From NCBI GenBank assembly GCA_900318175.1, contig ONJQ01000001.1, forward strand, positions 159,872 to 223,871: a stretch of DNA of 64,000 nt. Reading direction: 5' to 3'. Of the stretch, positions 1 to 64,000 are shown piece by piece. Origin of the DNA: an uncultured Bacteroidales bacterium (GTDB taxonomy: Bacteria; Bacteroidota; Bacteroidia; Bacteroidales; P3). A model generated the notes under the pieces. The model had not been told where the DNA came from, did no database searches, and was given only the letters and a program-made list of their open reading frames with translations. Both the position numbers and the translations under genes were made by a program. The first letter of the stretch is position 1. Each line of letters starts with the position of its first letter.

Positions 1-73
1 CCACGACAATATTAACAATGGACACTATGATGGCAAACAGCCATATCCATTTAGTGAAAATCTTTTTTGTCAT
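1..73 (-). CDS. Partial small membrane protein, 5' end only
   Basis: An ATG at 71-73 (complement) opens a frame that reads leftward off the window. The 24 visible residues start MTKKIFTKW and continue as a hydrophobic stretch typical of a first transmembrane helix. It starts 7 bases after the repressor stop, so the two genes are probably co-transcribed in the lysogeny operon. Function unknown; a superinfection-exclusion membrane protein is one possibility given its place, but nothing seen here proves it. Confidence 0.5.
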   Translation of the reverse strand, partial: MTKKIFTKWIWLFAIIVSIVNIVV

Positions 74-80
74 AAATCTA

Positions 81-455
81 TTACTTAGTTAATTGGGAAA
101 TGATACTGGCTTGCATTTTGATTGTTTCTTGCTGGCTGGTAAGGAGTGCGACGAGTTCCACGGGGGCTTGTATTGTCAAATCACCGTTGCTGATATTTGT
201 TTGCGGGGATTCGATGACATTGACGCTTTTTCCGTTTTTTTTGCGGAGCATTTCGCCTTTTTCGAGCAGAAGCCAGTCGGCGGAAAGTTCGGGATATATT
301 GTCAAAATATGTATAATTTTATCGGTTGACAAAGCACTTTCCCCACCCTTTCCGCTGAAATTAGAGGAGGCGATTGTAATTTTTTTGTAAAAATCCATCA
401 TCACAAGTTTTTGAGATTTAGCAAATTGTAATAATCTTTCCTTAACTTTATCCAT
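81..455 (-). CDS. Phage repressor-like HTH protein
   Basis: This 124-aa protein probably represses the rightward early operon. Residues 3-67 look like the helix-turn-helix module common in Bacteroides phages, ending with a segment YPELSADWLLLEKGEM. The C-terminal 30 residues are helical and may oligomerise. There is no S24/LexA-type peptidase domain, so induction by RecA-stimulated self-cleavage is unlikely. The ATG at 455 was chosen over an upstream in-frame ATG because it starts at the conserved MDKVKERL and lies downstream of the minus-strand -7 box at 530-537. It is divergent from the early operon, and two inverted 16-bp repeats between them are good operator candidates. Confidence 0.75.
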   Translation of the reverse strand: MDKVKERLLQFAKSQKLVMMDFYKKITIASSNFSGKGGESALSTDKIIHILTIYPELSADWLLLEKGEMLRKKNGKSVNVIESPQTNISNGDLTIQAPVELVALLTSQQETIKMQASIISQLTK

Positions 456-494
456 ATTTGTAATATTTTTTCTTGTTATATTAAAAATTTGTAG

Positions 495-502
495 TATTTT
501 TG
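495..502 (+). promoter_or_regulatory. Early promoter -7 element
   Basis: TATTTTTG matches the Bacteroidetes TAnnTTTG -7 consensus. CTTG at 472-475 starts 23 bp upstream, the usual -33 spacing. It would drive the early operon starting at 573. Confidence 0.6.
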
Positions 503-529
503 CACTTGAATTTAAAATTAAATTTAATG

Positions 530-537
530 CAAATATA
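530..537 (-). promoter_or_regulatory. Repressor promoter -7 element
   Basis: On the minus strand this reads TATATTTG (TAnnTTTG). It faces the early promoter at 495-502, so the two start sites would lie between the boxes and the transcripts would run into each other. Confidence 0.55.
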
Positions 538-572
538 ACAAGAAAAATCAAAACACAAAAATTGGAAGAATT

Positions 573-998
573 ATGGAAGTACATTTTAAGCCATTTGATT
601 TAGAAGCTGCCAAGAATGGTGAGCCCGTGATGACAAGAGGCGGTGGAACAGTTGAGTTTATATCTTTTGATTTGAATGATAAACACCAAAAGATTGCTGC
701 TATTATCACCGACCCAAGCGGGAGACAACATGTTGAATCTTATGAAACAGATGGTTCAAAAGACTATGGAGATTGTCCTTCACCAGATACATTAAAGATG
801 GTGTCGTTTGGTAAAATGGTGAAGAAATGGGTAAATCTTTATCGAGAAAAAGGAATTGAGAAGTTGGGAAATGTTTTTTACGATACATGGGAACAAGCTG
901 AAATGGGACAACCAAACGAACAAACATCTAAATGTATGGAATATGTTAAAGCCATACAGGTTGATATTTGGTACAAAACTACTTGTGCGGGGGAATAG
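573..998 (+). CDS. Hypothetical early protein
   Basis: First gene of the early operon, 141 aa. The start MEVHFKPFDLEAAKNGEPV and the following TRGGGTVEFISFD resemble a short N-terminal module seen in many Bacteroidales phage and mobile-element proteins (FDLExAKxG ... TRDG). No catalytic motif is visible. It is soluble, with no membrane segment. Its place next to the repressor suggests an early regulatory or anti-host role, which is inference only. Confidence 0.7.
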   Translation: MEVHFKPFDLEAAKNGEPVMTRGGGTVEFISFDLNDKHQKIAAIITDPSGRQHVESYETDGSKDYGDCPSPDTLKMVSFGKMVKKWVNLYREKGIEKLGNVFYDTWEQAEMGQPNEQTSKCMEYVKAIQVDIWYKTTCAGE

Positions 999-1027
999 AG
1001 GGGATAGATAGGATAGATTTGATAGAA
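996..1027 (+). repeat. TAGATTTGA-type spacer array
   Basis: Degenerate 9-nt units begin with the stop codon of the 141-aa gene and run toward the next start at 1053. Confidence 0.6.
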
Positions 1028-1052
1028 TATTAACATTAAAATATAGAAGAAT

Positions 1053-1484
1053 ATGGAAGAAGAAAACAAACTTTACGCATTTCTCTCAAACCTGGTGAAT
1101 CAGGCTGAGGCACGGATGGGGTATCCTGCGGGATATGCTAACGGATATGTCGCTTTGCCGCCTACACATCCGTTCCACAATATCTATTACAGTGAGATAG
1201 ACGAACATGTCTCTGTACACGGCGGGCTGACATTCAGCCAAAGTATAGACATCATCAAACAAGACAAAGACTGGGAACAATGTACCGAGTGCATAGGATT
1301 CGAGAGCCTCAACGAGATACCTGCGGGCTATTGGGTGGTGGGCTTCGACACGATGCGCTTCAGCGACGGGGGGCTCAACAGGGATTGGTGCATCGAGGAG
1401 ACGCTACGGCTGAAGAAACAATTAGAGGCCCTGACGGGAGAGCAGCCGAGAACGGCTGCCGAGGGGAAAGGAGGCGACCAATGA
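1053..1484 (+). CDS. Conserved phage hypothetical with HGGLT motif
   Basis: 143 aa. Motifs in order are GYANGYVALPPTHPFH, VHGGLTFS and YWVVGFDTMRFSDGG. This pattern (GYV..HP..G, HGGLT, GFD) is shared by a widespread family of uncharacterised phage proteins; its function is unknown. The last 15 residues (EQPRTAAEGKG) come from an in-frame copy of the 18-nt palindrome at 1442-1459, so the natural C-terminus may once have been shorter. Its stop overlaps the next start as ATGA. Confidence 0.75.
   Translation: MEEENKLYAFLSNLVNQAEARMGYPAGYANGYVALPPTHPFHNIYYSEIDEHVSVHGGLTFSQSIDIIKQDKDWEQCTECIGFESLNEIPAGYWVVGFDTMRFSDGGLNRDWCIEETLRLKKQLEALTGEQPRTAAEGKGGDQ
1442..1459. repeat. 18-nt palindromic element, in-frame in a gene
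   Basis: GCAGCCGAGAACGGCTGC: 7-bp perfect stem with an AGAA loop, here inside the 3' end of the HGGLT gene. Confidence 0.8.
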
Positions 1485-1750
1485 GCTGCGATTGCATCAA
1501 TAGAATAGAAAAGGATCTCCTTCAGAAGATGACTGAGCAATACCCCGGCTATGAAGTTGTCGAGGAACCGAAGTTCGAAAATCGTACAATAATAATTGGC
1601 GACAAAGACATCTCCATGATCATAGGAAATCCTGTGATTGGTAGAGTTCGCAAAGGAAAAGCAATAAGGATATACAAAACCCAAATGCTCCCTTCATACT
1701 GCCCGTACTGTGGAGAAAAACTAAGAAAGGAGAAAGGGGGTGAGGGATGA
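1481..1750 (+). CDS. Small zinc-ribbon-like phage protein
   Basis: 89 aa, starting MSCDCINRIE at the ATGA overlap with the previous gene; longer upstream readings would lie inside that gene. A C-terminal CPYCGEKL knuckle plus N-terminal Cys3 and Cys5 could bind zinc. Proteins of this shape, with an N-terminal CxC and a C-terminal CPxCG, are common small early products in Bacteroidales phages. No function is assigned. It overlaps the next gene by 4 bases, so translation is probably coupled. Confidence 0.7.
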   Translation: MSCDCINRIEKDLLQKMTEQYPGYEVVEEPKFENRTIIIGDKDISMIIGNPVIGRVRKGKAIRIYKTQMLPSYCPYCGEKLRKEKGGEG

Positions 1751-1950
1751 ATATAGAATTATTCGTACAATGTTCTTACACCGTGAACGGCGAATTTGAT
1801 AATGTGCCTGACGAGATTGCAAAAAAGCTCATTGATATGGATGAAGTTACAGAAAACTCAGAAGTATACGACTGGCTCAGTGACCATATCAAAGAGAGTG
1901 ATGCAGCCGATTGGAGCTTTGATATTTTTAACGCGAATGAACAGGGATGA
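1747..1950 (+). CDS. Hypothetical small acidic protein
   Basis: 67 aa, acidic (many Asp and Glu), starting at an ATGA overlap. No known domain is recognised. Tight packing with neighbours on both sides supports expression. Confidence 0.6.
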   Translation: MNIELFVQCSYTVNGEFDNVPDEIAKKLIDMDEVTENSEVYDWLSDHIKESDAADWSFDIFNANEQG

Positions 1951-2051
1951 CAAATAACGAACTGCGAAATACCATGTCCTGGAGCATCTTCTACGTGACC
2001 ATCGGCCGCGGCAACACCGAACTGTTGAAAGAAATACAAGAAAGGAATTAG
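1947..2051 (+). CDS. Hypothetical 34-aa micro-protein
   Basis: An ATG inside the previous stop (ATGA) opens a 34-codon frame, starting MTNNELRNTM and ending KEIQERN. It fills the space exactly to 2 bases before the next start. Support is positional only. Confidence 0.45.
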   Translation: MTNNELRNTMSWSIFYVTIGRGNTELLKEIQERN

Positions 2052-2052
2052 A

Positions 2053-2220
2053 ATGATACCTTATCAAGATGCACTTTTAGAAAGAATACAAGATGCCGTC
2101 TGCGACTTTATTGATTTTACCGATAACGAAGTTAATACCTTTACGTTGACCGTCGAAATCACGGCAGACAATGGAGTCGTATTCAAGCCTAAAAAAATAG
2201 AGAAAGGAGGCGAGGGATGA
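2053..2220 (+). CDS. Hypothetical 55-aa protein
   Basis: Starts MIPYQDALLERIQDA and ends KKIEKGGEG. The C-terminal KGGEG, from a GGAGGCGAGGGATGA sequence, recurs at the ends of several neighbouring genes (2662, 4186): this stretch gives both a C-terminus and an SD-like GGAGG before the next ATG. It overlaps the next gene by ATGA. Function unknown. Confidence 0.55.
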   Translation: MIPYQDALLERIQDAVCDFIDFTDNEVNTFTLTVEITADNGVVFKPKKIEKGGEG

Positions 2221-2662
2221 ACAAAATGAAAGTATATGTCGCCAGTAGTTGGCGCAACGAACACCAGCAGTCGATTGTTGAGGAACTGCGCAAAATGGGC
2301 TTCGAGGTATATGATTTCAGGCATCCTAACGGAGAGGCGGGATTTCAATGGAGTAGAATTGACGAAAAGTGGCAGGGCTGGAGTATGGAAGAATATAGGG
2401 AAGCCCTCAAACAGACTACGCCCAATTTGGCTTCAACAGAGATTTTGATGCAATGAAAGAGGCTGACATCTGTGTATTGTGTCTGCCGTGCGGTAGGAGT
2501 GCCCACCTCGAAGCAGGGTGGATGAAAGGTGCCGGCAAAAAGGTCATTGCGTACATTCCGCAAGACGTGAAGATTGAGCCGGAATTGATGTATGGTTTGC
2601 TTGACGGAATTGCCATCTGTATCCAAGATATTGAGCAGATGCTGAAAGGAGGCGAGGGATGA
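2217..2662 (+). pseudogene. Nucleoside 2-deoxyribosyltransferase-like gene, frameshifted
   Basis: Two consecutive frames join into one family member. Frame 1 (2217-2456) gives MKVYVASSWRNEHQQ, GFEVYDFRHP and WQGWSMEEYREALK. The -1 frame reads DYAQFGFNRDFDAMKEADIC, then LPCGRSAHLEAGWMKGAGK and IEPELMYGLLDG. In intact relatives these segments are continuous. The break lies at about 2411-2417, where a single missing base would explain it. The second frame has its own ATG at 2453 overlapping the first stop (ATGA), so a split product is possible. Intact relatives are predicted to act on nucleotides or nucleosides. A read error is equally possible. Confidence 0.75.
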
Positions 2663-2925
2663 GATATGACAAACTGGGCAACGCGGTGTTGCATAGGCTT
2701 GGGAAGGGCGCGAGTTTCGCGGAGGTGTACCTCACGGCTGTGGAGCTGGGGGTCAGCATCGAGTCGAAAGGGCCGGGACAGGTGGTGATGAGGCGGAAGA
2801 CCGGGGAGGACCGGCTGGGGTATCCGATAGAAGAGACCCGGTTGGTCAGACCGGAAGTGGTGGCGGACCGGCTGAACGAAATGATGCTGGACGAGGGCAT
2901 CATCAAGGAGGAGCCAGAACCATAA
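2659..2925 (+). CDS. Hypothetical basic/acidic mosaic protein
   Basis: 88 aa, starting MRYDKLGNAVLHRLGKGASF at an ATGA overlap. A pattern of charged helices (EVVADRLNEMM) but no known domain. An SD-like GGAGGCGAGGG precedes the start. It ends just before a TAGA-type spacer array. Confidence 0.6.
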   Translation: MRYDKLGNAVLHRLGKGASFAEVYLTAVELGVSIESKGPGQVVMRRKTGEDRLGYPIEETRLVRPEVVADRLNEMMLDEGIIKEEPEP

Positions 2926-2957
2926 TAGAGTAGATAGAATGAATAGAAACGATAGAA
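2926..2957 (+). repeat. TAGATTTGA-type spacer array, degenerate
   Basis: Units such as TAGATAGAA and AATAGAAAC follow the upstream stop and end 13 bases before the next ATG. Confidence 0.5.
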
Positions 2958-2970
2958 AAAAAAGCGAGAA

Positions 2971-3168
2971 ATGGAAACGAAAGAGAAAACTACGCCTGTG
3001 ACGGCGGCGAAACAGCGGCGGGACAAGTCCGTGATGGAGAGGTTCCGCGAGTTGAAAGACAAGGTAGGACGCACGGCGGCGTACTACCGGGTGTGCGAGG
3101 AGTGCGGGCTGAGCTATGCCACTGTGGTGGGGATTGTCAAAAGAATGGAGGGCAGCAAGGATGAATAA
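2971..3168 (+). CDS. Small HTH-like protein
   Basis: 65 aa, basic. Residues 20-60 (MERFRELKDKVGRTAAYYRVCEECGLSYATVVGIVKRME) read as two helices followed by a turn and a recognition-like helix, suggesting DNA binding. Overlaps the next gene by 8 bases. Regulatory role inferred. Confidence 0.6.
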   Translation: METKEKTTPVTAAKQRRDKSVMERFRELKDKVGRTAAYYRVCEECGLSYATVVGIVKRMEGSKDE

Positions 3169-3547
3169 CAGGATATACATCAGCGGGAGGATCACAGGCG
3201 AGCCGGAGCGGGAGTGCCGCAGGAAGTTCGACCTGGCCGAGGCGAAGGTGGAGGATTTCGTGTTCTTCGACCACTACGGGGTGACGGTGTACCTGGCGAC
3301 AGGGAAGATACGGTACCGTGCGGTGAACCCGTGGCGGCTCAGGCTGCTTGGGAAGAGGCTGGGGAGATGGCCGTGGAGCGTGGCCATGGCGGTGTGCCTG
3401 TGGAACGTGGCGCGGAGCTCGACGGTGTACATGCTGCGGGACTGGACACGGAGCCGGGGCGCGCGGATGGAGAACACGCTGGCGCAGCTGCTGGGGAAGA
3501 ACGTCATCTACGAGGAGGACGAACAGAGAGAATTGTTTTTGGGTTAA
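3161..3547 (+). CDS. DUF4406-like phage protein
   Basis: 128 aa. It starts MNNRIYISGRITGEPERE, the N-terminal signature of DUF4406, and ends with the family pattern YMLRDWTRSRGARMENTLAQLLG. DUF4406 proteins have a Rossmann-like fold related to nucleoside 2-deoxyribosyltransferases. Between these blocks is a basic, partly hydrophobic insert (RYRAVNPWRLRLLGKRLGR). The ATG at 3161 was preferred because it starts at the family N-terminus and overlaps the previous stop by 8 bases. It is the second protein of this superfamily in the operon, after the frameshifted gene at 2217. Confidence 0.75.
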   Translation: MNNRIYISGRITGEPERECRRKFDLAEAKVEDFVFFDHYGVTVYLATGKIRYRAVNPWRLRLLGKRLGRWPWSVAMAVCLWNVARSSTVYMLRDWTRSRGARMENTLAQLLGKNVIYEEDEQRELFLG

Positions 3548-3808
3548 TACTCGGTCGGCAGAACGCCGGTCGCTGGATTCATTGGTCTGGTCTTTCATTG
3601 CCAGCGACTCCCGCCGGGGCGGTACCGGCGGGGACCACCAAGGGAACACTGCGAACACTGCGGCGTCGGATGACAGCCGGGAAAGACCGGCATGCCGGCC
3701 GAGCGCGGCCGGCGACGGGGCGAGAGGGACACATAAATCTGGACTGACCTCCGCCGGGAGCGAGGCCCGGCGCCCCACAAGAATTAGACACACAAAAAAA
3801 AGAAAGAC
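3548..3808 (+). other. GC-rich hairpin-dense spacer, possible structured RNA
   Basis: This 261-bp gap has no convincing gene. It holds a chain of perfect inverted repeats: CGCTGG/CCAGCG (3571-3606), CGCCGG/CCGGCG (3612-3630), CCGGCATGCCGG (3687-3698), GCCGGCC/GGCCGGC (3694-3713) and CGCCGGG/CCCGGCG (3752-3772). It lies inside an otherwise tightly packed operon. A structured RNA, a processing site or a replication site are all possible. Confidence 0.4.
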
Positions 3809-4186
3809 ATGAAGTATTACATTGGAAGAATCAACACATGGAAGGCTCCGAACAATAAATGCGAGGAGCTGAACAGGGAGATTAAGACGTATGAGAACAC
3901 CCTGGTGGCCGACGAGCTATCGAGGAAGGCACTGATGGAGCAGGTGCGCCAGACGGTGGAGCGGCTGAACGCGGCCTATCCACGGACAAGGAAGCTGGTG
4001 GTGGTGACGCGCCAGGGCAGTGTGATATGCCACCCGGAACAGCGAGTGTCGGACAACGACGCGGTGTTCAGCTTCGAGCTGATGCCGGTGCGGCGGAGCT
4101 ACCGCTTTGCCGAAGGGGGCTGCCCCGCGATCCCGGAGGGCTGCGCGGGGTCGCTGACGGAAGGAGGCGAGGATGGGCGGGCGTAG
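3809..4186 (+). CDS. Hypothetical early protein
   Basis: 125 aa, starting MKYYIGRINTWKAPNNKC after an A-rich leader. The middle part is amphipathic-helical (LSRKALMEQVRQTVERLNAAYP), and a beta-rich segment follows (RKLVVVTRQGSVICHPEQR). No domain is recognised. The C-terminus (LTEGGEDGRA) is encoded by the SD-like GGAGGCGAGG before the next start, which it overlaps by 14 bases. Confidence 0.65.
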   Translation: MKYYIGRINTWKAPNNKCEELNREIKTYENTLVADELSRKALMEQVRQTVERLNAAYPRTRKLVVVTRQGSVICHPEQRVSDNDAVFSFELMPVRRSYRFAEGGCPAIPEGCAGSLTEGGEDGRA

Positions 4187-4778
4187 GGCGGTGAGCGCGG
4201 CGGCGCAAGCCCGGCGGAAGGAGACCGCGAACTGGAAGCGGCCCTGGACGGAGCGCGAGGTGCTGCACCTGAAGCTGCTGTTCGGGCAGGGTCGGGGCGA
4301 CGAGCAGATAGCGCTGACGCTGGGGAGGACGGCATGCGGGGTGGGCTGCATGCGGAGGCGGAAAAGGCTGAACCGGCCGACCGTCATAGAGATCCGGAGG
4401 AAGCGGAACAGGTGGACGAAGGAGGAAGAGGAGTTTATCCGGCTGTGGTGGCGTGAGCTGAGCGACGAGAAGATCGGGCGGAAGCTCAGGAAGAGCGCGT
4501 GGCGGGTGCAGCGGAAGCGGCTGAGCATGGGGTTCAAGAAGGAGCGGAGGGACATTCCCGGACGGCGGAGGGGGTGGGGCTACAGAGACGAGGAGACGCT
4601 GAAGGAGCTGTACCCCCGGCACTCGGCGAAAGAGATACAGCGGTACCTGCGGGACCGGCACACGGAAAAGAGCATACAGCAGAAGGCCGCTGCGCTGGGG
4701 CTGAGGAAGGAGAAGAGGGGGCGATGCCTGACGGTGGAGGAGTACTACCGGAGGGCTAAGAGCGGGGTGGTTAGATAG
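4173..4778 (+). CDS. Triple SANT/Myb-like DNA-binding protein
   Basis: 201 aa, strongly basic. Three repeats of about 45 residues each begin with an aromatic or acidic helix and end with a basic helix: WTEREVLHLKLLFGQG (about 23-68), WTKEEEEFIRLWWRELS (about 82-125) and YRDEETLKELYPRHSAKEIQ (about 131-180). This is the tandem-helix layout of SANT/Myb-type or GcrA-like DNA-binding modules. Its place before the primase suggests a regulator of early transcription or replication. The stop codon TAG is the first unit of the spacer array that follows. Confidence 0.65.
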   Translation: MGGRRAVSAAAQARRKETANWKRPWTEREVLHLKLLFGQGRGDEQIALTLGRTACGVGCMRRRKRLNRPTVIEIRRKRNRWTKEEEEFIRLWWRELSDEKIGRKLRKSAWRVQRKRLSMGFKKERRDIPGRRRGWGYRDEETLKELYPRHSAKEIQRYLRDRHTEKSIQQKAAALGLRKEKRGRCLTVEEYYRRAKSGVVR

Positions 4779-4824
4779 ATTTGATAGATTTGATAGATTT
4801 GATAGACTTAATAGATACGATAGT
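4776..4824 (+). repeat. TAGATTTGA spacer array
   Basis: Five to six units: TAGATAGATTTGA, then TAGATTTGA twice, then TAGACTTAA and TAGATACGA. It begins at the upstream stop codon and ends one base before the next ATG at 4825. Confidence 0.85.
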
Positions 4825-5178
4825 ATGAATTTTAGAGATTGGTATTACAATTTGGCCAGTGAGGCCGAGCGGGCGGAGGCGCGGCGGGTGGCGGAGGCCA
4901 CGGCGGGGCTGCCCGAGTACGAGCGGACGCGGAAGCGGGCGCGGTACAAGGTGACGAAGCTGTGCCGCGGGCGGGGGCTGACGATCACGACGGACACGGC
5001 GAAGCACTGCATGCGGTGGCGGGTAGCGGAGGCCGCGGGGAGCGAGGAGATGCAGTTCGGGAGCGAGGAGGAGGCCAAGGCCTTTGCCCGCGAGGAGACC
5101 CGGACGGTCGCGGAGGTGCTGGGGAGCATCGTGCCGGTGTGGTTGGTGGGACTCGACGGAAAGGCGGAGGTGATATGA
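4825..5178 (+). CDS. Hypothetical basic protein
   Basis: 117 aa. The N-terminal half is rich in Glu, Ala and Arg (ASEAERAEARRVAEATAGLP), the C-terminal half mixed. It starts directly at the end of a spacer array. No domain is recognised. The last codons overlap the next gene (ATG at 5175). Confidence 0.6.
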   Translation: MNFRDWYYNLASEAERAEARRVAEATAGLPEYERTRKRARYKVTKLCRGRGLTITTDTAKHCMRWRVAEAAGSEEMQFGSEEEAKAFAREETRTVAEVLGSIVPVWLVGLDGKAEVI

Positions 5179-5414
5179 GACTGCTGCGGGGAGCATACGG
5201 GAGGGTGGCGGAGGCCACGGGGTACACACCGGAACATGTGAGGGCGGTGCACAAGGGGCGGCGGCGGAACGCGATTGTCGAAGCCCTGCTGCAGGAGGAG
5301 GCCGAGAAGGCCGCGAAGGCGGCCCGTGTGCGGGAGAGGCTGAGGAAGGCGGGGCAGACACAGGGCAGCCGAGAACGGATGCAAACAAAAAGAGACACCA
5401 ATGATAAACGCTGA
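5175..5414 (+). CDS. Small HTH-like protein
   Basis: 79 aa. Residues 5-35 (RGAYGRVAEATGYTPEHVRAVHKGRRRN) have the spacing of a Cro/CI-type helix-turn-helix. A charged coiled-coil-like tail follows. The ATG at 5175 fits the HTH and overlaps the previous stop. A degenerate palindromic element at 5364-5382 encodes its C-terminal GSRERM. It overlaps the primase start at 5401 by 14 bases, so it may be co-translated with the primase. Confidence 0.6.
   Translation: MRLLRGAYGRVAEATGYTPEHVRAVHKGRRRNAIVEALLQEEAEKAAKAARVRERLRKAGQTQGSRERMQTKRDTNDKR
5364..5382. repeat. 18-nt palindromic element, degenerate
   Basis: GGCAGCCGAGAACGGATGC: one mismatch in the right arm; lies inside the small HTH gene. Confidence 0.6.
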
Positions 5415-8400
5415 AGATATACAGCAATTGAAGGGGAGCGACATCCGGCGCGTGGTGGAAGCGTGCGGGGTGGAGCTGAAGGAGCGCAGCGGGCGGCTGA
5501 CGGCATGCTGCCCGTTCCACAACGAGAAGACCCCGTCGTTCACGGTGAACGAGGAGGGGCACTACTACCACTGTTTCGGGTGCCACGAGCACGGGAACCC
5601 GATAGACTTTGTGATGAGGCACCGGGGGCTGGGCTTTGTGGAGGCAGTGAAGGCCGTGGCGGAGATAGTGGGGCACGAGCTGACGGAGGAGGTGCAGAGC
5701 CCCGCGGAGCAGAAGAAAGCCATAGAGAAGGAGAAGACGCGGAGGGGGCTGAAGGCCATCAACAAGGAGGCCATGCTGTGGTACCAGCGGCAGCTGGGGG
5801 AGAACCGGCTGGCGCAGGAGTATGCCTACAGCCGTTGGAACAAGGAGACGGTGGAGCTGTGGGGGATAGGGTACGCGCCGGACAACAGCCATGCGCTGAG
5901 CGAGTACTTAGAGAGCAAGGGGTACAGAGCGGACCAGATAGAGGCCGCGGGGCTGAGCGCGACGGGGCGGAACGGCCAGCGGTACGACATATTCCGTGGG
6001 AGGCTGATGTTCCCGGTGAAGGACCAGATGCACGAGGTGCTGGGCTTCAGCGGGCGGCAGCTGGTGATGGACGAGACGAAGGGCGGGAAGTACATCAACA
6101 CGCGGACGACGGAGATCTACAAGAAGAGCGACGCGCTGTTCGGGCTGAACATGGCGGCGGCGAAGATACGGAAGAGCGGCGAGGCGGTGATAGTGGAGGG
6201 GAACCCGGACACGGTGAAGATGCACCAGATCGGGGTGAGCAACGTGGTGGCATGCTGCGGGACGGCGATGCCGAAGGAGGTGATCGAGAAGCTGAGGGGG
6301 ATGTGCCGGAGCGTGACGCTGATGTACGACAGCGACGAAGCCGGCCAGGCCAACACCGAGAGCAACGGGCGGCGGCTGCTGGAGGCGGGGCTTACGGTCT
6401 ACACGCTGACGATACCGGACAAGGCGGGGCTGACGGGGAAAGAGGCAAAACAGGACCCGGACACATTCTTCAAGGACAAGGAACACTACGACGAGTTTGG
6501 CCGGGAGAACCGGAAGCCGTGGCTGCAGTGGTGGGCGGAGAAGAACAAATGGAAGGCCAGCGACCCGTCGCGGAGCGCGAGCTTCAAGGCGGAGACGGTG
6601 CAGCTGATGAAAGGGATGCCGAGCTACGAGCGGAACGGGTACATCACGATGCTGGCCAAACTGTTCCCGATGAAGGGAGAGTGGAACGCGGCGATGAAGG
6701 AGGCATTGAGCGCGGGCAGCGGGAGCATGGAGGTGAACGAAGAGGGCTTCACGAAGGAGGAGGCCGAGACGGTGAAGCGGTGGCGGTTCTACGCAAGGAA
6801 CCACCACTACTATGTGAAGAGCAGCGAGAGCGCGTTCCACGATGTGAGCAACTTCACGCTGGAACCGCTGTTCCACATAAAGAGCACCTACGACGCGCGG
6901 AGGCTGTACAGGATGACGAACGACTGCGGGGTGAGCGAGGACATGGATCTTGAGCAAAAAACCCTGACGAGCAAGCAAGCCTTCATCACGGCTGTGGAGA
7001 GCTTAGGCAACTTTCTGTTCACGGGGAGCGACGCGGACCTGGCGGTGATCAAAGGCTACCTGTACGCGAACACGAAGAGCTGCAAGAAGATTACGCAGTT
7101 AGGGTGGCAGAAGGAGGGGTTCTGGGCCTGGGCCAACGGCGCACTGACGGCAGAGGGGGCATGGGTGCCCATCAACGACCTGGGCATTGTGCAGGTGGGG
7201 GGGATGGAATACTACATCCCGGCGTGCAGCAGCGTGACGGTGATGGACGAGGGACTGTACAAACTGGAGCGCAAGACCTTACACGAAGAGAGCGGAGCCG
7301 ACCTGAAGACCTGGTGCACGAAGATGCGAGCCACCTACGGCGAGAACGCGGTGGCGGCGGTGAGCTACTGCTTAGCGGCGTTGTTCCGGGACGTGTGCGT
7401 TCAGCGGTTCGACTGTTTCCCGCTGCTGTTCGTGTTCGGCCAGAAGGGAACGGGTAAGACCAAATTCGTAGTGAGTCTGATGGGGCTGATGGGAAAACCA
7501 GAGAAGGGAGAAGACCTTACAAGCATTACCGACAGTGCCATGGGCGAGTACCTGAGCAAAGTGCGGAACGGGTACGTGCATATCGACGAATACAAGAACG
7601 ACGCTCGGCCCACACAGATAGCGATGCTGAAGGGCGTGTATGACAGCCGCGGGCGCAGCAAGATGAACATGGAGCGCGGGAAGCAGCGGGAGCAGACCCC
7701 TGCGGACTGCGGCCTGATATTGAGCGGGCAGGAGATGTGCACGGCTGACAACGCACTGTTCAGCCGGACGCTATACCTGACGACCTCGAAGACGAGCTGG
7801 ACAAAGGAGGAGCAAAAGACATTCGAGGACCTGAAAGACTACGAGAAGCGGAGCCTGACGCCCATCACCAACCGGCTGCTGAGCCACCGGCGGGAGGTGG
7901 AGGAGAGGTTCGGCGCGAGCTACCAGCAAGCCTATGACGACCTGCGGCACGAGGTGGAGGTGGGGAAGATAGACGGGCGCATTGTGGAGGACTGGTGCAT
8001 GGTGCTGGCGATGCAGCACACGCTGCTGGGCTGCGGGGTGGAGCTGCCATGGAGCTACAGCCAGCTGGTGGAGATTTTTGCAAACGCCATGGAGAGACAG
8101 GCGGCGAGCGTGAGCGACACGAACGAGGTGAGCGACTTCTGGCACGGCGTGGAGACGCTGCTGAGCGACGGCGAGATAGAGATGGAGTACGACATGAAGG
8201 TGTGGTACGGGAAGACAGGACTGAAGCTGACCGTGGGCGAAGGGAAGAGCCAGCACGTGTGGGAGCCGACAAGGGCCTACGACGTGGTGGTGCTGAACCC
8301 GGCGCGGATCTTCAAGGCCTACGCGCGGATGAACGCCCAGGCGAAGACGCGGGGCGGCGGGACGGTGCCGCAGGAGACGCTGCAATACTACCTGACAGCC

Positions 8401-8646
8401 CAAAAAGAATACCTCGGGAAGAAGACGGAGCGGTTCAGGGTGGCGCAGCGGAAGCACGACGACCCGCGGGCGGCAATGAGCTACGACATCAACGGGGTGG
8501 CGGAGCGAGTGGAGCAGACGAAGCAGAGCCGGAACACGATGGTGTTCGACTACGGGGAGCTGAAGGAGAAGTACGGAGTGGACTTCGACATAAGGGTCGA
8601 GGACGGGAGCAGAGACGACTTCGACCAACTGACGATGGACTACTGA
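5401..8646 (+). CDS. Phage primase-helicase
   Basis: 1081 aa, the main replication enzyme of the prophage. The N-terminus has a DnaG-type CHC2 zinc finger (CCPFHNEKTPSF from residue 35, later YHCFGCHEHGN). The TOPRIM catalytic centre follows: EGNPD at 266-270 and DSDEAG at 310-315. After a long linker a P-loop ATPase begins with GQKGTGKT at 680-687, then HIDEY as a Walker-B-like motif. The ATPase resembles superfamily-3/D5-type helicases of Bacteroidales mobile elements more than DnaB. RNA primer synthesis and unwinding are therefore probably combined in one protein. The length is in the usual range for such fusions. The start at 5401 overlaps the preceding gene. Confidence 0.9.
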   Translation: MINAEDIQQLKGSDIRRVVEACGVELKERSGRLTACCPFHNEKTPSFTVNEEGHYYHCFGCHEHGNPIDFVMRHRGLGFVEAVKAVAEIVGHELTEEVQSPAEQKKAIEKEKTRRGLKAINKEAMLWYQRQLGENRLAQEYAYSRWNKETVELWGIGYAPDNSHALSEYLESKGYRADQIEAAGLSATGRNGQRYDIFRGRLMFPVKDQMHEVLGFSGRQLVMDETKGGKYINTRTTEIYKKSDALFGLNMAAAKIRKSGEAVIVEGNPDTVKMHQIGVSNVVACCGTAMPKEVIEKLRGMCRSVTLMYDSDEAGQANTESNGRRLLEAGLTVYTLTIPDKAGLTGKEAKQDPDTFFKDKEHYDEFGRENRKPWLQWWAEKNKWKASDPSRSASFKAETVQLMKGMPSYERNGYITMLAKLFPMKGEWNAAMKEALSAGSGSMEVNEEGFTKEEAETVKRWRFYARNHHYYVKSSESAFHDVSNFTLEPLFHIKSTYDARRLYRMTNDCGVSEDMDLEQKTLTSKQAFITAVESLGNFLFTGSDADLAVIKGYLYANTKSCKKITQLGWQKEGFWAWANGALTAEGAWVPINDLGIVQVGGMEYYIPACSSVTVMDEGLYKLERKTLHEESGADLKTWCTKMRATYGENAVAAVSYCLAALFRDVCVQRFDCFPLLFVFGQKGTGKTKFVVSLMGLMGKPEKGEDLTSITDSAMGEYLSKVRNGYVHIDEYKNDARPTQIAMLKGVYDSRGRSKMNMERGKQREQTPADCGLILSGQEMCTADNALFSRTLYLTTSKTSWTKEEQKTFEDLKDYEKRSLTPITNRLLSHRREVEERFGASYQQAYDDLRHEVEVGKIDGRIVEDWCMVLAMQHTLLGCGVELPWSYSQLVEIFANAMERQAASVSDTNEVSDFWHGVETLLSDGEIEMEYDMKVWYGKTGLKLTVGEGKSQHVWEPTRAYDVVVLNPARIFKAYARMNAQAKTRGGGTVPQETLQYYLTAQKEYLGKKTERFRVAQRKHDDPRAAMSYDINGVAERVEQTKQSRNTMVFDYGELKEKYGVDFDIRVEDGSRDDFDQLTMDY

Positions 8647-8685
8647 CAAATCAACAATATCAATAACTTAAAAAAAATAAAGACC

Positions 8686-8922
8686 ATGTACAAAATGCAA
8701 TTCACAATCGACAAAAAGAGCTGCGACAACGCGGACGCAGCTGTGCAAAACATGACTAACGCCGTGATGGAAGTGGGCGCCCTCGGGGGGACGGTGCAGC
8801 TGGACTGCGGCGGCATAGGGCTAAGCCTGACCGTCAAACAGGCCAACGACCTGATGTTCTCGCTGAAGAAAGCGCAGTGGGAAGCCAAGGCGCAAAAGAG
8901 AGGGGGTGAGAGATGGAGTTGA
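8686..8922 (+). CDS. Hypothetical early protein
   Basis: 78 aa, starting MYKMQFTIDKKSCDNADAAV after an A-rich leader. A single alpha/beta unit with a Gly-rich turn (GALGGTVQLDCGGIG). No known domain. It overlaps the next gene by 10 bases. Confidence 0.6.
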   Translation: MYKMQFTIDKKSCDNADAAVQNMTNAVMEVGALGGTVQLDCGGIGLSLTVKQANDLMFSLKKAQWEAKAQKRGGERWS

Positions 8923-9143
8923 AGGAGGCGGTGTACGCCGCGATCAGAGAGAAAACGGGCACGGAAGACCCCTACGGGTGGTCGGTGAAGAACGACATCT
9001 GCTACGATATAGCCCTGCGGGCGGCAGAGATAGCGGTGGGGACGGGAAAGGCCGGAGCCGCCGAGAACGGCGGCGCCCCTGTCGGAACCGGCGCCGCCGA
9101 GAACGGCGGTGCCCACAGGAAGGAGGCTGGCCATGGACGTTGA
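8913..9143 (+). CDS. Hypothetical protein with repeat-derived C-terminus
   Basis: 76 aa. Residues 1-45 look like an ordinary helical protein (MELKEAVYAAIREKTGTEDP). From about residue 48 the sequence is AAENGGAPVGTGAAENGGAHRKEAG, encoded by two palindromic units. The next gene ends in the same way (NGGAHRKEA). The tail looks like an expansion of the palindromic element inside the gene, not a domain. Function unknown. Confidence 0.55.
   Translation: MELKEAVYAAIREKTGTEDPYGWSVKNDICYDIALRAAEIAVGTGKAGAAENGGAPVGTGAAENGGAHRKEAGHGR
9057..9110. repeat. Two palindromic elements, GCC variant, in coding sequence
   Basis: GCCGCCGAGAACGGCGGC at 9057-9074 and a second copy at 9093-9110. Same architecture as the prophage palindrome (stem, AGAA loop, stem) with a changed outer stem base pair, translated as AAENGG. 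Confidence 0.7.
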
Positions 9144-9534
9144 GCTGGAGATTGTGAACCGCAGAGGCGTGCTGACGCGGAACACTATCGAGGTGGCGGC
9201 CGGGACGACCCTGACGGAGATGACGAAGGCGGCAATGCAGCTGGTTGAGATATGCCAATGGCAGCGGGTGCGCGTGGGCGTGGGGGACATGTGGAGCAGA
9301 TGGATCAGTGCCGCCGATAACGGCGGCACCCCTGTCGGAACCGTTGCCGCCGAGAACGGCGGTGCCCCTGTCGGAACCGGAGCCGTCGGGAACGGCGGTG
9401 CCCCTGTCGGAACCGGAGCCGTCGGGAACGGCGGTGCCCCTGTCGGAACCGGAGCCGTCGGGAACGGCGGTGCCCCTGCCGGAACTGGAGCCGTCGGGAA
9501 CGGCGGTGCCCACAGGAAGGAGGCGGCGCGATGA
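9133..9534 (+). CDS. Hypothetical protein with 12-residue tandem repeats
   Basis: 133 aa. The ATG at 9133 (MDVELEIVNRRGVL) fits better than an upstream ATG inside the palindromic repeat. The first 60 residues contain two predicted helices and a beta segment. The rest is five tandem copies of a 12-residue unit, GNGGAPVGTGAV, and it ends NGGAHRKEAAR, like the previous gene. Such Gly/Ala-rich repeats are probably disordered. It overlaps the next gene by ATGA. Confidence 0.6.
   Translation: MDVELEIVNRRGVLTRNTIEVAAGTTLTEMTKAAMQLVEICQWQRVRVGVGDMWSRWISAADNGGTPVGTVAAENGGAPVGTGAVGNGGAPVGTGAVGNGGAPVGTGAVGNGGAPAGTGAVGNGGAHRKEAAR
9310..9512 (+). repeat. 36-bp tandem repeat, 5-6 units
   Basis: Units read GTCGGGAACGGCGGTGCC then CCTGTCGGAACCGGAGCC. 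Each unit contains the stem-loop pattern of the prophage palindrome in changed form. The later copies are almost identical, so expansion is recent. Confidence 0.9.
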
Positions 9535-9980
9535 ACGGGCGTGAGATGCGGCGGCAGCGCGGAGAGACGCTGATGGGCTGGGTGGACCGGCTGGCGGACG
9601 GCGTGGGGGCGACGGACGAGGCGCGACGGGCGATGCACCTGATAGCGATGGAGAGCAGCCACGCGGGCACCGCTTCGGGGGAGGAACCGGACAGGCGGGA
9701 GCTGGCGAAGCGGATAGTGCGGGCGGCGGCGGCGGCGGCAGGGACGAGCGAGGAAGAGCTGAGGGGGAAAAGCAGAGCACAGAGGCTGGTGATGGGGCGT
9801 GTGGCGGCGGCACAGCTGCTGAGCGAACGCGGGGGGATGTCGCAGCCGGAATGCGGGAGGGAGCTGAGGCGGGACCACAGCACCATAAACTACTACCTGA
9901 AGCAGGGGGAGTGGATGAGAGAGCACGACGCGGTATACCGCGAGATATACTGCTCGGCGGAGAAGGACTGTAAAAAATAG
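9531..9980 (+). CDS. DnaA domain-IV-like replication protein
   Basis: 149 aa. The C-terminal 60 residues (SRAQRLVMGRVAAAQLLSE, MSQPECGRELRRDHSTINYYL) match the DnaA DNA-binding domain: helix, then a turn ending in the signature RDHST. No AAA+ domain is present, and the N-terminal 75 residues are unrelated. Stand-alone DnaA_C-type proteins occur in Bacteroidales phages, where they may bind DnaA-like boxes at the phage origin. The stop TAG is the first unit of the following spacer array. Confidence 0.75.
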   Translation: MNGREMRRQRGETLMGWVDRLADGVGATDEARRAMHLIAMESSHAGTASGEEPDRRELAKRIVRAAAAAAGTSEEELRGKSRAQRLVMGRVAAAQLLSERGGMSQPECGRELRRDHSTINYYLKQGEWMREHDAVYREIYCSAEKDCKK

Positions 9981-10010
9981 ATATGATAGATATGATAGAT
10001 AAAATAGATA
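9978..10010 (+). repeat. TAGATATGA spacer array
   Basis: About three units (TAGATATGA twice, TAGATAAAA) starting at the upstream stop codon. ATG triplets inside the units create an alternative N-terminus MIDMIDKID for the next gene. Confidence 0.8.
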
Positions 10011-10039
10011 GCACTAAACGGCGCGGGCGGCGCGACAAT

Positions 10040-10549
10040 ATGGTGACCGTCGACTGCGTGCTGACGCAGGGGGCGTGGCATGTACTGCGGAGGGACAACC
10101 CCCACGACGGGACGGGGGTGGACATCACGAAGAGCCCCTGGTACACCATGGTGAGACTGATGCTGAGGCGGGAGGAGGTGACCCGCGGCGGATACGTGGG
10201 GATGAAGCTGACGGACGGAGTGGCCGGCAAGCTGTACGTGACGTTGGACGACGTGCGGAGGCTGGGGCACTACATCTCGACCGAGAACATGGCGCACCTG
10301 AGCTGCGCGATCACGGGGAGGGAGCGGGAACAGATCTGCGAGGAGGTGAGGATGGCGAAGGTGTTCGGAGGGTTGCCGAGGGACACGGCAATAGACTATT
10401 TCATCATGAAGCACGGGATGGAGGAGGAAATACAGTACTCGACGCTTCGGAAATGGTACCAACGGCACTATGCCAACACGGAAGAGGGTTTTATCAAAGA
10501 TTACCAGCACATAATGCACTGGAAAGCGGGTCAGAAACGGGACAAATAA
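10040..10549 (+). CDS. Hypothetical early protein
   Basis: 169 aa from the ATG at 10040 (MVTVDCVLTQGAWHVL). The in-frame ATG at 9983 would add 19 residues encoded by the spacer array and was not preferred. The sequence has a helical C-terminal half (ENMAHLSCAITGREREQICEEV ... YQHIMHWK), possibly an HTH. No known domain. It is the last gene before the late region and could be a late regulator by position; inference only. Confidence 0.6.
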   Translation: MVTVDCVLTQGAWHVLRRDNPHDGTGVDITKSPWYTMVRLMLRREEVTRGGYVGMKLTDGVAGKLYVTLDDVRRLGHYISTENMAHLSCAITGREREQICEEVRMAKVFGGLPRDTAIDYFIMKHGMEEEIQYSTLRKWYQRHYANTEEGFIKDYQHIMHWKAGQKRDK

Positions 10550-10568
10550 TTGTGCGGAAAATGTCCCT

Positions 10569-10585
10569 ACTGCATTTTTCGTGCA
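10569..10585 (+). other. Small hairpin in leader region
   Basis: CTGCA-TTTTTCG-TGCAG follows a TGTCCCTA box (10562-10569). No -7 element lies 28 bp downstream, so it is not counted as a late promoter. Possible regulatory or RNA structure. Confidence 0.3.
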
Positions 10586-10611
10586 GAAAAAACGTTATTT
10601 TGGGAGAAAAA

Positions 10612-10646
10612 TAGATATGATAGATATAATAGAGAGGATAGATAGT
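10612..10646 (+). repeat. TAGATATGA spacer array
   Basis: TAGATATGA, TAGATATAA, TAGAGAGGA, TAGATAG: ends 1 base before the ATG at 10648. Confidence 0.8.
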
Positions 10647-10647
10647 T

Positions 10648-11091
10648 ATGGGAAACTGTAATTTTATGGCCGGCATAGTGCGGCTGGAGATTGTGCCCGA
10701 GTGGAGCGTGGAGCGGATACGGCGGGCAGGGGGCCTGGCGAGCGTGGAGCTGGCCGAAGGCGCAGAATGGAGGATGATAGCGATGGAGGAAGGGGAGTAC
10801 AGCGAGACGGCCGGGAGCGGCGACGCGAAGAGCCGGACACTGAGATGCACACTGTCAATAGGGTTGGGAGCCAACCTGCTGAGAGAGATAGAGCTGATGG
10901 CGGAGGAGCGATACGTGGCGAGGGTGACGGACGGACGTGGCGTGCAGTGGATAGTGGGCGACGAGCAGGAGCCGCTGACGCTGACATGGAGCCGGACCAA
11001 CGAGGGGAAGGCCGCCGGACGGGACGAGGTGGAGGTGACGCTGAGCGGAGAGGGTCGATGGGGGGCGACGGAGGCCAGAACCGCCGGCTGA
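10648..11091 (+). CDS. Hypothetical virion-region protein
   Basis: 147 aa, starting MGNCNFMAGIVRLEIVPEW. Beta-rich; the second half has RYVARVTDGRGVQWIVGDEQEPLTLTWSR in segments resembling a family in Bacteroidetes phages encoded next to head or tail genes (VxVTDxxGVxxxVG...PLTLT). A minor structural or tail-associated role is likely by similarity and position, but it is not proven. A weak terminator-like hairpin and then a late promoter follow. Confidence 0.55.
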   Translation: MGNCNFMAGIVRLEIVPEWSVERIRRAGGLASVELAEGAEWRMIAMEEGEYSETAGSGDAKSRTLRCTLSIGLGANLLREIELMAEERYVARVTDGRGVQWIVGDEQEPLTLTWSRTNEGKAAGRDEVEVTLSGEGRWGATEARTAG

Positions 11092-11147
11092 ACGACAAGG
11101 TGAAATAAGTCTACTTTTTTTTTTGCGTGTTTTGTTTTTTTTTAGGG

Positions 11148-11170
11148 AAAGGGTGCTGAGGCCCCCTTTT
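11148..11170 (+). terminator. Weak intrinsic terminator
   Basis: AAAGGG (11148-11153) pairs with CCCTTT (11164-11169) and a T-run follows. It would separate the early transcript from the protease promoter. Confidence 0.4.
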
Positions 11171-11181
11171 TTTGCGGAAAA

Positions 11182-11217
11182 TGTCCACGACGGAACAGGC
11201 TGCAAGTCGTATTTTTG
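11182..11217 (+). promoter_or_regulatory. Late promoter P1 (protease/capsid)
   Basis: A TGTCC box at 11182 lies exactly 28 bp upstream of the -7 element TATTTTTG (11210-11217). The same spacing is seen at three other late promoters. Confidence 0.65.
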
Positions 11218-11240
11218 CAGCGAAAAAAAAACACAATAAG

Positions 11241-12317
11241 ATGAAGAGCAACATGAAGATAAAGGCGGAGGCAGGACAGGCCGGAATGCTGGAGATTTTC
11301 GGCCATATCGGCCCGGACTGGTGGGCAGAGGACCCGGAAGAGAACACCGCCAAGCGCATAAACGAGAAGCTGGAGGCACTGAAGGAGTGCGAGAGCGTGA
11401 CGGTAAGGATCAACTCATTGGGTGGCGACGTGGACACGGCCCTTGCCGTGTATGCGCTGCTAAAGGAATGCAAGAATGTGACCACTGAGGCCGTGGGGAT
11501 GGTGGCCAGCGCGGCCACCATCATATTCATGGCCGGAAGCACGAGGAAGATGAACAAGGGCGCACTGTTCCTGGTGCACAAGTGCAGCAGCTCCGTGTAC
11601 TGGGGGAACGAGAACGAGCTGGAAAAGACACTGGAGATGCAGCGGACGGTGAACGAGACCATGACGGACATCTACACCGGGGGAGGTGTGAGCCGAGAGA
11701 CCGTGGAGGAACTGATGGAGGCGAACCACGGAGAGGGCAAGTGGATCACCGCCAAGGAGACAAAGCAGTACGGCTTTGCCACCGAGGTGAGCGAAGGCAC
11801 GCGGGCGGACGCAGAAGCCCGGAGGGTGTGGAGCGCGGAAGACCTGGCCGAAGAGGGGCTGCCGATGACCGGCGGCGTGGCGGCCCGGCTGCGCGAGCTG
11901 TTCCGCGGCTGGCTGAGAGAGGAGAACGCAAACAACAATAACAACCAAAAAAGCAACGAGATGAAGGAAACGCAAACCCCTGCCCAGGAGGAGGCCACGC
12001 CGACCGTGCAGGAAGAACAGACCGGAGCAGAAGCCGGGCAGAGCAGCCAGGCAGAGGAGCCGGAGACAGCCCGCGCCGAGCGCGACCGCCTGAGGGCGGA
12101 AGTGGCCGAGAAGACCGCCGAGAACCAGCAGCTGAGAGCCCGCGTGGCAAAGCTGGAAGCAGTGGTGGCCGCCAGCCCCGAGGGGGCAGAGCAGCCGAAC
12201 GGCGACGACGCACAAGCAGGAGAGGGCGAAGAGAAATTCGCCGACTGGCTGAAGCGGCAGAGCTACCACGCTGAAGTGGAAGCCGAGCTGAAAAGACGCA
12301 GAACATTAAACAATTAA
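11241..12317 (+). CDS. ClpP-type prohead protease with scaffold-like tail
   Basis: 358 aa from the ATG at 11241, the first after the promoter at 11210. Residues 15-180 are a ClpP/S14 fold: NSLGGDVDTALAVY (58-71), nucleophile Ser90 in GMVASAA and His113 in FLVHKCSSS. The catalytic Asp is not obvious. Residues about 230-320 are Glu/Gln/Ala-rich and form a coiled coil (ERDRLRAEVAEKTAENQQLR), as in scaffolding proteins. A protease-scaffold fusion is common in tailed phages; the tail would be cleaved during head maturation. The capsid gene follows 13 bases later. Confidence 0.88.
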   Translation: MKSNMKIKAEAGQAGMLEIFGHIGPDWWAEDPEENTAKRINEKLEALKECESVTVRINSLGGDVDTALAVYALLKECKNVTTEAVGMVASAATIIFMAGSTRKMNKGALFLVHKCSSSVYWGNENELEKTLEMQRTVNETMTDIYTGGGVSRETVEELMEANHGEGKWITAKETKQYGFATEVSEGTRADAEARRVWSAEDLAEEGLPMTGGVAARLRELFRGWLREENANNNNNQKSNEMKETQTPAQEEATPTVQEEQTGAEAGQSSQAEEPETARAERDRLRAEVAEKTAENQQLRARVAKLEAVVAASPEGAEQPNGDDAQAGEGEEKFADWLKRQSYHAEVEAELKRRRTLNN

Positions 12318-12330
12318 AAAGCAAAAACAG

Positions 12331-13305
12331 ATGAGCATCACAGTAACAGACATCGTTCAGCAGTACGGAGCGTACTACGAGAACGCAGGGCAGAACCGCA
12401 CCCGCCTGTTGGGCGTGCCGTTCCGCAAGAGCCAGACACTGGCCATCCCGGGCATCCGCCACATCGACACCGAAGACACGGTGTACAAGCTGGCCAATCC
12501 TATCTACAAAAGCCTCCTTCAGCAGTACCAGAAGAGCTTCACCGCCAAGGGGGGAGTGGACTTCCACCCGAACGAGATCAGACTGCGCCGCATGAAGATC
12601 GACGATTCGTTCTACCCGAGCGACATTGTGGAGACCTGGCTGGGCTGGCTGGCAGGAGACAGCAGCCGGAACCAGGAGGACTGGCCGCTGGTGCGTTGGC
12701 TTTTCGAAGAGTACTACGCCAACCAGATTGCCGAGGACAAGGAACTGCTGGCCGTGTACAAGGGCGTGTATGAAGCCCCGACCGACGGTACCGCCGGCAG
12801 CGGCGAGAAGGTGTTCGACGGGTTGAGAAAGCAGCTTCAGCTGGGAGCGGCCGACACGGCCTACCCCATCAACGTCATCGACGGCATCGACGAGCTGTCG
12901 GCAGCCACCTGCTTCGACCAGATTGAGAAGTTCGACGAGAGTATCAGCGACCAGTTCGAGAACAGCCGCCTGATCATCTGCGTGTCGCCGGCCATGGCCC
13001 GCGCCTACCGCAAGGCAAGACGAGACAGCGGCATCTACACTATCGAGCTGGGCCAGGAACCCGGCACGAAGATCGACTTCACCGAGCACACACTGGTGGG
13101 GCTGCCCTCGATGATCGGCACCAACGACATCTTTGCCACCCTGCCCGAGAACATCATCCACCTGATGAAGTTCAAGGACACCCCGAACAACATAGACCTT
13201 CAGAAGGACAAGCGCGAGATCTGCGTGCTGATGGACTGGATGGAGGCCGTGGGCTTCGGCGTGAACAAACTTGTGTGGACCACCCGCGAGACAATCACCG
13301 ATTAA
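12331..13305 (+). CDS. Major capsid protein
   Basis: 324 aa, directly after the protease gene. It has the size, position and sequence type of the major capsid proteins of Bacteroidales siphoviruses: RFRKSQTL-like basic start, WLGWLAGD, and a C-terminal acidic domain. HK97 fold is presumed. No signal or membrane segment. Codon use is strongly biased toward C/G-ending codons, as expected for a highly expressed phage gene. Confidence 0.75.
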   Translation: MSITVTDIVQQYGAYYENAGQNRTRLLGVPFRKSQTLAIPGIRHIDTEDTVYKLANPIYKSLLQQYQKSFTAKGGVDFHPNEIRLRRMKIDDSFYPSDIVETWLGWLAGDSSRNQEDWPLVRWLFEEYYANQIAEDKELLAVYKGVYEAPTDGTAGSGEKVFDGLRKQLQLGAADTAYPINVIDGIDELSAATCFDQIEKFDESISDQFENSRLIICVSPAMARAYRKARRDSGIYTIELGQEPGTKIDFTEHTLVGLPSMIGTNDIFATLPENIIHLMKFKDTPNNIDLQKDKREICVLMDWMEAVGFGVNKLVWTTRETITD

Positions 13306-13330
13306 CGACCAAAAGAAAGGATAACAAAAA

Positions 13331-13957
13331 ATGGCAAGAACTTGTAACATCAACCTTCAGGGGCTGAACCAGCTGGATGCCTGTAGAAACAACCTGAGCG
13401 GCGTGCGCGCGCTGTGGGTGGCCGCCCAGAAAGACGTGGAAACGATCAACGCTGTGCTGGCAGAGACGGTGACCGACCTTGCCGCCATGGTGACGCTGGA
13501 CACGAGCGGCCTGACGGACAAGCACGCCATCGAATGCAAGACGGGCAAGGGGTTTGTGGGCATCTACTGTGCCGACGACATGGGCGAGCTGAAGTACGCC
13601 ACGCAGGGTACCATCACGGGCTGCAAGAGCCTGAAGGCAACCCTGGACATCTACCACCCCGGCTTCAAGCGCGTGGCCTTAGGCGCGCTGGCCTACTTCA
13701 ACAACCAGGAGACTGTGATCGTGGTCAAGCTGAACAACGGCGAGATCCACCTGCTGGGAGACCAGGACCGCGGTGCCAAGCTGCAAGACGGCATGGAGGG
13801 CACCAGCGGCAAGGCCAGCGAGGACGACAACGGCGTGAACTTCATCTGGGAGTACAACTGCCCGGCACCGCGCATCTTCGACGAGGACTGGGACCCGAAG
13901 GACACAACGACCGGACTGCCCATCCTGACCGCGGAGACCGTGACCGAGGGAGAATAG
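13331..13957 (+). CDS. Putative major tail (tube-like) protein
   Basis: 208 aa, starting MARTCNINLQGLNQLDACRNN. Beta-rich with the segments IHLLGDQDRGAKLQDGMEG and VNFIWEYNCPAPRIFD. Abundant-structural codon use, its place right after the capsid gene and the strong terminator behind it support an abundant virion protein, probably the tail-tube subunit. Placement next to the capsid instead of the tape measure is unusual, so another virion protein is possible. Confidence 0.55.
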   Translation: MARTCNINLQGLNQLDACRNNLSGVRALWVAAQKDVETINAVLAETVTDLAAMVTLDTSGLTDKHAIECKTGKGFVGIYCADDMGELKYATQGTITGCKSLKATLDIYHPGFKRVALGALAYFNNQETVIVVKLNNGEIHLLGDQDRGAKLQDGMEGTSGKASEDDNGVNFIWEYNCPAPRIFDEDWDPKDTTTGLPILTAETVTEGE

Positions 13958-13980
13958 TAAAACCTTCCATATTCGCTTCG

Positions 13981-14018
13981 GGGGCTGCCATACATGTGTG
14001 GCAGCCCCTCTTTTTTTT
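13981..14018 (+). terminator. Strong intrinsic terminator
   Basis: GGGGCTGCCA (13981-13990) pairs perfectly with TGGCAGCCCC (14000-14009), loop of nine bases, followed by TCTTTTTTTT. It ends the protease-capsid-tail transcript. Confidence 0.9.
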
Positions 14019-14168
14019 GTCCCCTGCACAGCAAAGTAGGGACATTTTTTGCACAAAATGCAGGTGTGGCGTTTTGTGGCATTTTTTTTTAAAAAAATAT
14101 AAAACACTGAACCACAATGGCAAGTTGGAATTGCACTCGCATTTAAGGCCGTTTTGGCGAAAAAAGCG
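14019..14168. other. AT-rich spacer with TGTCCC inverted repeat
   Basis: TGTCCC (14018-14023) and GGGACA (14039-14044) form an inverted repeat, followed by A/T-rich DNA. No gene is seen. It precedes the TGTAACA array. Confidence 0.35.
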
Positions 14169-14430
14169 TGTAACAGCTGTAACAACCTGTAACACGCATT
14201 ATATTTTATTGATTTATATTGAAATAAATCGAAAAATAGTCGATTAAAAGTTGTAACATTGTGTAACACGATGTAACATTTTAACAAAGATTTAAGGGAC
14301 ATTTTTTTTTAGCGCAGCCGAGAACGGCTGCCTGTTACAGGCTGTTACTGCTTCTGGTGGGATTGTTACAAACGTTAGGTGTTGTGGCTGTGGGTGTTGC
14401 AGAGGTGTTACGGGTGTTACACGTGTTACA
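14169..14430. repeat. Twelve-copy TGTAACA/TGTTACA array, origin candidate
   Basis: TGTAACA occurs at 14169, 14178, 14188, 14252, 14262 and 14272. The reverse complement TGTTACA or one-base variants occurs at 14333, 14343, 14364, 14406, 14415 and 14424. The two halves point toward each other around a palindromic element (14314-14331). In the left half the spacing is 9-10 bp, about one helical turn. An AT-rich segment (14196-14250) separates the first two triplets. This is the arrangement of iterons at an origin or of sites for a multimeric DNA-binding protein. Confidence 0.6.
14314..14331. repeat. 18-nt palindromic element
   Basis: GCAGCCGAGAACGGCTGC, at the centre of the TGTAACA/TGTTACA array. 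Confidence 0.85.
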
Positions 14431-14441
14431 CGGTTTTTGAT

Positions 14442-14477
14442 TGTCCCTTGGGGGTTTGAAAAAAATTTATATCTTTG
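14442..14477 (+). promoter_or_regulatory. Late promoter P2 (terminase operon)
   Basis: TGTCCCTTG at 14442 lies 28 bp upstream of TATCTTTG (14470-14477); CTTG at 14447 serves as a -33-like box. Confidence 0.8.
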
Positions 14478-14506
14478 CAAAGTGTAAATAATTAAAATTC
14501 AATAAT

Positions 14507-15253
14507 ATGAAAACTGAGGTCACAGATTGGCTTGAAAGAGGCGGGGATTATGGCGAGGGAGTAGAGCTGTTGAGGAAATATAGCCGGAACCGGATGCTGG
14601 TGCGCCGCTATGAGCGCAGCCAGGAGCGGTACCTTGGTGGCACCCTGCGTGCGCTGCTGGCGCGGATGGCCGGGGTACAGCCGGGAGCGGGTGGAGGGCA
14701 GCCGAGCACGGCTGCCGGGGTTGAGGGGCAGCCGAGAACGGCTGCCGGGGTGCCGGAGGTTGTGGCAGCGGCCAAGAGCCTGCTGCATGAGCTGTGGGTG
14801 GCGATGACCGAGAAGCAGGAGGAGCTGCGCGCTGTGGGCGAAGGCAACAGCGACGCTGAGGTTAAGGAGCGGAAGCGCATCATGGCTGAACGTGACCCCA
14901 TCATCAAGGACTACAATGACCTGTATGAGCTTAAGGAGGCATACTTTGAGAGCGGGGAGGTGCCGGCCGGCCTTGAGGACCTGGTGAGACGGCTGAGAGG
15001 CGAGGCCACGGAGGCCACGGCGAAGAGCCTATGGGCCGGCATGAGCGACCTGGAGCTGACCAAGGCGAGGAAGGCAAAGAAGATGCAGCTGACCCGCTGC
15101 GAGAACCAGCTGAACTACCAGTCGAACCGCCGCGAGGCCGAGCGCAAGCCGATGCCCGACGGGCCCAAGCGGCACCAGATAGAGAGCAAGCACAAGACCC
15201 TACAGGCCGAGCTGCGGGATATGGATCTGGAGATTGAGAGGAGGGGAATTTGA
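14507..15253 (+). CDS. Hypothetical protein, first gene of terminase operon
   Basis: 248 aa, helical and charged. The N-terminal 50 residues (MKTEVTDWLERGGDYGEGVELL) are followed by a low-complexity patch GQPSTAAGVEGQPRTAAGV made by two in-frame palindromic elements. A long helical domain follows (EKQEELRAVGEGNSDAEVKERKRIM ... KTLQAELRDMDLEIERRG), likely coiled coil. Bacteroidales phages often carry a protein of this type at the head of the terminase operon; role unknown. Confidence 0.65.
   Translation: MKTEVTDWLERGGDYGEGVELLRKYSRNRMLVRRYERSQERYLGGTLRALLARMAGVQPGAGGGQPSTAAGVEGQPRTAAGVPEVVAAAKSLLHELWVAMTEKQEELRAVGEGNSDAEVKERKRIMAERDPIIKDYNDLYELKEAYFESGEVPAGLEDLVRRLRGEATEATAKSLWAGMSDLELTKARKAKKMQLTRCENQLNYQSNRREAERKPMPDGPKRHQIESKHKTLQAELRDMDLEIERRGI
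14698..14745. repeat. Two 18-nt palindromic elements in coding sequence
   Basis: GCAGCCGAGCACGGCTGC (14698-14715) and GCAGCCGAGAACGGCTGC (14728-14745), 30 bp apart, both in frame and read as QPSTAA and QPRTAA. Confidence 0.85.
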
Positions 15254-15260
15254 GAACAGG

Positions 15261-15278
15261 GCAGCCGAGAACGGCTGC
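15261..15278. repeat. 18-nt palindromic element in spacer
   Basis: GCAGCCGAGAACGGCTGC in the 47-bp gap before the gene at 15301. Confidence 0.85.
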
Positions 15279-15300
15279 CGGGAATTGGGATTTGAGAAAT

Positions 15301-15801
15301 ATGGCAGAAGAGAAGACCGATAGTAATAATAACCTGCTGGAGCAGGTGAGGGAGTGCGGACGGCTGGCCATGGCGTTGGAGGATGTGGCGGTGCTGGCGG
15401 GGCTGCCGCTGTCGGAGGTTTTTGCCGACTTCGAGGCGCACGGGGAGCTGTACACGGCCTACCGGCGGGGACAGGTGGAGACGAAGATGGCGTTGCGCGG
15501 CGCGGTGCTGCGCAAGGCCAGGAGCGGCGAGCCGGGAGCCGTGGAGGAGATGAACAGATACATGCGAGAATTAGACATCATGCAATATGGAAACACAACA
15601 GAAGAGGAAGCTGGGGACGTGCCAGCCGGTGAAGGCGGGGACGCTGGAGAGCATAACGGTGGTGGATGTGAACGTGGTGAGGGAGGCACTGAGCTGCGGG
15701 AAGGTGACGAGCCTGTCGCCGGAGAGGCAGCACATGCTGAGGGCATTGCGGACGGCGTGGGGGCTGATGGAGCGGTACCCGCAGAAGCAGCAGTGCGCTA
15801 A
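15301..15801 (+). CDS. Hypothetical HTH-like protein, long overlap
   Basis: 166 aa from ATG 15301 (MAEEKTDSNNNLLEQV). Residues 15-85 are helical and may form an HTH (MALEDVAVLAGLPLSEVFADFEAHGELY), like regulators encoded before small terminases. From about residue 96 the reading frame lies over the next gene for 215 bp and becomes low-complexity (Gly/Glu/Ala), so the real product may end near 15600 and the frame may carry an indel. The start at 15250 was rejected because its N-terminus is encoded by a palindromic element. Confidence 0.5.
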   Translation: MAEEKTDSNNNLLEQVRECGRLAMALEDVAVLAGLPLSEVFADFEAHGELYTAYRRGQVETKMALRGAVLRKARSGEPGAVEEMNRYMRELDIMQYGNTTEEEAGDVPAGEGGDAGEHNGGGCERGEGGTELREGDEPVAGEAAHAEGIADGVGADGAVPAEAAVR

Positions 15802-16207
15802 CCACCTTGCAGAGCTGCTTGACATCCCCAAGAGCACGGCATGGACATACGTGGACTTTGCGCGGAAGACGTGGGGCGACCTTCAGGACGTTACCCAGTC
15901 GTTCCTGTCGGCGTATCTTAGCAACTGGCTGATGAAGATGATCAGCGATCCTGGCACGGGCGACGCTATCCGCGCCAAGTGCCTGGCCACGCTGGAGAAG
16001 CACATCTCCAACATGCCTCAGAGCGAAGTGGACCCCGAGTCGGCGGGTGCCAAACAGGTTTTCATCCAGTTCAACGTGAACGGGGTGAACTACTCCTTGC
16101 CGCAGGGCGCGCTGGAGAAACTGGGGGTCGTGGTGAAGGAAGAGATGCTTGACGCGCTGGCCGTGGAGGTGGACGCGCAACAGGCGGCGGCGATTATGGA
16201 GAGTTAA
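15587..16207 (+). CDS. Terminase small subunit-like protein
   Basis: 206 aa, just upstream of the large terminase. Residues 55-100 (WGLMERYPQKQQCANHLAELLDIPKSTAWTYVDFARK in parts) form a helix-turn-helix of the kind that recognises the packaging site. A helical middle part could oligomerise into a ring. The C-terminal beta segment QVFIQFNVNGVNY is followed by a helix. Identification rests on position and the HTH; sequence similarity is weak, as usual for small terminases. Confidence 0.65.
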   Translation: METQQKRKLGTCQPVKAGTLESITVVDVNVVREALSCGKVTSLSPERQHMLRALRTAWGLMERYPQKQQCANHLAELLDIPKSTAWTYVDFARKTWGDLQDVTQSFLSAYLSNWLMKMISDPGTGDAIRAKCLATLEKHISNMPQSEVDPESAGAKQVFIQFNVNGVNYSLPQGALEKLGVVVKEEMLDALAVEVDAQQAAAIMES

Positions 16208-16248
16208 TTTTTTCACCGGCCGAAAACGGACGGGATGTATTATGGAAT

Positions 16249-18012
16249 ATGGAAAAGATAAGTGTCAGCGGGAATATGGCGCAGCTCCCGAAGCTGCTGC
16301 TTAACGCTAAGTATATGGTGAGCGTGGAGGGGCGCGGCACCGGCAAGAGCTATGATATCGGCTTCATGATGGCGCGGATAATCCACGATATGCCGCGGAG
16401 CGTGACCACACTGACTGGCAAGAGTTACGGGCAGCTGCTGACCAGGACGCTGCCGAGCAGCCTGAAGCTGCTGAACGCGATGGGGTGGGTGAAGGATAAG
16501 ACCTATGTGATAGGCAAGAAGCCTCCGAGCGGGTTCAGGCAGCCGTATGAGGCCATCAACAAGTTCGACAACGTGATCACGTTCGTGAACGGAACGGCCT
16601 TTGCGATGGTGTCGCAAAGCGAGCCGGGTAGCGGACGCGGAGCCAACAGCGACTTCGAGATCGTCGACGAAGCCCTGCTGCTGGACCGCGAGCAATACAA
16701 CAACGAGGTGGCCCCCACGAACCGCGGCAACAATGACCGGTTCGGGAAAAAGAGCCCGAACCCCGTGCCGTACCACCACGGCTTCAAGTACTGCTCGTCG
16801 ATGCCAACGAACAAGGAGGGTCGGTGGCTGCTGGAGTATGGCGAGTATTACCAGAGGGAGCGGGGGGTGAAGCTGTTCTCCGAGTGGAACAGGATAGTGA
16901 CGCTGCAAGTGGCGTTGCTGGATGTGGTGCGGGCGTACCGCGCGGCGAAGGAGGGCGGCACGGAGGCACAGGCGGCGGAGGCTGTGGGGGAGTTCCGTGC
17001 GCAGTGGGCGGAGATAGCGCGACTGCGGCGGCGGATAGTTCCTTTCGTGAGCCGGGACGGCGTGCTGTTCACCCTGGCTAACGCTTATGATAACATTGAC
17101 ATGCTGGGGATGGACTACCTGCTGAGCAACCAGCAGAAGCTGCCTTACCTTATCTTTATGACGGAGATCATGAACATGTTCTATGATAAGGTGGAGGATT
17201 GCTTCTATGCGCTGAAGGAGGCCAAGCATGTGTACTACAACGCATACGACAACGCGCGGGTGCTGGCGGCGGCCAGCGAGCACGGGTATGCCCTGTCGAC
17301 GGAGGACTACCAGAGTTGCGAGTATGACCGCGACTGCTTGCCCACGGAACCGCTGGAGGTATGTTTCGATTGGGGCAGCTCAATCTGCCTCATGGTGGTG
17401 CACCAGGAGCGGCATTGGGATTACGTGGAGGATTGCGCGTCGGAGCAGGTGTGCCAGACGCAGATAAACGAGTTCTTTGTGAAGCCGGACAAGATGGACG
17501 GGATGATGATAACGGACTTAATCCTAAAGTTCAATAAATACTATCTTAATCACGGAAACAGAACGGTTTACTTCTATAAGGACCGTTACGGCGACCATAG
17601 GAACCCCAACGTGCGGAACAACGAAACGTTCAATGAAATGGCCATTCGGGAACTGGTGGCTGCCGGGTGGCGTGTCGTGCCGAGGATGCACCCGGGGATG
17701 GAGCCTCCGCAGAGCGACAAGTACAACCTATGGGCGCGGATATTGTCGGAGACCTCCCCTACCCTGCCGAAGTTCCGCATTAACGGCAACCGGTGCAAAT
17801 ACACCTTGATTTCGATGTACAACACCAAGGTGAAGACGGTGGACAGGGAGTTCAAGAAGGACAAGAGTTCGGAGCGTGCAAGCAGCGGAGTTCCAGCGGA
17901 AGAGGCTACTCACTTCGGAGATGCCGTCGATAAGCTGATATGGACCAAATACGGGGCAGCCATATCGACCAGGCACGGCGGCGCGGGATATGTGCGATGG
18001 AAAAAGAGTTAG
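16249..18012 (+). CDS. Terminase large subunit
   Basis: 587 aa. It powers DNA packaging and cuts the concatemer. Walker A is GRGTGKS at 28-34, Walker B FEIVDEA at 136-142 with the catalytic Glu141. The RNase-H-like nuclease has Asp374 in CFDWGSS and Asp558 in HFGDAVD near the C-terminus. Length is usual for this Bacteroidales phage type. It follows the small subunit after a 41-bp gap and is followed by a phased A-tract array, a possible packaging or replication element. Confidence 0.93.
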   Translation: MEKISVSGNMAQLPKLLLNAKYMVSVEGRGTGKSYDIGFMMARIIHDMPRSVTTLTGKSYGQLLTRTLPSSLKLLNAMGWVKDKTYVIGKKPPSGFRQPYEAINKFDNVITFVNGTAFAMVSQSEPGSGRGANSDFEIVDEALLLDREQYNNEVAPTNRGNNDRFGKKSPNPVPYHHGFKYCSSMPTNKEGRWLLEYGEYYQRERGVKLFSEWNRIVTLQVALLDVVRAYRAAKEGGTEAQAAEAVGEFRAQWAEIARLRRRIVPFVSRDGVLFTLANAYDNIDMLGMDYLLSNQQKLPYLIFMTEIMNMFYDKVEDCFYALKEAKHVYYNAYDNARVLAAASEHGYALSTEDYQSCEYDRDCLPTEPLEVCFDWGSSICLMVVHQERHWDYVEDCASEQVCQTQINEFFVKPDKMDGMMITDLILKFNKYYLNHGNRTVYFYKDRYGDHRNPNVRNNETFNEMAIRELVAAGWRVVPRMHPGMEPPQSDKYNLWARILSETSPTLPKFRINGNRCKYTLISMYNTKVKTVDREFKKDKSSERASSGVPAEEATHFGDAVDKLIWTKYGAAISTRHGGAGYVRWKKS

Positions 18013-18039
18013 TAACTATTTTCGCGCCAGTGCGAAACT

Positions 18040-18155
18040 GGCCAAAAAAAGGCCAAAAAAGGGTCAAATGAAGGCCAATATGGCCAAAAAAAGGCCAAAA
18101 AATGACCAAATAAAGGCCAATATGGCCAAATAAAGGCTAAAAAAGGGCCAAAAAA
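18040..18155. repeat. Phased GGCCAAAAAA iteron-like array
   Basis: About eleven units of 10-11 bp: GGCCAAAAAA, GGTCAAATGA, GGCCAATAT and variants. A 42-bp block occurs twice in a row. A-tracts spaced one helical turn apart would bend the DNA strongly. It lies just after the terminase gene. Candidate pac, origin or protein-wrapping site. Confidence 0.75.
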
Positions 18156-18490
18156 TCAAGCAAGGGTTTGGGCTGTGCGCCTGTGGGTGGTTTTCGGATC
18201 CGGGATTTTTCTTTTCGGGCCGGTGGCTCCTTGGGTGCTTGTTTCATCGGCGGATAGTTTTTTTTGCAGCTCGTTTCTGTTTTGGTTGAGATGAGTTTTG
18301 CTTTTGTGTTGATTTTCTATTATTTGTGTTTTTAGCAAGATTTTTCTTCTGGCTCTGGAAAAATGTGACGAACGGCGGTGCGGAGTGGGACGAATGGCGG
18401 TGCAAAATTGTCTTTCGCCGCGTTTTTTTTCGGTTTTTTGCCGATTTTCCGCCGGACGGTATCCCCTTCGGAGTGACCCGCCGCGGGTTG
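18156..18490. other. Spacer without a convincing gene
   Basis: A 60-codon minus frame exists at 18156-18338, but its composition (Lys/Asn/Thr-rich, no motif) does not support a gene. A near-repeat GACGAACGGCGGTGC / GACGAATGGCGGTGC is present at about 18367-18402. Confidence 0.4.
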
Positions 18491-18670
18491 TCAGTATTCT
18501 GTGAGGCTTATGATTGTGCGGGTCTCCTCAACGGCGATATAATCGAGCGGGTAGAGCTGGCGCAGCCGCTGCGCCTCCTTGCGGCACTGTGGCAGGGTGT
18601 CAACCATCCATGTTGTTCCGTCCCAGATGACGCGGTAGGTTGTTCGTTCTTGTATCTTCTTTTTTTTCAT
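18491..18670 (-). CDS. Small conserved-type phage protein (59 aa)
   Basis: ATG at 18670 (complement) opens a 59-codon frame: MKKKKIQERTTYRVIWDG, then TTWMVDTLPQCRKEAQRLRQL and YPLDYIAVEETRTII. Balanced composition, a WDG...W pattern and a helical LPQCRKEAQRLRQLYP make it look like a real compact alpha/beta protein. It is on the same strand as the J-domain gene and may be the last gene of that leftward island. Function unknown. Confidence 0.6.
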   Translation of the reverse strand: MKKKKIQERTTYRVIWDGTTWMVDTLPQCRKEAQRLRQLYPLDYIAVEETRTIISLTEY

Positions 18671-18707
18671 GGGTTTATATTTTTTTGTGTCACCCTTCCC
18701 GCTTCGA

Positions 18708-18796
18708 CACCCTGACGGGAGGCGAGGCGGGCGGCGTGGGGTTGTTCCTTCCCGGGTCGTTGTCCGCTCGTCGCTGCATCGTTACCCGTCAGGGTG
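18708..18796. repeat. 12-bp perfect inverted repeat, 65 bp apart
   Basis: CACCCTGACGGG (18708-18719) and CCCGTCAGGGTG (18785-18796), in the 232-bp spacer between the 59-aa gene and the J-domain gene. No gene is seen in the spacer. Could be a protein-binding pair or a long hairpin. Confidence 0.6.
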
Positions 18797-18902
18797 ACGG
18801 GGAGCGATGCTGTAACGATGTAGTAACGGTGCAGGGGTGAACGTTGCCGGGGCTATTCGTCCACGCGGCGCAGATGGAGCCCTGAGGCGGGGTGATGCTG
18901 CT

Positions 18903-20867
18903 TTATAACATGGACATAATGCCTTTGCGCAGTTGCTCGACTTGTGCGGCCCAATAGGCCAAGCCGAAACCGTCGACGGTTTCGGTTGGGTGTTTTAGCA
19001 GGTGCAGCGCGTTGGCCTTTGCGGTCTTCAGCCGGGCGGATAGGCTGACAATATCGGTGTCGGGTTCTGGCTCTGGTTCCGGCTGGGGTTCTGGTTCTGG
19101 CTCCGGCTGGGGTTCTGGTTCCGGCTGAGGTTCTGGTTCCGGTTCCGGCTGGGGTTCTGGCTCCGGCTGGGGTGCTGGTACTGGCTGGGGTGCTGCTGTA
19201 GGATCCTGGCCAAACCAGCGGCGCAGGCGGTCGACGGCTTCGGGGTCGGTGGCTTGCCACTGTTGCGCGTCCTTGTTCCAGGTTGCGCCGTGTGCCTTGA
19301 TGGCTCGACGGTTGCGGAAGGTGGTGCGGGGGTCGCCTGTAACGGCCACGCCGCCGGGGATGTCCTCCAGGGTGAGACCTTCGGCGGGTGCTGCGTCGGG
19401 GTCGGGGTCGGGGGCGGTGGTGTCGGCCTTGTTGGTCTTTTCGGCCTTGTCGGTGGTGTCGGCCTTGTTGGTCTGCTTGTGTTCCCGTTCGGCGCGCTGG
19501 CGGTCGATGTCGGCCAGTTCGGCGCGCAGGGCGGCGACGGTGTCGGCGGTTATGCCTGTTATCCGGCATCCGTCTATATCCAGCCCGCAGGAGGCAAACT
19601 TTGCCCGGCGGGATGTCTCTGCTTTGTAGTTTGTGAAATACAGCGGCGCGTAGAACTTGGCTCCGTCGTGGGTGTATGGGCCACATATACGGATGGAAAA
19701 TAACATATTGCCGCAAAGCTCTGACCAGTCGCACGGCTGCCAGTCATACGACCCTTTGCCGTTGGGGGTCTGGGTTGCAAAAATATTCTGCCCTAATGCC
19801 TTCTTTATGGCCTTCATCGTGGGGCCGTAGTTGGGGCGGAACTGTGGCGGGTTGTCCTTCTTTGTTGTGGTGATGGGGTAGATCTCCCGCATTAGGCGCA
19901 TGATCCTGTCTGAGGTGGTTAAATATTCGTATTCGTCGGTACAGTTTTTTATCTCATGTGTATAATTGAGTATGTGAAAACCGTTAGGGGTGTAGCCACA
20001 GGCCTTTACCAGGCGGAAATATTCTTGGAATGTGATAGAAAATTCGCCGGTGGTGGTCCAGTGGCTGAAGATGGCAGCGGCGGCGGCTTCCAGTTGTGCG
20101 GTGCCCTCGTCGCTGAGGGTTCGCGTCAGGTCCAGGCTCGTTATATGGTTGCCGGCTTGGCCGAAGGCCTCCCTCCATGGGGATGTTGTTGTGTCCTCGT
20201 TGTATGTGCCATAGTCACAATATGGATCGCACGAATAGAACGCCGGGATAAATAACTGCAATTCCTTGGCGGTGTCCTTCATGGCTTGGACGGTGGGCCC
20301 GTCTTCCCATGACACGGAAAATTTTTCTTTCCAACATTCGTTGGTGATCTTTACAGTAGGGTTGCAGCCGGGAAAATAGGTTTCTACCACCTTTTTTATG
20401 TTGCGTTTGGTGGCGGCGGTGTAGGCGGCTGCAGACTTTTTTTCGTTGTGTCGCTTGCTGGTGATGCTTTCCGGGATGCGCTCCAGCTTTTGAGACCATG
20501 CGCGGACGGCAGCGGCGGCGACTTCTTGCGCCTTGCGTGCGCGTTCTGCTTCCTGTGCAGCCTCTTCGCGGCGGCGTGCAGCCTCTTCGCGCTTGCGGCG
20601 TTCGTCCTCTTCGCGCTGCTGCTGCTCTTCGGCCTTCTTCCTGGCTTGGTATTGTTCCCACTGGCGGCGCATGTAGTCCGATGTGCTTTCGGCACTGGAA
20701 TATTTGCGGCCCGTGCCGGTGGTGGCCAATAGTGTAGAGTATTCGGCCATCATGGCCTTAAACTCTTCCGCGTTGCCGCCGTGGTCGGGGTGCAGGTGGT
20801 TGGCGAGTTCTCTAAATTCTTTTTTTAGCTCTTCGGCTGTGTAGCTTGATTTTTTGAAGTATTTCAT
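18903..20867 (-). CDS. J-domain polyvalent-type protein
   Basis: 654 aa. The N-terminus is a short J-domain with the HPD motif at 26-28 ([11 protein letters not shown]), predicted to stimulate the host DnaK ATPase. A charged coiled coil follows (about 65-130, [20 protein letters not shown]). A large central domain of unknown type spans about 135-440. A small domain [15 protein letters not shown] (about 530-560) resembles DUF5710. A (PEPQ/EPEP) linker of about 60 residues precedes the C-terminal helix. Such J-domain proteins occur in Bacteroidales mobile elements. It is leftward, opposite to its late-gene neighbours, with its own promoter upstream of the 151-aa gene. Confidence 0.7.
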
Positions 20868-20942
20868 TGTATTGTTGTTTTTATAATTGGGGGGTGCCGG
20901 GTCTCGCTCCCGGGCGGCCTCTTCGACTCACCCCCTTTCGGG

Positions 20943-21398
20943 CTATCGGGTCCAGAATGGTTGAATGATCCGGTATCCCCTGAAGGGTCTAACCTCGACG
21001 GCTTCAAGGTTTGCTACGGGGTGAGCGGTCTGCCAGTTGTACACTGGTAGCCACTTGGAGTTGTGCCGGGAGGGGGTCAGCCATTCGGTCAGGGTCTTAG
21101 CATAGATCCTGTTCCCGTCGCGGAACACGTACCAGCGCACGCCTTCGGGATCGGTGTAGATGCTGCCTTGCATCTGGTCGGCCATGTCGGCCAGCGCGCG
21201 CCGGTCGGTCTTGTCAAGTCCGCGCGTGTATATGTCCGTGGCCATTAGTGCCTGGATATATAAGTGTGTATAATATACTGCACCCATCATGCAACCCGTT
21301 CGGGTGTCGCATTGGATCCTGCAGCCTTCTGGCATCTGCTTTTTCGTCGCGGCCAGTGCCTGGCTGAACTTTTCGTGTGTTCTTTCGTGGTGTGTCAT
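20943..21398 (-). CDS. Hypothetical protein, first gene of leftward island
   Basis: 151 aa, starting MTHHERTHEKFSQALAATKK. Mixed alpha/beta, with GSIYTDPEGVRWYVFRDGNR and a C-terminal RGYRIIQPFW. No known domain. It lies upstream of the J-domain gene on the same strand (75-bp gap, with a GC-rich CCGGG...CCCGG hairpin) and downstream of a good minus-strand -7 element at 21457-21464. Confidence 0.65.
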   Translation of the reverse strand: MTHHERTHEKFSQALAATKKQMPEGCRIQCDTRTGCMMGAVYYTHLYIQALMATDIYTRGLDKTDRRALADMADQMQGSIYTDPEGVRWYVFRDGNRIYAKTLTEWLTPSRHNSKWLPVYNWQTAHPVANLEAVEVRPFRGYRIIQPFWTR

Positions 21399-21456
21399 TT
21401 TGTTTTTGGGTGTTTGTGGCGGGCGGTCCCGCCTGATTATTTATTGTTTTCGGCGG

Positions 21457-21464
21457 CAAAGGTA
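21457..21464 (-). promoter_or_regulatory. Promoter of leftward J-domain island
   Basis: Minus strand TACCTTTG matches TAnnTTTG; a TTG lies at the -33 position. It has no TGTCC box, so its control differs from the late promoters. Confidence 0.65.
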
Positions 21465-21805
21465 CGGCAATTTATTCGTTCCGTGCAACTGGGTGGGACA
21501 CAAAGCCGGGAGTGTGGGACGAAATGCTGTGCGCAGATCCGGCACCGGCGCGGGGTTGTGGCGGGGTGCGGCATCCGTTCACATATCACTGAGGATGACG
21601 GTGTTGTGCGCACACCGCTCGGTAGGGCATGCCCCCGAATGGGGAGTATCGAAAGGGGTGGAGTTGTTGAAAAAACGGGTTGAGGGACAGTGTGTTAGGT
21701 GTTTTGGGGCGGGTGGCTATATGTTTGAGGGCGAGTAGGTTGTGGTGTTTTATAATATTGTGTGTTTCAGTGTGTTGTGTGGTTATTTGGGGATGGGTTA
21801 GAGGG
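21465..21805. other. Spacer between divergent island and portal operon
   Basis: Several frames are open here, but none has a plausible start, composition or motif. G/T-rich on the plus strand. No gene is called. Confidence 0.4.
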
Positions 21806-21841
21806 TGTCCCTTCGGGTTTTTGGGAATGGTTGTATCTTTG
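21806..21841 (+). promoter_or_regulatory. Late promoter P3 (portal operon)
   Basis: TGTCCCTTCGGG at 21806 and TATCTTTG at 21834-21841: 28-bp spacing. The 3' half (GGGAATGGTTGTATCTTTGC) is identical to that of P4. Confidence 0.85.
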
Positions 21842-21863
21842 CAGTGTATAAAAAGGATTATTT

Positions 21864-22142
21864 ATGGCAAAGGTTAGACGAATGGACGTGCTGCGGGAGA
21901 TGGAGCTGCGGGAGGATGGCAAAGGGAACGGGGTTTACTTTTCCATCAAGTTTGTGCAGGGGAACGGCGAGTTGGTGTATTTTGCGCGGGCGCGTAGTTG
22001 CGGGCTGCGTGGCGACATGAAGCGGACGCGGAAGCGGGGTGTGATGCCGGTGGACACTGCCGGGAACGATGTTTCGCCTCACCCCTACCCTGTGGGGATA
22101 GACAATATTCTGTTGTTCAACGGGGATGATGTGGTGTTTTGA
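21864..22142 (+). CDS. Hypothetical protein, first gene of portal operon
   Basis: 92 aa, starting MAKVRRMDVLREMELREDGK. Beta-rich with a basic loop (MKRTRKRGVMPVD). It starts 22 bases after the -7 element, so the leader is very short. Possibly a small head or regulatory protein; no domain is recognised. Confidence 0.65.
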   Translation: MAKVRRMDVLREMELREDGKGNGVYFSIKFVQGNGELVYFARARSCGLRGDMKRTRKRGVMPVDTAGNDVSPHPYPVGIDNILLFNGDDVVF

Positions 22143-22158
22143 TTGAAAAGAATTAGTT

Positions 22159-23520
22159 ATGGAGATACTTAGCAATCAGTCGGGTTTGCCGTTGATGGCG
22201 GTGGGGAAGCGGGTTGTGGCTTTCACTACCGGCGGTGGCGGCGTGGATCCTGTAGAGAAGTTGCCGGACGGACGGCCGAAGTTGACTTTCACTGTTGGGA
22301 AGCGGGAGTATGTGTGTTGGGGAGGCGGCAATGCGTACCCAGAGAAGGCTGATGAGACGATACGGAGCTGCGGGGTGTTGCAGACTGCGCTGGGGTTCAA
22401 GGCGCGGACGTGTTTCGGGCAGGGGGTGTTGCCTTATGTCCGAAAGGGTTTCGACGCGGATGGGGAGCCGGTGCTGGTGCCTGTGGCTGACGGTGAGTTG
22501 CTGGATTTTTTGGGCAGCTATACGTTCAGGGCATATATGGAGGGTGCGCTGCGGGACTTGTTCAAGTTCGGCAATGCTTTCCCTGTGTTTTACTTCAACA
22601 AGGACGGGCGGATTGTGCGGCTTTCGGCTGTGAACGCCCGCCACTGCCGAATTAGCCGGGACAAGAAGAGCTTGCTGGTTTACCCGGATTTCCAGTATGC
22701 TGCCCAGCCGATAACGGCTGGGAGTTACCGTGTGTTCGACATGCTTGACGAGGATGACCCGTTTCTTGACTTTGAGCGTCGGAAGGTGTTGGGGAAGCTT
22801 GGAAGCAAGCCTCTTGCCTTCCCGCGGCTAAAGAATTATTTTTCGAACAATGATTTTTACGGGGCTCCTGACTGGGAGGCTGCGTTGCGGAGCGGGTGGA
22901 TAGATATAGCCAAGCAGGTGCCTGTGTTCCTGAAGCATGCGTACGAAAACGCTATGAGTCTGATGTGGCACATCCAGATCCCTGCGAGCTGGTATGACTG
23001 GAAGTTTCCAAAGGAAGACTATAGTAACGACAGTGACGGGGAGGCTGCGCGGAAGGCGGACATTGAGGGTTTCTGGGACGAGTTGGAGCGCGAGCTTTGC
23101 GGGCAGGAGAATGCGAACAAGGCTATCTTTTCGGACTATGGGTGTGACGGTTACGGCCACGAGGCCGACAAGTGGATTATCGAGCGACTGAAGAATGAGA
23201 TAGACGCGAAGGAGCGTCTGACCACTTCGGCGGCTGCGAACAACGAGATTTTGTTTGCGGTGTTGATCAATCCTGCCACGCTTGGGGCCGGGATGCCCGG
23301 CGGGGCCTATGCCGGACAGGCTGGCAGCGGGAGCGACATCCGGGAGAGTTACTTGGTGAGCATCGTGAGCAACTACGTGGAGAAACAGCAGGTGCTGGAC
23401 CCTGTGCTGCTGGCGTTGCGGCACAATTATCCGGCATTGGGGTCGGTGGTGCTGAAGTATAAGGAGACGATTCTTACCACGCTGAATACTGGCAACAGTG
23501 TCGGGGAGGTGGAGAGTTGA
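22159..23520 (+). CDS. Portal protein
   Basis: 453 aa. It has the features of Bacteroidales phage portals: a beta-rich N-terminus, the segment LKFGNAFPVFYFNKDGR (read from FKFGNAF) near residue 140 typical of portal wing domains, KNYFSNNDFYGAPDW at about 230, then a long helical crown-like C-terminus. Portals form the dodecameric DNA entry ring. It follows the terminase module, although the J-domain island lies between them. Confidence 0.8.
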   Translation: MEILSNQSGLPLMAVGKRVVAFTTGGGGVDPVEKLPDGRPKLTFTVGKREYVCWGGGNAYPEKADETIRSCGVLQTALGFKARTCFGQGVLPYVRKGFDADGEPVLVPVADGELLDFLGSYTFRAYMEGALRDLFKFGNAFPVFYFNKDGRIVRLSAVNARHCRISRDKKSLLVYPDFQYAAQPITAGSYRVFDMLDEDDPFLDFERRKVLGKLGSKPLAFPRLKNYFSNNDFYGAPDWEAALRSGWIDIAKQVPVFLKHAYENAMSLMWHIQIPASWYDWKFPKEDYSNDSDGEAARKADIEGFWDELERELCGQENANKAIFSDYGCDGYGHEADKWIIERLKNEIDAKERLTTSAAANNEILFAVLINPATLGAGMPGGAYAGQAGSGSDIRESYLVSIVSNYVEKQQVLDPVLLALRHNYPALGSVVLKYKETILTTLNTGNSVGEVES

Positions 23521-23557
23521 TAGATTTGATGGATTTGATAGATACTATAGATACGAT
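23518..23557 (+). repeat. TAGATTTGA spacer array
   Basis: TGATAGATTTGA, TGGATTTGA, TAGATACTA, TAGATACGA: runs from the portal stop codon to the ATG at 23558. Confidence 0.85.
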
Positions 23558-24562
23558 ATGAATGTCTTGTTTTTTCGGGCTGATGAGAATGATCTGGCTG
23601 AGGAGTTCAAGCGGTTTCTGCCGGTGAATGTCACTACCAGTTTCGTCACCTTGGAGCCGGCCTTGGTCCTGGCCGAGACTAAGTTTATTCGGGCGGTTCT
23701 TGGCGCGCCGCTGCTGGAGCGTCTGGCCACGTATTTTGCCGAGGGTGCGCATGATGACGAGAAGATGAACCGTGCTGTGGAGCTTGTGCAGTCGGCGGAG
23801 TTGCGGCTTGCGTATTGGGACAGCTTTGACCAATTGGCTGTGACTATCACGGATCACGGCTTGGAGGACACCATGGGGGACAACCGGGTGTACCGATACC
23901 AGGCGGACGGGTTGCGCGAGAGTTTGCAGCGTCAGGGTTTTGAGATGCTGGAGTTGTTGGTTGAGTTCCTTGAAGAGGAGCGGGATTATTTCCCGGAGTG
24001 GGGTGCGAGTGAGGCTTGCACCTGGAATATAAAGAGTGTGATACAGGATTCCCGACGTTTTTTTGCGATTGTTGGGTTGAAGCGGGATTTCCGCCTGTTC
24101 CTGAGGGTGCGGGAGTATATCACTAACACTGAGCGCATGGAGCTGCCGTTCCGCATTGGGGGTGCTTTGGCGGAGATGCTGACCGGGCACACGGAGGATG
24201 TTGGGGAGGGCTCACGGTGCTTCCAGTTGTACCCGATGGTGCAGATGTTTGTGGCGTTCTGGGCGTTGGCGGACGGTCTGCCGGTGCTTCAGGGGACGGT
24301 GACCGCGGACGGGGTGTTGCAGATGCAGGAGAGTGCGAGTTACTCGATGAGCGGGCGTACCAACGTGCTGGCAGGGGACAAGGTGCTGGAGTCTATGCAG
24401 GGGAGGTTCCGCAGTAGTGCCGAGTACTACGCGGGGCGGATGGTGGAGTACTTGAATGCCCACAGTGTGGAGTTTCCCGAGTGGACGGTGCGCCGGGAGA
24501 CGTCCGGGGGGTACCGTGTGCATGACCGGTGCAACCGCGGGAAGAGGAGCTTTCATGTTTGA
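23558..24562 (+). CDS. DUF6712-like connector-region protein
   Basis: 334 aa. The ATG at 23558 follows the spacer array; an upstream ATG would include repeat-encoded residues. It starts MNVLFFRADENDLAEEFKRF, and helical domains follow (FIRAVLGAPLLERLATYF). It resembles the uncharacterised DUF6712 family found after portal genes in Bacteroidales phages. A head-tail connector or adaptor role fits position. The family assignment is from memory and tentative. Confidence 0.55.
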   Translation: MNVLFFRADENDLAEEFKRFLPVNVTTSFVTLEPALVLAETKFIRAVLGAPLLERLATYFAEGAHDDEKMNRAVELVQSAELRLAYWDSFDQLAVTITDHGLEDTMGDNRVYRYQADGLRESLQRQGFEMLELLVEFLEEERDYFPEWGASEACTWNIKSVIQDSRRFFAIVGLKRDFRLFLRVREYITNTERMELPFRIGGALAEMLTGHTEDVGEGSRCFQLYPMVQMFVAFWALADGLPVLQGTVTADGVLQMQESASYSMSGRTNVLAGDKVLESMQGRFRSSAEYYAGRMVEYLNAHSVEFPEWTVRRETSGGYRVHDRCNRGKRSFHV

Positions 24563-24569
24563 GGGGGTG

Positions 24570-24587
24570 GCAGCCGAGCACGGCTGC
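24570..24587. repeat. 18-nt palindromic element in spacer
   Basis: GCAGCCGAGCACGGCTGC, 8 bases after the stop of the connector gene. Confidence 0.85.
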
Positions 24588-24630
24588 CTGAGATTGGGAG
24601 AATGGGAATGAATCAATACAATAATAAACC

Positions 24631-25245
24631 ATGGGGGACTATCTTGTAGATGTTACTAATTATATGGCGGGGTTGGCGGCGTTGCACACGTCGCTGAACC
24701 ACCGTCCGCCTGCCAACAGGCATTTTTTCAGGGGTGAGCTGGAGGAGTTCTACAATAAGCTGCGGAGCGACGTGAAGTTTCCCTGCATGATACTGGAGGG
24801 GAGCGAGATTGACTATGAGGGGCAGATCTACAACCTGACGAAGGTACGGCACTGTGCGTTCATGATCGTGGACAGCATAGAGCGGATGCGGGACTATGAG
24901 GAGATCCAGGAGCGGATGAGCCGGTGCGAGCGTATCGGAGAACAGATTATGGGGCGCATTATCAGGGAGGCGGGGGACTCTGCTTCGGGGAGTCCCTTTT
25001 CGCGGTTGCTGATAAGCGAGATGTCGGCTGAGTACTGGCACAACGAGCCCCAGAAGTATGTGGCATTCCGTATGCGGTTTACGGTGAAGGGAAATGTGCA
25101 GCTGTGCGGAGAGGGGATATGGAGCGATGAGGTTACGCCTGACCCGCCTACACCGCCTGAGCCGCCTGTGGAAGGGGCTGTGCTGGTGAGTGAGGCTGGC
25201 AGGGTGCTTGCTACTGAAGTGGGGGAGTTTATTGGGGTTGAGTAG
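24631..25245 (+). CDS. Putative head-tail joining protein
   Basis: 204 aa, starting MGDYLVDVTNYMAGLAALH. Central segments FPCMILEGSEIDYEGQIYNLTK and CAFMIVDSIERMRDYEEI suggest an alpha/beta fold, similar in size to tail-terminator or stopper proteins. The last 30 residues are a Pro/Glu-rich linker and a short Val-rich tail. No firm family; assigned by gene order. Confidence 0.45.
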   Translation: MGDYLVDVTNYMAGLAALHTSLNHRPPANRHFFRGELEEFYNKLRSDVKFPCMILEGSEIDYEGQIYNLTKVRHCAFMIVDSIERMRDYEEIQERMSRCERIGEQIMGRIIREAGDSASGSPFSRLLISEMSAEYWHNEPQKYVAFRMRFTVKGNVQLCGEGIWSDEVTPDPPTPPEPPVEGAVLVSEAGRVLATEVGEFIGVE

Positions 25246-25281
25246 AGTTTATAGAGGTGATAGGTTTTATAGATTAGATAG
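25243..25281 (+). repeat. TAGATTTGA-type spacer array
   Basis: TAGAGTTTA, TAGAGGTGA, TAGGTTTTA, TAGATTAGA: begins with the upstream stop TAG and ends at the ATG at 25282. Confidence 0.8.
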
Positions 25282-26076
25282 ATGAAGGATATTCTTATAC
25301 GGATTGGCACTGAGGAGTTCCGGTACCAGTGCCCTGAGAAGTGGAGCGAGGTTACGCAGCGTCAGTGGCTGGCTGTTGTGGGGCAGTTGCTTACTTACGG
25401 GGAGGTCACGGCCCTTGGAGTCCGCGCTATACTGGGGATGCAGGTCAGCGAGGCTGTGCGGCTGATGCCCCTGGATTGGAGCGTGCTTGCCGCCGAGCTG
25501 GCGTGGATGAAGGATTTGGAGAGTGTGGACCGTTGGATGGTGGAGGAGGTGGAGCTGGAGGATGGCCGGAAGTGCTACCCCCCGGCGGCGAACTTCGATG
25601 ATATGACATGGGAGGAATGGATGTTCGCCGACACGTCGGCGAGCCGGAAGGCGTGGGATGTGGTGTCGGCTTGTATGTACCGCCCGCTGCGGGAGGGAGC
25701 CGGCGAGGAGGAGGACGAGCGGTTGCCGTTCAGCCGTTACGGGGTGTCGTCGCGGTTGCCGATGTTCAGCGGGTTGTCGCCGCTGCTGCTTCGGGCCATC
25801 GAGGTGAACTATGTGCTTTTGCGGCGGCGGGTGACGGACTTGTACCCGAATGTGTTCCGTGGCGGGAGGCGGAGAGTCAAGGTGGTGAAGGAACAGCCTG
25901 ACGCTGCTGTGGGCACTGACTGGGTGACGGTTTACCGGCGGTTGCTGGGGGAGCATGTGTGGGAGGAGGAGAGGTTGCTGAAGCTTCCGGTGAACACGGT
26001 GCTGTACCGGCTTGATGTGATGGTGAAGGAGGGACGGGAGAGAGAGAGGGAGATGCGTCGGGCCCGGCGGAGATAG
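25282..26076 (+). CDS. Hypothetical tail-assembly-region protein
   Basis: 264 aa, starting MKDILIRIGTEEFRYQCPEKW. Alpha-helical, acidic in the middle. It lies upstream of the lysins and tape measure, the usual place of tail assembly chaperones, but no slippery frameshift site is evident and no motif is recognised. The C-terminus is very basic (REREMRRARRR). Confidence 0.5.
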   Translation: MKDILIRIGTEEFRYQCPEKWSEVTQRQWLAVVGQLLTYGEVTALGVRAILGMQVSEAVRLMPLDWSVLAAELAWMKDLESVDRWMVEEVELEDGRKCYPPAANFDDMTWEEWMFADTSASRKAWDVVSACMYRPLREGAGEEEDERLPFSRYGVSSRLPMFSGLSPLLLRAIEVNYVLLRRRVTDLYPNVFRGGRRRVKVVKEQPDAAVGTDWVTVYRRLLGEHVWEEERLLKLPVNTVLYRLDVMVKEGREREREMRRARRR

Positions 26077-26120
26077 GGATTATAGATATGATAGATATGA
26101 TAGATATGATAGATATGATA
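26074..26120 (+). repeat. TAGATATGA spacer array
   Basis: TAGGGATTA, then four TAGATATGA units. The stop of the upstream gene is the first TAG, and the next start is an ATG inside the last unit (26115). Confidence 0.9.
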
Positions 26121-26693
26121 GGGAAAAGACAGGTTATTATTTCTATTACTGGGAGTTGTGATGACTCCTCGGGGCTGGCCGAGTGGTCTGCCTTGCTGCC
26201 TCCTGGTGCCCGACTGGCGTTGCCTCATTATTTTGTTGGGCGGGACGGCACGGTGGAGGCGTGCAAAGGGCTTGCCGAGGCTACTGAGTGGCTTGGGGGG
26301 CGCGATGAGAGCCGTGTGCACGTGGCGTTGTGCAATGCCGGGCCACTGCGGCGCAGCGGGGACCGTTTTTTTTCCGCTGCCGGCGAGGCGGTGCTGCATT
26401 TCTACGAGTTCTGCACCCAGAGCCCTTACCGTGGCCATGTGTATTATGAGCTGATAACGCCTAAGCAGATTGCCGCTCTTGAAGGGTTGTGCCGGGAGTT
26501 GATAGGCCGTCTTGGCATCCAGTACCGGTACGATGCCACGCTGGGGAGTTTGAGCCCCCGCTGCCTTGGCGGCGAGGCCGGGGTTTGGCTGGCGAGCGGG
26601 CTTGTGAAGGGGCGTATCGACCCCCACCCTCAGACGGAACTGATAAAGATGATGATGCGGCTGACGGATACGGCGGCCGAGAACGGCTGCTGA
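26115..26693 (+). CDS. Putative amidase-type endolysin
   Basis: 192 aa from ATG 26115 (MIGKRQVIISITGSC); earlier ATGs only add repeat-encoded MID units. LALPHYFVGRDGTVEA resembles the N-acetylmuramoyl-L-alanine amidase (Amidase_2) pattern, where an aromatic-flanked His binds zinc and RDG follows. GRDESRVHVALCNAG would be the second block and DPHPQ the third. The sequence is divergent, so substrate is inferred. No signal peptide: export would need a holin. The C-terminal AAENGC is encoded by a palindromic element. Confidence 0.55.
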   Translation: MIGKRQVIISITGSCDDSSGLAEWSALLPPGARLALPHYFVGRDGTVEACKGLAEATEWLGGRDESRVHVALCNAGPLRRSGDRFFSAAGEAVLHFYEFCTQSPYRGHVYYELITPKQIAALEGLCRELIGRLGIQYRYDATLGSLSPRCLGGEAGVWLASGLVKGRIDPHPQTELIKMMMRLTDTAAENGC

Positions 26694-26719
26694 AAAACAG
26701 GGCAGCCGAGAACGGCTGC
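26673..26719. repeat. Two 18-nt palindromic elements
   Basis: GCGGCCGAGAACGGCTGC (26673-26690, inside the amidase gene end) and GCAGCCGAGAACGGCTGC (26702-26719, in the spacer). Confidence 0.85.
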
Positions 26720-26739
26720 CTTAAAAAAAAGGAAAAGAT

Positions 26740-27213
26740 ATGAAGTATTTTAGCTTGGATGAGCTGTGCCTGTCGAACCGGGCGGCAAGGATGGGGGTCA
26801 AGAATGAGCCCAATGACGAGGAGCGGGAGAATCTTGTGGCGTTGGTGGATAATGTGCTGGACCCGGCGCGGGCCGAGATAGGGCACGCAGTAGGGGTGTC
26901 GAGCGGGTACCGCTGCAAGCGGGTGAACGATGCTATACCCGGGAGCAGCAAGACCTCGCAGCACGTGAAGGGTGAGGCTGCAGACCTTGTGGCGGGAGGA
27001 CCCCACGAGAACCTGCGGCTGGCACAGATTATCGTCCGCCAGGGGAAGTTCGACCAGTTGATACTGGAGAATGTGGGTCGGAAGGACTTGTGGCCGGCGT
27101 GGGTGCATGTGTCGTACAAGCGTAGCGGCCAGAACCGCGGGCAGATCTTGAAGCGGGTAGCCGGTGTGCCGGGATATTCAGTGGTGAGTTCAAGTGCTGT
27201 GCTGAATGGGTAG
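26740..27213 (+). CDS. Peptidase M15-type endolysin
   Basis: 157 aa. Zinc ligands of the M15/VanY D-Ala-D-Ala carboxypeptidase family are visible: His75 in SQHVKGEAADL, Asp82, and His123 in AWVHVSY. SGYRCKRVND near residue 55 is a family motif as well. It would cleave peptidoglycan cross-bridges at lysis. No signal peptide. It overlaps the following gene by 8 bases. Confidence 0.85.
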   Translation: MKYFSLDELCLSNRAARMGVKNEPNDEERENLVALVDNVLDPARAEIGHAVGVSSGYRCKRVNDAIPGSSKTSQHVKGEAADLVAGGPHENLRLAQIIVRQGKFDQLILENVGRKDLWPAWVHVSYKRSGQNRGQILKRVAGVPGYSVVSSSAVLNG

Positions 27214-27676
27214 GTATGTAAGGATCACGGAGGTGTCCCCGGGTGGCGCGCTGCTTGACACTGCCGGCTATAATGCGGCGGTGCGGAAGTGGGGCCGTCA
27301 GTTCCGCGGGATGGTGAAGCGGACGGCTTCAGGGTTCCATGACGGAAAGCTGGAGCAGCGCGGGGAGCTGACGCATACGTATCGGAGCGGTCCCAAGGCC
27401 GGGAAGGAGGAGGGTCGCCTTGTTGACAGCCTGAAGATGCAGTACAAGCAGGATGTCGGCGGGGAGATAGACCGCGTGAGCTTGCGGCTGCTTCGGCACG
27501 GTATCTTCCGGGAGTACGGGGTGGGCAACGGCACTCCGAAGTCGAAGGTGGGGATGACGAAGCGAACAAAGAGTGCATGGGTGAGCGACCCACTGGAACA
27601 GCACGAGGGGGAGTTGGTGGAGATTGTGGCTGAGCATGGGGCTGAGATGGTGCTTAGGGGGTTTTGGGTGAAATAG
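27206..27676 (+). CDS. Putative tail-completion protein, HK97 gp10-like
   Basis: 156 aa. Central SLKMQYKQDVGGEIDRVSLRL (read from DSLKMQYKQDV) and the segment HGIFREYGVGNG resemble HK97 gp10-like proteins. In that family a conserved aromatic region is followed by xxxYG near the C-terminus. Place before the tape measure fits. Its stop is the start of a spacer array. Confidence 0.5.
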   Translation: MGRYVRITEVSPGGALLDTAGYNAAVRKWGRQFRGMVKRTASGFHDGKLEQRGELTHTYRSGPKAGKEEGRLVDSLKMQYKQDVGGEIDRVSLRLLRHGIFREYGVGNGTPKSKVGMTKRTKSAWVSDPLEQHEGELVEIVAEHGAEMVLRGFWVK

Positions 27677-27713
27677 ATTTTATAGATTTGATAGATTTTA
27701 TAGATTTGATAGG
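27674..27713 (+). repeat. TAGATTTGA spacer array
   Basis: TAGATTTTA, TAGATTTGA, TAGATTTTA, TAGATTTGA: regular 9-nt period from the upstream stop to 2 bases before the ATG at 27716. Confidence 0.92.
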
Positions 27714-27715
27714 TT

Positions 27716-30700
27716 ATGGCTGGATTGAATGAAAAAATCAACATCTACATTAATGGCAAGGAGGTACAGAATACTATCAAGAGCCTCACTGCTGAGATGA
27801 AGAAACTGAGAGCCGAGCAGGCGAAGCTGCCTATCGGGAGCGATGAGTATATAGCCCACGCGAAGCGGATACGTCAGATTGACGGTATCCTGCGGGAGCA
27901 GCGGAGGGCTGTGACAGAGATGGGCGATGCCTGGCAGAACGCACTGCGGACGATGAGCCGGATAGGTAACACGATTGGCGGTCTGCGTGCCTTCGGTGCC
28001 ATGGTGAAGGCCACAGGTGACAGTATCAACAATATCGTGGAGACTGCGGCGCAGTTGGATGATGCCTACGCAAAGGTGCGGAAGACTACCGGCCTGAGCA
28101 CGGAGGAAGTGGCGGCGCTGAACGAGTCGTTCAAGCGGATGGACACGCGGACGGCGAGGGAGCAGCTGAACAACCTGGCCTACCAGGCCGGTAAGCTGGG
28201 TATCAACACCCGTGAAGCCGTGGAGCAGTTTGTGAAGGCTTCGGATGTGATCAATGTGGCGTTGGGCGACGTGCTGGGCGACGATGCGATGATTACCATC
28301 GGCAAGCTGACGGAGGTATACAGGAAGAGTACGGAGGTGTTTGAGGGGAAGAACCTGGAGGAGCGGATGTATGCCATTGGCGACGCGGTGAACGAACTTG
28401 GGAAGCGGAGCACGGCACAGGAGGACTACATTGTGGACTTCACGGCGCGCCTTGGCGGTCTGGCCAACCAGGCGGGGATGAGTGCGTCGGAGGTGATGGG
28501 CTTTGCCTCGACGTTGAGCCGGAACATGCAGCGTGTGGAGATGTCGAGCACGGCCTTCCAGAAGATGTTGCAGAATATGATCAAGAAGCCGGCGGAGTTT
28601 GCGAGTGTGGCGGGGATGGAGGTGCAGAAGTTCAGCGAGCTTGTGGCCACGGACTTGAACGAGGCCGTGATGAGAGTGCTGGAGGGGCTGAGCGGAGCCG
28701 GTGGGTTTGCAAAGATTGTTCCCATGTTCAAGGACATGGGATTAGACGGCACAAGGGCTGCGCAGGCCATATCGACGCTGGCGAACAACATAGACCAGGT
28801 TATCGAGGGACAGGCCATTGCGCAGCAGCAGATGGAAGCGGGCGGCTCGATGATGCAGGAGTACATCAAGATGAACAGCAGTATGGAGGCCGAGATGGAG
28901 AAGGTGCAGAAACGGATGGTGGATGCACGGGAGGAGCTGGGGAAGAACCTGTACCCTGTAGGGGTGAAGATACTGGGTTTGGTGGCCGACGGAACCACGG
29001 CCATCAGCGACATCATAACGGCGTTGAAGGAGGATGCGGGAGTGCGCGGTGCGCTGCTGGCGGGCATACTGGCCTACACGGCGGGGCTGGTGAAGATGCG
29101 GGGGCAGGAGGTGATGCTGCTGGCACAGCAGAAGCTGAAAAGCTTCGCGAACCTGAAGGAGCAGAAGGAGACGCTGCGGCTCATAGTCGCGAAGAACCGG
29201 GAGCGTGCCGAGCGTGCCAGGAATCTTGTGGCACTTATCGCCGAGCGGAAGGCGGAACTGGAGGCTGCCATTGCGGTGGATATAGCCAACGGGGCGACGG
29301 AGAAGAGTGTGGCGGTGAGAAGGAAGCGTGCGGCCATTGTGGCACTGGACACCCGCGCGGAGAATCTGAACACGGTGGCCACGGAGGCCAACACAGTGGC
29401 CCAGGAGGCGCAGAAGCGGGTTATGGCTTCGACACCTTGGGGACTGATTGCGCTGGCGGTGGCCGGAGTGGTGTATGGGATAACGAGGCTTGGAGCGGAG
29501 ACGCGGAAGACCAACAAGGAGGTGGCCGACATCAACCGTCGTATCGGCGAGGAGACCGCGGAGACGAAGCTGCTGTTCAACGAGTTGGAGAAAGCCGAGA
29601 AGGGCAGCCGGGAATATAAGACGACGCTGGCGAAGCTGAACGCGATGTACCCGGACATTATAGCGAAGTACCGCGACGAGGCGGGTGCGTTGACGGACAT
29701 CGCGGCGGCTCGCCAGGAGATAATAGACAAGATCGGGCAGCAGGTTGCCGCGGAGAGCCGGCTTGAGAAGTACCGCTCAATAAGCGGTGAGTTCGAGGCG
29801 GAGACAAAGGGGCGCGCCCGGCGGATCTATGACTATTTCGGCGGCGACGCGGAGCGGTACGGTGCCGTGATGGGTGCGTTGCCTAAGGGCTATGAGCGGC
29901 GTATCGGTCCCGCCGAGGTGGCCGAGATATACGCCAATATCAAGCGGACGGCTGGCGTGGATGTGGGGACGCTGTTCCAGTGGAACAGCCTGAAGCGGGC
30001 TGTGGACGGCTACATCAATGCAGTGAATGAGGCTTACGACGCGCAGAAGAAATGGGAGGGGATATACAAGGGATTTGGATTGACCGGGCAGCCTGGCGCG
30101 GCTGGCGGGGACAGCGGGATTGTGCTTGGTGACGGTGATGGCGGAGGAAGTCAACAGCCGAGAACGGCTGTTGACCCGAAGGAGGCCGAGCGTGCGGCGA
30201 AGGCACAGGCGCAGGTGCTGGAGAGCATGGGCAAGCTGGCGGCCCAGCTGGAGGAGAAAGCCCTGAGCGGGGTGGAGCAGAAGATTGTGGAGATAACGGA
30301 CAAGGTGGAGACTATGAAGCGGGAGCTGGCTGAGGCTTTCGGGGAGAACCTGACCGCCGAAGCCCGCGGGGCCTTGGCGGACTTGGAGTCTGCGGCCTTT
30401 CGGGCGAAGGATGCGGCGGTGCGGAAGTACATAGCCGACGCGGCGAAGACGCTGACGCGGGAGGGCGGCAAGAATGACAGTGCCGAGAGCAGCGGCTTGC
30501 TGCGGGAGATCGAGAATGCCGCCGACCGGCTGTCCTCCAAGTTGGAGCTGATGGATGCACGGCTGGCTGCGTGGAAGGAGGGTGCCGCATACATGGAACG
30601 TGAGGGGATGACGGAGGAGGCCGCAGAGGTCCGCGCCCTCATCAAGGAGTATGAGGAGCTCCGGCAAAAGAAGGTTGATTCGGCCTTTGCCGGGGTGAAC

Positions 30701-31843
30701 ACCGCCTGGGAGGGCACGACTCTTGGCAAGAAGCCGGGTGCCAATGTAGGCAGAGAGGCACAGGGTATTGTTGCCGGTAGCGGCTGGCTGGCGCAGTTTG
30801 CCGGGCAGAGCTACGGCAAGGATGTGCAGCAGGTGCTGAACACCTACGCGGAGGCGCGCCGGGAGGTTACCGAGAAGCTGACGGCGCAGGAGGCGAAGCT
30901 TGCGGAGGCGCGGAAGGCCGGGGTGTCCGCCGAAGTGTTGTCGGGGATGGAGGCCGAGCTGGAGGTTTTGCGGCAACAGGCGGGCGGATTGGAGGAGCTG
31001 AAGCGGAAGGCACTGGAGCTGGCCGAGAGCGACGCGCTGAAAAAAGGGCTGCGCAATATAGCCGACGTGATGGAGCAGCTTGGCGACAAGATGATGAAGA
31101 TATGGGGGTCCATCGACACCATATTAGACAATGTCGGCAAGAAGGAGCTGAAGACCGCCCAGGACCGCAAGGAGGCTGAAGATAAGCTGCTTGAAGAGCA
31201 GCTGCAGCAGGGGTTGCTGAGCCAGGAGGAGTATGACAGCAAGAAGGCTGCCCTTCGGGAGGAGTATGACAAGAAAGAGAAGGAGCTGGGGCTTGCCCAG
31301 TGGCGGCGGGAACAGGCGATGAGTTATGCCGAGGCAGTCATATCGGCCGCTGTGGCGTTTCTGAAGGCGTTGTCTGATCCGACACCGATGCCCACCTGGC
31401 TGCGGACGGCAAACGCTACGGCAGTGGCGGCCACGGCGGCAATGCAGGTGGCGGCCATCGCGAGCGAGCCCGCGCCGTATGCCGAGGGCGGCTATGTGCC
31501 GAGGCGTAGTTACTTCATGGCGGGTGAAGCCGGCGAGGAATGGGTGGCGAGCAACAGGCTTGTGTCCGACCCGAGGACAGCCCCGGTGATCCGGGCTTTG
31601 GAGAGCTACCAGCGGGGCGGCGGGTTGGATCTGCCCTACGCGGAGATGGACGCTGCGGGGATGGGGGCTGCTGCCGACGCGCTGGCGGCGAGCCGTGCAG
31701 AGCAGCGGGAGATGCTGGCTGTGATGAAAGACCTGGCGGGCTATCTGAAGGACCCGGCGAACAGGCGGGCGGTGATCAGCCGGCAGACGGAGGTGCTCTT
31801 TGAGGGGAACGAGGCCTTTTTGCGTGCGGCGGCGAGACTTTGA
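27716..31843 (+). CDS. Tape measure protein
   Basis: 1375 aa, the longest gene of the prophage, which sets tail length. The N-terminal coiled coil (about 15-65) is followed by a TP901-type domain (GLSTEEVAALNESFKRM, QLNNLAYQAGKLGI, LANQAGMSASEVMG). A hydrophobic segment is present near residue 565-590 (WGLIALAVAGVVYGI). Long coiled coils follow, then a second hydrophobic stretch near 1205-1225. The C-terminus has the GGYVPRRSYFMAGEAGEE motif often seen at the ends of tape measures. A palindromic element at 30151-30174 inserts SQQPRTAVD in frame without breaking the gene. Confidence 0.92.
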   Translation: MAGLNEKINIYINGKEVQNTIKSLTAEMKKLRAEQAKLPIGSDEYIAHAKRIRQIDGILREQRRAVTEMGDAWQNALRTMSRIGNTIGGLRAFGAMVKATGDSINNIVETAAQLDDAYAKVRKTTGLSTEEVAALNESFKRMDTRTAREQLNNLAYQAGKLGINTREAVEQFVKASDVINVALGDVLGDDAMITIGKLTEVYRKSTEVFEGKNLEERMYAIGDAVNELGKRSTAQEDYIVDFTARLGGLANQAGMSASEVMGFASTLSRNMQRVEMSSTAFQKMLQNMIKKPAEFASVAGMEVQKFSELVATDLNEAVMRVLEGLSGAGGFAKIVPMFKDMGLDGTRAAQAISTLANNIDQVIEGQAIAQQQMEAGGSMMQEYIKMNSSMEAEMEKVQKRMVDAREELGKNLYPVGVKILGLVADGTTAISDIITALKEDAGVRGALLAGILAYTAGLVKMRGQEVMLLAQQKLKSFANLKEQKETLRLIVAKNRERAERARNLVALIAERKAELEAAIAVDIANGATEKSVAVRRKRAAIVALDTRAENLNTVATEANTVAQEAQKRVMASTPWGLIALAVAGVVYGITRLGAETRKTNKEVADINRRIGEETAETKLLFNELEKAEKGSREYKTTLAKLNAMYPDIIAKYRDEAGALTDIAAARQEIIDKIGQQVAAESRLEKYRSISGEFEAETKGRARRIYDYFGGDAERYGAVMGALPKGYERRIGPAEVAEIYANIKRTAGVDVGTLFQWNSLKRAVDGYINAVNEAYDAQKKWEGIYKGFGLTGQPGAAGGDSGIVLGDGDGGGSQQPRTAVDPKEAERAAKAQAQVLESMGKLAAQLEEKALSGVEQKIVEITDKVETMKRELAEAFGENLTAEARGALADLESAAFRAKDAAVRKYIADAAKTLTREGGKNDSAESSGLLREIENAADRLSSKLELMDARLAAWKEGAAYMEREGMTEEAAEVRALIKEYEELRQKKVDSAFAGVNTAWEGTTLGKKPGANVGREAQGIVAGSGWLAQFAGQSYGKDVQQVLNTYAEARREVTEKLTAQEAKLAEARKAGVSAEVLSGMEAELEVLRQQAGGLEELKRKALELAESDALKKGLRNIADVMEQLGDKMMKIWGSIDTILDNVGKKELKTAQDRKEAEDKLLEEQLQQGLLSQEEYDSKKAALREEYDKKEKELGLAQWRREQAMSYAEAVISAAVAFLKALSDPTPMPTWLRTANATAVAATAAMQVAAIASEPAPYAEGGYVPRRSYFMAGEAGEEWVASNRLVSDPRTAPVIRALESYQRGGGLDLPYAEMDAAGMGAAADALAASRAEQREMLAVMKDLAGYLKDPANRRAVISRQTEVLFEGNEAFLRAAARL
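30151..30174. repeat. Extended palindromic element inside tape measure
   Basis: TCAACAGCCG-AGAA-CGGCTGTTGA: the core element with a 10-bp perfect stem. The outer bases differ from other copies but remain paired. Confidence 0.9.
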
Positions 31844-31846
31844 GCG

Positions 31847-31927
31847 GCAGCCGAGCACGGCTGCTGTGGGGGTGAGGGCGGCAGCCGAGCACGGCTGAGG
31901 CTTTGGGCGGCAGCCGAGCACGGCTGC
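31847..31927. repeat. Three palindromic elements in late spacer
   Basis: Copies with AGCA loop at 31847-31864, 31881-31898 (right arm one base changed) and 31910-31927, spaced 29-34 bp, just upstream of late promoter P4. Confidence 0.9.
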
Positions 31928-31939
31928 CGCTGGCGGGGG

Positions 31940-31975
31940 TGTCCCTTCGGGAGTGTGGGAATGGTTGTATCTTTG
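31940..31975 (+). promoter_or_regulatory. Late promoter P4 (tail operon)
   Basis: TGTCCCTTCGGG at 31940 and TATCTTTG at 31968-31975: again 28 bp. Nearly identical to P3. Confidence 0.85.
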
Positions 31976-31988
31976 CAGAAGAAAAAAT

Positions 31989-33587
31989 ATGGTGACACTT
32001 GAAACACAGCCCAGGTATGTAAGCTTCGCGGGAGACCGCGCGAAGTACGGTTTATCGTGCAGCGACTTGGCGAGCGGCGGAAGGGCTGCCAGATTCGGCG
32101 TAGGCATAACTTCCGGGCTCTTTGCCTACGGGCGGAGTCTGATAGTGGAGCTGAACGGGATGACGCTTTACTTTGTGAGGTCGGTGGTGGCGCTGCCTGT
32201 TGCCGGAACGGCGACGGGGCTTGATGCCTACACGTGGAGTACAGTGGACACGCTGCGGCGTGTACTGGAGGATAATCTTTATGTGAGCGAGCTGTTCGAG
32301 GTGGAAGACCCTTCACCGGAGGATGCCAATGTAGATTTTTGGCTGGTGGCCAAAAGTGTCGGGGTCCTGGATGTGGCGGTGCGCAGCAATGCCGCGGCAC
32401 TGGCTTGCAGGATTGTGACGGAGGATGGCGAGGATGCCGCCTTGTTGAAGAACTACACGTTGCAGACCGCCTTCGAGTTTGAGACCGGCGGGAAGAGCCA
32501 GTGGCTGCATTATTGGCCTGTGGACGGCCGGGTGGAGCTCGGGACGGACCTGCTGAAGGGATATTTCGGAGCCCCGTCGCTACCGGGGCGCGTCGAGGGT
32601 TACGGGGCGAGGGAGCAGGTGGACGCGGTGCTGAGGTACAGGCTGCGCTACTATGAGTGCTTCGGTGAGGTGCCCGTGGCCTATGGTCTGCACACCGGGG
32701 ATTGGAAGCTGCTGCTGAGAGGCGAGACAGTGGAGAAGTATGCCCTGGAGGGCGTGCCGGACTGGCGGGATGAACACCAGGGGGCACAGGTGGGCGGAGG
32801 CCGGCTGCGGGTGATAGGTTCCGACACGCGCAAGAAGTGCGAGGTGCGGCGGAACCAGGCGGAGTACATTTACTTGTTTTGGGGCGACGAGAGCGGCACT
32901 GCTGAGTCCAAGACTGTGACGGGAATATTGCGGCAGTGGCTGTCCGACGGCACAGAGACAGAGACGGCGTTGCCGGAACTGAGCATTGCGGGGAACAGGG
33001 TGTATCGTGTGGCGGTGGGGCCGTCGGCGGTGGGGCTGTCGGGCGATGCGGCCGTATATGAGATTGCTTTGAGTTATGACGGCCGGCTGGTGTGGCGTCG
33101 GGAGTGGGAGGTGATGCCCTCCTTCTACTACGAGCACCAGCTGCTGCTGATGGACAGATACGGGTTGATGAGAACCTGGATGGCGCAGTACGTGAAGCGG
33201 AGCGTGGCCTTCGAGGCCGACGAGGTGCTGAACGAGGGGCGCAGGATGTACGACGTGACAGACCGGGTGGAGGAGTTCACTGCTGTGGGTGCGAAGATGC
33301 GAACCGAAGAGGCGCAGCGGATGGCGCAGAGTCATGGTAGCGAGTGGGCATATATATGGGCCAACGGGCAGTGGTGCCGTATCTCGATCAAGCCGGGGAG
33401 TGTGACAGTGGAGGACGAAGGCGGCGGGATGGCGCAGGTGACGCTGGAGTTTGTGTTCGTGGCCAACAAGCGGAACAATATCGGCCGGGTTGAGGTGCAG
33501 CAGAGAGGTAACGTTGTCGATGGGGCATTGATGACCGAGGACGGTTTCTATCTTATGACAGAAAACGGAGAAATAATAACAATCTAA
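31989..33587 (+). CDS. Putative distal tail / baseplate protein
   Basis: 532 aa from ATG 31989, 13 bases after the -7 box; an upstream ATG at 31953 would lie inside the promoter. Beta-rich throughout, no signal, no catalytic motif. It follows the tape measure and precedes the fibre gene, the usual place of Dit-like proteins. The C-terminal part ends GALMTEDGFYLMTENGEII, a short beta repeat also seen at ends of other Bacteroidales phage tail proteins. Confidence 0.6.
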   Translation: MVTLETQPRYVSFAGDRAKYGLSCSDLASGGRAARFGVGITSGLFAYGRSLIVELNGMTLYFVRSVVALPVAGTATGLDAYTWSTVDTLRRVLEDNLYVSELFEVEDPSPEDANVDFWLVAKSVGVLDVAVRSNAAALACRIVTEDGEDAALLKNYTLQTAFEFETGGKSQWLHYWPVDGRVELGTDLLKGYFGAPSLPGRVEGYGAREQVDAVLRYRLRYYECFGEVPVAYGLHTGDWKLLLRGETVEKYALEGVPDWRDEHQGAQVGGGRLRVIGSDTRKKCEVRRNQAEYIYLFWGDESGTAESKTVTGILRQWLSDGTETETALPELSIAGNRVYRVAVGPSAVGLSGDAAVYEIALSYDGRLVWRREWEVMPSFYYEHQLLLMDRYGLMRTWMAQYVKRSVAFEADEVLNEGRRMYDVTDRVEEFTAVGAKMRTEEAQRMAQSHGSEWAYIWANGQWCRISIKPGSVTVEDEGGGMAQVTLEFVFVANKRNNIGRVEVQQRGNVVDGALMTEDGFYLMTENGEIITI

Positions 33588-33599
33588 CGACAAAAAGAG

Positions 33600-35777
33600 A
33601 TGGAAAGCAAGAAAATATCGGAGCTGGAACAGTATAACGGAAGTGCCAACGGTTTTATGGTGCCTGGTGTGGCCGGCGGGGAGACCCAGAAGGCAGACCT
33701 GGGCGCGATGGTGGACAAAGGGGCCGGTGCGGCCGGGTACGTGAAGAGTACCGACCTGAAGACGGTGAACGGGGTGCCCCTCACCGGGCAGGGGGACGTT
33801 GCGCTGGAGCTGGCCAACCCGTTCAAGGGGTATTACCCTGCCGGAGAGGCAAAGCCCGGTGAAGGGGCTGTTGGGGATTATCTGTACGCCCCTCCGTCCG
33901 ACGCGCAGTCTACTGCCACGGCAACCCTCTGGCATTATGATGCCCTCCAGACCCCTCCGTGGTCGGATACTGGGATTGATGTTAGCAGCGTTGTGGGCGT
34001 GGCATTTGGCAGCGGGCAGCCTGTCTCCCAGGTGCGTATCAAGAATGACTTCAGCGGCGGACAAGGAGATGTGCTGAGTGCGGAGGCCGGTCGGCAGCTC
34101 AGCGAGGAGGTTGCCGCGATCAATAAGCCGGACAAGACCGTCTTGATGGATCAGGAGGGGTACATCAAGTGGTCCACGGGAAACAGGACGGCGGTGTCGG
34201 GATACTTTTGTTCGGACTTCGTCGAATTGTCCGGCTACACTGAGTTGAACTACACTCTTAATGCCATTGGGACGACGGCTGCCAATATTGCTTTCTACGA
34301 TGCTGACAAGGTGTTTTTGCCGGAAATATCTGTGCGGGGGAATAGTGCGGTGCAGACGGGAGATATTGACTTGTCCGCTGCCGCGTATGAACAGGCGGTG
34401 TATGTGCGAGTCAGCGAGCCTGTGGCGGATGTGGCCGGGACGGTGGTGCTGGCGGCCAACTCCATAATCCCGCAAATAATGGCGGGTGTAGAGTCTTTGG
34501 CGCAGGATGTGGACGGGCTGAATGACAAGGTGGACGGGATAGTGGTGGAAGATGTTTCCGCTGACATAACTATAAACGGATATATCAAGTGGGAGACGGG
34601 GCTGGGTACCGGAACGTCAGAGACGTATAAGCGCAGCGACTATATAGGGTTGAGTGGTTACACCGACATTGAATACCGCGTTGGTGGAGCAATTTCGGGC
34701 GTGGCGGCTGTTGTTGCCTTCTACGACGCTGACAAGGGTTATTTGCAAGAGGTGTCGGTGCGGGGGAATAGTGCGGTGCGGACGGGTAGGATAGACCTGG
34801 CCGATGCCGCGTATGCTTCGGCAAGATTTGTGCGTTTTTGCGCGGCTGCGTCATTGACCGACGCCTATGCAAGGTTGTATAATCGAGAGACGTTGAGTTA
34901 TGAGGTCTCTGAGCTTGAAAGAAGGGTAAGCCAGTTGGACCAGACGGGTGGCATCAAAGTGCTGATTTTCGGCGATAGCATTACGGACAATATGGGTTTG
35001 AGTGTGAATGATACGACCAACTGTTCTGAATCGTGCTACTTCAGGACGACGGATTATGTAAACGGAGATGGACAAACGGTTGTGTATAAAAAGTGGCCGC
35101 AGCTGTTGGCTGAGTTTTTTGGAACTGATGAGGTTCGGAATTATGCCCGTAGTGGAGCATCGTACAAAGACCAACCGTCCTATACAAGTGGTGAGAACAG
35201 GCGAAGAAGTTTATCGTACCAGATAACTGTAGCTGAAAATGATTTGTCCAACCCCAACGGGGTTTTCCCGACAGAAGGAACTTATGTCCCGGATGTTGTT
35301 GTGTTTGCCCTTGGCACTAACGACGGGAATCCTAATGACACTTTTGAGTCGGCCATTGCTAAGATAGTGTATAATTCAGAAGATAATGTTAATACGAGCG
35401 TTGATGTAGAAGCGACGCTGGCGGCGTTGGACAAGTCCAAGTTCAACGAGGCTGTGATGTATGCCTTTCTGAAGGTTAAATCAATGTTCCCGACGGCCTT
35501 GTTTATGTGTCTGTTGCCCATACAAAGATGGTCCAACACTGCTGTGATGGGGGGGTTGCACGAAAGCCTGAAGGCTATGGCCAACTACTTTTCTATTCCC
35601 GTGATTGACGGAGCATCTGAGATGGGGGTGGTGAAGGCGTTGGAGGTGGATAGTGGGGTCGGCGAACTGCTGAAGGACGGCTTGCATCCCAATGAGAAGG
35701 GGCAGAATGTAATGGCAAGAATGATGATTAGCCAGATTAAGAGTAGGTTTGTGAGCATGGCTGGGATGAATAGTTGA
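33600..35777 (+). CDS. Tail fibre with SGNH/GDSL hydrolase domain
   Basis: 725 aa. N-terminal about 130 residues are fibre-like (KKISELEQYNGSANGFMVPG; VNGVPLTGQGDVAL). Two copies of a roughly 100-residue beta module follow (about 182-285 and 325-425), sharing GYIKW, LSGYT, FYDADK and VRGNSAV. The C-terminal domain is an SGNH hydrolase: GDSIT with Ser460, Gly in ARSGAS, GTND at 572-575, and Asp693/His696 in DGLHP. It probably deacetylates or de-esterifies surface polysaccharide. The hydrolase part is visibly less GC-rich than the rest of the gene, suggesting acquisition of a receptor-binding module. Confidence 0.85.
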   Translation: MESKKISELEQYNGSANGFMVPGVAGGETQKADLGAMVDKGAGAAGYVKSTDLKTVNGVPLTGQGDVALELANPFKGYYPAGEAKPGEGAVGDYLYAPPSDAQSTATATLWHYDALQTPPWSDTGIDVSSVVGVAFGSGQPVSQVRIKNDFSGGQGDVLSAEAGRQLSEEVAAINKPDKTVLMDQEGYIKWSTGNRTAVSGYFCSDFVELSGYTELNYTLNAIGTTAANIAFYDADKVFLPEISVRGNSAVQTGDIDLSAAAYEQAVYVRVSEPVADVAGTVVLAANSIIPQIMAGVESLAQDVDGLNDKVDGIVVEDVSADITINGYIKWETGLGTGTSETYKRSDYIGLSGYTDIEYRVGGAISGVAAVVAFYDADKGYLQEVSVRGNSAVRTGRIDLADAAYASARFVRFCAAASLTDAYARLYNRETLSYEVSELERRVSQLDQTGGIKVLIFGDSITDNMGLSVNDTTNCSESCYFRTTDYVNGDGQTVVYKKWPQLLAEFFGTDEVRNYARSGASYKDQPSYTSGENRRRSLSYQITVAENDLSNPNGVFPTEGTYVPDVVVFALGTNDGNPNDTFESAIAKIVYNSEDNVNTSVDVEATLAALDKSKFNEAVMYAFLKVKSMFPTALFMCLLPIQRWSNTAVMGGLHESLKAMANYFSIPVIDGASEMGVVKALEVDSGVGELLKDGLHPNEKGQNVMARMMISQIKSRFVSMAGMNS

Positions 35778-35811
35778 GGTTTGGCCGCGGGCAGGGTTTT
35801 GGTGCTTGCGG

Positions 35812-35829
35812 CCAGCCGAGAACGGCTGG
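35812..35829. repeat. Palindromic element, CCAGCCG variant
   Basis: CCAGCCGAGAACGGCTGG: outer pair changed on both arms, so the stem stays perfect. Lies in the spacer after the fibre gene. Confidence 0.85.
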
Positions 35830-35846
35830 ATTTAAAACCATGAGAT

Positions 35847-36116
35847 ATGAAACGGTTACGGACTAAGGGATTGCAGTGGCACGCGGTGGCGTTTGCGGTT
35901 TGCCTGGCGGTGTCGATAGGATTGATTGTGGGGGGGTTCTCTGTGCCTCCCAAGGGTGTTATCGACGGGTCGGTGCTTACGGGTGTGGGTGAGTTGTTTG
36001 GGTTTGCCGCATTGGCGCAGATTCGTTCGCTGGTGGCGCGGGGGAAGGGGGTGAAGATACAGCACGGGACTACGTCGGTGTCTGTTGGGGATGAGGAGGA
36101 TTTGGACCCTTGTTGA
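35847..36116 (+). CDS. Small membrane protein, holin candidate
   Basis: 89 aa, starting MKRLRTKGLQWHAVAFAVC. One clear membrane helix (about 11-31) and a weaker one (about 48-62), with a basic N-terminus and an acidic C-terminal tail (VGDEEDLDP). Small proteins of this shape are frequent near tail genes of Bacteroidales phages. A holin-type role in releasing the lysins is plausible but not shown. Confidence 0.6.
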   Translation: MKRLRTKGLQWHAVAFAVCLAVSIGLIVGGFSVPPKGVIDGSVLTGVGELFGFAALAQIRSLVARGKGVKIQHGTTSVSVGDEEDLDPC

Positions 36117-36125
36117 TTTTTTTTT

Positions 36126-36158
36126 ATAGATTTGATAGATATGATAGATATGATAGAG
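36126..36158 (+). repeat. TAGATATGA spacer array
   Basis: TAGATTTGA, TAGATATGA twice, TAGAGAGAT. The ATG at 36150 of the next gene lies inside the array. Confidence 0.85.
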
Positions 36159-36443
36159 AGATTAAGTCATTGTGTAATTTGTTTTTTGGGCGAGTCGCAC
36201 AGAGGGGCCCACTTGATTGTGGGCCTCTTTGGCGGCTTGTTTTTTACGGCCTTGTTTACGATAGTCTTTGCTTTCGGCATGGAGCTGAAAGAGGTGCAAG
36301 CCGACCGTGAGAATACAGGCAGACCGTGGTGGAAGCCGTGGGGGTTGTGCTGGCGGAAGTGGGACTGGATTGATGTCGGGATGACTGTTGGCGGAGGGGT
36401 TGTCGGGAATGCGGTATGGATTTTAGCTCTAATAAATGTGTGA
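36150..36443 (+). CDS. Small membrane protein
   Basis: 97 aa from ATG 36150; earlier ATGs add only MID repeats. Two or three membrane segments (HLIVGLFGGLFFTALFTIVF; VGMTVGGGVVGNAVWILAL) separated by a Trp-rich loop (RPWWKPWGLCWRKWDW). With the preceding gene it may form the lysis membrane module, or it may be a phage surface-exclusion protein. Its stop TGA overlaps the next ATG (TGATG). Confidence 0.6.
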   Translation: MIERLSHCVICFLGESHRGAHLIVGLFGGLFFTALFTIVFAFGMELKEVQADRENTGRPWWKPWGLCWRKWDWIDVGMTVGGGVVGNAVWILALINV

Positions 36444-39100
36444 TGATAGAGGTACTGGTGGCGGGCCGGGGCCTGAGCATACCGGCGGATACGGAGATCA
36501 TCCTCGAACAGAACGCGGCATGGGCGAACCTTGACGAGATTGGCGGGGATATAGTCTGGACGTTCACTGTTCCGGCGAAGGCGAACGAGGCTGTGCTGGA
36601 CCAGGCGGGGCATATAATAGTGTCGAGGCACAAGCGATATGCCGCTGAGGTACGGTTCGACGGGGTGCCTATTGCGCGCGGGGAGCTGTATGTTCAGCAG
36701 GCGCAGAACGAGGAGCAGCTGAACTGCGGGATGACGCTGAACACCTTCGCCCCGGGCTGGGGAGCGAAGAAACTGAAGGATAACGAGTACAAAGAGGTCG
36801 TGGAGATAGGCACGAGCGCGGACACTTACAAAGCAGAGTGGCTGGCGTTCCTGAGGGGGACGCTGGCGGCGGACAGCCCGTACAAGTTCTTCCTGTTTAT
36901 CGACCAGGAGTTTATGGGAGACAACCCTGATTATGGTTGGTACAGGGGTGCGCTGAGCCACCTGACGAGCAACAGCAGCGCGCAGAATCAGATGGCCAAG
37001 TATGTGAACCGGCTGCTGGTGGACGGGGAGGGGGAGATTATCAACCGCCCGGACAGTGACGGGTTGGGTGCAAGGATCTTCAACTCGGCGGACATGGTGG
37101 CCGCCGACGCCAAGGTGAACGGCTACCATTGGGCACCGGCAGTGCGGCTCGACCATTTAGTGCGGAAGGTCATGGAGAGTTGCGGGATGGGGGTGCAGGG
37201 CAGTTTCTTGCGGAATGCCTTCGTGGGGAGGCTGTACGCTCAGAGTATGAATGCCATGGACGGCAACATACTTCAATACCCCGTGGTGCAGAGGGTGACA
37301 TTGAGCGGGCAGGTGGCCGCCGGCAGCGTAGCCCCTGAGGCTATCGACAACACTATACCCGTAAATGTGGGGGAAGCGGGATGCCCTGGGTTCAGCGTTG
37401 CCAATGGCTTTGTTGCGGACGGGATGACGGTCTCGTTCAGGATGATGCTGCCTGTGCTGGGGCTGGCCAGTGTGGACTTGGACGGGCACCCGTTGGACTA
37501 CAGCCACTATGATGAGGCGTTGTTCCTGGTGTTCCGGCAAGACAGCGACACGCCGTTGCCACGGTACCGCGCGAACCTGAACGCCTCACAGGCGACGGGG
37601 GACCCGGTGTACATCTATGGGGACATGATAGACAGCGAGACCTACGTCAGGACGATCGGGCCGTTGAGCGGGGGGGTGCTGCTGATGAACGGCGACGAGG
37701 CATCGAACGGCGGGCATCTGTTCCAGCGGCCGGGGAGTGCGTTCATGGTGCAGATGAGCCGCACGCTGAAGTTCAATCCGGGGTACGGAACCATACACAG
37801 CGAATACTATATCGGGACGGCGGAGGTGAACGGGTCGATGGCCACGGGACTGACGGGCAGCCACAGGTTCTATGCGCAACTGGTGAAGTGCAGGGTGAAG
37901 ACCTTCAAGGACACGCCGTACCTGTACCAGATGCAGACAAGCGACGGAGCCACGTTTACCGTGAATCCCAACTATGACACAAGTATAATCGAGGAGCTGA
38001 CAGACTACGAAGTGATAGACTTCGCTGATTACAGCTATTGCGACACGAGGCTGAATGTGTTTGCGCGGTCGTTCGACCTACGGCAGCACGTACCCAACCT
38101 CACTAACGGCGAGTTCTTGAAAGAGATGTGCAAGTTCTTTGGGCTGAACCTGTACGTCGGAGGGTTCCAGCGGCGGGTGCAGCTGTCCTTTTTCGGGGAC
38201 GTGCTCAGGGCCCGCTCGATGGCCATAGACGCCTATGTCGTGGGGATGACCAAGATGACGTATGAGACGCACAACTACAAGCTGAAGGTGCAGCCGGTGC
38301 TGGGCGTGGTGGAGGTGAATCCGCAGAAGGACGCAGGGGAGTACACGACGAGGGAGGAGCTGCCCTTCCCGCAGACCAAGAAAGGGAAGTATGCCTATGT
38401 CCGCAATGAGAACAGCTGGAGGGTGAGCGAGCAGAGGGAAGAGGACGACGAGGGAGAGACTTCGGCCGCGACGTACAACTGGATCCACAGCAAAGGGAAC
38501 AACTACGGGCTGAACGTGGGGGACCCCGAGAAGGACGAGGAGGAGGTGAAGAGTGCCATCCGGGTGCCTAACATGCGATGGACGGACACGAAAGCGACGG
38601 CGAAGTATCTCAACGAAGTGCCGCAGTCGGGATGCAGCTCGATGATGCAGGATGAGTACACCGGTGAGTTCGACATGATTTTGCAGCAGTACCGAGGACG
38701 GAGACTGTTGCAGTTGCAGAAGGCCGGAGAGGTGACGGAGGGCTATATCGAGGACGCAAACCCCACTTGGTACAACGAGGACGGTAGCGTTGACCGGAAC
38801 GCGCTGAACCTTACGGCCACCGGGGAGCAGAGCGTGGGCGAGATGTGGCAGCGGCCATACTACGGGTTCCTGGCCACGAAGGAAGACGCAGAGTTCGTGG
38901 TGAAGTGCCCGGCGAGGGTGTTCCTGGATCTGTATGCCTTGATGCAGCCGCAGGACAAGTCGGAGAGCGAGCAGGTGCGGTGGGTGTCGTTCAGGAGCCA
39001 GCGGTATCTGCCGAGCCGTATCAGTTACCAGTTCGGGAAGTCGGGGACGGTGACGGCCACCATCACCTGTTCGCGGGAGCATTACGATGCGGGTATTTGA
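36443..39100 (+). CDS. Large putative tail/baseplate protein
   Basis: 885 aa from ATG 36443, which overlaps the previous stop; the upstream ATG at 36416 lies within that gene. Starts MIEVLVAGRGLSIPADTEI. Mostly beta-rich with segments typical of tail proteins (PVVQRVTLSGQVAAGS; NLTNGEFLKEMCKFFGLNLY). No catalytic motif is seen. Position at the end of the tail operon suggests a baseplate hub or tip component. Confidence 0.55.
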   Translation: MIEVLVAGRGLSIPADTEIILEQNAAWANLDEIGGDIVWTFTVPAKANEAVLDQAGHIIVSRHKRYAAEVRFDGVPIARGELYVQQAQNEEQLNCGMTLNTFAPGWGAKKLKDNEYKEVVEIGTSADTYKAEWLAFLRGTLAADSPYKFFLFIDQEFMGDNPDYGWYRGALSHLTSNSSAQNQMAKYVNRLLVDGEGEIINRPDSDGLGARIFNSADMVAADAKVNGYHWAPAVRLDHLVRKVMESCGMGVQGSFLRNAFVGRLYAQSMNAMDGNILQYPVVQRVTLSGQVAAGSVAPEAIDNTIPVNVGEAGCPGFSVANGFVADGMTVSFRMMLPVLGLASVDLDGHPLDYSHYDEALFLVFRQDSDTPLPRYRANLNASQATGDPVYIYGDMIDSETYVRTIGPLSGGVLLMNGDEASNGGHLFQRPGSAFMVQMSRTLKFNPGYGTIHSEYYIGTAEVNGSMATGLTGSHRFYAQLVKCRVKTFKDTPYLYQMQTSDGATFTVNPNYDTSIIEELTDYEVIDFADYSYCDTRLNVFARSFDLRQHVPNLTNGEFLKEMCKFFGLNLYVGGFQRRVQLSFFGDVLRARSMAIDAYVVGMTKMTYETHNYKLKVQPVLGVVEVNPQKDAGEYTTREELPFPQTKKGKYAYVRNENSWRVSEQREEDDEGETSAATYNWIHSKGNNYGLNVGDPEKDEEEVKSAIRVPNMRWTDTKATAKYLNEVPQSGCSSMMQDEYTGEFDMILQQYRGRRLLQLQKAGEVTEGYIEDANPTWYNEDGSVDRNALNLTATGEQSVGEMWQRPYYGFLATKEDAEFVVKCPARVFLDLYALMQPQDKSESEQVRWVSFRSQRYLPSRISYQFGKSGTVTATITCSREHYDAGI

Positions 39101-39101
39101 C

Positions 39102-39139
39102 GCAAACGCCCACAGCCGAGAGCGGCTGCGGGCGTTTGC
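39102..39139. terminator. Long hairpin between convergent genes
   Basis: GCAAACGCCC-A-CAGCCG, loop AGAG, CGGCTG-C-GGGCGTTTGC: a 17-position stem with one mismatch, built around a palindromic element (39112-39129). It lies between the tail operon and the convergent recombinase gene and could end or insulate both transcripts. The following T-run is short. Confidence 0.5.
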
Positions 39140-39145
39140 TGTCGA

Positions 39146-39163
39146 GGCGGCCGAGAACGGCAG
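39146..39163. repeat. Palindromic element, degenerate
   Basis: GGCGGCCGAGAACGGCAG: intact inner stem, diverged outer stem. Confidence 0.55.
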
Positions 39164-39189
39164 TCTCTTCGGGGAGCGACGGCCACCGG

Positions 39190-40353
39190 CTAAAACGGCG
39201 GGGCATTCGTGTAGATGGCGTTGTTTACGGCGGGGTCGAAATGGGAGGTGTAGATGTCCGTCATGGCGAGGCTGGAGTGGTCGGCATGCTGCCGGACGGT
39301 GAGGGGGTCGAGACCGGCGTGGATGAGGTCGGTCAGGCCGGTGTCGCGGAGGGAGTAGAGCTGCATTTCCTTGGGGAGACCTGTTGCCTGACGCATCCGT
39401 TCCCAGCTCTTTTGGAAATAGTCTTTGTTTACCGGTTCTTTGCCTGGTGCGAGGTTTTCATTTTTGCCGAACAGGTAGAAGTCGGTGTTTGTCGCTTTGG
39501 CCAGAACCGGAGAGAGGAGCTCCACCAGGCCCGGCGTGATGGAGGCGCAGCGTTCATGGTGATTTTTGGCGTTGTCGGCGGGGATGGTGATGTAGTGCCG
39601 GTCGAGGTGGATGTGTTTGAGTTGGATCTTCCGGATTTCGGCCGGACGGATGGCCGAGGAATAGACGAGCTGGCAGACTGTGACCATTGCGGGGCGTGTG
39701 GCGGCATAGTGGGCAGTGACTCTGGCGCGGGCTTCGGGCGGTACAAGGATACGGATCTTGGGTTCTTTCTTCATGGGCTTGATTGTGGCGAAGGGGTTCT
39801 CTTTGGCGTAGCAATGCTCGACTGCCCATTGCCAGAAGGAACGTAGGACTTTGAGCGTGTTGTTATACGAACGGTGGCGGTTGCGCTGAGCCTGGATGTG
39901 GTCCATGTAGCGGACGGCTTCTGGACGGAGGAAGGTACCGCTGCGGCGGGTGCCGAAACCATAGTCTGTGCACCAGCGGAGGAAGAGGGATGTGACGGAG
40001 GCATACTGTGTGAGGGTGGACGGACGGCAACCCTCAGCCTGTTTGGCGGCGAGGAATTTTTCGCGGAGCTGTGGGAGTGGGGTGTATAGCCGGGAGTCTT
40101 CCGCCTGGTGGAGCGGAGACCACCCGCCGCGCAGCTTAGCGTTGATGGTGTCAGCGATCTGCTGGGCGGCGAGTTTTTTTTCTGTCTGCGTGCGGCAGCG
40201 GTTGATCAGCCGGGTGATACGGTTCCGGCGGCGTACCATGGTGGAGGAGGCAGGGTCTTTGACATAGTATTCGACGAACCAGCCCATGGCCTGTGTGTGC
40301 CGGACTACAGCGGGGAGATAATCATATATCTCGTGTGTTAGAGGTGTGGACAT
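39190..40353 (-). CDS. Phage integrase, tyrosine recombinase
   Basis: 387 aa from ATG 40353 (MSTPLTHEIYDYLP); the ATG at 40407 would add 18 residues without family support. N-terminal SAM-like DNA-binding part about 85-185. Catalytic residues: Arg236 (AIRPAE), Lys264, Arg336 (YSLRDTG), His359 (HADHSS) and Tyr368 (DIYTS). The first His of the usual HxxR pair is Tyr333. It lies at the right end of the prophage, 111 bp from the 3' end of tRNA-Arg, and should carry out integration there. Confidence 0.93.
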   Translation of the reverse strand: MSTPLTHEIYDYLPAVVRHTQAMGWFVEYYVKDPASSTMVRRRNRITRLINRCRTQTEKKLAAQQIADTINAKLRGGWSPLHQAEDSRLYTPLPQLREKFLAAKQAEGCRPSTLTQYASVTSLFLRWCTDYGFGTRRSGTFLRPEAVRYMDHIQAQRNRHRSYNNTLKVLRSFWQWAVEHCYAKENPFATIKPMKKEPKIRILVPPEARARVTAHYAATRPAMVTVCQLVYSSAIRPAEIRKIQLKHIHLDRHYITIPADNAKNHHERCASITPGLVELLSPVLAKATNTDFYLFGKNENLAPGKEPVNKDYFQKSWERMRQATGLPKEMQLYSLRDTGLTDLIHAGLDPLTVRQHADHSSLAMTDIYTSHFDPAVNNAIYTNAPPF

Positions 40354-40438
40354 TTTTTTTTTGGCGGTTTCAACTTGCTGGAAACCACCGGCGAAAAAGC
40401 GTGACACGGTTGAGGCACAGTTTTTTCGCTGTTGTTGC

Positions 40439-40456
40439 TGTAACTTCTTGTGTTAC
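40439..40456. repeat. TGTAAC/TGTTAC pair next to attachment site
   Basis: TGTAAC (40439-40444) and TGTTAC (40451-40456) form an inverted pair between the integrase gene and tRNA. The hexamers match the 12-copy array at 14.2-14.4 kb. Confidence 0.45.
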
Positions 40457-40464
40457 TGCTTTTG

Positions 40465-40500
40465 TGACCCCGGCGGGATTCAAACCCACGACTTTCGGAA
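40465..40500. other. Predicted attR core in tRNA-Arg 3' end
   Basis: The 3' half of the tRNA is the usual crossover site for recombinases of this type. The exact core needs the other end, which is not in the window. Confidence 0.55.
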
Positions 40501-40538
40501 CCGGAATCCGACGTTCTATTCAGCTGAACTACGGGGCC
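40465..40538 (-). tRNA. tRNA-Arg (anticodon CCG)
   Basis: Complete 74-nt cloverleaf on the minus strand: acceptor GGCCCCG pairing with CGGGGTC plus discriminator A, anticodon stem TCGGA/TCCGA with loop TTCCGGT (anticodon CCG, reads CGG), and a T-arm GTGGG-TTTGAAT-CCCGC. CCA is not encoded. It is intact because the phage restored the 3' end on integration. Confidence 0.95.
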
Positions 40539-40675
40539 ATGTTGTCATAAAATCACTCGCAATAACTCGCAATTATTTTTTTTATTGTTCAAAGATTGAA
40601 AAAAAAATATCAATGTGCGGCATTCTCCAACATCGGGCAGGGATTAAGTCCTATGCGACAATCGACTGCAGCCGT

Positions 40676-41170
40676 TCATGCATCGGCGAAAATCTTTCCG
40701 TCGGGCAGCGAAACTTTGAGTTGTGTGTACTCGCAATGGAAATCGTTGCGCAAGCGATCAAGGTAGCGCCTACTCTCCCAGTGGCACATGGGCAGGTCGT
40801 GAAACAGGCAGTTGCCACAGGTCTGAGGTGTGGTGGCAGGGACCTCGGTCTGGGTCAGCACCCACTCCAAGCACGAGATGGTGAGGGAACGCATGTCCTC
40901 CACCGTGTATTGTCCCGTCATGATGACATACATACCCGTCATGCAGCCCATTGGACCCACGTAGACCACATCGTCCTTGGCCGACGAATTGCGGAACCAT
41001 GTGGCCATAAGATGCTCAAGGCTGTGCATGGCCGCAGGGGCTACGGCGGGTTCGCGGTTGGGCTCCGTGATGCGGAGGTCGAAGGTGGTGAAGCCTTTAT
41101 CGATACGGGAAACATAGATGCCAGGCTTCAAGCAGGTGTGGTCGATGGTGAAACTCTGAATAACTTCCAT
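40676..41170 (-). CDS. luxS: S-ribosylhomocysteine lyase
   Basis: 164 aa. Converts S-ribosylhomocysteine to homocysteine and DPD, the AI-2 precursor. Metal site: His49-Ser-Leu-Glu-His53 (HSLEH) and a Cys near 118-121 (CGNC). Catalytic Cys76 lies in GPMGCMTG. Length matches the family. It is 14 bases downstream of mtnN, which makes its substrate, so the two genes form one operon for recycling S-adenosylhomocysteine. Cytosolic. Confidence 0.97.
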   Translation of the reverse strand: MEVIQSFTIDHTCLKPGIYVSRIDKGFTTFDLRITEPNREPAVAPAAMHSLEHLMATWFRNSSAKDDVVYVGPMGCMTGMYVIMTGQYTVEDMRSLTISCLEWVLTQTEVPATTPQTCGNCLFHDLPMCHWESRRYLDRLRNDFHCEYTQLKVSLPDGKIFADA

Positions 41171-41184
41171 GATGAAAGGGTAGA

Positions 41185-41847
41185 TTATAATTGTTCAAGG
41201 AAATTTCTGACAAAATGGAAAGAGCGGTCGGTCATAGAATCCAGAAAGGCGTCCCACTGCTGTTGGTGGTTGTCGGTATTGCCTGGGGTGTCGCTAATGA
41301 CACGGATGCTCAAGAATGGTATCTGGTTGAGGTGACAGGTGTGGGCGATGGCCGCGGACTCCATCTCGCACGCCAGCCCTTCAGGGAAGCGGGATTTGAT
41401 TTGCTGCAGCGCTGCCTTGTCGGTGATGAACTGGTCGCCAGTGCAGATAAGGCCTTCTTTGACCCCGTGGCCTTGCTTTTCAGCAATGGAGGAGGCACAA
41501 CGGAGCATCAAGGGGTCGGCGTCGAAGCGGGCCGGCAAACCTTGCACCTGGCCGTAGCTGTTGCCCATGCCGCACCATACATCATGGTAGACAGTCTGGC
41601 TCCCCACGACGACATCCATGACGTCGAGGCAGGGGTCGATGCCGCCTGCAAGACCCGTGCTGAGGATGCAATCGGGCCGATGTTCTTGAATCAGGCGCAT
41701 GGTGCCCACCGCAGCATTCACCTTGCCAATGCCACATTGCCACAACACCACATCGTTGCCGGCCACGGTGCCTTGCGGCTGGCCGCCCAACACGTCGAGC
41801 ATCTTCCGATACTCAATGTCCATGGCAATAATAATTCCTATTTTCAT
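41185..41847 (-). CDS. mtnN: 5'-methylthioadenosine/S-adenosylhomocysteine nucleosidase
   Basis: 220 aa. Cleaves adenine from S-adenosylhomocysteine and methylthioadenosine. Catalytic residues: Glu12 (AMDIE), the ribose-binding MES (162-164, in CEMESAA) and Asp186 (ISDTPG). GLAGGID is the family motif. Family-typical length. A minus-strand -7 box at 41919-41926 lies 70 bp upstream. Operon partner of luxS. Confidence 0.96.
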   Translation of the reverse strand: MKIGIIIAMDIEYRKMLDVLGGQPQGTVAGNDVVLWQCGIGKVNAAVGTMRLIQEHRPDCILSTGLAGGIDPCLDVMDVVVGSQTVYHDVWCGMGNSYGQVQGLPARFDADPLMLRCASSIAEKQGHGVKEGLICTGDQFITDKAALQQIKSRFPEGLACEMESAAIAHTCHLNQIPFLSIRVISDTPGNTDNHQQQWDAFLDSMTDRSFHFVRNFLEQL

Positions 41848-41918
41848 GTTTGTATTATAACTTTATTGCTCTGAGGATGTGGCCACAGTATGGCTGGCCA
41901 GCACCCCGATAGCGGTTG

Positions 41919-41926
41919 CAAAGATA
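41919..41926 (-). promoter_or_regulatory. mtnN-luxS promoter -7 element
   Basis: Minus strand TATCTTTG (TAnnTTTG). Predicted leader of about 60 nt. Confidence 0.75.
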
Positions 41927-42006
41927 ATATTTTTTTCGGAATTATTGGGCAGCGACAAAATTTTTCTCCCCCCACTACGTTATTAAGAGGTTATATTGAT
42001 AGAGAA

Positions 42007-43533
42007 ATGAAACGCCACTTTCTGATATTGCTCTCCACTCTTTTCGCCTTGGCGGCCATCAGCCTGGTCATCATCCAGATTTCGCAGACCAAGCGCTCGG
42101 CCAAAATGAGCGACAACCTTTTTAATATTAGCGTGAACAACGCCATCGACGAGGTGTTCAACCAACTGGACCAGATGAAAGTGGAGGACTATGTGTCGGA
42201 GCAGGAGCGCTACAAACTGGTGAGGTACCGCCGCATTGACGACATGAACGAAAAGATGCAGGACATCATCCGCAACAACAGCGATTTATTCTACGATGAG
42301 CACAAGGTAGCATTCGGTGTGTCGTCGCAGGACAGTGCCTTCCCGCAGCCCAAGGCGAAACTGAACCCCGAGGAGATGCACATACTGACGCAGTACAACA
42401 CCATGCTCAACGCCCGCAACAGGATGCTCGCCACCATCGGGGCCGACATGCCTGGCAAGGCAATCCCTCTGGACATAAACAATGTGATAGACGCTTCTAA
42501 ATTCAACTACCCGCTGCTGGACTCCCTGATTCGCGAGGAGCTTATCATCAATGGCGTGGACATCAATCCCTACATCGGGGTGCTGATGGCGGATGCCGAT
42601 TCATTGATTTATCTCAGCCAGGACGCCAACCCAAACGACCTGCGCAACACGGCTTTCAAATACACCTTCCATCCCCACGGAATCATCCCTAACGAGAGCC
42701 TCTACGTCGTCCTCTCCTTCCCCTCCTCCCCCATCATCCTCAGTAGCGACACGAACATCTACACCATCCTCAGCATCTGCATGATAGTGTTGATCTCGGC
42801 CCTCTTCTTCTTTTCGGTGCGCACCATCCTCTCTCAACGAAAACTGGACGAGATGAAGACGGACTTCATCAACAACATGACCCACGAAATCAAGACGCCC
42901 ATTGCCACCATCAGTCTGGCATGCGAGATGCTGGAGGACGAGTCCGTAACCAGCGACATGGCAACACGTCGCAACTTTATCAACATCATCAGCAACGAGA
43001 ACCGCCGTATGCGTATTCTTATCGAGACACTGCTGCAAAGCGCAAAGATGTCGCGCAAGAAGTTTTCGCTCAACCTGAAGGAGATAGACCTAAACAGCAT
43101 CACCGAGACCTGCATTCACAATTTCCAACTCACCGTTGAGACACGCCACGGCGTGATTGAGACCCATCTCGGCACAATTGATGGGATTCTCTTTGCCGAC
43201 GAGCTGCACATCACCAATATGATTCACAATCTCATAGACAATGCCATCAAGTATTCCGAACAGGAGCCTCACATCACCATCTCGACACGCAGCGAGGCGG
43301 GACACGCCATCTTTGAGATAGCCGACAACGGAATCGGCATTGCCAAGGAGGACCAGAAGCACATCTTCGAGAAATTCTATCGTGTGTCCACCGGCGATGT
43401 ACACAATGTGAAGGGGTTTGGCATCGGGCTCAACTATGTCTCGCAGGTTGTGGCACTGCACAAAGGTACAATCGCCCTTGCCAGTGACCTTGGGCAAGGC
43501 TCGACATTCACCATCTCCCTGCCCTTGGCCTAA
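42007..43533 (+). CDS. Membrane sensor histidine kinase
   Basis: 508 aa from ATG 42007; an earlier ATG would place a polar tail before the first membrane helix. TM1 4-26, periplasmic sensor about 27-250, TM2 about 252-275. His293 in NMTHEIKTPI is the phosphorylation site. The ATPase domain has N408..DN (NLIDNAIKYS), DNGIGI and GFGIGLNY. It resembles the RprX-type kinases of Bacteroides. No response regulator lies next to it: the next gene is on the opposite strand and is a glycosyltransferase. It acts in the inner membrane; signal unknown. Confidence 0.9.
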   Translation: MKRHFLILLSTLFALAAISLVIIQISQTKRSAKMSDNLFNISVNNAIDEVFNQLDQMKVEDYVSEQERYKLVRYRRIDDMNEKMQDIIRNNSDLFYDEHKVAFGVSSQDSAFPQPKAKLNPEEMHILTQYNTMLNARNRMLATIGADMPGKAIPLDINNVIDASKFNYPLLDSLIREELIINGVDINPYIGVLMADADSLIYLSQDANPNDLRNTAFKYTFHPHGIIPNESLYVVLSFPSSPIILSSDTNIYTILSICMIVLISALFFFSVRTILSQRKLDEMKTDFINNMTHEIKTPIATISLACEMLEDESVTSDMATRRNFINIISNENRRMRILIETLLQSAKMSRKKFSLNLKEIDLNSITETCIHNFQLTVETRHGVIETHLGTIDGILFADELHITNMIHNLIDNAIKYSEQEPHITISTRSEAGHAIFEIADNGIGIAKEDQKHIFEKFYRVSTGDVHNVKGFGIGLNYVSQVVALHKGTIALASDLGQGSTFTISLPLA

Positions 43534-43549
43534 TCGTTTTATTTGGAAA

Positions 43550-44476
43550 TCATAAGACGACGCTCTCTATCCGCTCCATCACGTCCGTAGGGCTGATGGA
43601 AGTAAGGCATGGATAGTCGCCCATTTTGCAGGGTTTGTTGCCATACTTTGAGCAGGGGCGGCAGTCCATCTCCCTCTGCACTGCCCAGTCGGGGTTCTGC
43701 CTCCAGCCATAGAATCCGCGGCAGGGGTGGGTCGCTCCCCAGATGCTTACCACAGGAATGCCCAAGCACGATGCAAAATGCATATTGGCAGAGTCCATGC
43801 TGACCATCACGTCCAAAGCGGCTATGCGCTGCAATTCCTCTTCGAATGTATATTTCCCAGCCAGGGACTCCACATCCTTATATTTATCTTCCCACCTCTC
43901 CATCACCGCAGCCTCGGCTCCACTGCCGAACAGCCAGACCTTGTATCCTTTTCTTGAAAGCGTCTCTATTAGGCTTTCCATCCGCTCCAAGGGCCATATC
44001 TTGCCTTGGTGTTGTGCAAAGGGCGCCACACCTATCACACGTTGCCTCCCCTCGGCTGGCTTCACCTGCCAATAGCCCTCATCGGCCACCTCCCCTTTCA
44101 GACCGCAGCGGGCAAACACACGGTCGTATCGCTGCCATGAAGGCACATCCCGCCGTGTGTGTTTTCGGATGCTCTTCACCTTCACCCCATGCAGACGGAA
44201 CAGCCAATCCACACCTATCACCCGCAGCACATGGTGCATGTCTGCCACCATGTCAGGCTTCAATTCTCGCAACGAATGGTACAGGTCAATTATCTTCTGC
44301 TTACGCTCTGTAGGGACATACAACACATTCCCCATCCCACGGAACAAGGGTTCCAACCGTGGCGGCCCTGCCACCATGAACAGCACATCAGGATTGGCAG
44401 CAGCCCGTTGCCTTAACACGGGTTCCAGTATGGCCACATCGCCCAAGGCCGAAAGCCTTACCACCAGCAGCCGCAT
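43550..44476 (-). CDS. GT9 glycosyltransferase (heptosyltransferase-like)
   Basis: 308 aa. The start MRLLVVRLSALGDV is the family N-terminus; a GTG at 44497 overlapping the DUF4254 stop would add 7 residues and is the alternative. The C-terminal half has IGVAPFAQHQGKIWP, GSGAEAAV and MDSANMHFASCLGIP, typical of ADP-heptose:LPS heptosyltransferases. Bacteroidales use GT9 enzymes in LPS core or surface glycans. A Cys-rich tail (CRPCSKYGNKPCKMGDYPC) is common in this group. It is encoded with DUF4254, a usual partner in Bacteroidetes. Confidence 0.88.
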   Translation of the reverse strand: MRLLVVRLSALGDVAILEPVLRQRAAANPDVLFMVAGPPRLEPLFRGMGNVLYVPTERKQKIIDLYHSLRELKPDMVADMHHVLRVIGVDWLFRLHGVKVKSIRKHTRRDVPSWQRYDRVFARCGLKGEVADEGYWQVKPAEGRQRVIGVAPFAQHQGKIWPLERMESLIETLSRKGYKVWLFGSGAEAAVMERWEDKYKDVESLAGKYTFEEELQRIAALDVMVSMDSANMHFASCLGIPVVSIWGATHPCRGFYGWRQNPDWAVQREMDCRPCSKYGNKPCKMGDYPCLTSISPTDVMERIESVVL

Positions 44477-44493
44477 CCTATAGTTGGACTGAC

Positions 44494-45096
44494 TCACTTC
44501 TTGCTGTAGAGCATGGGATTCAACGAGGGGTCGTTATACATCTTCATTTGGCGGTACAGTTTCATCCGCTTCTGCCCCGCAGCCAACTCCCCAAGCAGGT
44601 CGCTGATGGCTTCAGTCAAGTCCTTCTTCTGCTCCAGCAGGGTATTGTACTTGTTCACACAACGCTCATGCTGTTCTGGGCTTACGTCCTTCCGCGCCAC
44701 CTCGATGCCGAAATGATAGATCTTTAGTGCCAATATCGACAACCGGTCTATGGCCCAGGCGGGGGTCTCGGTGTTTATCTTGGCGTCGGGACACACTGCC
44801 ACCGTTGCAAACTCCCGCATGTAGTGGTCGTCTATTCGCTCCACGGTGTCCGTGCGCTGCTGGTTCGATCGGTCTATCCAGCGCTTCAGGCGCAGGGCTT
44901 CCACGGGGTCCACGTCGTTGGGGCGAATCAGATCTTCCAGATGCCATTGCACGGTGTCTATATAGCTCTTCTCCCACAGCAGGTGCTCAAAAGTGCCCGC
45001 CTCGTAGGGGTTGGATGTCGGCATATCCACCGAGTCTCTTGTATGATAGTCCGCAATCTGCCTTTCGAACAAGGCAAACATTTCATTGATATCCAT
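44494..45096 (-). CDS. DUF4254 family protein
   Basis: 200 aa, all-helical. Motifs such as YEAGTFEHLLWEKSYIDTVQWHLED and LKRWIDRSNQQRTD match DUF4254, a Bacteroidetes family usually encoded with GT9 enzymes. Function unknown; an association with LPS or glycan synthesis is inferred from this linkage. The stop lies over a possible GTG start of the glycosyltransferase, so translation is probably coupled. Confidence 0.85.
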   Translation of the reverse strand: MDINEMFALFERQIADYHTRDSVDMPTSNPYEAGTFEHLLWEKSYIDTVQWHLEDLIRPNDVDPVEALRLKRWIDRSNQQRTDTVERIDDHYMREFATVAVCPDAKINTETPAWAIDRLSILALKIYHFGIEVARKDVSPEQHERCVNKYNTLLEQKKDLTEAISDLLGELAAGQKRMKLYRQMKMYNDPSLNPMLYSKK

Positions 45097-45153
45097 AGTA
45101 ATGATATAGAATTCGGTTGGCCACAGGCTTTCGAAAGCCCACAGCCTACAAGT

Positions 45154-46365
45154 TTATTTCCCAAACACTTTTGCGGCCTCGTCCATCTTCTGCGGCACAT
45201 CCACACCGAAAGGACAGCGTGTCATGCAACTGCCGCAATGTGTGCATTCCGATGCATGGTGTGGCAGGGCATCATACTGGGCCTGCAATTCGGGAGTCAA
45301 GCCCTCGTTCTGAGCCTTGTCCAACATCTCGTTCACTTTGGCAATGGGGATTCCCTGCGGGCAGGGCGAGCAGTGGTTGCAATAGGTGCAGTGGCCACCC
45401 TTGTCGGCCCTGGCGGGCTGCATCACCGCGGTATAGTCCTTCTCCGCCTCGGTGGCATGCAGATAATGCAAATCCGCCTTCAATTCCTCGGTGTTGTCCA
45501 CACCCAGTATGCAGGTAGCGATGCAGGGCTTGGCCAGGCAATAGGCGATGCACTGCTCCGGCGTGAAAGCCACGCCAAGGGGCGAAGTCTTCTCGTCCAA
45601 CAGACGGCCACCGCCGCCGAAGGTCTTCATCACCGTGATGCCGATATGATGCGTAGCGCAGTAGTCATACAGCTCCACGCGCACCGGGTCTATGCCCCCT
45701 TGCAGGTTGTCCAGCGCGCCCTCATCCCAGGGGATGGCGCCACCCCGCAGCCGGTCGAAGGCGGGGTTCAGCGAGAACATAATCACCTCTATCCAGCCGC
45801 TCTTGGCGGCCATCAGTGCCACCTCGGCATTATGGCTGCTCACGCCGATATGTTGTATCTTGCCCTCTTTCTTCAGCTGGAATACGTACTCCAGGAATGG
45901 GCTCCCCTCCAGCTCGTTCCATTCGTCGGGGCTGTCGGTGATGTGTATCATGCCCACCTCGATGTGGTCGGTGCCCAGTCGCTCCAGCAGGTCCTCAAAA
46001 CCCTGCTTGGTCTCCTCCACGTCGCGGGTGCGGGTGTGCTGGCCGTCTTTGAATATCGTGCCTATGTGGCCCTGAATAATCATCTTGTCGCGACGGCCTT
46101 TCAGGGCAGCCCCGATGTTCGAGCGTGTCTTCGGGTTGGCGTCATAAATATCAATATAGTTCATGCCGCTGTCCAACGCCATGTCCATCAGTGCTATCGA
46201 GCCTGCCGTATCCAGTTTCTCAAAGCCCCCGCAGCCTATACTTATTTCGCTCACTTCCAAGCCAGTGTTTCCCAACTGGCGGTAAGTCATAGAGTTCTTC
46301 GGAGCCTGTTTGCAGCCCACCGTCAGCACCAATGCCGACAAAGCAATCATAAAGTATCTTTTCAT
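45154..46365 (-). CDS. Lipoprotein-type aldo/keto reductase with Fe-S motifs
   Basis: 403 aa. N-terminal lipobox LTVGC (Cys18) after a hydrophobic stretch. Residues about 30-310 are an aldo/keto reductase barrel (RQLGNTGLEVSEISIGCGG; IGVSSHNAE). Two cysteine clusters follow: 326-329-332-335 (CxxCxxCxxCP) and 374-377-380-384 (CxxCxxCxxxCP), suited to two 4Fe-4S clusters. The usual catalytic Tyr position reads DIYDANPKTR, so the active site may be altered. A cell-envelope redox enzyme would be unusual for this family. A separate glycan operon lies downstream on the same strand. Confidence 0.8.
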   Translation of the reverse strand: MKRYFMIALSALVLTVGCKQAPKNSMTYRQLGNTGLEVSEISIGCGGFEKLDTAGSIALMDMALDSGMNYIDIYDANPKTRSNIGAALKGRRDKMIIQGHIGTIFKDGQHTRTRDVEETKQGFEDLLERLGTDHIEVGMIHITDSPDEWNELEGSPFLEYVFQLKKEGKIQHIGVSSHNAEVALMAAKSGWIEVIMFSLNPAFDRLRGGAIPWDEGALDNLQGGIDPVRVELYDYCATHHIGITVMKTFGGGGRLLDEKTSPLGVAFTPEQCIAYCLAKPCIATCILGVDNTEELKADLHYLHATEAEKDYTAVMQPARADKGGHCTYCNHCSPCPQGIPIAKVNEMLDKAQNEGLTPELQAQYDALPHHASECTHCGSCMTRCPFGVDVPQKMDEAAKVFGK

Positions 46366-46432
46366 ATCATGTAAATTATTTCGTCAATAACGCTATCCAT
46401 AACGGCACCCGACCCCTTTTATTGTATCACCA

Positions 46433-46464
46433 ACAAAAAACTCCCTGCCGTGACAGCAGGGAGC
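46433..46464 (-). terminator. Intrinsic terminator
   Basis: Minus strand CTCCCTGC-TGTCACG-GCAGGGAG followed by TTTTTTG. It ends the fimbrillin-like lipoprotein transcript before the reductase gene. Confidence 0.9.
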
Positions 46465-46608
46465 CTCTTTTTGTTGCGGGCGGATGTGCACCACAACCTT
46501 AATATTTGAGAATGGTTTTATAAATCAGTTCATTTTATTCAGATAATCATCTCAACGAGTCTTCTAATTATTCCACCCTCTCCTTTCGGATAAATGACAG
46601 GTCCTTCC
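46465..46608. other. Spacer, no gene seen
   Basis: A short 3' spacer after the lipoprotein stop; nothing else is recognised. Confidence 0.4.
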
Positions 46609-48201
46609 TTATGACAAAAAGAAAACCCTGCCCAACCGTAATGATCGACCATAGTATTTGTAACCATAACTGCCGATTCCGACACTAACGGAGCCGAAAG
46701 ATAAATAATAACACCAATCATAAGTACGCTCCGAATACGAAGCCGTCCAATAATTGCCCCTATCGCACACATGTTCTACATTAACACCCCAGCGCCTTCC
46801 TGCTGCTGGTAGAAAGACTGCTCCAGCAGCCTCCATCGCAGCCCACTCTGTTTGTGTATAGTTGTTGCTATTCCCTCCATTTGCCTCTGTTGTGAAACTA
46901 CACCCTTCAGGCAAAGTCCAGCTGTCAGGCAACAATATCAATCCGTGCACACCGTTTACACTGCCAAAAGCTCTCTTGGCGGAAGCGTTAGCTCTGTAGT
47001 AAAGCAGATAATGCCATTCACCCCTAGACAACGAATGCCAACCAGCAATATTACTGATGTTACAATCACGCCAACATTCTTCACCATTATATTCGCTATT
47101 ATTTGTAGAGTTAAACGTGGGATTGTTACCCCATCCGAAGAGGTCTATCCAACCATTGTAAGTACTACTAATCAATGTATTACTACATTTTACACCATTC
47201 TCATATACTGTACCCATCGTGTCATTACCCACATAATCCCATTGGTGTTCTGCAAAACGCCATGTATCGGTACTGGCCTGATACTGTAGATTGCCTTTAG
47301 AAAAACGTATAAAAAAACCATCCGGTCTGATTGAAAAGAATCCAGGCAAAGTTCCTTCTGGAAGTGAATTAAAGACCAGATCATTCTCACCTAATGTAAT
47401 TTCGGTCACCGCACTACGTTCAACTCTGATATTGACACCGTTCTTCACTCGTTTGGTACAGGTTTGTCCACTGGTGGTGGTGAAGGTAATGTACTCTATT
47501 GATTCGAATGTAGCGGGCAGATAGATGTAGAAGTCCTTACCATTGTCTATAGCCTGAGCTGGTTCACAGACAAGGGTGACTGCTTTTGTCCCGTTAATGA
47601 CATCCGAAAACTGGGTAATTTGGCTACTATGAAAAGAGAGAACGGGCTCACCATCCCTATTGGCCAAGAAGAACTTACCGTTAATCTCCCTGTTTGCATG
47701 AACAGTAATGGTTGTGATATTGGTGTTGGCCTTAGTGAGGTGCAGTTTCAGAACACCACAGAGGTTTTTAAAGGACAGCTGGTTTGAGGAACTCTCAGCA
47801 TACATGGGGAACTCATTAATGGAGTTCTCTACGTATGTCTGTGTAACGGGCAGGACAACGTACCACAGACCGTACCTATTCGAAACAGGCAATGAGGAAG
47901 GATAGAAGGCGCGGAAGGGGCCGTCGCCCGTCGTGCCGCTCACGTTGTCGAGAGTGGCGACGGTGGCAGGTGTCTGCGGGGTAGCGGAGTAGATGCCGCA
48001 GCCCGCTGTGCCGTAGATGGCCACTTGGTCGCCAGCCACCCAGTTCAGGGCTGTGCTGTTGAGGACGGTCTTGCCGTCGCGGCTCTCCATGGTGGCATGG
48101 AATTGGGTGCCGTTGCCGGTGGTCTCCTTCTGACAGGAGGTCAGGGTGAATAGACTTGATAGAGCCAATAGGCTCAATAGACTTACTAACGTTTTCTTCA
48201 T
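46609..48201 (-). CDS. Fimbrillin-like lipoprotein with C-terminal FISUMP-type domain
   Basis: 530 aa. Lipoprotein signal peptide ends at Cys23 (TLTSCQKE). Residues about 30-290 resemble Bacteroidales fimbrillin-like/Mfa-type proteins (NWVAGDQVAIYG; FYPSSLPVSNRYG; VLKLHLTKANTNI). The C-terminal 230 residues have FRFSKGNLQY-type start, WIDLFGWGNNPT, WTLPEGCSF, AAGRRW, NYWTASYSE and GRSLRLGRVF, the pattern of the Fibrobacter-succinogenes-paralogous (FISUMP-type) domain. Surface exposed, probably adhesion or polymer binding. Upstream is a hairpin-rich tandem repeat and a 53-aa peptide gene. Confidence 0.75.
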   Translation of the reverse strand: MKKTLVSLLSLLALSSLFTLTSCQKETTGNGTQFHATMESRDGKTVLNSTALNWVAGDQVAIYGTAGCGIYSATPQTPATVATLDNVSGTTGDGPFRAFYPSSLPVSNRYGLWYVVLPVTQTYVENSINEFPMYAESSSNQLSFKNLCGVLKLHLTKANTNITTITVHANREINGKFFLANRDGEPVLSFHSSQITQFSDVINGTKAVTLVCEPAQAIDNGKDFYIYLPATFESIEYITFTTTSGQTCTKRVKNGVNIRVERSAVTEITLGENDLVFNSLPEGTLPGFFSIRPDGFFIRFSKGNLQYQASTDTWRFAEHQWDYVGNDTMGTVYENGVKCSNTLISSTYNGWIDLFGWGNNPTFNSTNNSEYNGEECWRDCNISNIAGWHSLSRGEWHYLLYYRANASAKRAFGSVNGVHGLILLPDSWTLPEGCSFTTEANGGNSNNYTQTEWAAMEAAGAVFLPAAGRRWGVNVEHVCDRGNYWTASYSERTYDWCYYLSFGSVSVGIGSYGYKYYGRSLRLGRVFFLS

Positions 48202-48278
48202 TTTTTTAATTGTTTGTGTTTTGTTTAGTTTGTTTTACTTGGTTCTTTGATGGGGCTTCATACCCCGGCGCTTCACGC

Positions 48279-48300
48279 CACCCCTTTGAAAAGGGGATGG
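48279..48300. repeat. CCCCTTTGAAAAGGGG palindrome
   Basis: A single palindrome in the leader region of the lipoprotein gene; similar core to the tandem repeat that follows. Confidence 0.6.
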
Positions 48301-48386
48301 CTGCCGCACCACATGTCGCCAACATGATACAAGCCTTGCTGCAACCGATGCAGACAAAAGCCCGCAACCGATGCAGACAAAGATCC

Positions 48387-48715
48387 GCAACCGCGACCTC
48401 CCCTTTTCAAAGGGGCCGGGGGTATGCAAAAGCCTTGCCCGCCATGCCGCAAGCCATACCGCTATCCGATGACGGCAAAGGCCCGCAACCGCGACCTCCC
48501 CCTTCCAAAGGGGCCGGGGGTATGCAAAAGCCTTGCCCACCATGCTACAAGCCATGCCGCAACCGATGCAGACAAAGACCCGCAACCGCGACCTCCCCTT
48601 TTCAAAGGGGCCGGGGGTATGCAAAAGTCATGCCCACCTTGCTACAACCGATGCAGACAAAGACCCGCAGCCGCGATCTCCCCTCTTCAGAGGGGCCGGG
48701 GGTATGTATAAAAAC
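48387..48715. repeat. About 95-bp tandem repeat with palindromic core, 4 copies
   Basis: Copies begin near 48387, 48484, 48582 and 48666 with CCGCGACCTCCCC; each contains CCCCTTTTCAAAGGGG or a variant, then GCCGGGGGTATGCAAAAG. Between them are AACCGATGCAGACAAAG segments. On the minus strand it is part of the leader of the fimbrillin-like gene. Similar CCCCTTTGAAAAGGGG repeats are common in Bacteroidales genomes. Confidence 0.85.
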
Positions 48716-48787
48716 AAACCTTTCAAAGAACTCTTTTTTTATATTCCCCGGAGGTTCTCCGTCCATTGGAGAGCATCCGTCCTTCTG

Positions 48788-48949
48788 TTAGTCGAAGTCG
48801 CTACCGCCGTGTACTTCGCCGCTGCTGACCAAGTTTTCGTTGCTGCCCGTGGTGAGCAACTCACCACTGGCCTGGAAGCCACGTTCCACGCGGGCTGCAA
48901 GCACTTCAACTATGGGAGCGTCATACTCCCGTTTCTTGTTGTCTGCCAT
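48788..48949 (-). CDS. Small Bacteroidales-type peptide (53 aa)
   Basis: ATG at 48949 (complement): MADNKKREYDAPIVEVLAAR, then VERGFQASGELLTTGSN and a C-terminal GEVHGGSDFD. This matches a family of roughly 50-residue Bacteroidales proteins with a basic YxxPxVEVxxxxVExG start and a Gly/Ser/Asp-rich end, frequently encoded next to fimbrillin-like lipoproteins, as here. Function unknown. A -7 box on the same strand lies at 49294-49301, so a leader of about 340 nt is possible. Confidence 0.75.
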   Translation of the reverse strand: MADNKKREYDAPIVEVLAARVERGFQASGELLTTGSNENLVSSGEVHGGSDFD

Positions 48950-49090
48950 TTTGTTTAATTGTTTTGGATTTGTTTGTGCCTACTCTATTAAAACAGTTTT
49001 CGGCTTCCCTGCCCGAGCTGGAAAGCCGTCATTCCCAATAATAAGGAGTATAAAAAAGGCGTGAGTCTTTTCGATTAAACTACCTATTTT

Positions 49091-49209
49091 CGAATTGGGT
49101 GTCTGGTAAAAACCCTTAGCCAAATAAGTAATACGAAAATCCACTCCACTTGGACGTGAACCTTACGCTTTCTTATTCTCGGCTTTTGCAGTGTACCAGA
49201 CTTCAATTC
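49091..49209. repeat. Inverted-repeat element, MITE or structured RNA
   Basis: CGAATTGGGTGTCTGGTA at the left and TACCAGACTTCAATTCG at the right are inverted copies (two mismatches and one extra base). Inside, AGCC/GGCT and AATAAG/CTTATT also pair, so a rod-like RNA could form on either strand. It lies in the predicted leader of the 53-aa peptide gene. A short inverted-repeat transposable element is the alternative; no target duplication is obvious. Confidence 0.45.
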
Positions 49210-49293
49210 GAGAGAACAATAGCGTCAAGCTCAGTTATTTATGTCTTATAATTCTATTCTATTACATACTATTTCTGTTTTGATTCCACGTTG

Positions 49294-49301
49294 CAAAGAT
49301 A
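49294..49301 (-). promoter_or_regulatory. Minus-strand -7 element
   Basis: TATCTTTG on the minus strand, followed by the inverted-repeat element and the 53-aa peptide gene. Confidence 0.6.
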
Positions 49302-49448
49302 CACATTTTTCTTGACACTGCATCTTTTCTTTTCTTCAAACTGCCTTTTATTGTAAAAGAGTGTCCCGTGACAACCCTTTACTTCCCATCCCTTTTCACA
49401 TTTTTCAATAACTTCAACATAAAATATATATATATCAAAAAAAGTTCG

Positions 49449-49456
49449 TATCTTTG
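49449..49456 (+). promoter_or_regulatory. tig promoter -7 element
   Basis: TATCTTTG, 55 bp before the ATG at 49511. Confidence 0.65.
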
Positions 49457-49510
49457 CATTTCATTTGAAAATAACAATATATCAATATATCAACAAATTA
49501 GACAAAAAAG

Positions 49511-50872
49511 ATGAATATCACCAGAGAAAACTTAGGGGAATTGGACCTCAGTATCAAGGTTGACATTGCAGAAAATGACTATGCCGAGAAGGTTGCAAAA
49601 CAGTTAAAAGAATACCAACACAAAGCCACCGTTCCGGGCTTCCGCAAGGGTATGGCCCCCATGGCCCTCATTCAGCGCATCTATAAATCCGCTGTTGTTG
49701 CCGACACCGTTCAAGACCTCCTGGGTGAGTCTCTCTACAAATACATCGACGACGAGAAACTCGACATCATCGGTTCCCCGCTCTCCAACGAGGAGAAAAC
49801 CGGCACCCCCGACTTTGCCAACGGCAAGGACTTCACCTTTTATTTCGATGCCGCCCTCTTCCCCGACATCAATATTGAGTGGGACAAAATCGACGCCAAA
49901 CTCTATTCCATCAAGGTCACTGCCAAGGATGTCGACTCCCAGATTGAATCCATTGCCGAGCGTTACGGCAAATTCGAATCGCCCGAAACCATCGTCGAAG
50001 GTGCTCAGATCTACGGCAAAGCCGTCGAACTGACCAAAGAGGGTACCGACAAAGAAGGCGGTGTTTCCACCTTCTGCTCCTTCAAACTCTCCGACATCAA
50101 AGATCCCGAAGTCGCCGCTCTCTTCATCGGCAAGAAAGCCAAAGAGTCCGTCGTCATCAATGCGGCCAAGGCCTTCACCCCCTCCGTTATCGAGAAGACC
50201 CTCCGTCTCGAAGCCGCCGACGCCAAGAAATTCAAGAGCGACCTCCGCATCGAAATCAGCGGTTGCTCCCTCATCACCCCTGCCGAACTCAACGAAGAGC
50301 TTTTCGAGAAGGTCTTCCCCGGCCAAAACATCAAAGAGCTTGACAAATTCCGCAAAGCCGTTTCCTCCCAGATAGAGAAAGCCAACGACGAGCAGTGCCA
50401 AATCCTCTTTGTCAACCAAGTGCGCAAACAACTTCTTGACAACTTCAACGCCACCATGCCCGAGGCCTTCCTCAAGCGTTGGATCCTCTCCCGCAACAGC
50501 GACAAGAACGTCACCGCCGAGACCATTGAAAAAGAGTGGGCCGACACCTACCTCCCCTCTCTCAAATGGGAACTTCTCGACAACTCTCTCAACAAAATCC
50601 AGTCCATCGAGCCCACTCAGAACGAAATCGTTGACTACGTCAAGGACATCCTCCGCAACTCCAGCACCAAGCAGGAGGACGAGGACGACGCCAAATACGA
50701 GGAGCGTCTGGAACAGACCGCCCGTTCCATTGCTCAGGACCACAACAACGTCCGCCAGATTGTCGACAAACTTACCGTCGACAAGACCTACGTGCTTTTC
50801 AAGGAAAAGGTCAACCCCGATGTAGAGAAAGTCTCCTCCAAAGACTTTAACGATATTGCCCGCCAGCAATAA
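49511..50872 (+). CDS. tig: Trigger factor
   Basis: 453 aa. Ribosome-associated chaperone for nascent chains. The N-terminal domain has the ribosome-binding signature GFRKGMAP at residues 43-50. The middle corresponds to the FKBP-like region, although the PPIase active site is poorly conserved, as in other Bacteroidetes homologues. The helical C-terminal cradle follows. Length is family-typical. Promoter at 49449, strong terminator behind it: monocistronic. Confidence 0.92.
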   Translation: MNITRENLGELDLSIKVDIAENDYAEKVAKQLKEYQHKATVPGFRKGMAPMALIQRIYKSAVVADTVQDLLGESLYKYIDDEKLDIIGSPLSNEEKTGTPDFANGKDFTFYFDAALFPDINIEWDKIDAKLYSIKVTAKDVDSQIESIAERYGKFESPETIVEGAQIYGKAVELTKEGTDKEGGVSTFCSFKLSDIKDPEVAALFIGKKAKESVVINAAKAFTPSVIEKTLRLEAADAKKFKSDLRIEISGCSLITPAELNEELFEKVFPGQNIKELDKFRKAVSSQIEKANDEQCQILFVNQVRKQLLDNFNATMPEAFLKRWILSRNSDKNVTAETIEKEWADTYLPSLKWELLDNSLNKIQSIEPTQNEIVDYVKDILRNSSTKQEDEDDAKYEERLEQTARSIAQDHNNVRQIVDKLTVDKTYVLFKEKVNPDVEKVSSKDFNDIARQQ

Positions 50873-50901
50873 TTCCCCTTTCGGAACACACATTATATAT
50901 T

Positions 50902-50940
50902 AAAGGTTCCCGCCCACGCGTGCGGGGACCTTTCTTTTTT
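50902..50940 (+). terminator. Intrinsic terminator of tig
   Basis: AAAGGTTCCCGC pairs with GCGGGGACCTTT around CCACGCGT, followed by a T-run. Confidence 0.9.
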
Positions 50941-51223
50941 TCCCTCTCCCACAGGCCTCCTCCCACTCCGGCCCCTGCTGGCCGCCCTCCGGTCTGTTTC
51001 CGTCCCACTACTGCCCCTTTTCAAGCCCTTTCCACCGCTCTCTCCCTCTAATTTCCGCAAACCTCATTCTATCAGCCACTCCCATTGCCGTTTCCTCACC
51101 CCTAAAAGGCAATAATCCACTATCTCTCAGAAATTATTTCACATTTTTATCCTCATTTCAACCTTTTATCAAAAATATTAGTCATTTTTATTCACTTTTT
51201 TTATCTATATGCAAAAAAATGTG
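50941..51223. other. Spacer, no gene seen
   Basis: C-rich then A/T-rich DNA without a plausible gene or repeat; the promoter of the HU-like gene lies at its end. Confidence 0.4.
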
Positions 51224-51231
51224 TATCTTTG
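51224..51231 (+). promoter_or_regulatory. HU-like gene promoter -7 element
   Basis: TATCTTTG, 237 bp before the ATG. It implies a leader of about 230 nt for the HU-like gene, long enough for post-transcriptional control. Confidence 0.65.
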
Positions 51232-51467
51232 CATTGAGAATCACAAAGATGAAACACAATGTAAAATTCGAATAAAAGGAACATATAGGCAAATAAATGG
51301 TTAGATAACAGCAGACAAAAAGAAGAATACAAGCCGTTGGACAAAAAATGTTGATTCCTTCCACATCACGCTAAAGTATGCTCACTCACCGGCAGTTCTT
51401 CGCCAAAGTCAAACGAACAACTTTCAACATTGAAACAACCTTTTAAATACTCAACACACCTAACTCA

Positions 51468-51740
51468 ATGACTAAAGCCGAAATCGTCAAAACAATCCAC
51501 GCCCGCACACGGGTCAACTCTCACAATTGCGCCATCATCGTTGACGAGTTCCTCGCAACTATTAAAGCCAATATGGTAGAAGGCCATAACATTTACCTCC
51601 GTGGATTCGGCACCTTTGCCATCCGCCGCCACAACGAGAAAAGGGCATACAACATCAACAATGCCACCCACACAACCATACCGCCTCACTGCACACCCTA
51701 TTTCAAAGCGGGCAAGGAGTTGTCCTCCAAAGTCAAATAG
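51468..51740 (+). CDS. HU-family DNA-binding protein
   Basis: 90 aa. Matches HU/IHF: N-terminal helices (MTKAEIVKTIHARTRVN), then GFGTFAIRRH and a beta-arm region, ending IPPHCTPYFKAGKEL. It bends or packages chromosomal DNA as a dimer. The arm carries RAYNINNATHTTIPP, close to the canonical RNPRTG..IxIPA pattern but without the exact proline motif. Monocistronic with a strong terminator behind it. Confidence 0.88.
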   Translation: MTKAEIVKTIHARTRVNSHNCAIIVDEFLATIKANMVEGHNIYLRGFGTFAIRRHNEKRAYNINNATHTTIPPHCTPYFKAGKELSSKVK

Positions 51741-51792
51741 CCTCTCTTTCGCGCTTCAGGACTTTTTTTCTTTGCGCACGCAATAAATGTTT

Positions 51793-51838
51793 CTTATCCT
51801 CGTTTTTAACTCATAAAAAGAGGATAAGAACTTTTTTC
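51793..51838 (+). terminator. Intrinsic terminator of the HU-like gene
   Basis: CTTATCCTC and GAGGATAAG (perfect), extended by TTTTT/AAAAA inside the loop, then a T-run. Confidence 0.9.
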
Positions 51839-51879
51839 GGCACTCGCTTATGTCTCTGCCGAAACAACAATTGCACTCC

Positions 51880-52509
51880 ATGAAGCGCTCACAACGTATC
51901 ATCCTGCTGGCCTTGCTCTTGGCCTCTCTTCTTCCGGCAACCTCCTTTGCCGAAACCTCTTCACTATTCCCTCATCGGAAACAGAAACCCGCTTTCTACC
52001 TGAAACTCTACTATTACACCCCCTCCTACAATTATATCGGCTCCCTGCGTTCAGACTTCAGTGAAGGGGCTTTCCGTTTTTTCAGCCATACCACCATCGG
52101 GGCTGGCTACCGCATCCCCATCTGGCGGTCGCTCTACATCCAACCCGAAATCCATTACGGCATCGCCACCAACTGGGACGAAGCCGCCCAGAAGACCACC
52201 TTCTTCGGCCGCGTCATTCATGCTTTCAACATCCGCGACTACAACTACTTCGATATCCCCCTCTACATCGGTCTCCGCTGGCAACCCATCACCCTCTTTG
52301 CCGCCCGTGCCTACGCCGGCCCCCTTGTGCAGTTCTCATTGTCCAACAAGCAGTTCGGCCTGGTCGGCCAGTACAGCCTTACCTGTGGCGCTGGGTTAGA
52401 CCTTTTCAACTTCATCTCTTTTGATATAGGCTATCGCGTCGGCATGCAGGAACTCACCTTCCTCGAAGAGACCTCCATCTACTTCCTTTCGGCAAGCTTC
52501 AAACTCTAA
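51880..52509 (+). CDS. Exported outer-membrane beta-barrel-like protein
   Basis: 209 aa from ATG 51880, where a signal peptide begins (KRSQRIILLALLLASLLPATSFA, processed after SFA). The ATG at 51850 would bury it. The mature part consists of alternating aromatic beta strands (FYLKLYYYTPSYNYIG; FDIGYRVGMQELTF) and ends SASFKL, consistent with a small outer-membrane barrel (OmpX/PorT type). Function unknown. Confidence 0.75.
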   Translation: MKRSQRIILLALLLASLLPATSFAETSSLFPHRKQKPAFYLKLYYYTPSYNYIGSLRSDFSEGAFRFFSHTTIGAGYRIPIWRSLYIQPEIHYGIATNWDEAAQKTTFFGRVIHAFNIRDYNYFDIPLYIGLRWQPITLFAARAYAGPLVQFSLSNKQFGLVGQYSLTCGAGLDLFNFISFDIGYRVGMQELTFLEETSIYFLSASFKL

Positions 52510-52563
52510 CTCTTTCACCTCCCATACATCCCCCTTTCATCCCAACCCCAAAACTACACCCTC

Positions 52564-54585
52564 ATGCAAACAAAACTGTTTTTTCAGCGCCTCCTGTGGC
52601 GTTTTGACCGCTCCCTCCTCTCCTCCCGGGCCTGGACGCTCCTCCTTTGGCCGTTAGGGTTGGGTCTTCTCCTGTTGCTCCTTTTCTGGCTCATCGGGCT
52701 TCTCTGGCCCGCCTCGCCCTTGGTCTTTGCCACTGCTGGCGGCCAACCCCGCTGGGTGGAGACCGTGGCGCTCTTCTTCTCTGGTGCCAACTTCCCGCTG
52801 CGTTCTTCCCTGCCCCTCCTCTTCCAGTTCCTCATCGTCCTTGTCGGCTCCGTGCTGGTCGCGGCCTTCTTCATCGCCTCCGTCACGCTCATCCTTATCA
52901 ACCGCCGCGCCCACTATCGCGACGGCCTTTCCCGCTACCACTTCTCCGACCACGTCCTCATCCTGGGCAGTGGCCGCACACTCCCGCAGCTCATCAACAG
53001 CCTTGCCACCAAACCCGAGTTGCAAGGCCGCCCCTGGGTCATCCTCACGTCGGCCGACGCAGCCTCTCTCCGCGACCATCTGCGCTCCTCCTACCCCCAA
53101 GCCTACAATGCAGTGCCTTTCGTCATCTACCACGGCGACAGCACCGACCCCGCAACCCTCCGTTCCTGCCAGGTAGAGCTGGCCTCCACCGTCATCATCA
53201 TTGGCGAAGACAACGACCCCGAAAACGACCAGCACAACGTTGCCAGCTGGAACGCCGTCCGCGCGCAGCGCAGCAATGCCACCCAACTGGCCCAGTGCTA
53301 CCTTTACATTGACCGTCTCATCACCGGCCAGACGCTCCGTGCCCTGCCGCAGGAGTCCCACACCAGCCTCGAAACCACCGTCATCAACCGTTTCGAAGCC
53401 ATCGCCCGCCGAGCCCTCGTCAGCCCCGACCCCGACGGTGCTCACCACACCTTGGACCGCTTCCTCCTCATGCCGGACAGCACCCGCTTTGTCCACCTTG
53501 TCGTTGTCGGCATGTCGCCCATGGGGCACGCCTTTGCCGCCACAGCGGCGCGCCTGTGCCACTATCCCAACTTCGCCCCCGGCACCTCCCGCCCCTTGCG
53601 CACCCGCATCACTTTCATCGACCCCCTTGCCGACCAGCAGATAGACCTCTTCAAAGCACGATACAACGGCCTCTTCCAGCTCTCCCACATCACCCTCCGC
53701 ACCGATGCCAACGGCTGGCAATCCTCGCGGCCCGACCCGGCCTATGGCGACTTCCTCGACATCGAATGGGAATTTCTCAAGGGCAACGCCAGTAGCGACT
53801 GGGTGCGCCAGCAACTGCGCTCCTATGCCCTCGACGAGCAGCAGGTGGTCACCGTGGCTTTCTGTTCCGACGATGCTTCTGAAAACCTCTCCGACGCCCT
53901 CAGTCTGCCGCCGCTCTACTACCCCATCAACGACCCCGACGACCCTTCCGCCATCACCCCGCTCATCTTTGTCTACCAGCCCGCCAACGCCGTCCTTGCA
54001 CAAGCCGCACAGACCGAAGTGCCTCGCTACCACAACCTCATACCCTTCGGCATGGCGGACAGTACCACAGATCCCTTCGAGGCTCCCCTCTTCCTTGACG
54101 CCAAGCGCATCAACTATATCCACCACAAAATAGACAGCGGCAAGCCCCTCACCACCATTCCCTCCGAACCCCAGTCGCTCAACAACCTCTGGTGCCAGCT
54201 TTCCATTGCCGAGAAACACCGCGCCCTCCATGCCGCCACGCTCCTCGACAGCCTCACGCGCTGCACACAGGGGCTCTCCGACAATCTCGAAGCCACTGCG
54301 GACAATTCCACCCTCACCGACACCCTTGCCCGCATCGAGCACCGCCGCTGGAACATGGAGATGCTTTTGGACGACTTCTCGCCGCTGCCCGCCGCACAGC
54401 GTGCCCTCCTCAACCAAGCCCTGGCCGACAACGATGCCCAGACGCGCCAGGAGGCTGCCATCCTCAACAATCGCCACACCAACCTTCGCCACACGCTCAA
54501 GGATATAGCACCTTTCGACGACCTCCCTGCCGACCGCATTCAACACTACCGCTCCATTGTGGAGTCCTACCGCCGCGCTTTCTGA
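52564..54585 (+). CDS. Two-TM, double-Rossmann protein with RyR domain
   Basis: 673 aa. Two membrane helices (25-48 and about 86-112) are followed by a Rossmann/TrkA-N-like domain (HVLILGSGRTLPQ from 130) and a second one (HLVVVGMSPMGHAFA from 311). The C-terminus has LARIEHRRWNMEMLLD (about 588-603), the RyR-domain signature EHxRW. Layout resembles CASTOR/POLLUX-type cation channels with RCK-like domains, but no selectivity-filter sequence is seen in the loop. It may bind a nucleotide and gate a channel or a membrane effector. Inner membrane. Confidence 0.75.
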   Translation: MQTKLFFQRLLWRFDRSLLSSRAWTLLLWPLGLGLLLLLLFWLIGLLWPASPLVFATAGGQPRWVETVALFFSGANFPLRSSLPLLFQFLIVLVGSVLVAAFFIASVTLILINRRAHYRDGLSRYHFSDHVLILGSGRTLPQLINSLATKPELQGRPWVILTSADAASLRDHLRSSYPQAYNAVPFVIYHGDSTDPATLRSCQVELASTVIIIGEDNDPENDQHNVASWNAVRAQRSNATQLAQCYLYIDRLITGQTLRALPQESHTSLETTVINRFEAIARRALVSPDPDGAHHTLDRFLLMPDSTRFVHLVVVGMSPMGHAFAATAARLCHYPNFAPGTSRPLRTRITFIDPLADQQIDLFKARYNGLFQLSHITLRTDANGWQSSRPDPAYGDFLDIEWEFLKGNASSDWVRQQLRSYALDEQQVVTVAFCSDDASENLSDALSLPPLYYPINDPDDPSAITPLIFVYQPANAVLAQAAQTEVPRYHNLIPFGMADSTTDPFEAPLFLDAKRINYIHHKIDSGKPLTTIPSEPQSLNNLWCQLSIAEKHRALHAATLLDSLTRCTQGLSDNLEATADNSTLTDTLARIEHRRWNMEMLLDDFSPLPAAQRALLNQALADNDAQTRQEAAILNNRHTNLRHTLKDIAPFDDLPADRIQHYRSIVESYRRAF

Positions 54586-54603
54586 CCCAACGCTCTCCAT
54601 AGG

Positions 54604-54828
54604 CTATGGTTCCCCAATCTCCTCGGTTATAGCGCGCAGTTGCGCTATGGTGATGATGCGCTGCCCTGAGTGATAGCCCAACGCCTGCAATCGTTCCTGC
54701 AGCACCTTGTTCGACTCAATCTCAAGTTTCAGCCAGTTCAGTGCCGCCCTTGTCGAAACGGGACGTTTGATGTAGAGCATGGCCAGCTCGCTCTTGCCAT
54801 AAGGCTTGTATTCAAAATGTTCATTCAT
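54604..54828 (-). CDS. DUF4248 family protein
   Basis: 74 aa. FEYKPYGKSELAMLYIKRPVS, LxWLKLEIE and TIAQLRAITEEIGEP match DUF4248, a small Bacteroidales family often encoded near other mobile-element-like genes. Function unknown. It overlaps the upstream gene by 8 bases; 18 bases from the RyR gene end, convergent. Confidence 0.85.
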   Translation of the reverse strand: MNEHFEYKPYGKSELAMLYIKRPVSTRAALNWLKLEIESNKVLQERLQALGYHSGQRIITIAQLRAITEEIGEP

Positions 54829-55189
54829 TGCTTGGTTCCTCCTTTCCGTTAAAGATTATCAGCAGCCCCTTGCCGCTGCCCCAACGGCGCACAATGCGCT
54901 CGGCCTGCGGGGCAATGCAGCGCACCGCCTCCAGCCAATCTTCCATGCCGTAACGCTCGCGGTAGGGCATCCGCTCCATGGCTTCAAGCACCAGGCTGTC
55001 GTCAACCGTGTGGCGGTAGCACACCTCCTCGTGCCTGATGCCGTAGACCCACTCCGGTTTGTAGCCATATTCCCTTACCAGCCGCCGCGCACAGTCATCG
55101 TCCATCTCGGCAAACACCAACCTGAAGTGCATGCCGCGGTCGTCCCTCAGTAACAGGCTCGTCTGCCTGCGTTTAATGATTACTTCCAT
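54821..55189 (-). CDS. Hypothetical protein in DUF4248 operon
   Basis: 122 aa, alpha/beta. Starts MEVIIKRRQTSLLLRDDRGM; acidic middle (AEMDDDCARRLVREYG) and basic C-terminal half. No known domain is recognised. Co-transcribed with the DUF4248 gene (overlap 8 bases). Confidence 0.7.
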   Translation of the reverse strand: MEVIIKRRQTSLLLRDDRGMHFRLVFAEMDDDCARRLVREYGYKPEWVYGIRHEEVCYRHTVDDSLVLEAMERMPYRERYGMEDWLEAVRCIAPQAERIVRRWGSGKGLLIIFNGKEEPSNE

Positions 55190-55219
55190 CTCTTAGTATG
55201 TTTTATTGGTTACACATGG

Positions 55220-56077
55220 TTATTGATTCTGATTAGGGGTGATGAATGGGGGCTCCTGGGCTCCGCCATACGAGCGGCACGCCGCCTCGAAAGCCTCCGC
55301 CGAACAGTAGGCCGACACCAGCGGGTTGTCCACCACCATGCGCTGGGTGGAGCGCCGTGTGCGGTTGCCGACGGTGCGGATGTGCACCCACGCCACCCCT
55401 CCGGCTTCCATCCCTGCCGCTGCCAGCACCCCTCCCCGCGAAACGAAGCCCTGCCGCGACGCCGCCCCCTGCCACAGCAGCCCCTCGTCGGAGCCATCAA
55501 GCAGCACCCGCACACACTCCACAGCCACCACAGGCACACGCCTCGCAGCATCCTCGCGCTGCCAGCCCACGTAGCACAGCAACTCGTCGCCAAAGCCGAA
55601 AGCGGCGTTGTTGCGCACCACCGCCGTGGCCAGGTCGCCCAACGTTGTGCCTTCGCCGATGGTCAGTGAGCCTAATGCAATGTCTGTGGCTGGAGCAGTG
55701 CCGTCGTTGGTCACCCCGATTTCAGGCAGGGTGCCACAACTCACCACCACAGAGGTCAACACTGTGGCACCGTTGTCGGCAAGCTGCTGCGTCAGGTAGA
55801 CGGGCTCGGTCTGCATGGCGTGCGAGAGGAAGAGGTTGTAGTCCGACACCCCGGGCCTCCGGCCTTCGAAGACCGGCTGCTCGTCGGGCGGGAACGCTCG
55901 CCAGAGGTTTATGCAGTTCTTCCATCGCATCCGGGTCTCCATCCGGCTCAGAGTGGGTTTCGGCGTCCTGCTGCTGTTGTGACGGGCTCGGACCACCATG
56001 TTCCCGTTCCGCACATAAAAGGTCATGTCGCCAACACGGCGATGCATTGTGCTTTTTGTAACTTTCATCGTTGCCAT
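55220..56077 (-). CDS. DUF6266-like protein
   Basis: 285 aa from ATG 56077 (MATMKVTKSTMHRRVGDMTFY), preferred over an upstream ATG because it is the family-like start. RRVGDMTFYVRNGNMVVRAR is typical of a Bacteroidales family (DUF6266 type) found near DUF4248 genes. A beta-rich C-terminal part follows. Function unknown. -7 box at 56108-56115. Confidence 0.6.
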   Translation of the reverse strand: MATMKVTKSTMHRRVGDMTFYVRNGNMVVRARHNSSRTPKPTLSRMETRMRWKNCINLWRAFPPDEQPVFEGRRPGVSDYNLFLSHAMQTEPVYLTQQLADNGATVLTSVVVSCGTLPEIGVTNDGTAPATDIALGSLTIGEGTTLGDLATAVVRNNAAFGFGDELLCYVGWQREDAARRVPVVAVECVRVLLDGSDEGLLWQGAASRQGFVSRGGVLAAAGMEAGGVAWVHIRTVGNRTRRSTQRMVVDNPLVSAYCSAEAFEAACRSYGGAQEPPFITPNQNQ

Positions 56078-56107
56078 AATATCATCTGTTTTAATTGTTT
56101 TCTGCTG

Positions 56108-56115
56108 CAAAAGTA
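56108..56115 (-). promoter_or_regulatory. Promoter of DUF6266/DUF4248 operon
   Basis: Minus strand TACTTTTG (TAnnTTTG), 30 bp upstream of the ATG at 56077. Confidence 0.65.
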
Positions 56116-56428
56116 CACACATTCACTCACCAGCGGGCAGCAAGTCACCGCTCGGCTCGCGACCCTTCCCACACAGTCGCACCCCGTCACCACGCTACCC
56201 CACACTTCGCCGTTTGTCCACTCCTTACAGGTCAGTTGGAACTCATTTGCAGAACCATTTATCCAATGAAAGAGGAAGAAATGAGGAACAAATGTTAGAG
56301 AACTGACCCATAAGGAGCGAACCAGGGGCGAGGGAAGGCACAGACTGCGGCAGGGAGACTGCAGGGAGGCTGTTGCGGGGATGTGTGGTGACTGTTGCAT
56401 GGGTGGTAGTGCTTTGTGTTTCGAGTTG

Positions 56429-56436
56429 CAAAAATA
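56429..56436 (-). promoter_or_regulatory. Minus-strand -7 element without clear gene
   Basis: TATTTTTG on the minus strand. It could make a longer leader for the same operon or a small RNA. Confidence 0.4.
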
Positions 56437-56470
56437 GCATGACTTTCCGACAGGCAAAAATGAAAGAAAA

Positions 56471-56522
56471 CGACCTCAACAAGCGACCGTTGGCTAAAGA
56501 GAGGTCAACCAAGTTGAGGTCG
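56471..56522. promoter_or_regulatory. 10-bp inverted repeat between divergent promoters
   Basis: CGACCTCAAC (56471-56480) and GTTGAGGTCG (56513-56522) are perfect inverted copies, 32 bp apart, between the minus -7 box at 56429 and the plus -7 box at 56585. Possible regulator site. Confidence 0.45.
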
Positions 56523-56584
56523 ACAACGAGTCGAATTTAACTATTTTTATATTATCGAAAAAGTAATATATGGGAATAATTCTA

Positions 56585-56592
56585 TATTTTTG
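56585..56592 (+). promoter_or_regulatory. Promoter -7 element
   Basis: TATTTTTG, 59 bp before the ATG at 56651. Confidence 0.55.
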
Positions 56593-56650
56593 TAAATTGG
56601 AAAACATATTACTTCCACAGTTTAATACACCTGTAAAATATTTGCTTACA

Positions 56651-57535
56651 ATGGACTCTGAACAGAAGCCAAGTAACAATCCGTATGCCGATTTCAGAGG
56701 TTTACTGGAACCGGAGCAGGTGGTTTTCCATGGTAAGAATATGCGGAAAATGAGGAGTGTGGAAGAATTCTCGGATTATTGCATGGAGCAGGACCTGGAC
56801 GTGACCGTCCAGGAGCCGCTCATCAGGCATTTCAGGAAAAAAGTGTGCAGTATCGACTTTGGAGAGCAGCTGGACCAGCTGCTGGAACGAATCAGCGCCC
56901 ACAACCACAAGGAGGACTACACCAAGACAACTGCAAATGAACCGGAAAGCGAGGTAGCGAGACAGTCGGCTCAGCACCCTGCGGAAACAGCGGTGAACAC
57001 GACCTTGAAGGAGCCAATTATGACCTTCCGGCTGACCGAAAAGGGCAAGTTAAACGGCTTTAATAAGTGGGAAGCGATGTTGAAGGGCATGGAAAGGCTG
57101 AACCACCTGCCCGCAGCGGCGCATGGTGGCTACATGAACCTGCTGGGCGTCAGCATAGAGTTTAAGGATTATGAACCGCTATACGAGAAGATTCCTTTTT
57201 ATTCATCCACTAACACACTGGTGTTCTGGATGGCGATGATGATGGGCAAGTTTAAGTATGAATGGAAGGAGGTGCGGGGTCCCGGCCATGTGGTGACGCA
57301 CACCTACAGCTGTCAGCCCCTCATCACGGCGCCCAAGGAGCAGTACTGCCTTGTGCTGCAAAACAGCATATTGCTATACAAGCACGGCTTCCCCCACCCT
57401 ATTGAAGACAGGCGGTCACTCATCACAGCCAAGAAGAAGGAGCTGAAGGCCGACACGGCAAAGCCCATCCTGGAACTGCTGAAACCATTAGGATGCGAGG
57501 ATGTGCAGGTCGATGACGGAGGGAGCAAGGCTTAG
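56651..57535 (+). CDS. Hypothetical protein
   Basis: 294 aa from ATG 56651 (MDSEQKPSNNPYADF); an earlier ATG falls in the promoter. Two parts: residues 1-115 helical (MRKMRSVEEFSDYCMEQDLDV), then a second region with FWMAMMMGKFKYEWKEV and CQPLITAPKEQYCLVLQNS. No known domain is recognised. No signal peptide. The stop overlaps the stop of the convergent lipoprotein gene by 3 bases. Confidence 0.6.
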   Translation: MDSEQKPSNNPYADFRGLLEPEQVVFHGKNMRKMRSVEEFSDYCMEQDLDVTVQEPLIRHFRKKVCSIDFGEQLDQLLERISAHNHKEDYTKTTANEPESEVARQSAQHPAETAVNTTLKEPIMTFRLTEKGKLNGFNKWEAMLKGMERLNHLPAAAHGGYMNLLGVSIEFKDYEPLYEKIPFYSSTNTLVFWMAMMMGKFKYEWKEVRGPGHVVTHTYSCQPLITAPKEQYCLVLQNSILLYKHGFPHPIEDRRSLITAKKKELKADTAKPILELLKPLGCEDVQVDDGGSKA

Positions 57536-58362
57536 TCGATGGAGCAGCCCTCGCCGAAAAGTTCCTTGCAGTAGGGCGTCAGCGGGATGTGCTTGGAAAG
57601 CCAGAAGATGGGCAGACAGACGGTCTGGATGCCACAGGCGTAAGGGGCAATGTCGTAAACCTGGAAGACCAAATTGATGACGCTGCGCGTGCTGTCGATA
57701 AAGAAGTTGTCGGGGACGATCACGCGACCGGCCGTGCGGTACTCCTCAAACATGCAGTCGCGGGTGTCTTTGTTCACTTCCAAGTCCTCGATGGCACGGA
57801 CAATCACCTCGCCAAGCTGGGCAGTGTCCACGAGGTCGTTGAGGTGGACAAGCTTCTTGGTGTTGAGGTCCATGACGACATACTCGGCAGTGTAAAGTCC
57901 GTGGGCGGCATAGGCCATATAGGACTCAGTGTTGAGGCAGAAGGTGGCAAGGTTGCTGTCGCGGGTGATGGTGCTCTTCATGTTGGCATAGCCGTAATTC
58001 TCGCGGTTGCCGATACTGTCAACGGGATGGCGGTGGATTTTGGGGCTTTCCTCATCGTAGAGCCAGAGGTTGTTCAGCCAACGGTCGGCAGCCTCGGCGA
58101 AGGAGGTGGCGGTGCTGTCGGCAAAGCAGCGCATCAGCAGCTCGGCTTCAGCCTCGGGAGTGAGGGTGCCAGAGGCCGGCCACTGGAGCGAATAGCTATT
58201 GTCCACGCCCAGACTGTCGTCGCCGGGCCACATCTGCTCGTCGGCAGTGAGGAGGAAACTGCGGTGCCCCTCGTAGAGATAGGTTTTGAACTCTTTCTGT
58301 TCATTGTGGCAGGAAACCAGCAGCACGCTGGCAATCAAGATAAAAAGCAGTGATTTCTTCAT
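57532..58362 (-). CDS. DUF3298-type lipoprotein
   Basis: 276 aa from ATG 58362. Lipoprotein signal peptide with Cys18 (LLVSCHNE). The C-terminal half, with VINLVFQVYDIAPYACG and CLPIF, matches DUF3298 (RsiV-like) domains, which bind ligands at the cell surface in other phyla. The N-terminal half has no clear domain. Envelope lipoprotein, function unknown. Promoter box at 58387-58394. Confidence 0.75.
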   Translation of the reverse strand: MKKSLLFILIASVLLVSCHNEQKEFKTYLYEGHRSFLLTADEQMWPGDDSLGVDNSYSLQWPASGTLTPEAEAELLMRCFADSTATSFAEAADRWLNNLWLYDEESPKIHRHPVDSIGNRENYGYANMKSTITRDSNLATFCLNTESYMAYAAHGLYTAEYVVMDLNTKKLVHLNDLVDTAQLGEVIVRAIEDLEVNKDTRDCMFEEYRTAGRVIVPDNFFIDSTRSVINLVFQVYDIAPYACGIQTVCLPIFWLSKHIPLTPYCKELFGEGCSID

Positions 58363-58386
58363 GACAATTATGTTTGTTTCGGTATG

Positions 58387-58394
58387 CAAAGATA
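58387..58394 (-). promoter_or_regulatory. Promoter of DUF3298 lipoprotein
   Basis: Minus strand TATCTTTG, 24 bp before the ATG at 58362. Confidence 0.7.
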
Positions 58395-58657
58395 CACAAA
58401 AGTTTTTACAAAAAGACATTATCGAACAGCAGAGTACCTGTTGGTGTTCCTTTTTCGGAGTGGAGGCAATAAAAAAAGGGCTTGGGCGTTAATGGCTTAA
58501 ACACTTTGCCGATGGCCGAAAGCTCCTATCGCCCCCGAAATAAAGGACACGACTGCTATGGCCGTGGAGCATACCTTGTCACCACCGTGGTGAGCGGGCG
58601 GGAGCGGTTGCTGGCACGGCATTTTTTATTGTGCATGAATAACAAACAGCAACGAAT
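58395..58657. other. Spacer, no gene seen
   Basis: Contains no recognised gene or repeat; it carries the leader of the short-chain dehydrogenase gene. Confidence 0.35.
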
Positions 58658-59494
58658 ATGGAGAAGAACAAAAAAGTCATTTTGATTACTGGAGCAAGCA
58701 GCGGCATAGGATTCGACACAGCGCGGACGCTCGCCCGGCAAGGACACAAGGTGTATGCAGCAGCACGGAGGGTGGAACTGATGGAGCCCCTGAAGAGCGA
58801 CGGCGTGAAGGTGCTGAGGATGGATGTGACGGAGCAGGCGTCGATGGAGGCAGGGGTGCAGGCAGTGCTGGACGTGGAAGGGCGTATAGACGTGCTGGTG
58901 AACAACGCCGGGTATGGCTATTTCGGTGCCGTGGAGAATGTGACGATGGAGAAGGCACGCCGACAGGTGGAGGTGAATGTGTTCGGACTGGCGGCACTCT
59001 GCAAGCTGGTGCTGCCCGTGATGCGGAAGCAGGGTTCGGGCAGGATTATCAACACCTCTTCCATCGCCGGTAAGACGGTGCTGCCGTTCGGAGCATGGTA
59101 CCATGTGACGAAATACTCGGTGGAGGCGTTGAGCGACGCCCTGCGGATGGAAATGAAGCCTTTCGGGGTGGACGTGGTGCTAATTGAACCCGGCGGCATC
59201 AAGACAGACTGGGGCATCATTGCGGCAAAGCACCTGGCGGAGTCGTCGAGAGGGACGGCCTACGAGGCGGATGCACTGCGCGAGGCCGAACTGATACACA
59301 AGGGCTATTCGGGCAACTACCTGTCGGCCCCGAGCGTGGTGACAAGCGCCATCAGCCGGGCCGTGAACAGCCGAAGACCGCGTGCACGCTACAGGATAGG
59401 CCGCGGGGCCTGCAGCATGGTGTTTCTGCACACGGTGCTGCCCGACCGCTGGTGGGACGGGTTGATGAGGCGTTTCGTGCGCATAAAACTATAA
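58658..59494 (+). CDS. Short-chain dehydrogenase/reductase
   Basis: 278 aa. Rossmann NAD(P)-binding TGASSGIG at 11-18, NNAG at 82-85, catalytic Ser (134/135) and Tyr148-x-x-x-Lys152 (YHVTK). Arg residues after the first strand (AARRVELME) suggest NADP preference. Substrate cannot be named. Convergent with the following minus gene, stops adjacent. Confidence 0.9.
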   Translation: MEKNKKVILITGASSGIGFDTARTLARQGHKVYAAARRVELMEPLKSDGVKVLRMDVTEQASMEAGVQAVLDVEGRIDVLVNNAGYGYFGAVENVTMEKARRQVEVNVFGLAALCKLVLPVMRKQGSGRIINTSSIAGKTVLPFGAWYHVTKYSVEALSDALRMEMKPFGVDVVLIEPGGIKTDWGIIAAKHLAESSRGTAYEADALREAELIHKGYSGNYLSAPSVVTSAISRAVNSRRPRARYRIGRGACSMVFLHTVLPDRWWDGLMRRFVRIKL

Positions 59495-60643
59495 CTAATG
59501 GGAATTCTGAGTATTGCGGATGGTGGCTGGAAGACGGACTTTGTGGTAGCAGCTCTGTGAGGTGCGCCAGTTCCAGCCATCGACATAGAGCCAGCCATCG
59601 GCACCCCAAAAGAAGTCCGTACCCAGAGGAATCCAAGCCGGAGTGGCCTGGTAGATGTAGGGGGCAGAGACGTGGCGGCTGTCGTCTGGATAGGGGTAGA
59701 CGTAGATAAAGGCCGGCACCTCGTTGGAACCGGCTCCCCACTCGGTGTTGATACCGGCGAAGTAGTTGTCGCGGGAAAGCATTATGGAGCAAGACTGCAT
59801 GTCGGTGGTGTCGGCAAGGAGACGGGTAAAGCAGTAGTCGCCTTGCACGATTTCGACAAATGAGGGACCTCCCTCACCAAACTGGCCGAAAAGACAATCG
59901 CCCCAAAGCATCTGTTGCAGGATAACGTCGCCTTTGGACAAGGATAAAATTAAGGAAGTGTCGGCACTTGAGGGTAAACGGTCGTAACGGTCTACGTTGT
60001 AGCGTTTCTGCTGTGCCTTGGCGGCGAGAAATTCCTGGTGGGAGATGGCAAGGTCTTCCATAAGGCAGTTTTCGCGATGAGGAGGCGGAGTGATGCGAAT
60101 TTTGTAATAGTCATAGCCTCCACGGAAATAAAGCCAACCATCAGCAGCCCAACGGAAATCGTAGGGAGTGACATTGTATTCGAGTTGCAAGGCGGGAAGC
60201 AGTTCCCAACCTTGAATTGAGTAGACTGAGAGGTAAGACTGGAAAGTCTCGTCGTTGGTAGTGCCTGTGGCAAGAAGACCCTCGCTGGAGAGCGCATAAA
60301 CATCGCAATAGAGGTCATAATTCATGCCGTTGAGAAAAAGGTGGCTTTTGCCGTACTGGGGATAGTGGACATAAACGGCTTTGATGCCGGAAGGGAGGAA
60401 TACCCCCGCTTGGAGAGACAACTCCTCGGCATCAACAAGCCTTTTCTCCTCTTGGCTGAGAACCTCATTATAATAGTGGTCAATGATTTGCAGATGCTCT
60501 TCAGGAGAGAGGGCAATGGTCTCAAAAACCTGATTGTTGCGGGTGTTGTGGCGGTTGTACTCGGCAGCAGTCACTCGGATGATGTCCTGCGCACTGGTAA
60601 CGACGCTGGAGAGCAGAAAAAGGATTAGGAGGTGTTGTTTCAT
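59495..60643 (-). CDS. Exported protein of sigma operon
   Basis: 382 aa from ATG 60643 (MKQHLLILFLLSSVVTSAQD, signal peptide). Mostly beta, with repeated YDFRWAADGWLYFRG and TDFFWGADGWLYVDG segments: a WxADGWLY repeat that occurs twice, suggesting a beta-propeller or repeated sheet. Its ATG overlaps the previous stop (ATGA), so it is the last gene of the ECF sigma operon. Periplasmic or surface; function unknown. Confidence 0.7.
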   Translation of the reverse strand: MKQHLLILFLLSSVVTSAQDIIRVTAAEYNRHNTRNNQVFETIALSPEEHLQIIDHYYNEVLSQEEKRLVDAEELSLQAGVFLPSGIKAVYVHYPQYGKSHLFLNGMNYDLYCDVYALSSEGLLATGTTNDETFQSYLSVYSIQGWELLPALQLEYNVTPYDFRWAADGWLYFRGGYDYYKIRITPPPHRENCLMEDLAISHQEFLAAKAQQKRYNVDRYDRLPSSADTSLILSLSKGDVILQQMLWGDCLFGQFGEGGPSFVEIVQGDYCFTRLLADTTDMQSCSIMLSRDNYFAGINTEWGAGSNEVPAFIYVYPYPDDSRHVSAPYIYQATPAWIPLGTDFFWGADGWLYVDGWNWRTSQSCYHKVRLPATIRNTQNSH

Positions 60644-61185
60644 TGACAAACCGAGAGAAGCCCCTGATGAAATGAGTAGACGGTGCTGTCCGAATGTTGG
60701 GGGTCGGGATAGGAGATGATTTCTGCAAGGCCATCGTTGTTTATGTCGCGCACAGAAAGGATGTCGAACGGTATGCGGTCAATGCGCCAGAAACTATCGG
60801 GGTCGAAATCGTAGTAGGGAGAAAGGATGTACCAGGTTTCGGCACCATAGGTGGAACTGATGTCGTAGGTGCGGAGAATGCAGGCAGGAAGACCGGATGT
60901 GAATGTAACAGTGTCGAGGAGAATGTCGCCAGAGGGGGACGTGCAAAAGTCGGAATTGCCAATGCCCATGACTTCGTTGACTTTGCCATCGTCATCAAGG
61001 AGGGCTATGACGACATAGTTGTCGGTATCGGAACAGCGATAGAGCTGCAACGTGGAATATTTAGAGAGTTGGAATGACTTAACCGGTTGGAGCGAAGAAC
61101 TGGCGGGAGACGGCTGTGTGGCAGTGCCCGGTTTGCACGCCACGGCCAAAAGAAGAATGAGGACGGAGTAGATAATTTGCTTCAT
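60640..61185 (-). CDS. Lipoprotein of sigma operon
   Basis: 181 aa from ATG 61185 (MKQIIYSVLILLLAVACKPG); lipobox Cys17. C-terminal VRDINNDGLAEIISYPD is an FG-GAP/EF-hand-like Ca-binding loop. Overlaps the next gene by ATGA. Envelope lipoprotein, possibly the sensed partner of the sigma/anti-sigma pair; inference. Confidence 0.7.
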   Translation of the reverse strand: MKQIIYSVLILLLAVACKPGTATQPSPASSSLQPVKSFQLSKYSTLQLYRCSDTDNYVVIALLDDDGKVNEVMGIGNSDFCTSPSGDILLDTVTFTSGLPACILRTYDISSTYGAETWYILSPYYDFDPDSFWRIDRIPFDILSVRDINNDGLAEIISYPDPQHSDSTVYSFHQGLLSVCQ

Positions 61186-61255
61186 TTCTGCTGTTTTTTT
61201 GCATTCAATCATGATATTAACGGAGCGAGTATGGTTTTATTGCTCTGAGGGGTAA

Positions 61256-61660
61256 TTATTTCTGTTGGGAGGAGGCGGAACGGAACGCGAAAAGGTTGTA
61301 GAAAAGAGTGCAGAAGTATGCCACACCCGCAGCAGAGGCCAAAACAATGAGCATGGAGAGCAACAGGGAGCCATGCCGAGCAAACCAATCGAGCACCGGA
61401 AGTCTACTCCATAGAACTGGGAAATGGAGGGTCAAGGGATGAAACAAGAGAAAGACCGTCATGGCTGCGCCGACAGGGATGCCAGTCAAGAATGCGACGA
61501 CAAGGCTTCGGCGCAAGTGACGACGCTCACGACTATAGTAGCGGCGGGCTGGCTCAATCGTGTCCAACCTCTGTGTCAAATTACTTAGAAATTCCTCATC
61601 GTCACTAAGTGTAGGATTATAATTAGCGAAAAGGTCTTTGAGATAGGGGTCTTTTTTCAT
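61256..61660 (-). CDS. Anti-sigma-like membrane protein
   Basis: 134 aa. Cytosolic N-terminus of about 50 residues (MKKDPYLKDLFANYNPTLSDDEEFLSNL), then two membrane helices (about 53-72 and 98-120). It overlaps the sigma gene (ATGA) and is a natural candidate for the anti-sigma factor, although no zinc HxxxCxxC motif is present. Inner membrane. Confidence 0.65.
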   Translation of the reverse strand: MKKDPYLKDLFANYNPTLSDDEEFLSNLTQRLDTIEPARRYYSRERRHLRRSLVVAFLTGIPVGAAMTVFLLFHPLTLHFPVLWSRLPVLDWFARHGSLLLSMLIVLASAAGVAYFCTLFYNLFAFRSASSQQK

Positions 61661-62130
61661 CGTTTTAATAGTTTACGTAATTGTTCACGTCCTCGGGAGA
61701 GTCGCTTCCTCACAGCTATCGGGGTTGAACCCATGATACGTGATATTTCGAGGACAGAATAGCCGTTAATATAAAACAGTAGAATAGCAGAACGGGTTTT
61801 TAAAGGAAGAGTGTCGATGGCATGGTAAAGGTCTTCATAAGCGAAAGCCGCGTCAGCAGGAACCCCGCCAGGGAGCGTTTCATCAAGCTGGGAGAACTGA
61901 CGGTTGGACTGACGCTGGTAGTCGACAAATGTGTGGTAGCCAATCTTGAAGAGCCAAGTGGAAAACTTATAGTGCTCCATATAGCCGTCCGAAGCCAGAT
62001 AGGCCTTGATGAGCGTTTCCTGGGCGATGTCGTCGGCTTCCATGCGGTTGCCGCCACAAAGGCCGAGCAAGAACCTGCGGAGAGGCTCCTGTTCGGCAGT
62101 GACAAGTTCGATAAACCTTTCGCGGGTCAT
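61657..62130 (-). CDS. ECF-type RNA polymerase sigma factor
   Basis: 157 aa, typical length. Region 2: RFLLGLCGGNRMEADDIAQETLIKAY and FSTWLFKIGYHTFVDYQR in parts. Region 4: LPLKTRSAILLFYINGYSVLEISRIMGSTPIAVRKRLSRGREQL in parts, with the HTH. It transcribes a small regulon, likely including this operon. Encoded 9 bases after the DUF6249-type gene and overlapping the anti-sigma-like gene. Confidence 0.92.
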   Translation of the reverse strand: MTRERFIELVTAEQEPLRRFLLGLCGGNRMEADDIAQETLIKAYLASDGYMEHYKFSTWLFKIGYHTFVDYQRQSNRQFSQLDETLPGGVPADAAFAYEDLYHAIDTLPLKTRSAILLFYINGYSVLEISRIMGSTPIAVRKRLSRGREQLRKLLKR

Positions 62131-62139
62131 TGCTCATGG

Positions 62140-62586
62140 TCAGTCTTTAAGCATTCTTTCTTCCTTCTCAATCTCGCTGCGGAGCACTCGACGGGCAATA
62201 AAATAATAGACCACCAATCCTGCACCAACAGCAAGGGAAACAAAACCAAGGGTAAGAAAATCAGCTTTGTCCTCACATACCTTCGGGTAAACAGCAACGA
62301 CAAGAACAAGTCCGATTAAAGTGCAAATCATTCCCCAAAGCAGTTTGCTGAGCAACCGCTCCTTGAGGCTGCGCTTGGGTTTGTTAAGGGTTTTCAACAG
62401 TTCCTCTGGCACAGAGCCGGAGTCTTTTTCCAAGACAGTTTTGATAATTTCACTTCGTTTTTCGATTTCATTGTGTTTTTTGCGGAAATAGAGTACAACA
62501 ATCACTATACACAGAGCGATAATTCCCAGGAAGGGAATCAAATCCTCTATTGTCCAAATGATTTCGGTGTAGACATCTTCTGTCAT
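62140..62586 (-). CDS. DUF6249-like membrane protein
   Basis: 148 aa. Three membrane helices (about 15-35, 85-105, 112-132) and a basic middle loop (KRSLKERLLSKLL). Matches the pattern of a small Bacteroidales family (DUF6249 type) encoded next to ECF sigma factors. First gene of the operon. Function unknown. Confidence 0.65.
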   Translation of the reverse strand: MTEDVYTEIIWTIEDLIPFLGIIALCIVIVVLYFRKKHNEIEKRSEIIKTVLEKDSGSVPEELLKTLNKPKRSLKERLLSKLLWGMICTLIGLVLVVAVYPKVCEDKADFLTLGFVSLAVGAGLVVYYFIARRVLRSEIEKEERMLKD

Positions 62587-62746
62587 GATACTTTTTTTTA
62601 AGGGTTATACATTTAGTTTGTTTTTTTGAACCAGTTCACCCCTTAAACGGAAATGTACCTAAAAAGGTGACATTTGAAAGAAAAAAAACATGCAAGAAAA
62701 TTCTCACAAATCCATCGCAACTATCCCCGCTTCATTGTGATGGAAA
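62587..62746. promoter_or_regulatory. Leader of ECF sigma operon
   Basis: This gap must hold the operon promoter; no clear TAnnTTTG box is seen, so an ECF-type promoter is possible. Confidence 0.35.
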
Positions 62747-63799
62747 TTAACGGTTTGCACGTGCCGGTTTGCGCTCTTTCTCGACAGCACCGATGAGTTG
62801 GAGATTGAGTTCTTCTATATCCGAGAGCTGGTCCAAGGTGGGATTGGACATGGCTGTGCTATACCATGAACCTTCGCTTTGGAAGAAGGCGGTGAGCTTA
62901 GAATCGGAGAAGGCGCTGCCGTGACGAGCAAAGATTTCGTTGCTGATGAGACGAAGGACTTCGGAGGGATAGGCTTCCAAATAGCCGCGTGTAAGGAGCA
63001 TGGTGGAGGCTTCGGGCCAACGGCCGGGGACTTGGTTGTCGAGGCCGGTTTTGTGTAGTTGGCAGAGCAGGTCGCCCCGGGTAATCCATTCGAGATCGTT
63101 TTCTTCAACATGGATGATGCCGTGGTAGAAGTCAAGTCCTTCGGCAGTGAGTTTGTAACAAAGATTGCGGCCATCGCTGAGTGTGAGGACATGCTCAGGC
63201 ATATCGGTTTCGCCCCATCGAATGGAGTAGGCATAGCTTCTGTGCGGTTGGCCTGGCAGGCTGCTGAGACTGTAGATCAAGATGCTGTCGTGGGTGATAC
63301 GCCACGCCTCAAGGCCGTCTCGGTATGTCCCCTCAATCTGCCTATGGATGTCGGCCTCAAGAACAGAGTCGAAACCGTGTGATTGCTCGTACCAATTGTT
63401 GGCAGAGCGTCCGTCGTAACGGAGCAAGATATCTTCAAGGGTGCGGGTCCGGCCATATACAAGCAGGCACTCCTGGCCTCCGATGGTCTTGCGGATGATG
63501 AGGTCATTGTAATGGATGATGGTGTCGGTCCATGCGTTCCCTATCTGGTTGGGCCTAAGGAAATCGCCGGGCACTTCAGCCTTGGCCCACGACTGGGCAT
63601 TACCGCCTTCATGCAGATTACCTTCAACGGTGACAATGGCAGAATCGTTTTCGTCCAACACAGTAATAAAGGTTGAGCCATTATGCCAATAGGTACCCTT
63701 GTATTGCTGCCCCATTGCAACTGTTCCAACAAAGAGACATGCAAGGAAGAATAGCTGACGTATCGAAAGTCTGGGCTTAAAATGTAGTATCATTGCCAT
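62747..63799 (-). CDS. Exported protein with YARHG-like region
   Basis: 350 aa from ATG 63799. Signal peptide (RLSIRQLFFLACLFVGTVAMG). Upstream ATGs would only add spacer-encoded ID repeats, so the start lies right at the end of the repeat array. The mature protein has LRLISNEIFARHGSAF near its C-terminus, resembling the YARHG/IYARHG extracellular domain found in Bacteroidetes lipoproteins. Function unknown; envelope. Confidence 0.7.
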   Translation of the reverse strand: MAMILHFKPRLSIRQLFFLACLFVGTVAMGQQYKGTYWHNGSTFITVLDENDSAIVTVEGNLHEGGNAQSWAKAEVPGDFLRPNQIGNAWTDTIIHYNDLIIRKTIGGQECLLVYGRTRTLEDILLRYDGRSANNWYEQSHGFDSVLEADIHRQIEGTYRDGLEAWRITHDSILIYSLSSLPGQPHRSYAYSIRWGETDMPEHVLTLSDGRNLCYKLTAEGLDFYHGIIHVEENDLEWITRGDLLCQLHKTGLDNQVPGRWPEASTMLLTRGYLEAYPSEVLRLISNEIFARHGSAFSDSKLTAFFQSEGSWYSTAMSNPTLDQLSDIEELNLQLIGAVEKERKPARANR

Positions 63800-63803
63800 A
63801 GCA

Positions 63804-63874
63804 GTATCTATCAAATCTATCGCATCTATAAAATCTATCGAATCTATAAAATCTATCGTATCTATCGAATCCAT
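63804..63874 (-). repeat. TAGATTTGA-type array in host DNA
   Basis: On the minus strand: TAGATACGA, TAGATTTTA, TAGATTCGA, TAGATTTTA, TAGATGCGA, TAGATTTGA, TAGATACTG. It ends 4 bases before the ATG of the next gene, as in the prophage. Confidence 0.9.
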
Positions 63875-63880
63875 AAAACA

Positions 63881-63911
63881 AAAAAAAGGGAGCCTCAATC
63901 AAGACTCCCTC
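63881..63911 (-). terminator. rRNA operon terminator
   Basis: Minus strand AGGGAG-TCTTGATTGAGG-CTCCCT followed by TTTTTT, directly downstream of 5S rRNA. Confidence 0.85.
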
Positions 63912-63922
63912 TGTAAAAGATT

Positions 63923-64000
63923 GGCGGCGACCTACTTTTCCACGAACATGCGCAGTATCATCGGCGATGCGGGGCTTAACTTCTCTGTTCGGAATGGGAA
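63923..64000 (-). rRNA. 5S rRNA, 3' part
   Basis: The minus strand reads the conserved CCCATTCCGAACAGAGAAG and the 3' end GTAGGTCGCCGCC. The 5' part is beyond the window. It marks the end of an rRNA operon on the minus strand. Confidence 0.95.

What the first reader, a model, noticed from the sequence alone, without database searches (positions are those of the whole stretch)
1442..39163. Dispersed 18-nt palindrome inserted both in spacers and in frame inside phage genes
About 18 copies of GCAGCCGAGAACGGCTGC or close variants (AGAA, AGCA or AGAG loop) are spread over the prophage: 1442, 5364, 9057, 9093, 14314, 14698, 14728, 15261, 24570, 26673, 26702, 30151, 31847, 31881, 31910, 35812, 39112, 39146. 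I saw none in the host part. At least eight lie within genes and keep the frame, adding residues like QPRTAA or AAENGG. Several copies differ in outer stem bases but remain perfectly paired. They lack T-runs, so they are not ordinary terminators. They resemble coding palindromic elements, such as those of Rickettsia, but in a phage.
Basis: partly seen in the sequence, partly recalled or inferred. Interest (0 to 1): 0.78.

Follow-up and report, generated by a model that had tools for sequence, protein, structure and literature searches.

The report
Oriented hairpin repeats scattered through phages
A dormant virus in a relative of rumen bacteria carries 21 copies of one tiny DNA hairpin, all pointing the same way, mostly just behind genes or in variable parts of proteins; other phages carry the same hairpin, so it looks like a spreading repeat family whose folded shape is preserved.

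Summary
Stems vary by compensatory changes. By my gene calls eleven copies lie wholly in spacers, five of them starting 3-11 nt after a stop codon; ten lie in ORFs, and those that could be compared sit in linkers, loops or tails that vary among relatives. A sister phage (70-81% identical DNA) has none.

The 16-nt core recurs, in one orientation per contig, in other phages: a Mu-like phage, a small repeat-rich contig, and a group whose longest record is 101.9 kb, with 27 and 22 model hits in its two largest records. In that group copies are present or absent between relatives, orthologous copies show compensatory double changes, in-gene copies encode VPDGSPSG-like peptides, and 12 of 38 start 7-14 nt after a stop codon.

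I read it as a REP-like, phage-borne dispersed hairpin family. An RNA role behind stop codons is likely but unproven; how it spreads is unknown. Nearest published parallel: the 17-bp palindromes of Cluster O mycobacteriophages, with invariant arms and no clear orientation.

The parts
1..40493 (.). Prophage part in the window; it starts upstream at about G000:C45:158372 (L006:17373)
   Evidence: direct repeat of the tRNA-Arg 3' end (about 31 bp) at L006:17373-17403 and window 40461-40493; integrase beside it
1442..1459 (+). Copy GCAGCCGAGAACGGCTGC in the C-terminal tail of ORF 1053-1484 (QPRTAA)
   Evidence: the PHROG match covers residues 26-125 only
5365..5382 (+). Copy with one stem mismatch, spacer 18 nt before the primase ORF 5401-8646
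9057..9110 (+). Two copies (9057, 9093), GCCGCCGAGAACGGCGGC/T, in the C-terminal tail of ORF 8913-9143 (AAENGG)
9310..9363 (+). Two copies (9310 loop ATAA, 9346) at the head of a 36-bp minisatellite in ORF 9133-9534 (listed by the tool from an earlier start, 9109)
14314..14331 (+). Copy in the spacer before ORF 14507-15253
   Evidence: sister sequence of equal length lacks it
14698..14745 (+). Two tandem copies (14698, 14728) in a variable linker of ORF 14507-15253 (QPSTAA, QPRTAA)
15261..15278 (+). Copy 7 nt after the stop of ORF 14507-15253
22704..22721 (+). Copy CCAGCCGATAACGGCTGG in a variable stretch of ORF 22159-23520
24570..24587 (+). Copy 7 nt after the stop of ORF 23498-24562; the sister has GATAGATTT arrays here
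26673..26719 (+). Two copies: 26673 at the 3' end of ORF 26088-26693 (AAENGC-stop), 26702 8 nt after that stop
30154..30171 (+). Copy with an 11-bp stem (from 30150) in a variable linker of the tape-measure ORF 27716-31843
31847..31927 (+). Three copies (31847, 31881, 31910), the first 3 nt after the tape-measure stop
35812..35829 (+). Copy CCAGCCGAGAACGGCTGG, 34 nt after a stop and 17 nt before the next start
39112..39164 (+). Two copies (39112, 39147) between convergent ORFs; the first sits at the tip of a 17-pair inverted repeat with one A-C mismatch
39190..40407 (-). Tyrosine integrase
   Evidence: Pfam Phage_integrase E 2.1e-18
40464..40538 (-). tRNA-Arg(CCG), attachment site

Best explanation
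This is a phage-borne, non-coding dispersed hairpin repeat: an 18-20 nt unit with core CAGCCGAGAACGGCTG, which works like the REP sequences of bacterial chromosomes but lives in phages. Shown: 21 copies in one prophage, one orientation, flanks unrelated, absent from the relatives examined; the same core dispersed in one orientation in other phages; pairing kept by compensatory change, also between orthologous copies; copies enriched just behind stop codons, the rest in other spacer positions or in frame in linkers and tails. Inferred: copies spread in cis by a strand-specific process (replication-linked copying, template switching or single-strand insertion), multiply locally by tandem duplication, and survive where they do no harm. 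Behind stop codons the hairpin probably acts in the mRNA, meeting the terminating ribosome or shielding the upstream 3' end. In linkers it is probably only tolerated.
For: Copy number, chance and confinement. Compensatory changes: 20 double-change cells against 8.6 +- 2.3 in shuffles, covariation score 0.286 against 0.105 +- 0.026. Copied unit ends at the hairpin: of 202 distant pairs, the 8 with flank likeness above the 99.9% background level are the duplicated 9-kb group or pairs whose flank holds a neighbouring copy. Orientation: 21 of 21; in whole records of other phages 26 of 27, 22 of 22, 10 of 10, and 6 of 6 three times. Placement: 8 of 14 clusters in spacers against 7.4% expected, p 2e-6. 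Five window copies start 3-11 nt after a stop, and 12 of 38 hairpins in the 101.9 kb phage start 7-14 nt after one, against about 3% of random positions within 0-14 nt. In-gene copies that could be compared sit in unconserved stretches. Presence/absence and same-locus double changes in the large-phage group.
Against: No transposase or copying enzyme is tied to the element, and no target-site duplication exceeds background. At 4 of 7 sites comparable with the sister the window shows no net gain of length, so replacement or selection in place is possible. One covariation measure, the number of pairs with a change on both sides, does not stand out (4 against 3.1, reached by 146 of 500 shuffles). 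Orientation relative to genes differs: sense in the window and in RUG14161, antisense in the Mu-like and large phages, so no single RNA loop is read in all; in the window nearly all genes at the sites are on +, so gene sense and replication strand cannot be told apart there. Pairing could be kept by template-switch mutation rather than by selection. Some orthologous copies show broken pairs. Single exact copies elsewhere in prokaryotes look like chance.
Confidence: 0.6

Rival explanations
1. Selected RNA hairpins: each copy is kept because a stable stem a few nt behind a stop codon affects termination, re-initiation or 3' end decay; spread is a minor matter.
For: Two phage lineages with opposite loop orientation both put stems about 7-9 nt after stop codons (window 7, 7, 8 of 11 spacer copies; large phage 9 of 38); G-U or U-G against A-C mismatches 10 to 2 on the transcribed strand; same-locus compensatory changes.
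Against: About half of the window copies are in genes, and other spacer copies are 34 nt or more from a stop; the closest relatives do without any copy.
Confidence: 0.2
2. Dispersed double-stranded DNA binding site for a phage protein, as in the stoperators of Cluster A mycobacteriophages.
For: One orientation, many copies, both spacers and genes; the Cluster O authors suggest dimeric regulatory proteins for their palindromes, though they think transcriptional regulation unlikely (PMC4351075, section 8).
Against: Arms vary with compensation; no model hit in L006, which holds a weakly repressor-like gene; in the pieces of relatives examined no exact 12-mer is dispersed at 4 or more places.
Confidence: 0.1
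3. Recombination boundary sequences that allow gene cassettes to be exchanged.
For: In L255 a 200-aa gene between copies is present twice at 100% identity, once in L241; Cluster O repeats show deletions between copies.
Against: 20-nt homology is short; in-gene copies do not mark cassettes; the duplication may be incidental or an assembly effect.
Confidence: 0.06
4. Degraded or partial intrinsic terminators.
For: Some single copies elsewhere are followed by T-runs: L001, L155, and an ATAA variant in L176. In the large-phage group 13 of 46 distinct copies have 5 or more T in the next 10 nt on the sense side, against 6 of 46 on the other side.
Against: 0 of 21 window copies have 5 T in the next 10 nt; only 6 of 46 in the large-phage group have a T-run of 4 or more on the sense side.
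Confidence: 0.04

Closest known systems
17-bp palindromic repeats of Cluster O mycobacteriophages (PMC4351075; abstract, outline, passages and section 8 read)
   Same: More than 30 copies of a short dyad-symmetric repeat through a phage genome, in spacers and in coding regions; absent from the host species; recombination between copies; function unknown.
   Different: There the arms are invariant, orientation has little meaning and positions are mostly conserved among relatives. Here arms covary, orientation is uniform, copies are enriched behind stop codons, the sister lacks them, and different phages share the core.
REP / REPIN elements of bacterial chromosomes (PMC3733652, PMC3116915, PMC12306157; passages read)
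   Same: Short hairpins near gene 3' ends, G-T stem pairs, sometimes inside genes.
   Different: No GTAG tag, no consistent CGTC tag, no linked RAYT found, direct not inverted pairs, in a phage and not the host chromosome.
Rickettsia palindromic elements (PMC10969869, passages read)
   Same: Palindromes in frame within unrelated genes.
   Different: RPEs are about 150 bp and chromosomal; these are 18-20 nt, in phages, and about half are in spacers.
Stoperators of Cluster A mycobacteriophages (PMC6550527, passages read)
   Same: As many as 30 sites, predominantly one orientation relative to transcription.
   Different: Stoperators are 13-bp sites bound by the repressor, and each genome of the clade has a set; the relatives of this prophage have no copies.

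Membership tests
REP elements | GTAG or CGTC tag beside the palindrome | tested here: not met
   GTAG/CTAC in 0 of 21 flanks (10 nt each side), CGTC/GACG in 2 of 21
REP elements | Linked RAYT transposase | tested here: not met
   one IS200-like Y1_Tnp gene of 150 aa, no model hit on its contig
REP elements | Short hairpin near the 3' ends of genes | tested here: met
   enrichment behind stop codons, though ten of 21 are in ORFs
REPIN | Doublets in inverted orientation | tested here: not met
   all clustered copies are direct, 21 of 21 on one strand
Rickettsia palindromic elements | In-frame presence in unrelated genes | tested here: met
   10 of 21 in ORFs
Rickettsia palindromic elements | About 150 bp unit and clean insertion against homologues | tested here: not met
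   unit ends at the hairpin; no net gain of length at 4 of 7 comparable sites
Cluster O-type phage palindromes | Many short palindromes in spacers and genes, not in host | tested here: met
Cluster O-type phage palindromes | Invariant arms, no meaningful orientation | tested here: not met
Stoperators | Sites bound by the phage repressor | not testable with these tools
   only indirect: no model hit in L006, which holds a weakly repressor-like gene
Intrinsic terminators | T-run after the stem | tested here: not met
   0 of 21 with 5 T in the next 10 nt

The most novel reading that the evidence does not exclude
A family of miniature hairpin elements moves between unrelated phages and within each by a strand-specific process, lands preferentially right behind stop codons, and also enters genes in frame, where the stem is rewritten by compensatory changes until it encodes a harmless linker peptide while still folding. 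It would be a phage counterpart of coding palindromes, with structure and protein both under selection.
Probability: 0.3. Interest if true: 0.78.

Novelty: new variant of a known kind. Interest (0 to 1): 0.62.

Why it matters
Short palindromes scattered through phage genomes have been reported (Cluster O) with no known function. Here the comparison is sharper: one core in several phage lineages, one orientation per genome, sister genomes with and without it, orthologous copies with compensatory changes, and a preferred place behind stop codons. That makes both questions testable: how such a repeat spreads, and whether a stem behind a stop codon does something for translation or mRNA decay.

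Tried and rejected
Rfam on window 1-41000: only the tRNA and one sub-threshold hit. Operator near the immunity region: no model hit in L006. Transposase link: only an IS200-like gene, no copy reported on its contig. Target-site duplications: not above background. Shared flanks: none beyond the hairpin for dispersed copies. Hairpin promoters such as those of N4 virion RNA polymerase (recalled): not pursued; no RNA polymerase was among the prophage proteins I scanned, which were not all of them. T4-type promoter stem-loop cassettes (recalled; one search listed only papers that hold the phrase): not compared. PMC2267715 was opened for a word search that found nothing on Bacteroides or phage. Wider distribution: in genome contigs 78 stretches hold the exact 18-mer; only the two RUG14161 stretches have more than one copy, so single hits there look like chance. 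In the order only the window's own genome passes E 0.005, 1 of 393, under stricter filters that found 16 of its 21 copies. In the family 16 of 189 genomes, own included, pass E 0.02, where about 4 are expected by chance and E-values are rough, so weak family hits are not all evidence. The 16-mer scan of viral contigs reported 111 stretches but listed 80. In one search the minus-strand ORF coordinates were faulty and were not used. In the cluster test the mixed cluster 26673/26702 was counted as a spacer cluster. That nothing closer is in print rests only on the searches.
Full report
WHERE IT IS. The window lies in an unnamed 2.9 Mb genome. The prophage runs from about L006:17373 to window 40493, between two copies of the end of tRNA-Arg, with a tyrosine integrase at its right end. 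It encodes a primase, a head protease, a tape-measure protein and a protein with a weak, below-cut-off terminase match.

THE OBSERVATION. Up to 3 mismatches from GCAGCCGAGAACGGCTGC give 25 matches, which are 21 sites, against 0.10 expected. The exact stem occurs 9 times in the genome, all here. A covariance model built from the 21 copies finds them again and nothing convincing elsewhere in the genome (best other site E 0.19). All 21 have the AGAA-type loop on the + strand. On this set, which was chosen without asking for pairing, 90.6% of cells of a 9-pair stem are paired, with 20 double-change cells against 8.6 +- 2.3 in shuffles (0 of 500); the number of pairs with any double change is not unusual (4 against 3.1, 146 of 500). 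Mismatches that pair in the transcribed RNA (G-U) outnumber those that pair only in its complement (A-C) 10 to 2, with 16 other mismatches; this is suggestive only. The six stretches I folded as RNA have energies of -16.7 to -64.5 kcal/mol, z-scores -2.7 to -6.4.

PLACEMENT. By my own gene calls spacers are 8.6% of the stretch, yet 8 of 14 clusters are in spacers (7.4% expected for an 18-mer, p 2e-6). Five spacer copies start 3, 7, 7, 8 and 11 nt after a stop; the others are 34 nt or more away. The spacer copy nearest to a following start ends 17 nt before it. In-gene copies that I could compare fall in stretches unconserved in 6 relatives (ORF 14507), 8 relatives (ORF 22159) and 3 relatives aligned across the site (tape measure); in 6 relatives of ORF 26088 the alignment ends before the hairpin. 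The model finds no copy in these relatives' loci. Three in-gene clusters (1442, 9057/9093, 9310/9346) had no relatives to compare.

SISTER PHAGE. IMGVR 3300021399_004559 (L005, L045, L166; 70-81% identical DNA over aligned blocks, tape measure 81% and terminase-like protein 85% identical in the best segment) has no copy. Of 7 comparable clusters, three (15261, 24570, 26673/26702) hold GATAGATTT-type or GAGTTGA-type arrays instead, the tape-measure linker holds AATGGGCTT repeats, and three hold other sequence. At four of the seven the window is not longer than the sister. The window prophage itself has GATAGATTT arrays in other spacers. Loci from more distant prophages of the family have no hit better than E 2.3.

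OTHER PHAGES. The 16-mer CAGCCGAKMACGGCTG hits 111 stretches of viral contigs, 80 of them listed; every listed contig with several copies has them in one orientation. Whole-record model searches of 9 records at E 0.05 give 27 (26 + and 1 -) in a 101.9 kb record, 22 (all -) in a 62.6 kb record, 10, 6, 6 and 6 (all +) in others, 3 sites on + plus mirror hits and one weak - hit in a Mu-like record, one site in L001's record, 0 in the sister. The records G578, G579 and G581-G583 share contexts, so they count as one group. The Mu-like contig has Mu portal and F proteins and an AAA protein with a below-cut-off MuB match. The host of the large-phage group is not established; its tape measure is weakly like those of Flavobacterium phages, among others. 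The single - copy of G578 lies between converging genes.

In 60 kb of the 101.9 kb record I found 32 hairpins (perfect stems, GA(A/G) or ATAA in the loop, GC-rich), 31 on +, while genes there are mostly on -. Of the 18 whose stem is not CCCAGCCG, 10 are followed by CAC, which was not a search criterion. Of 16 in-gene hairpins that I translated, 12 share one register on the sense strand and read like VPDGSPSG or VLGDSVAE, often in low-complexity stretches; one reads another frame; three lie in short plus-strand ORFs that may not be genes. Twelve of 38 + hairpins start 7-14 nt after a stop codon, nine of them at 7-9 nt, against 2.8% of random positions within 0-14 nt. Between relatives, 20 of 186 distinct alignments show a gap of 8 nt or more over the site, some clean: 36 nt between CCACC repeats (L239 against L215 and L274), a copy directly behind TAA (L249:462 against L424), in-frame differences of 21 and 33 nt (direction of change not known). 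At the same locus pairing is kept by double changes (L424:8139 against L249 and L257; L425:11846 against L255; L237:5939 against L222), but other orthologues have broken pairs (L424:222 in L257 and L211, L424:553 in L257, L239:492 in L274). A 200-aa gene between two copies in L241 is present twice, 100% identical, in L255.

COPIES IN HOST-GENUS GENES. In RUG14161 (G104) six copies lie in frame (SRARL) in repeated linkers of two paralogous proteins.

READING. The common core in different phages, the presence/absence changes and the unrelated flanks speak for a repeat that is copied. The one orientation per genome, sense in the window but antisense in two other lineages, speaks for a strand-specific process and against one RNA loop being read. 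The spacing behind stop codons, alike in two lineages, and the compensatory changes speak for a stem that matters, most simply in the mRNA. I could not separate selection on pairing from template-switch mutation, and I know no enzyme that copies it.

COMPARISON. The 17-bp palindromes of Cluster O mycobacteriophages are the closest published case that I found. REP and RPE elements share the behaviour but fail defining features (membership table).

Noticed in passing
window 4774-4816, 10610-10644, 25246-25281, 27673-27712; L045 956-14440: Nine-nt arrays (GATAGATTT and variants) fill spacers, often right up to the ATG, in this prophage and more so in its sister phage.
   Followed up: partly
L002 6150, 7606; L003 1221, 1305, 2751; L175 304, 1176; L178 1160: A second dispersed hairpin family, stem-GGC G(G/A)T GCC-stem with varying stems and a 3' TACGC tail, in the Mu-like phage and in two genomes of the host genus: 8 of 15 distinct hairpins of that shape in the loci held have the tail.
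   Followed up: partly
L222 2677, L274 325 and 4049, L241 1137: A further repeated hairpin, GTCGCTAT-G(A/G)C-ATAGCGAC, in the large-phage group.
   Followed up: no
window 9319-9511: 36-bp minisatellite encoding GAVGNGGAPVGT that seems to have grown from two copies of the hairpin.
   Followed up: partly
window 9531-9980: Small phage protein with a DnaA C-terminal DNA-binding domain.
   Followed up: no
window 48362-48706: 98-bp tandem repeat in the host part of the window.
   Followed up: no
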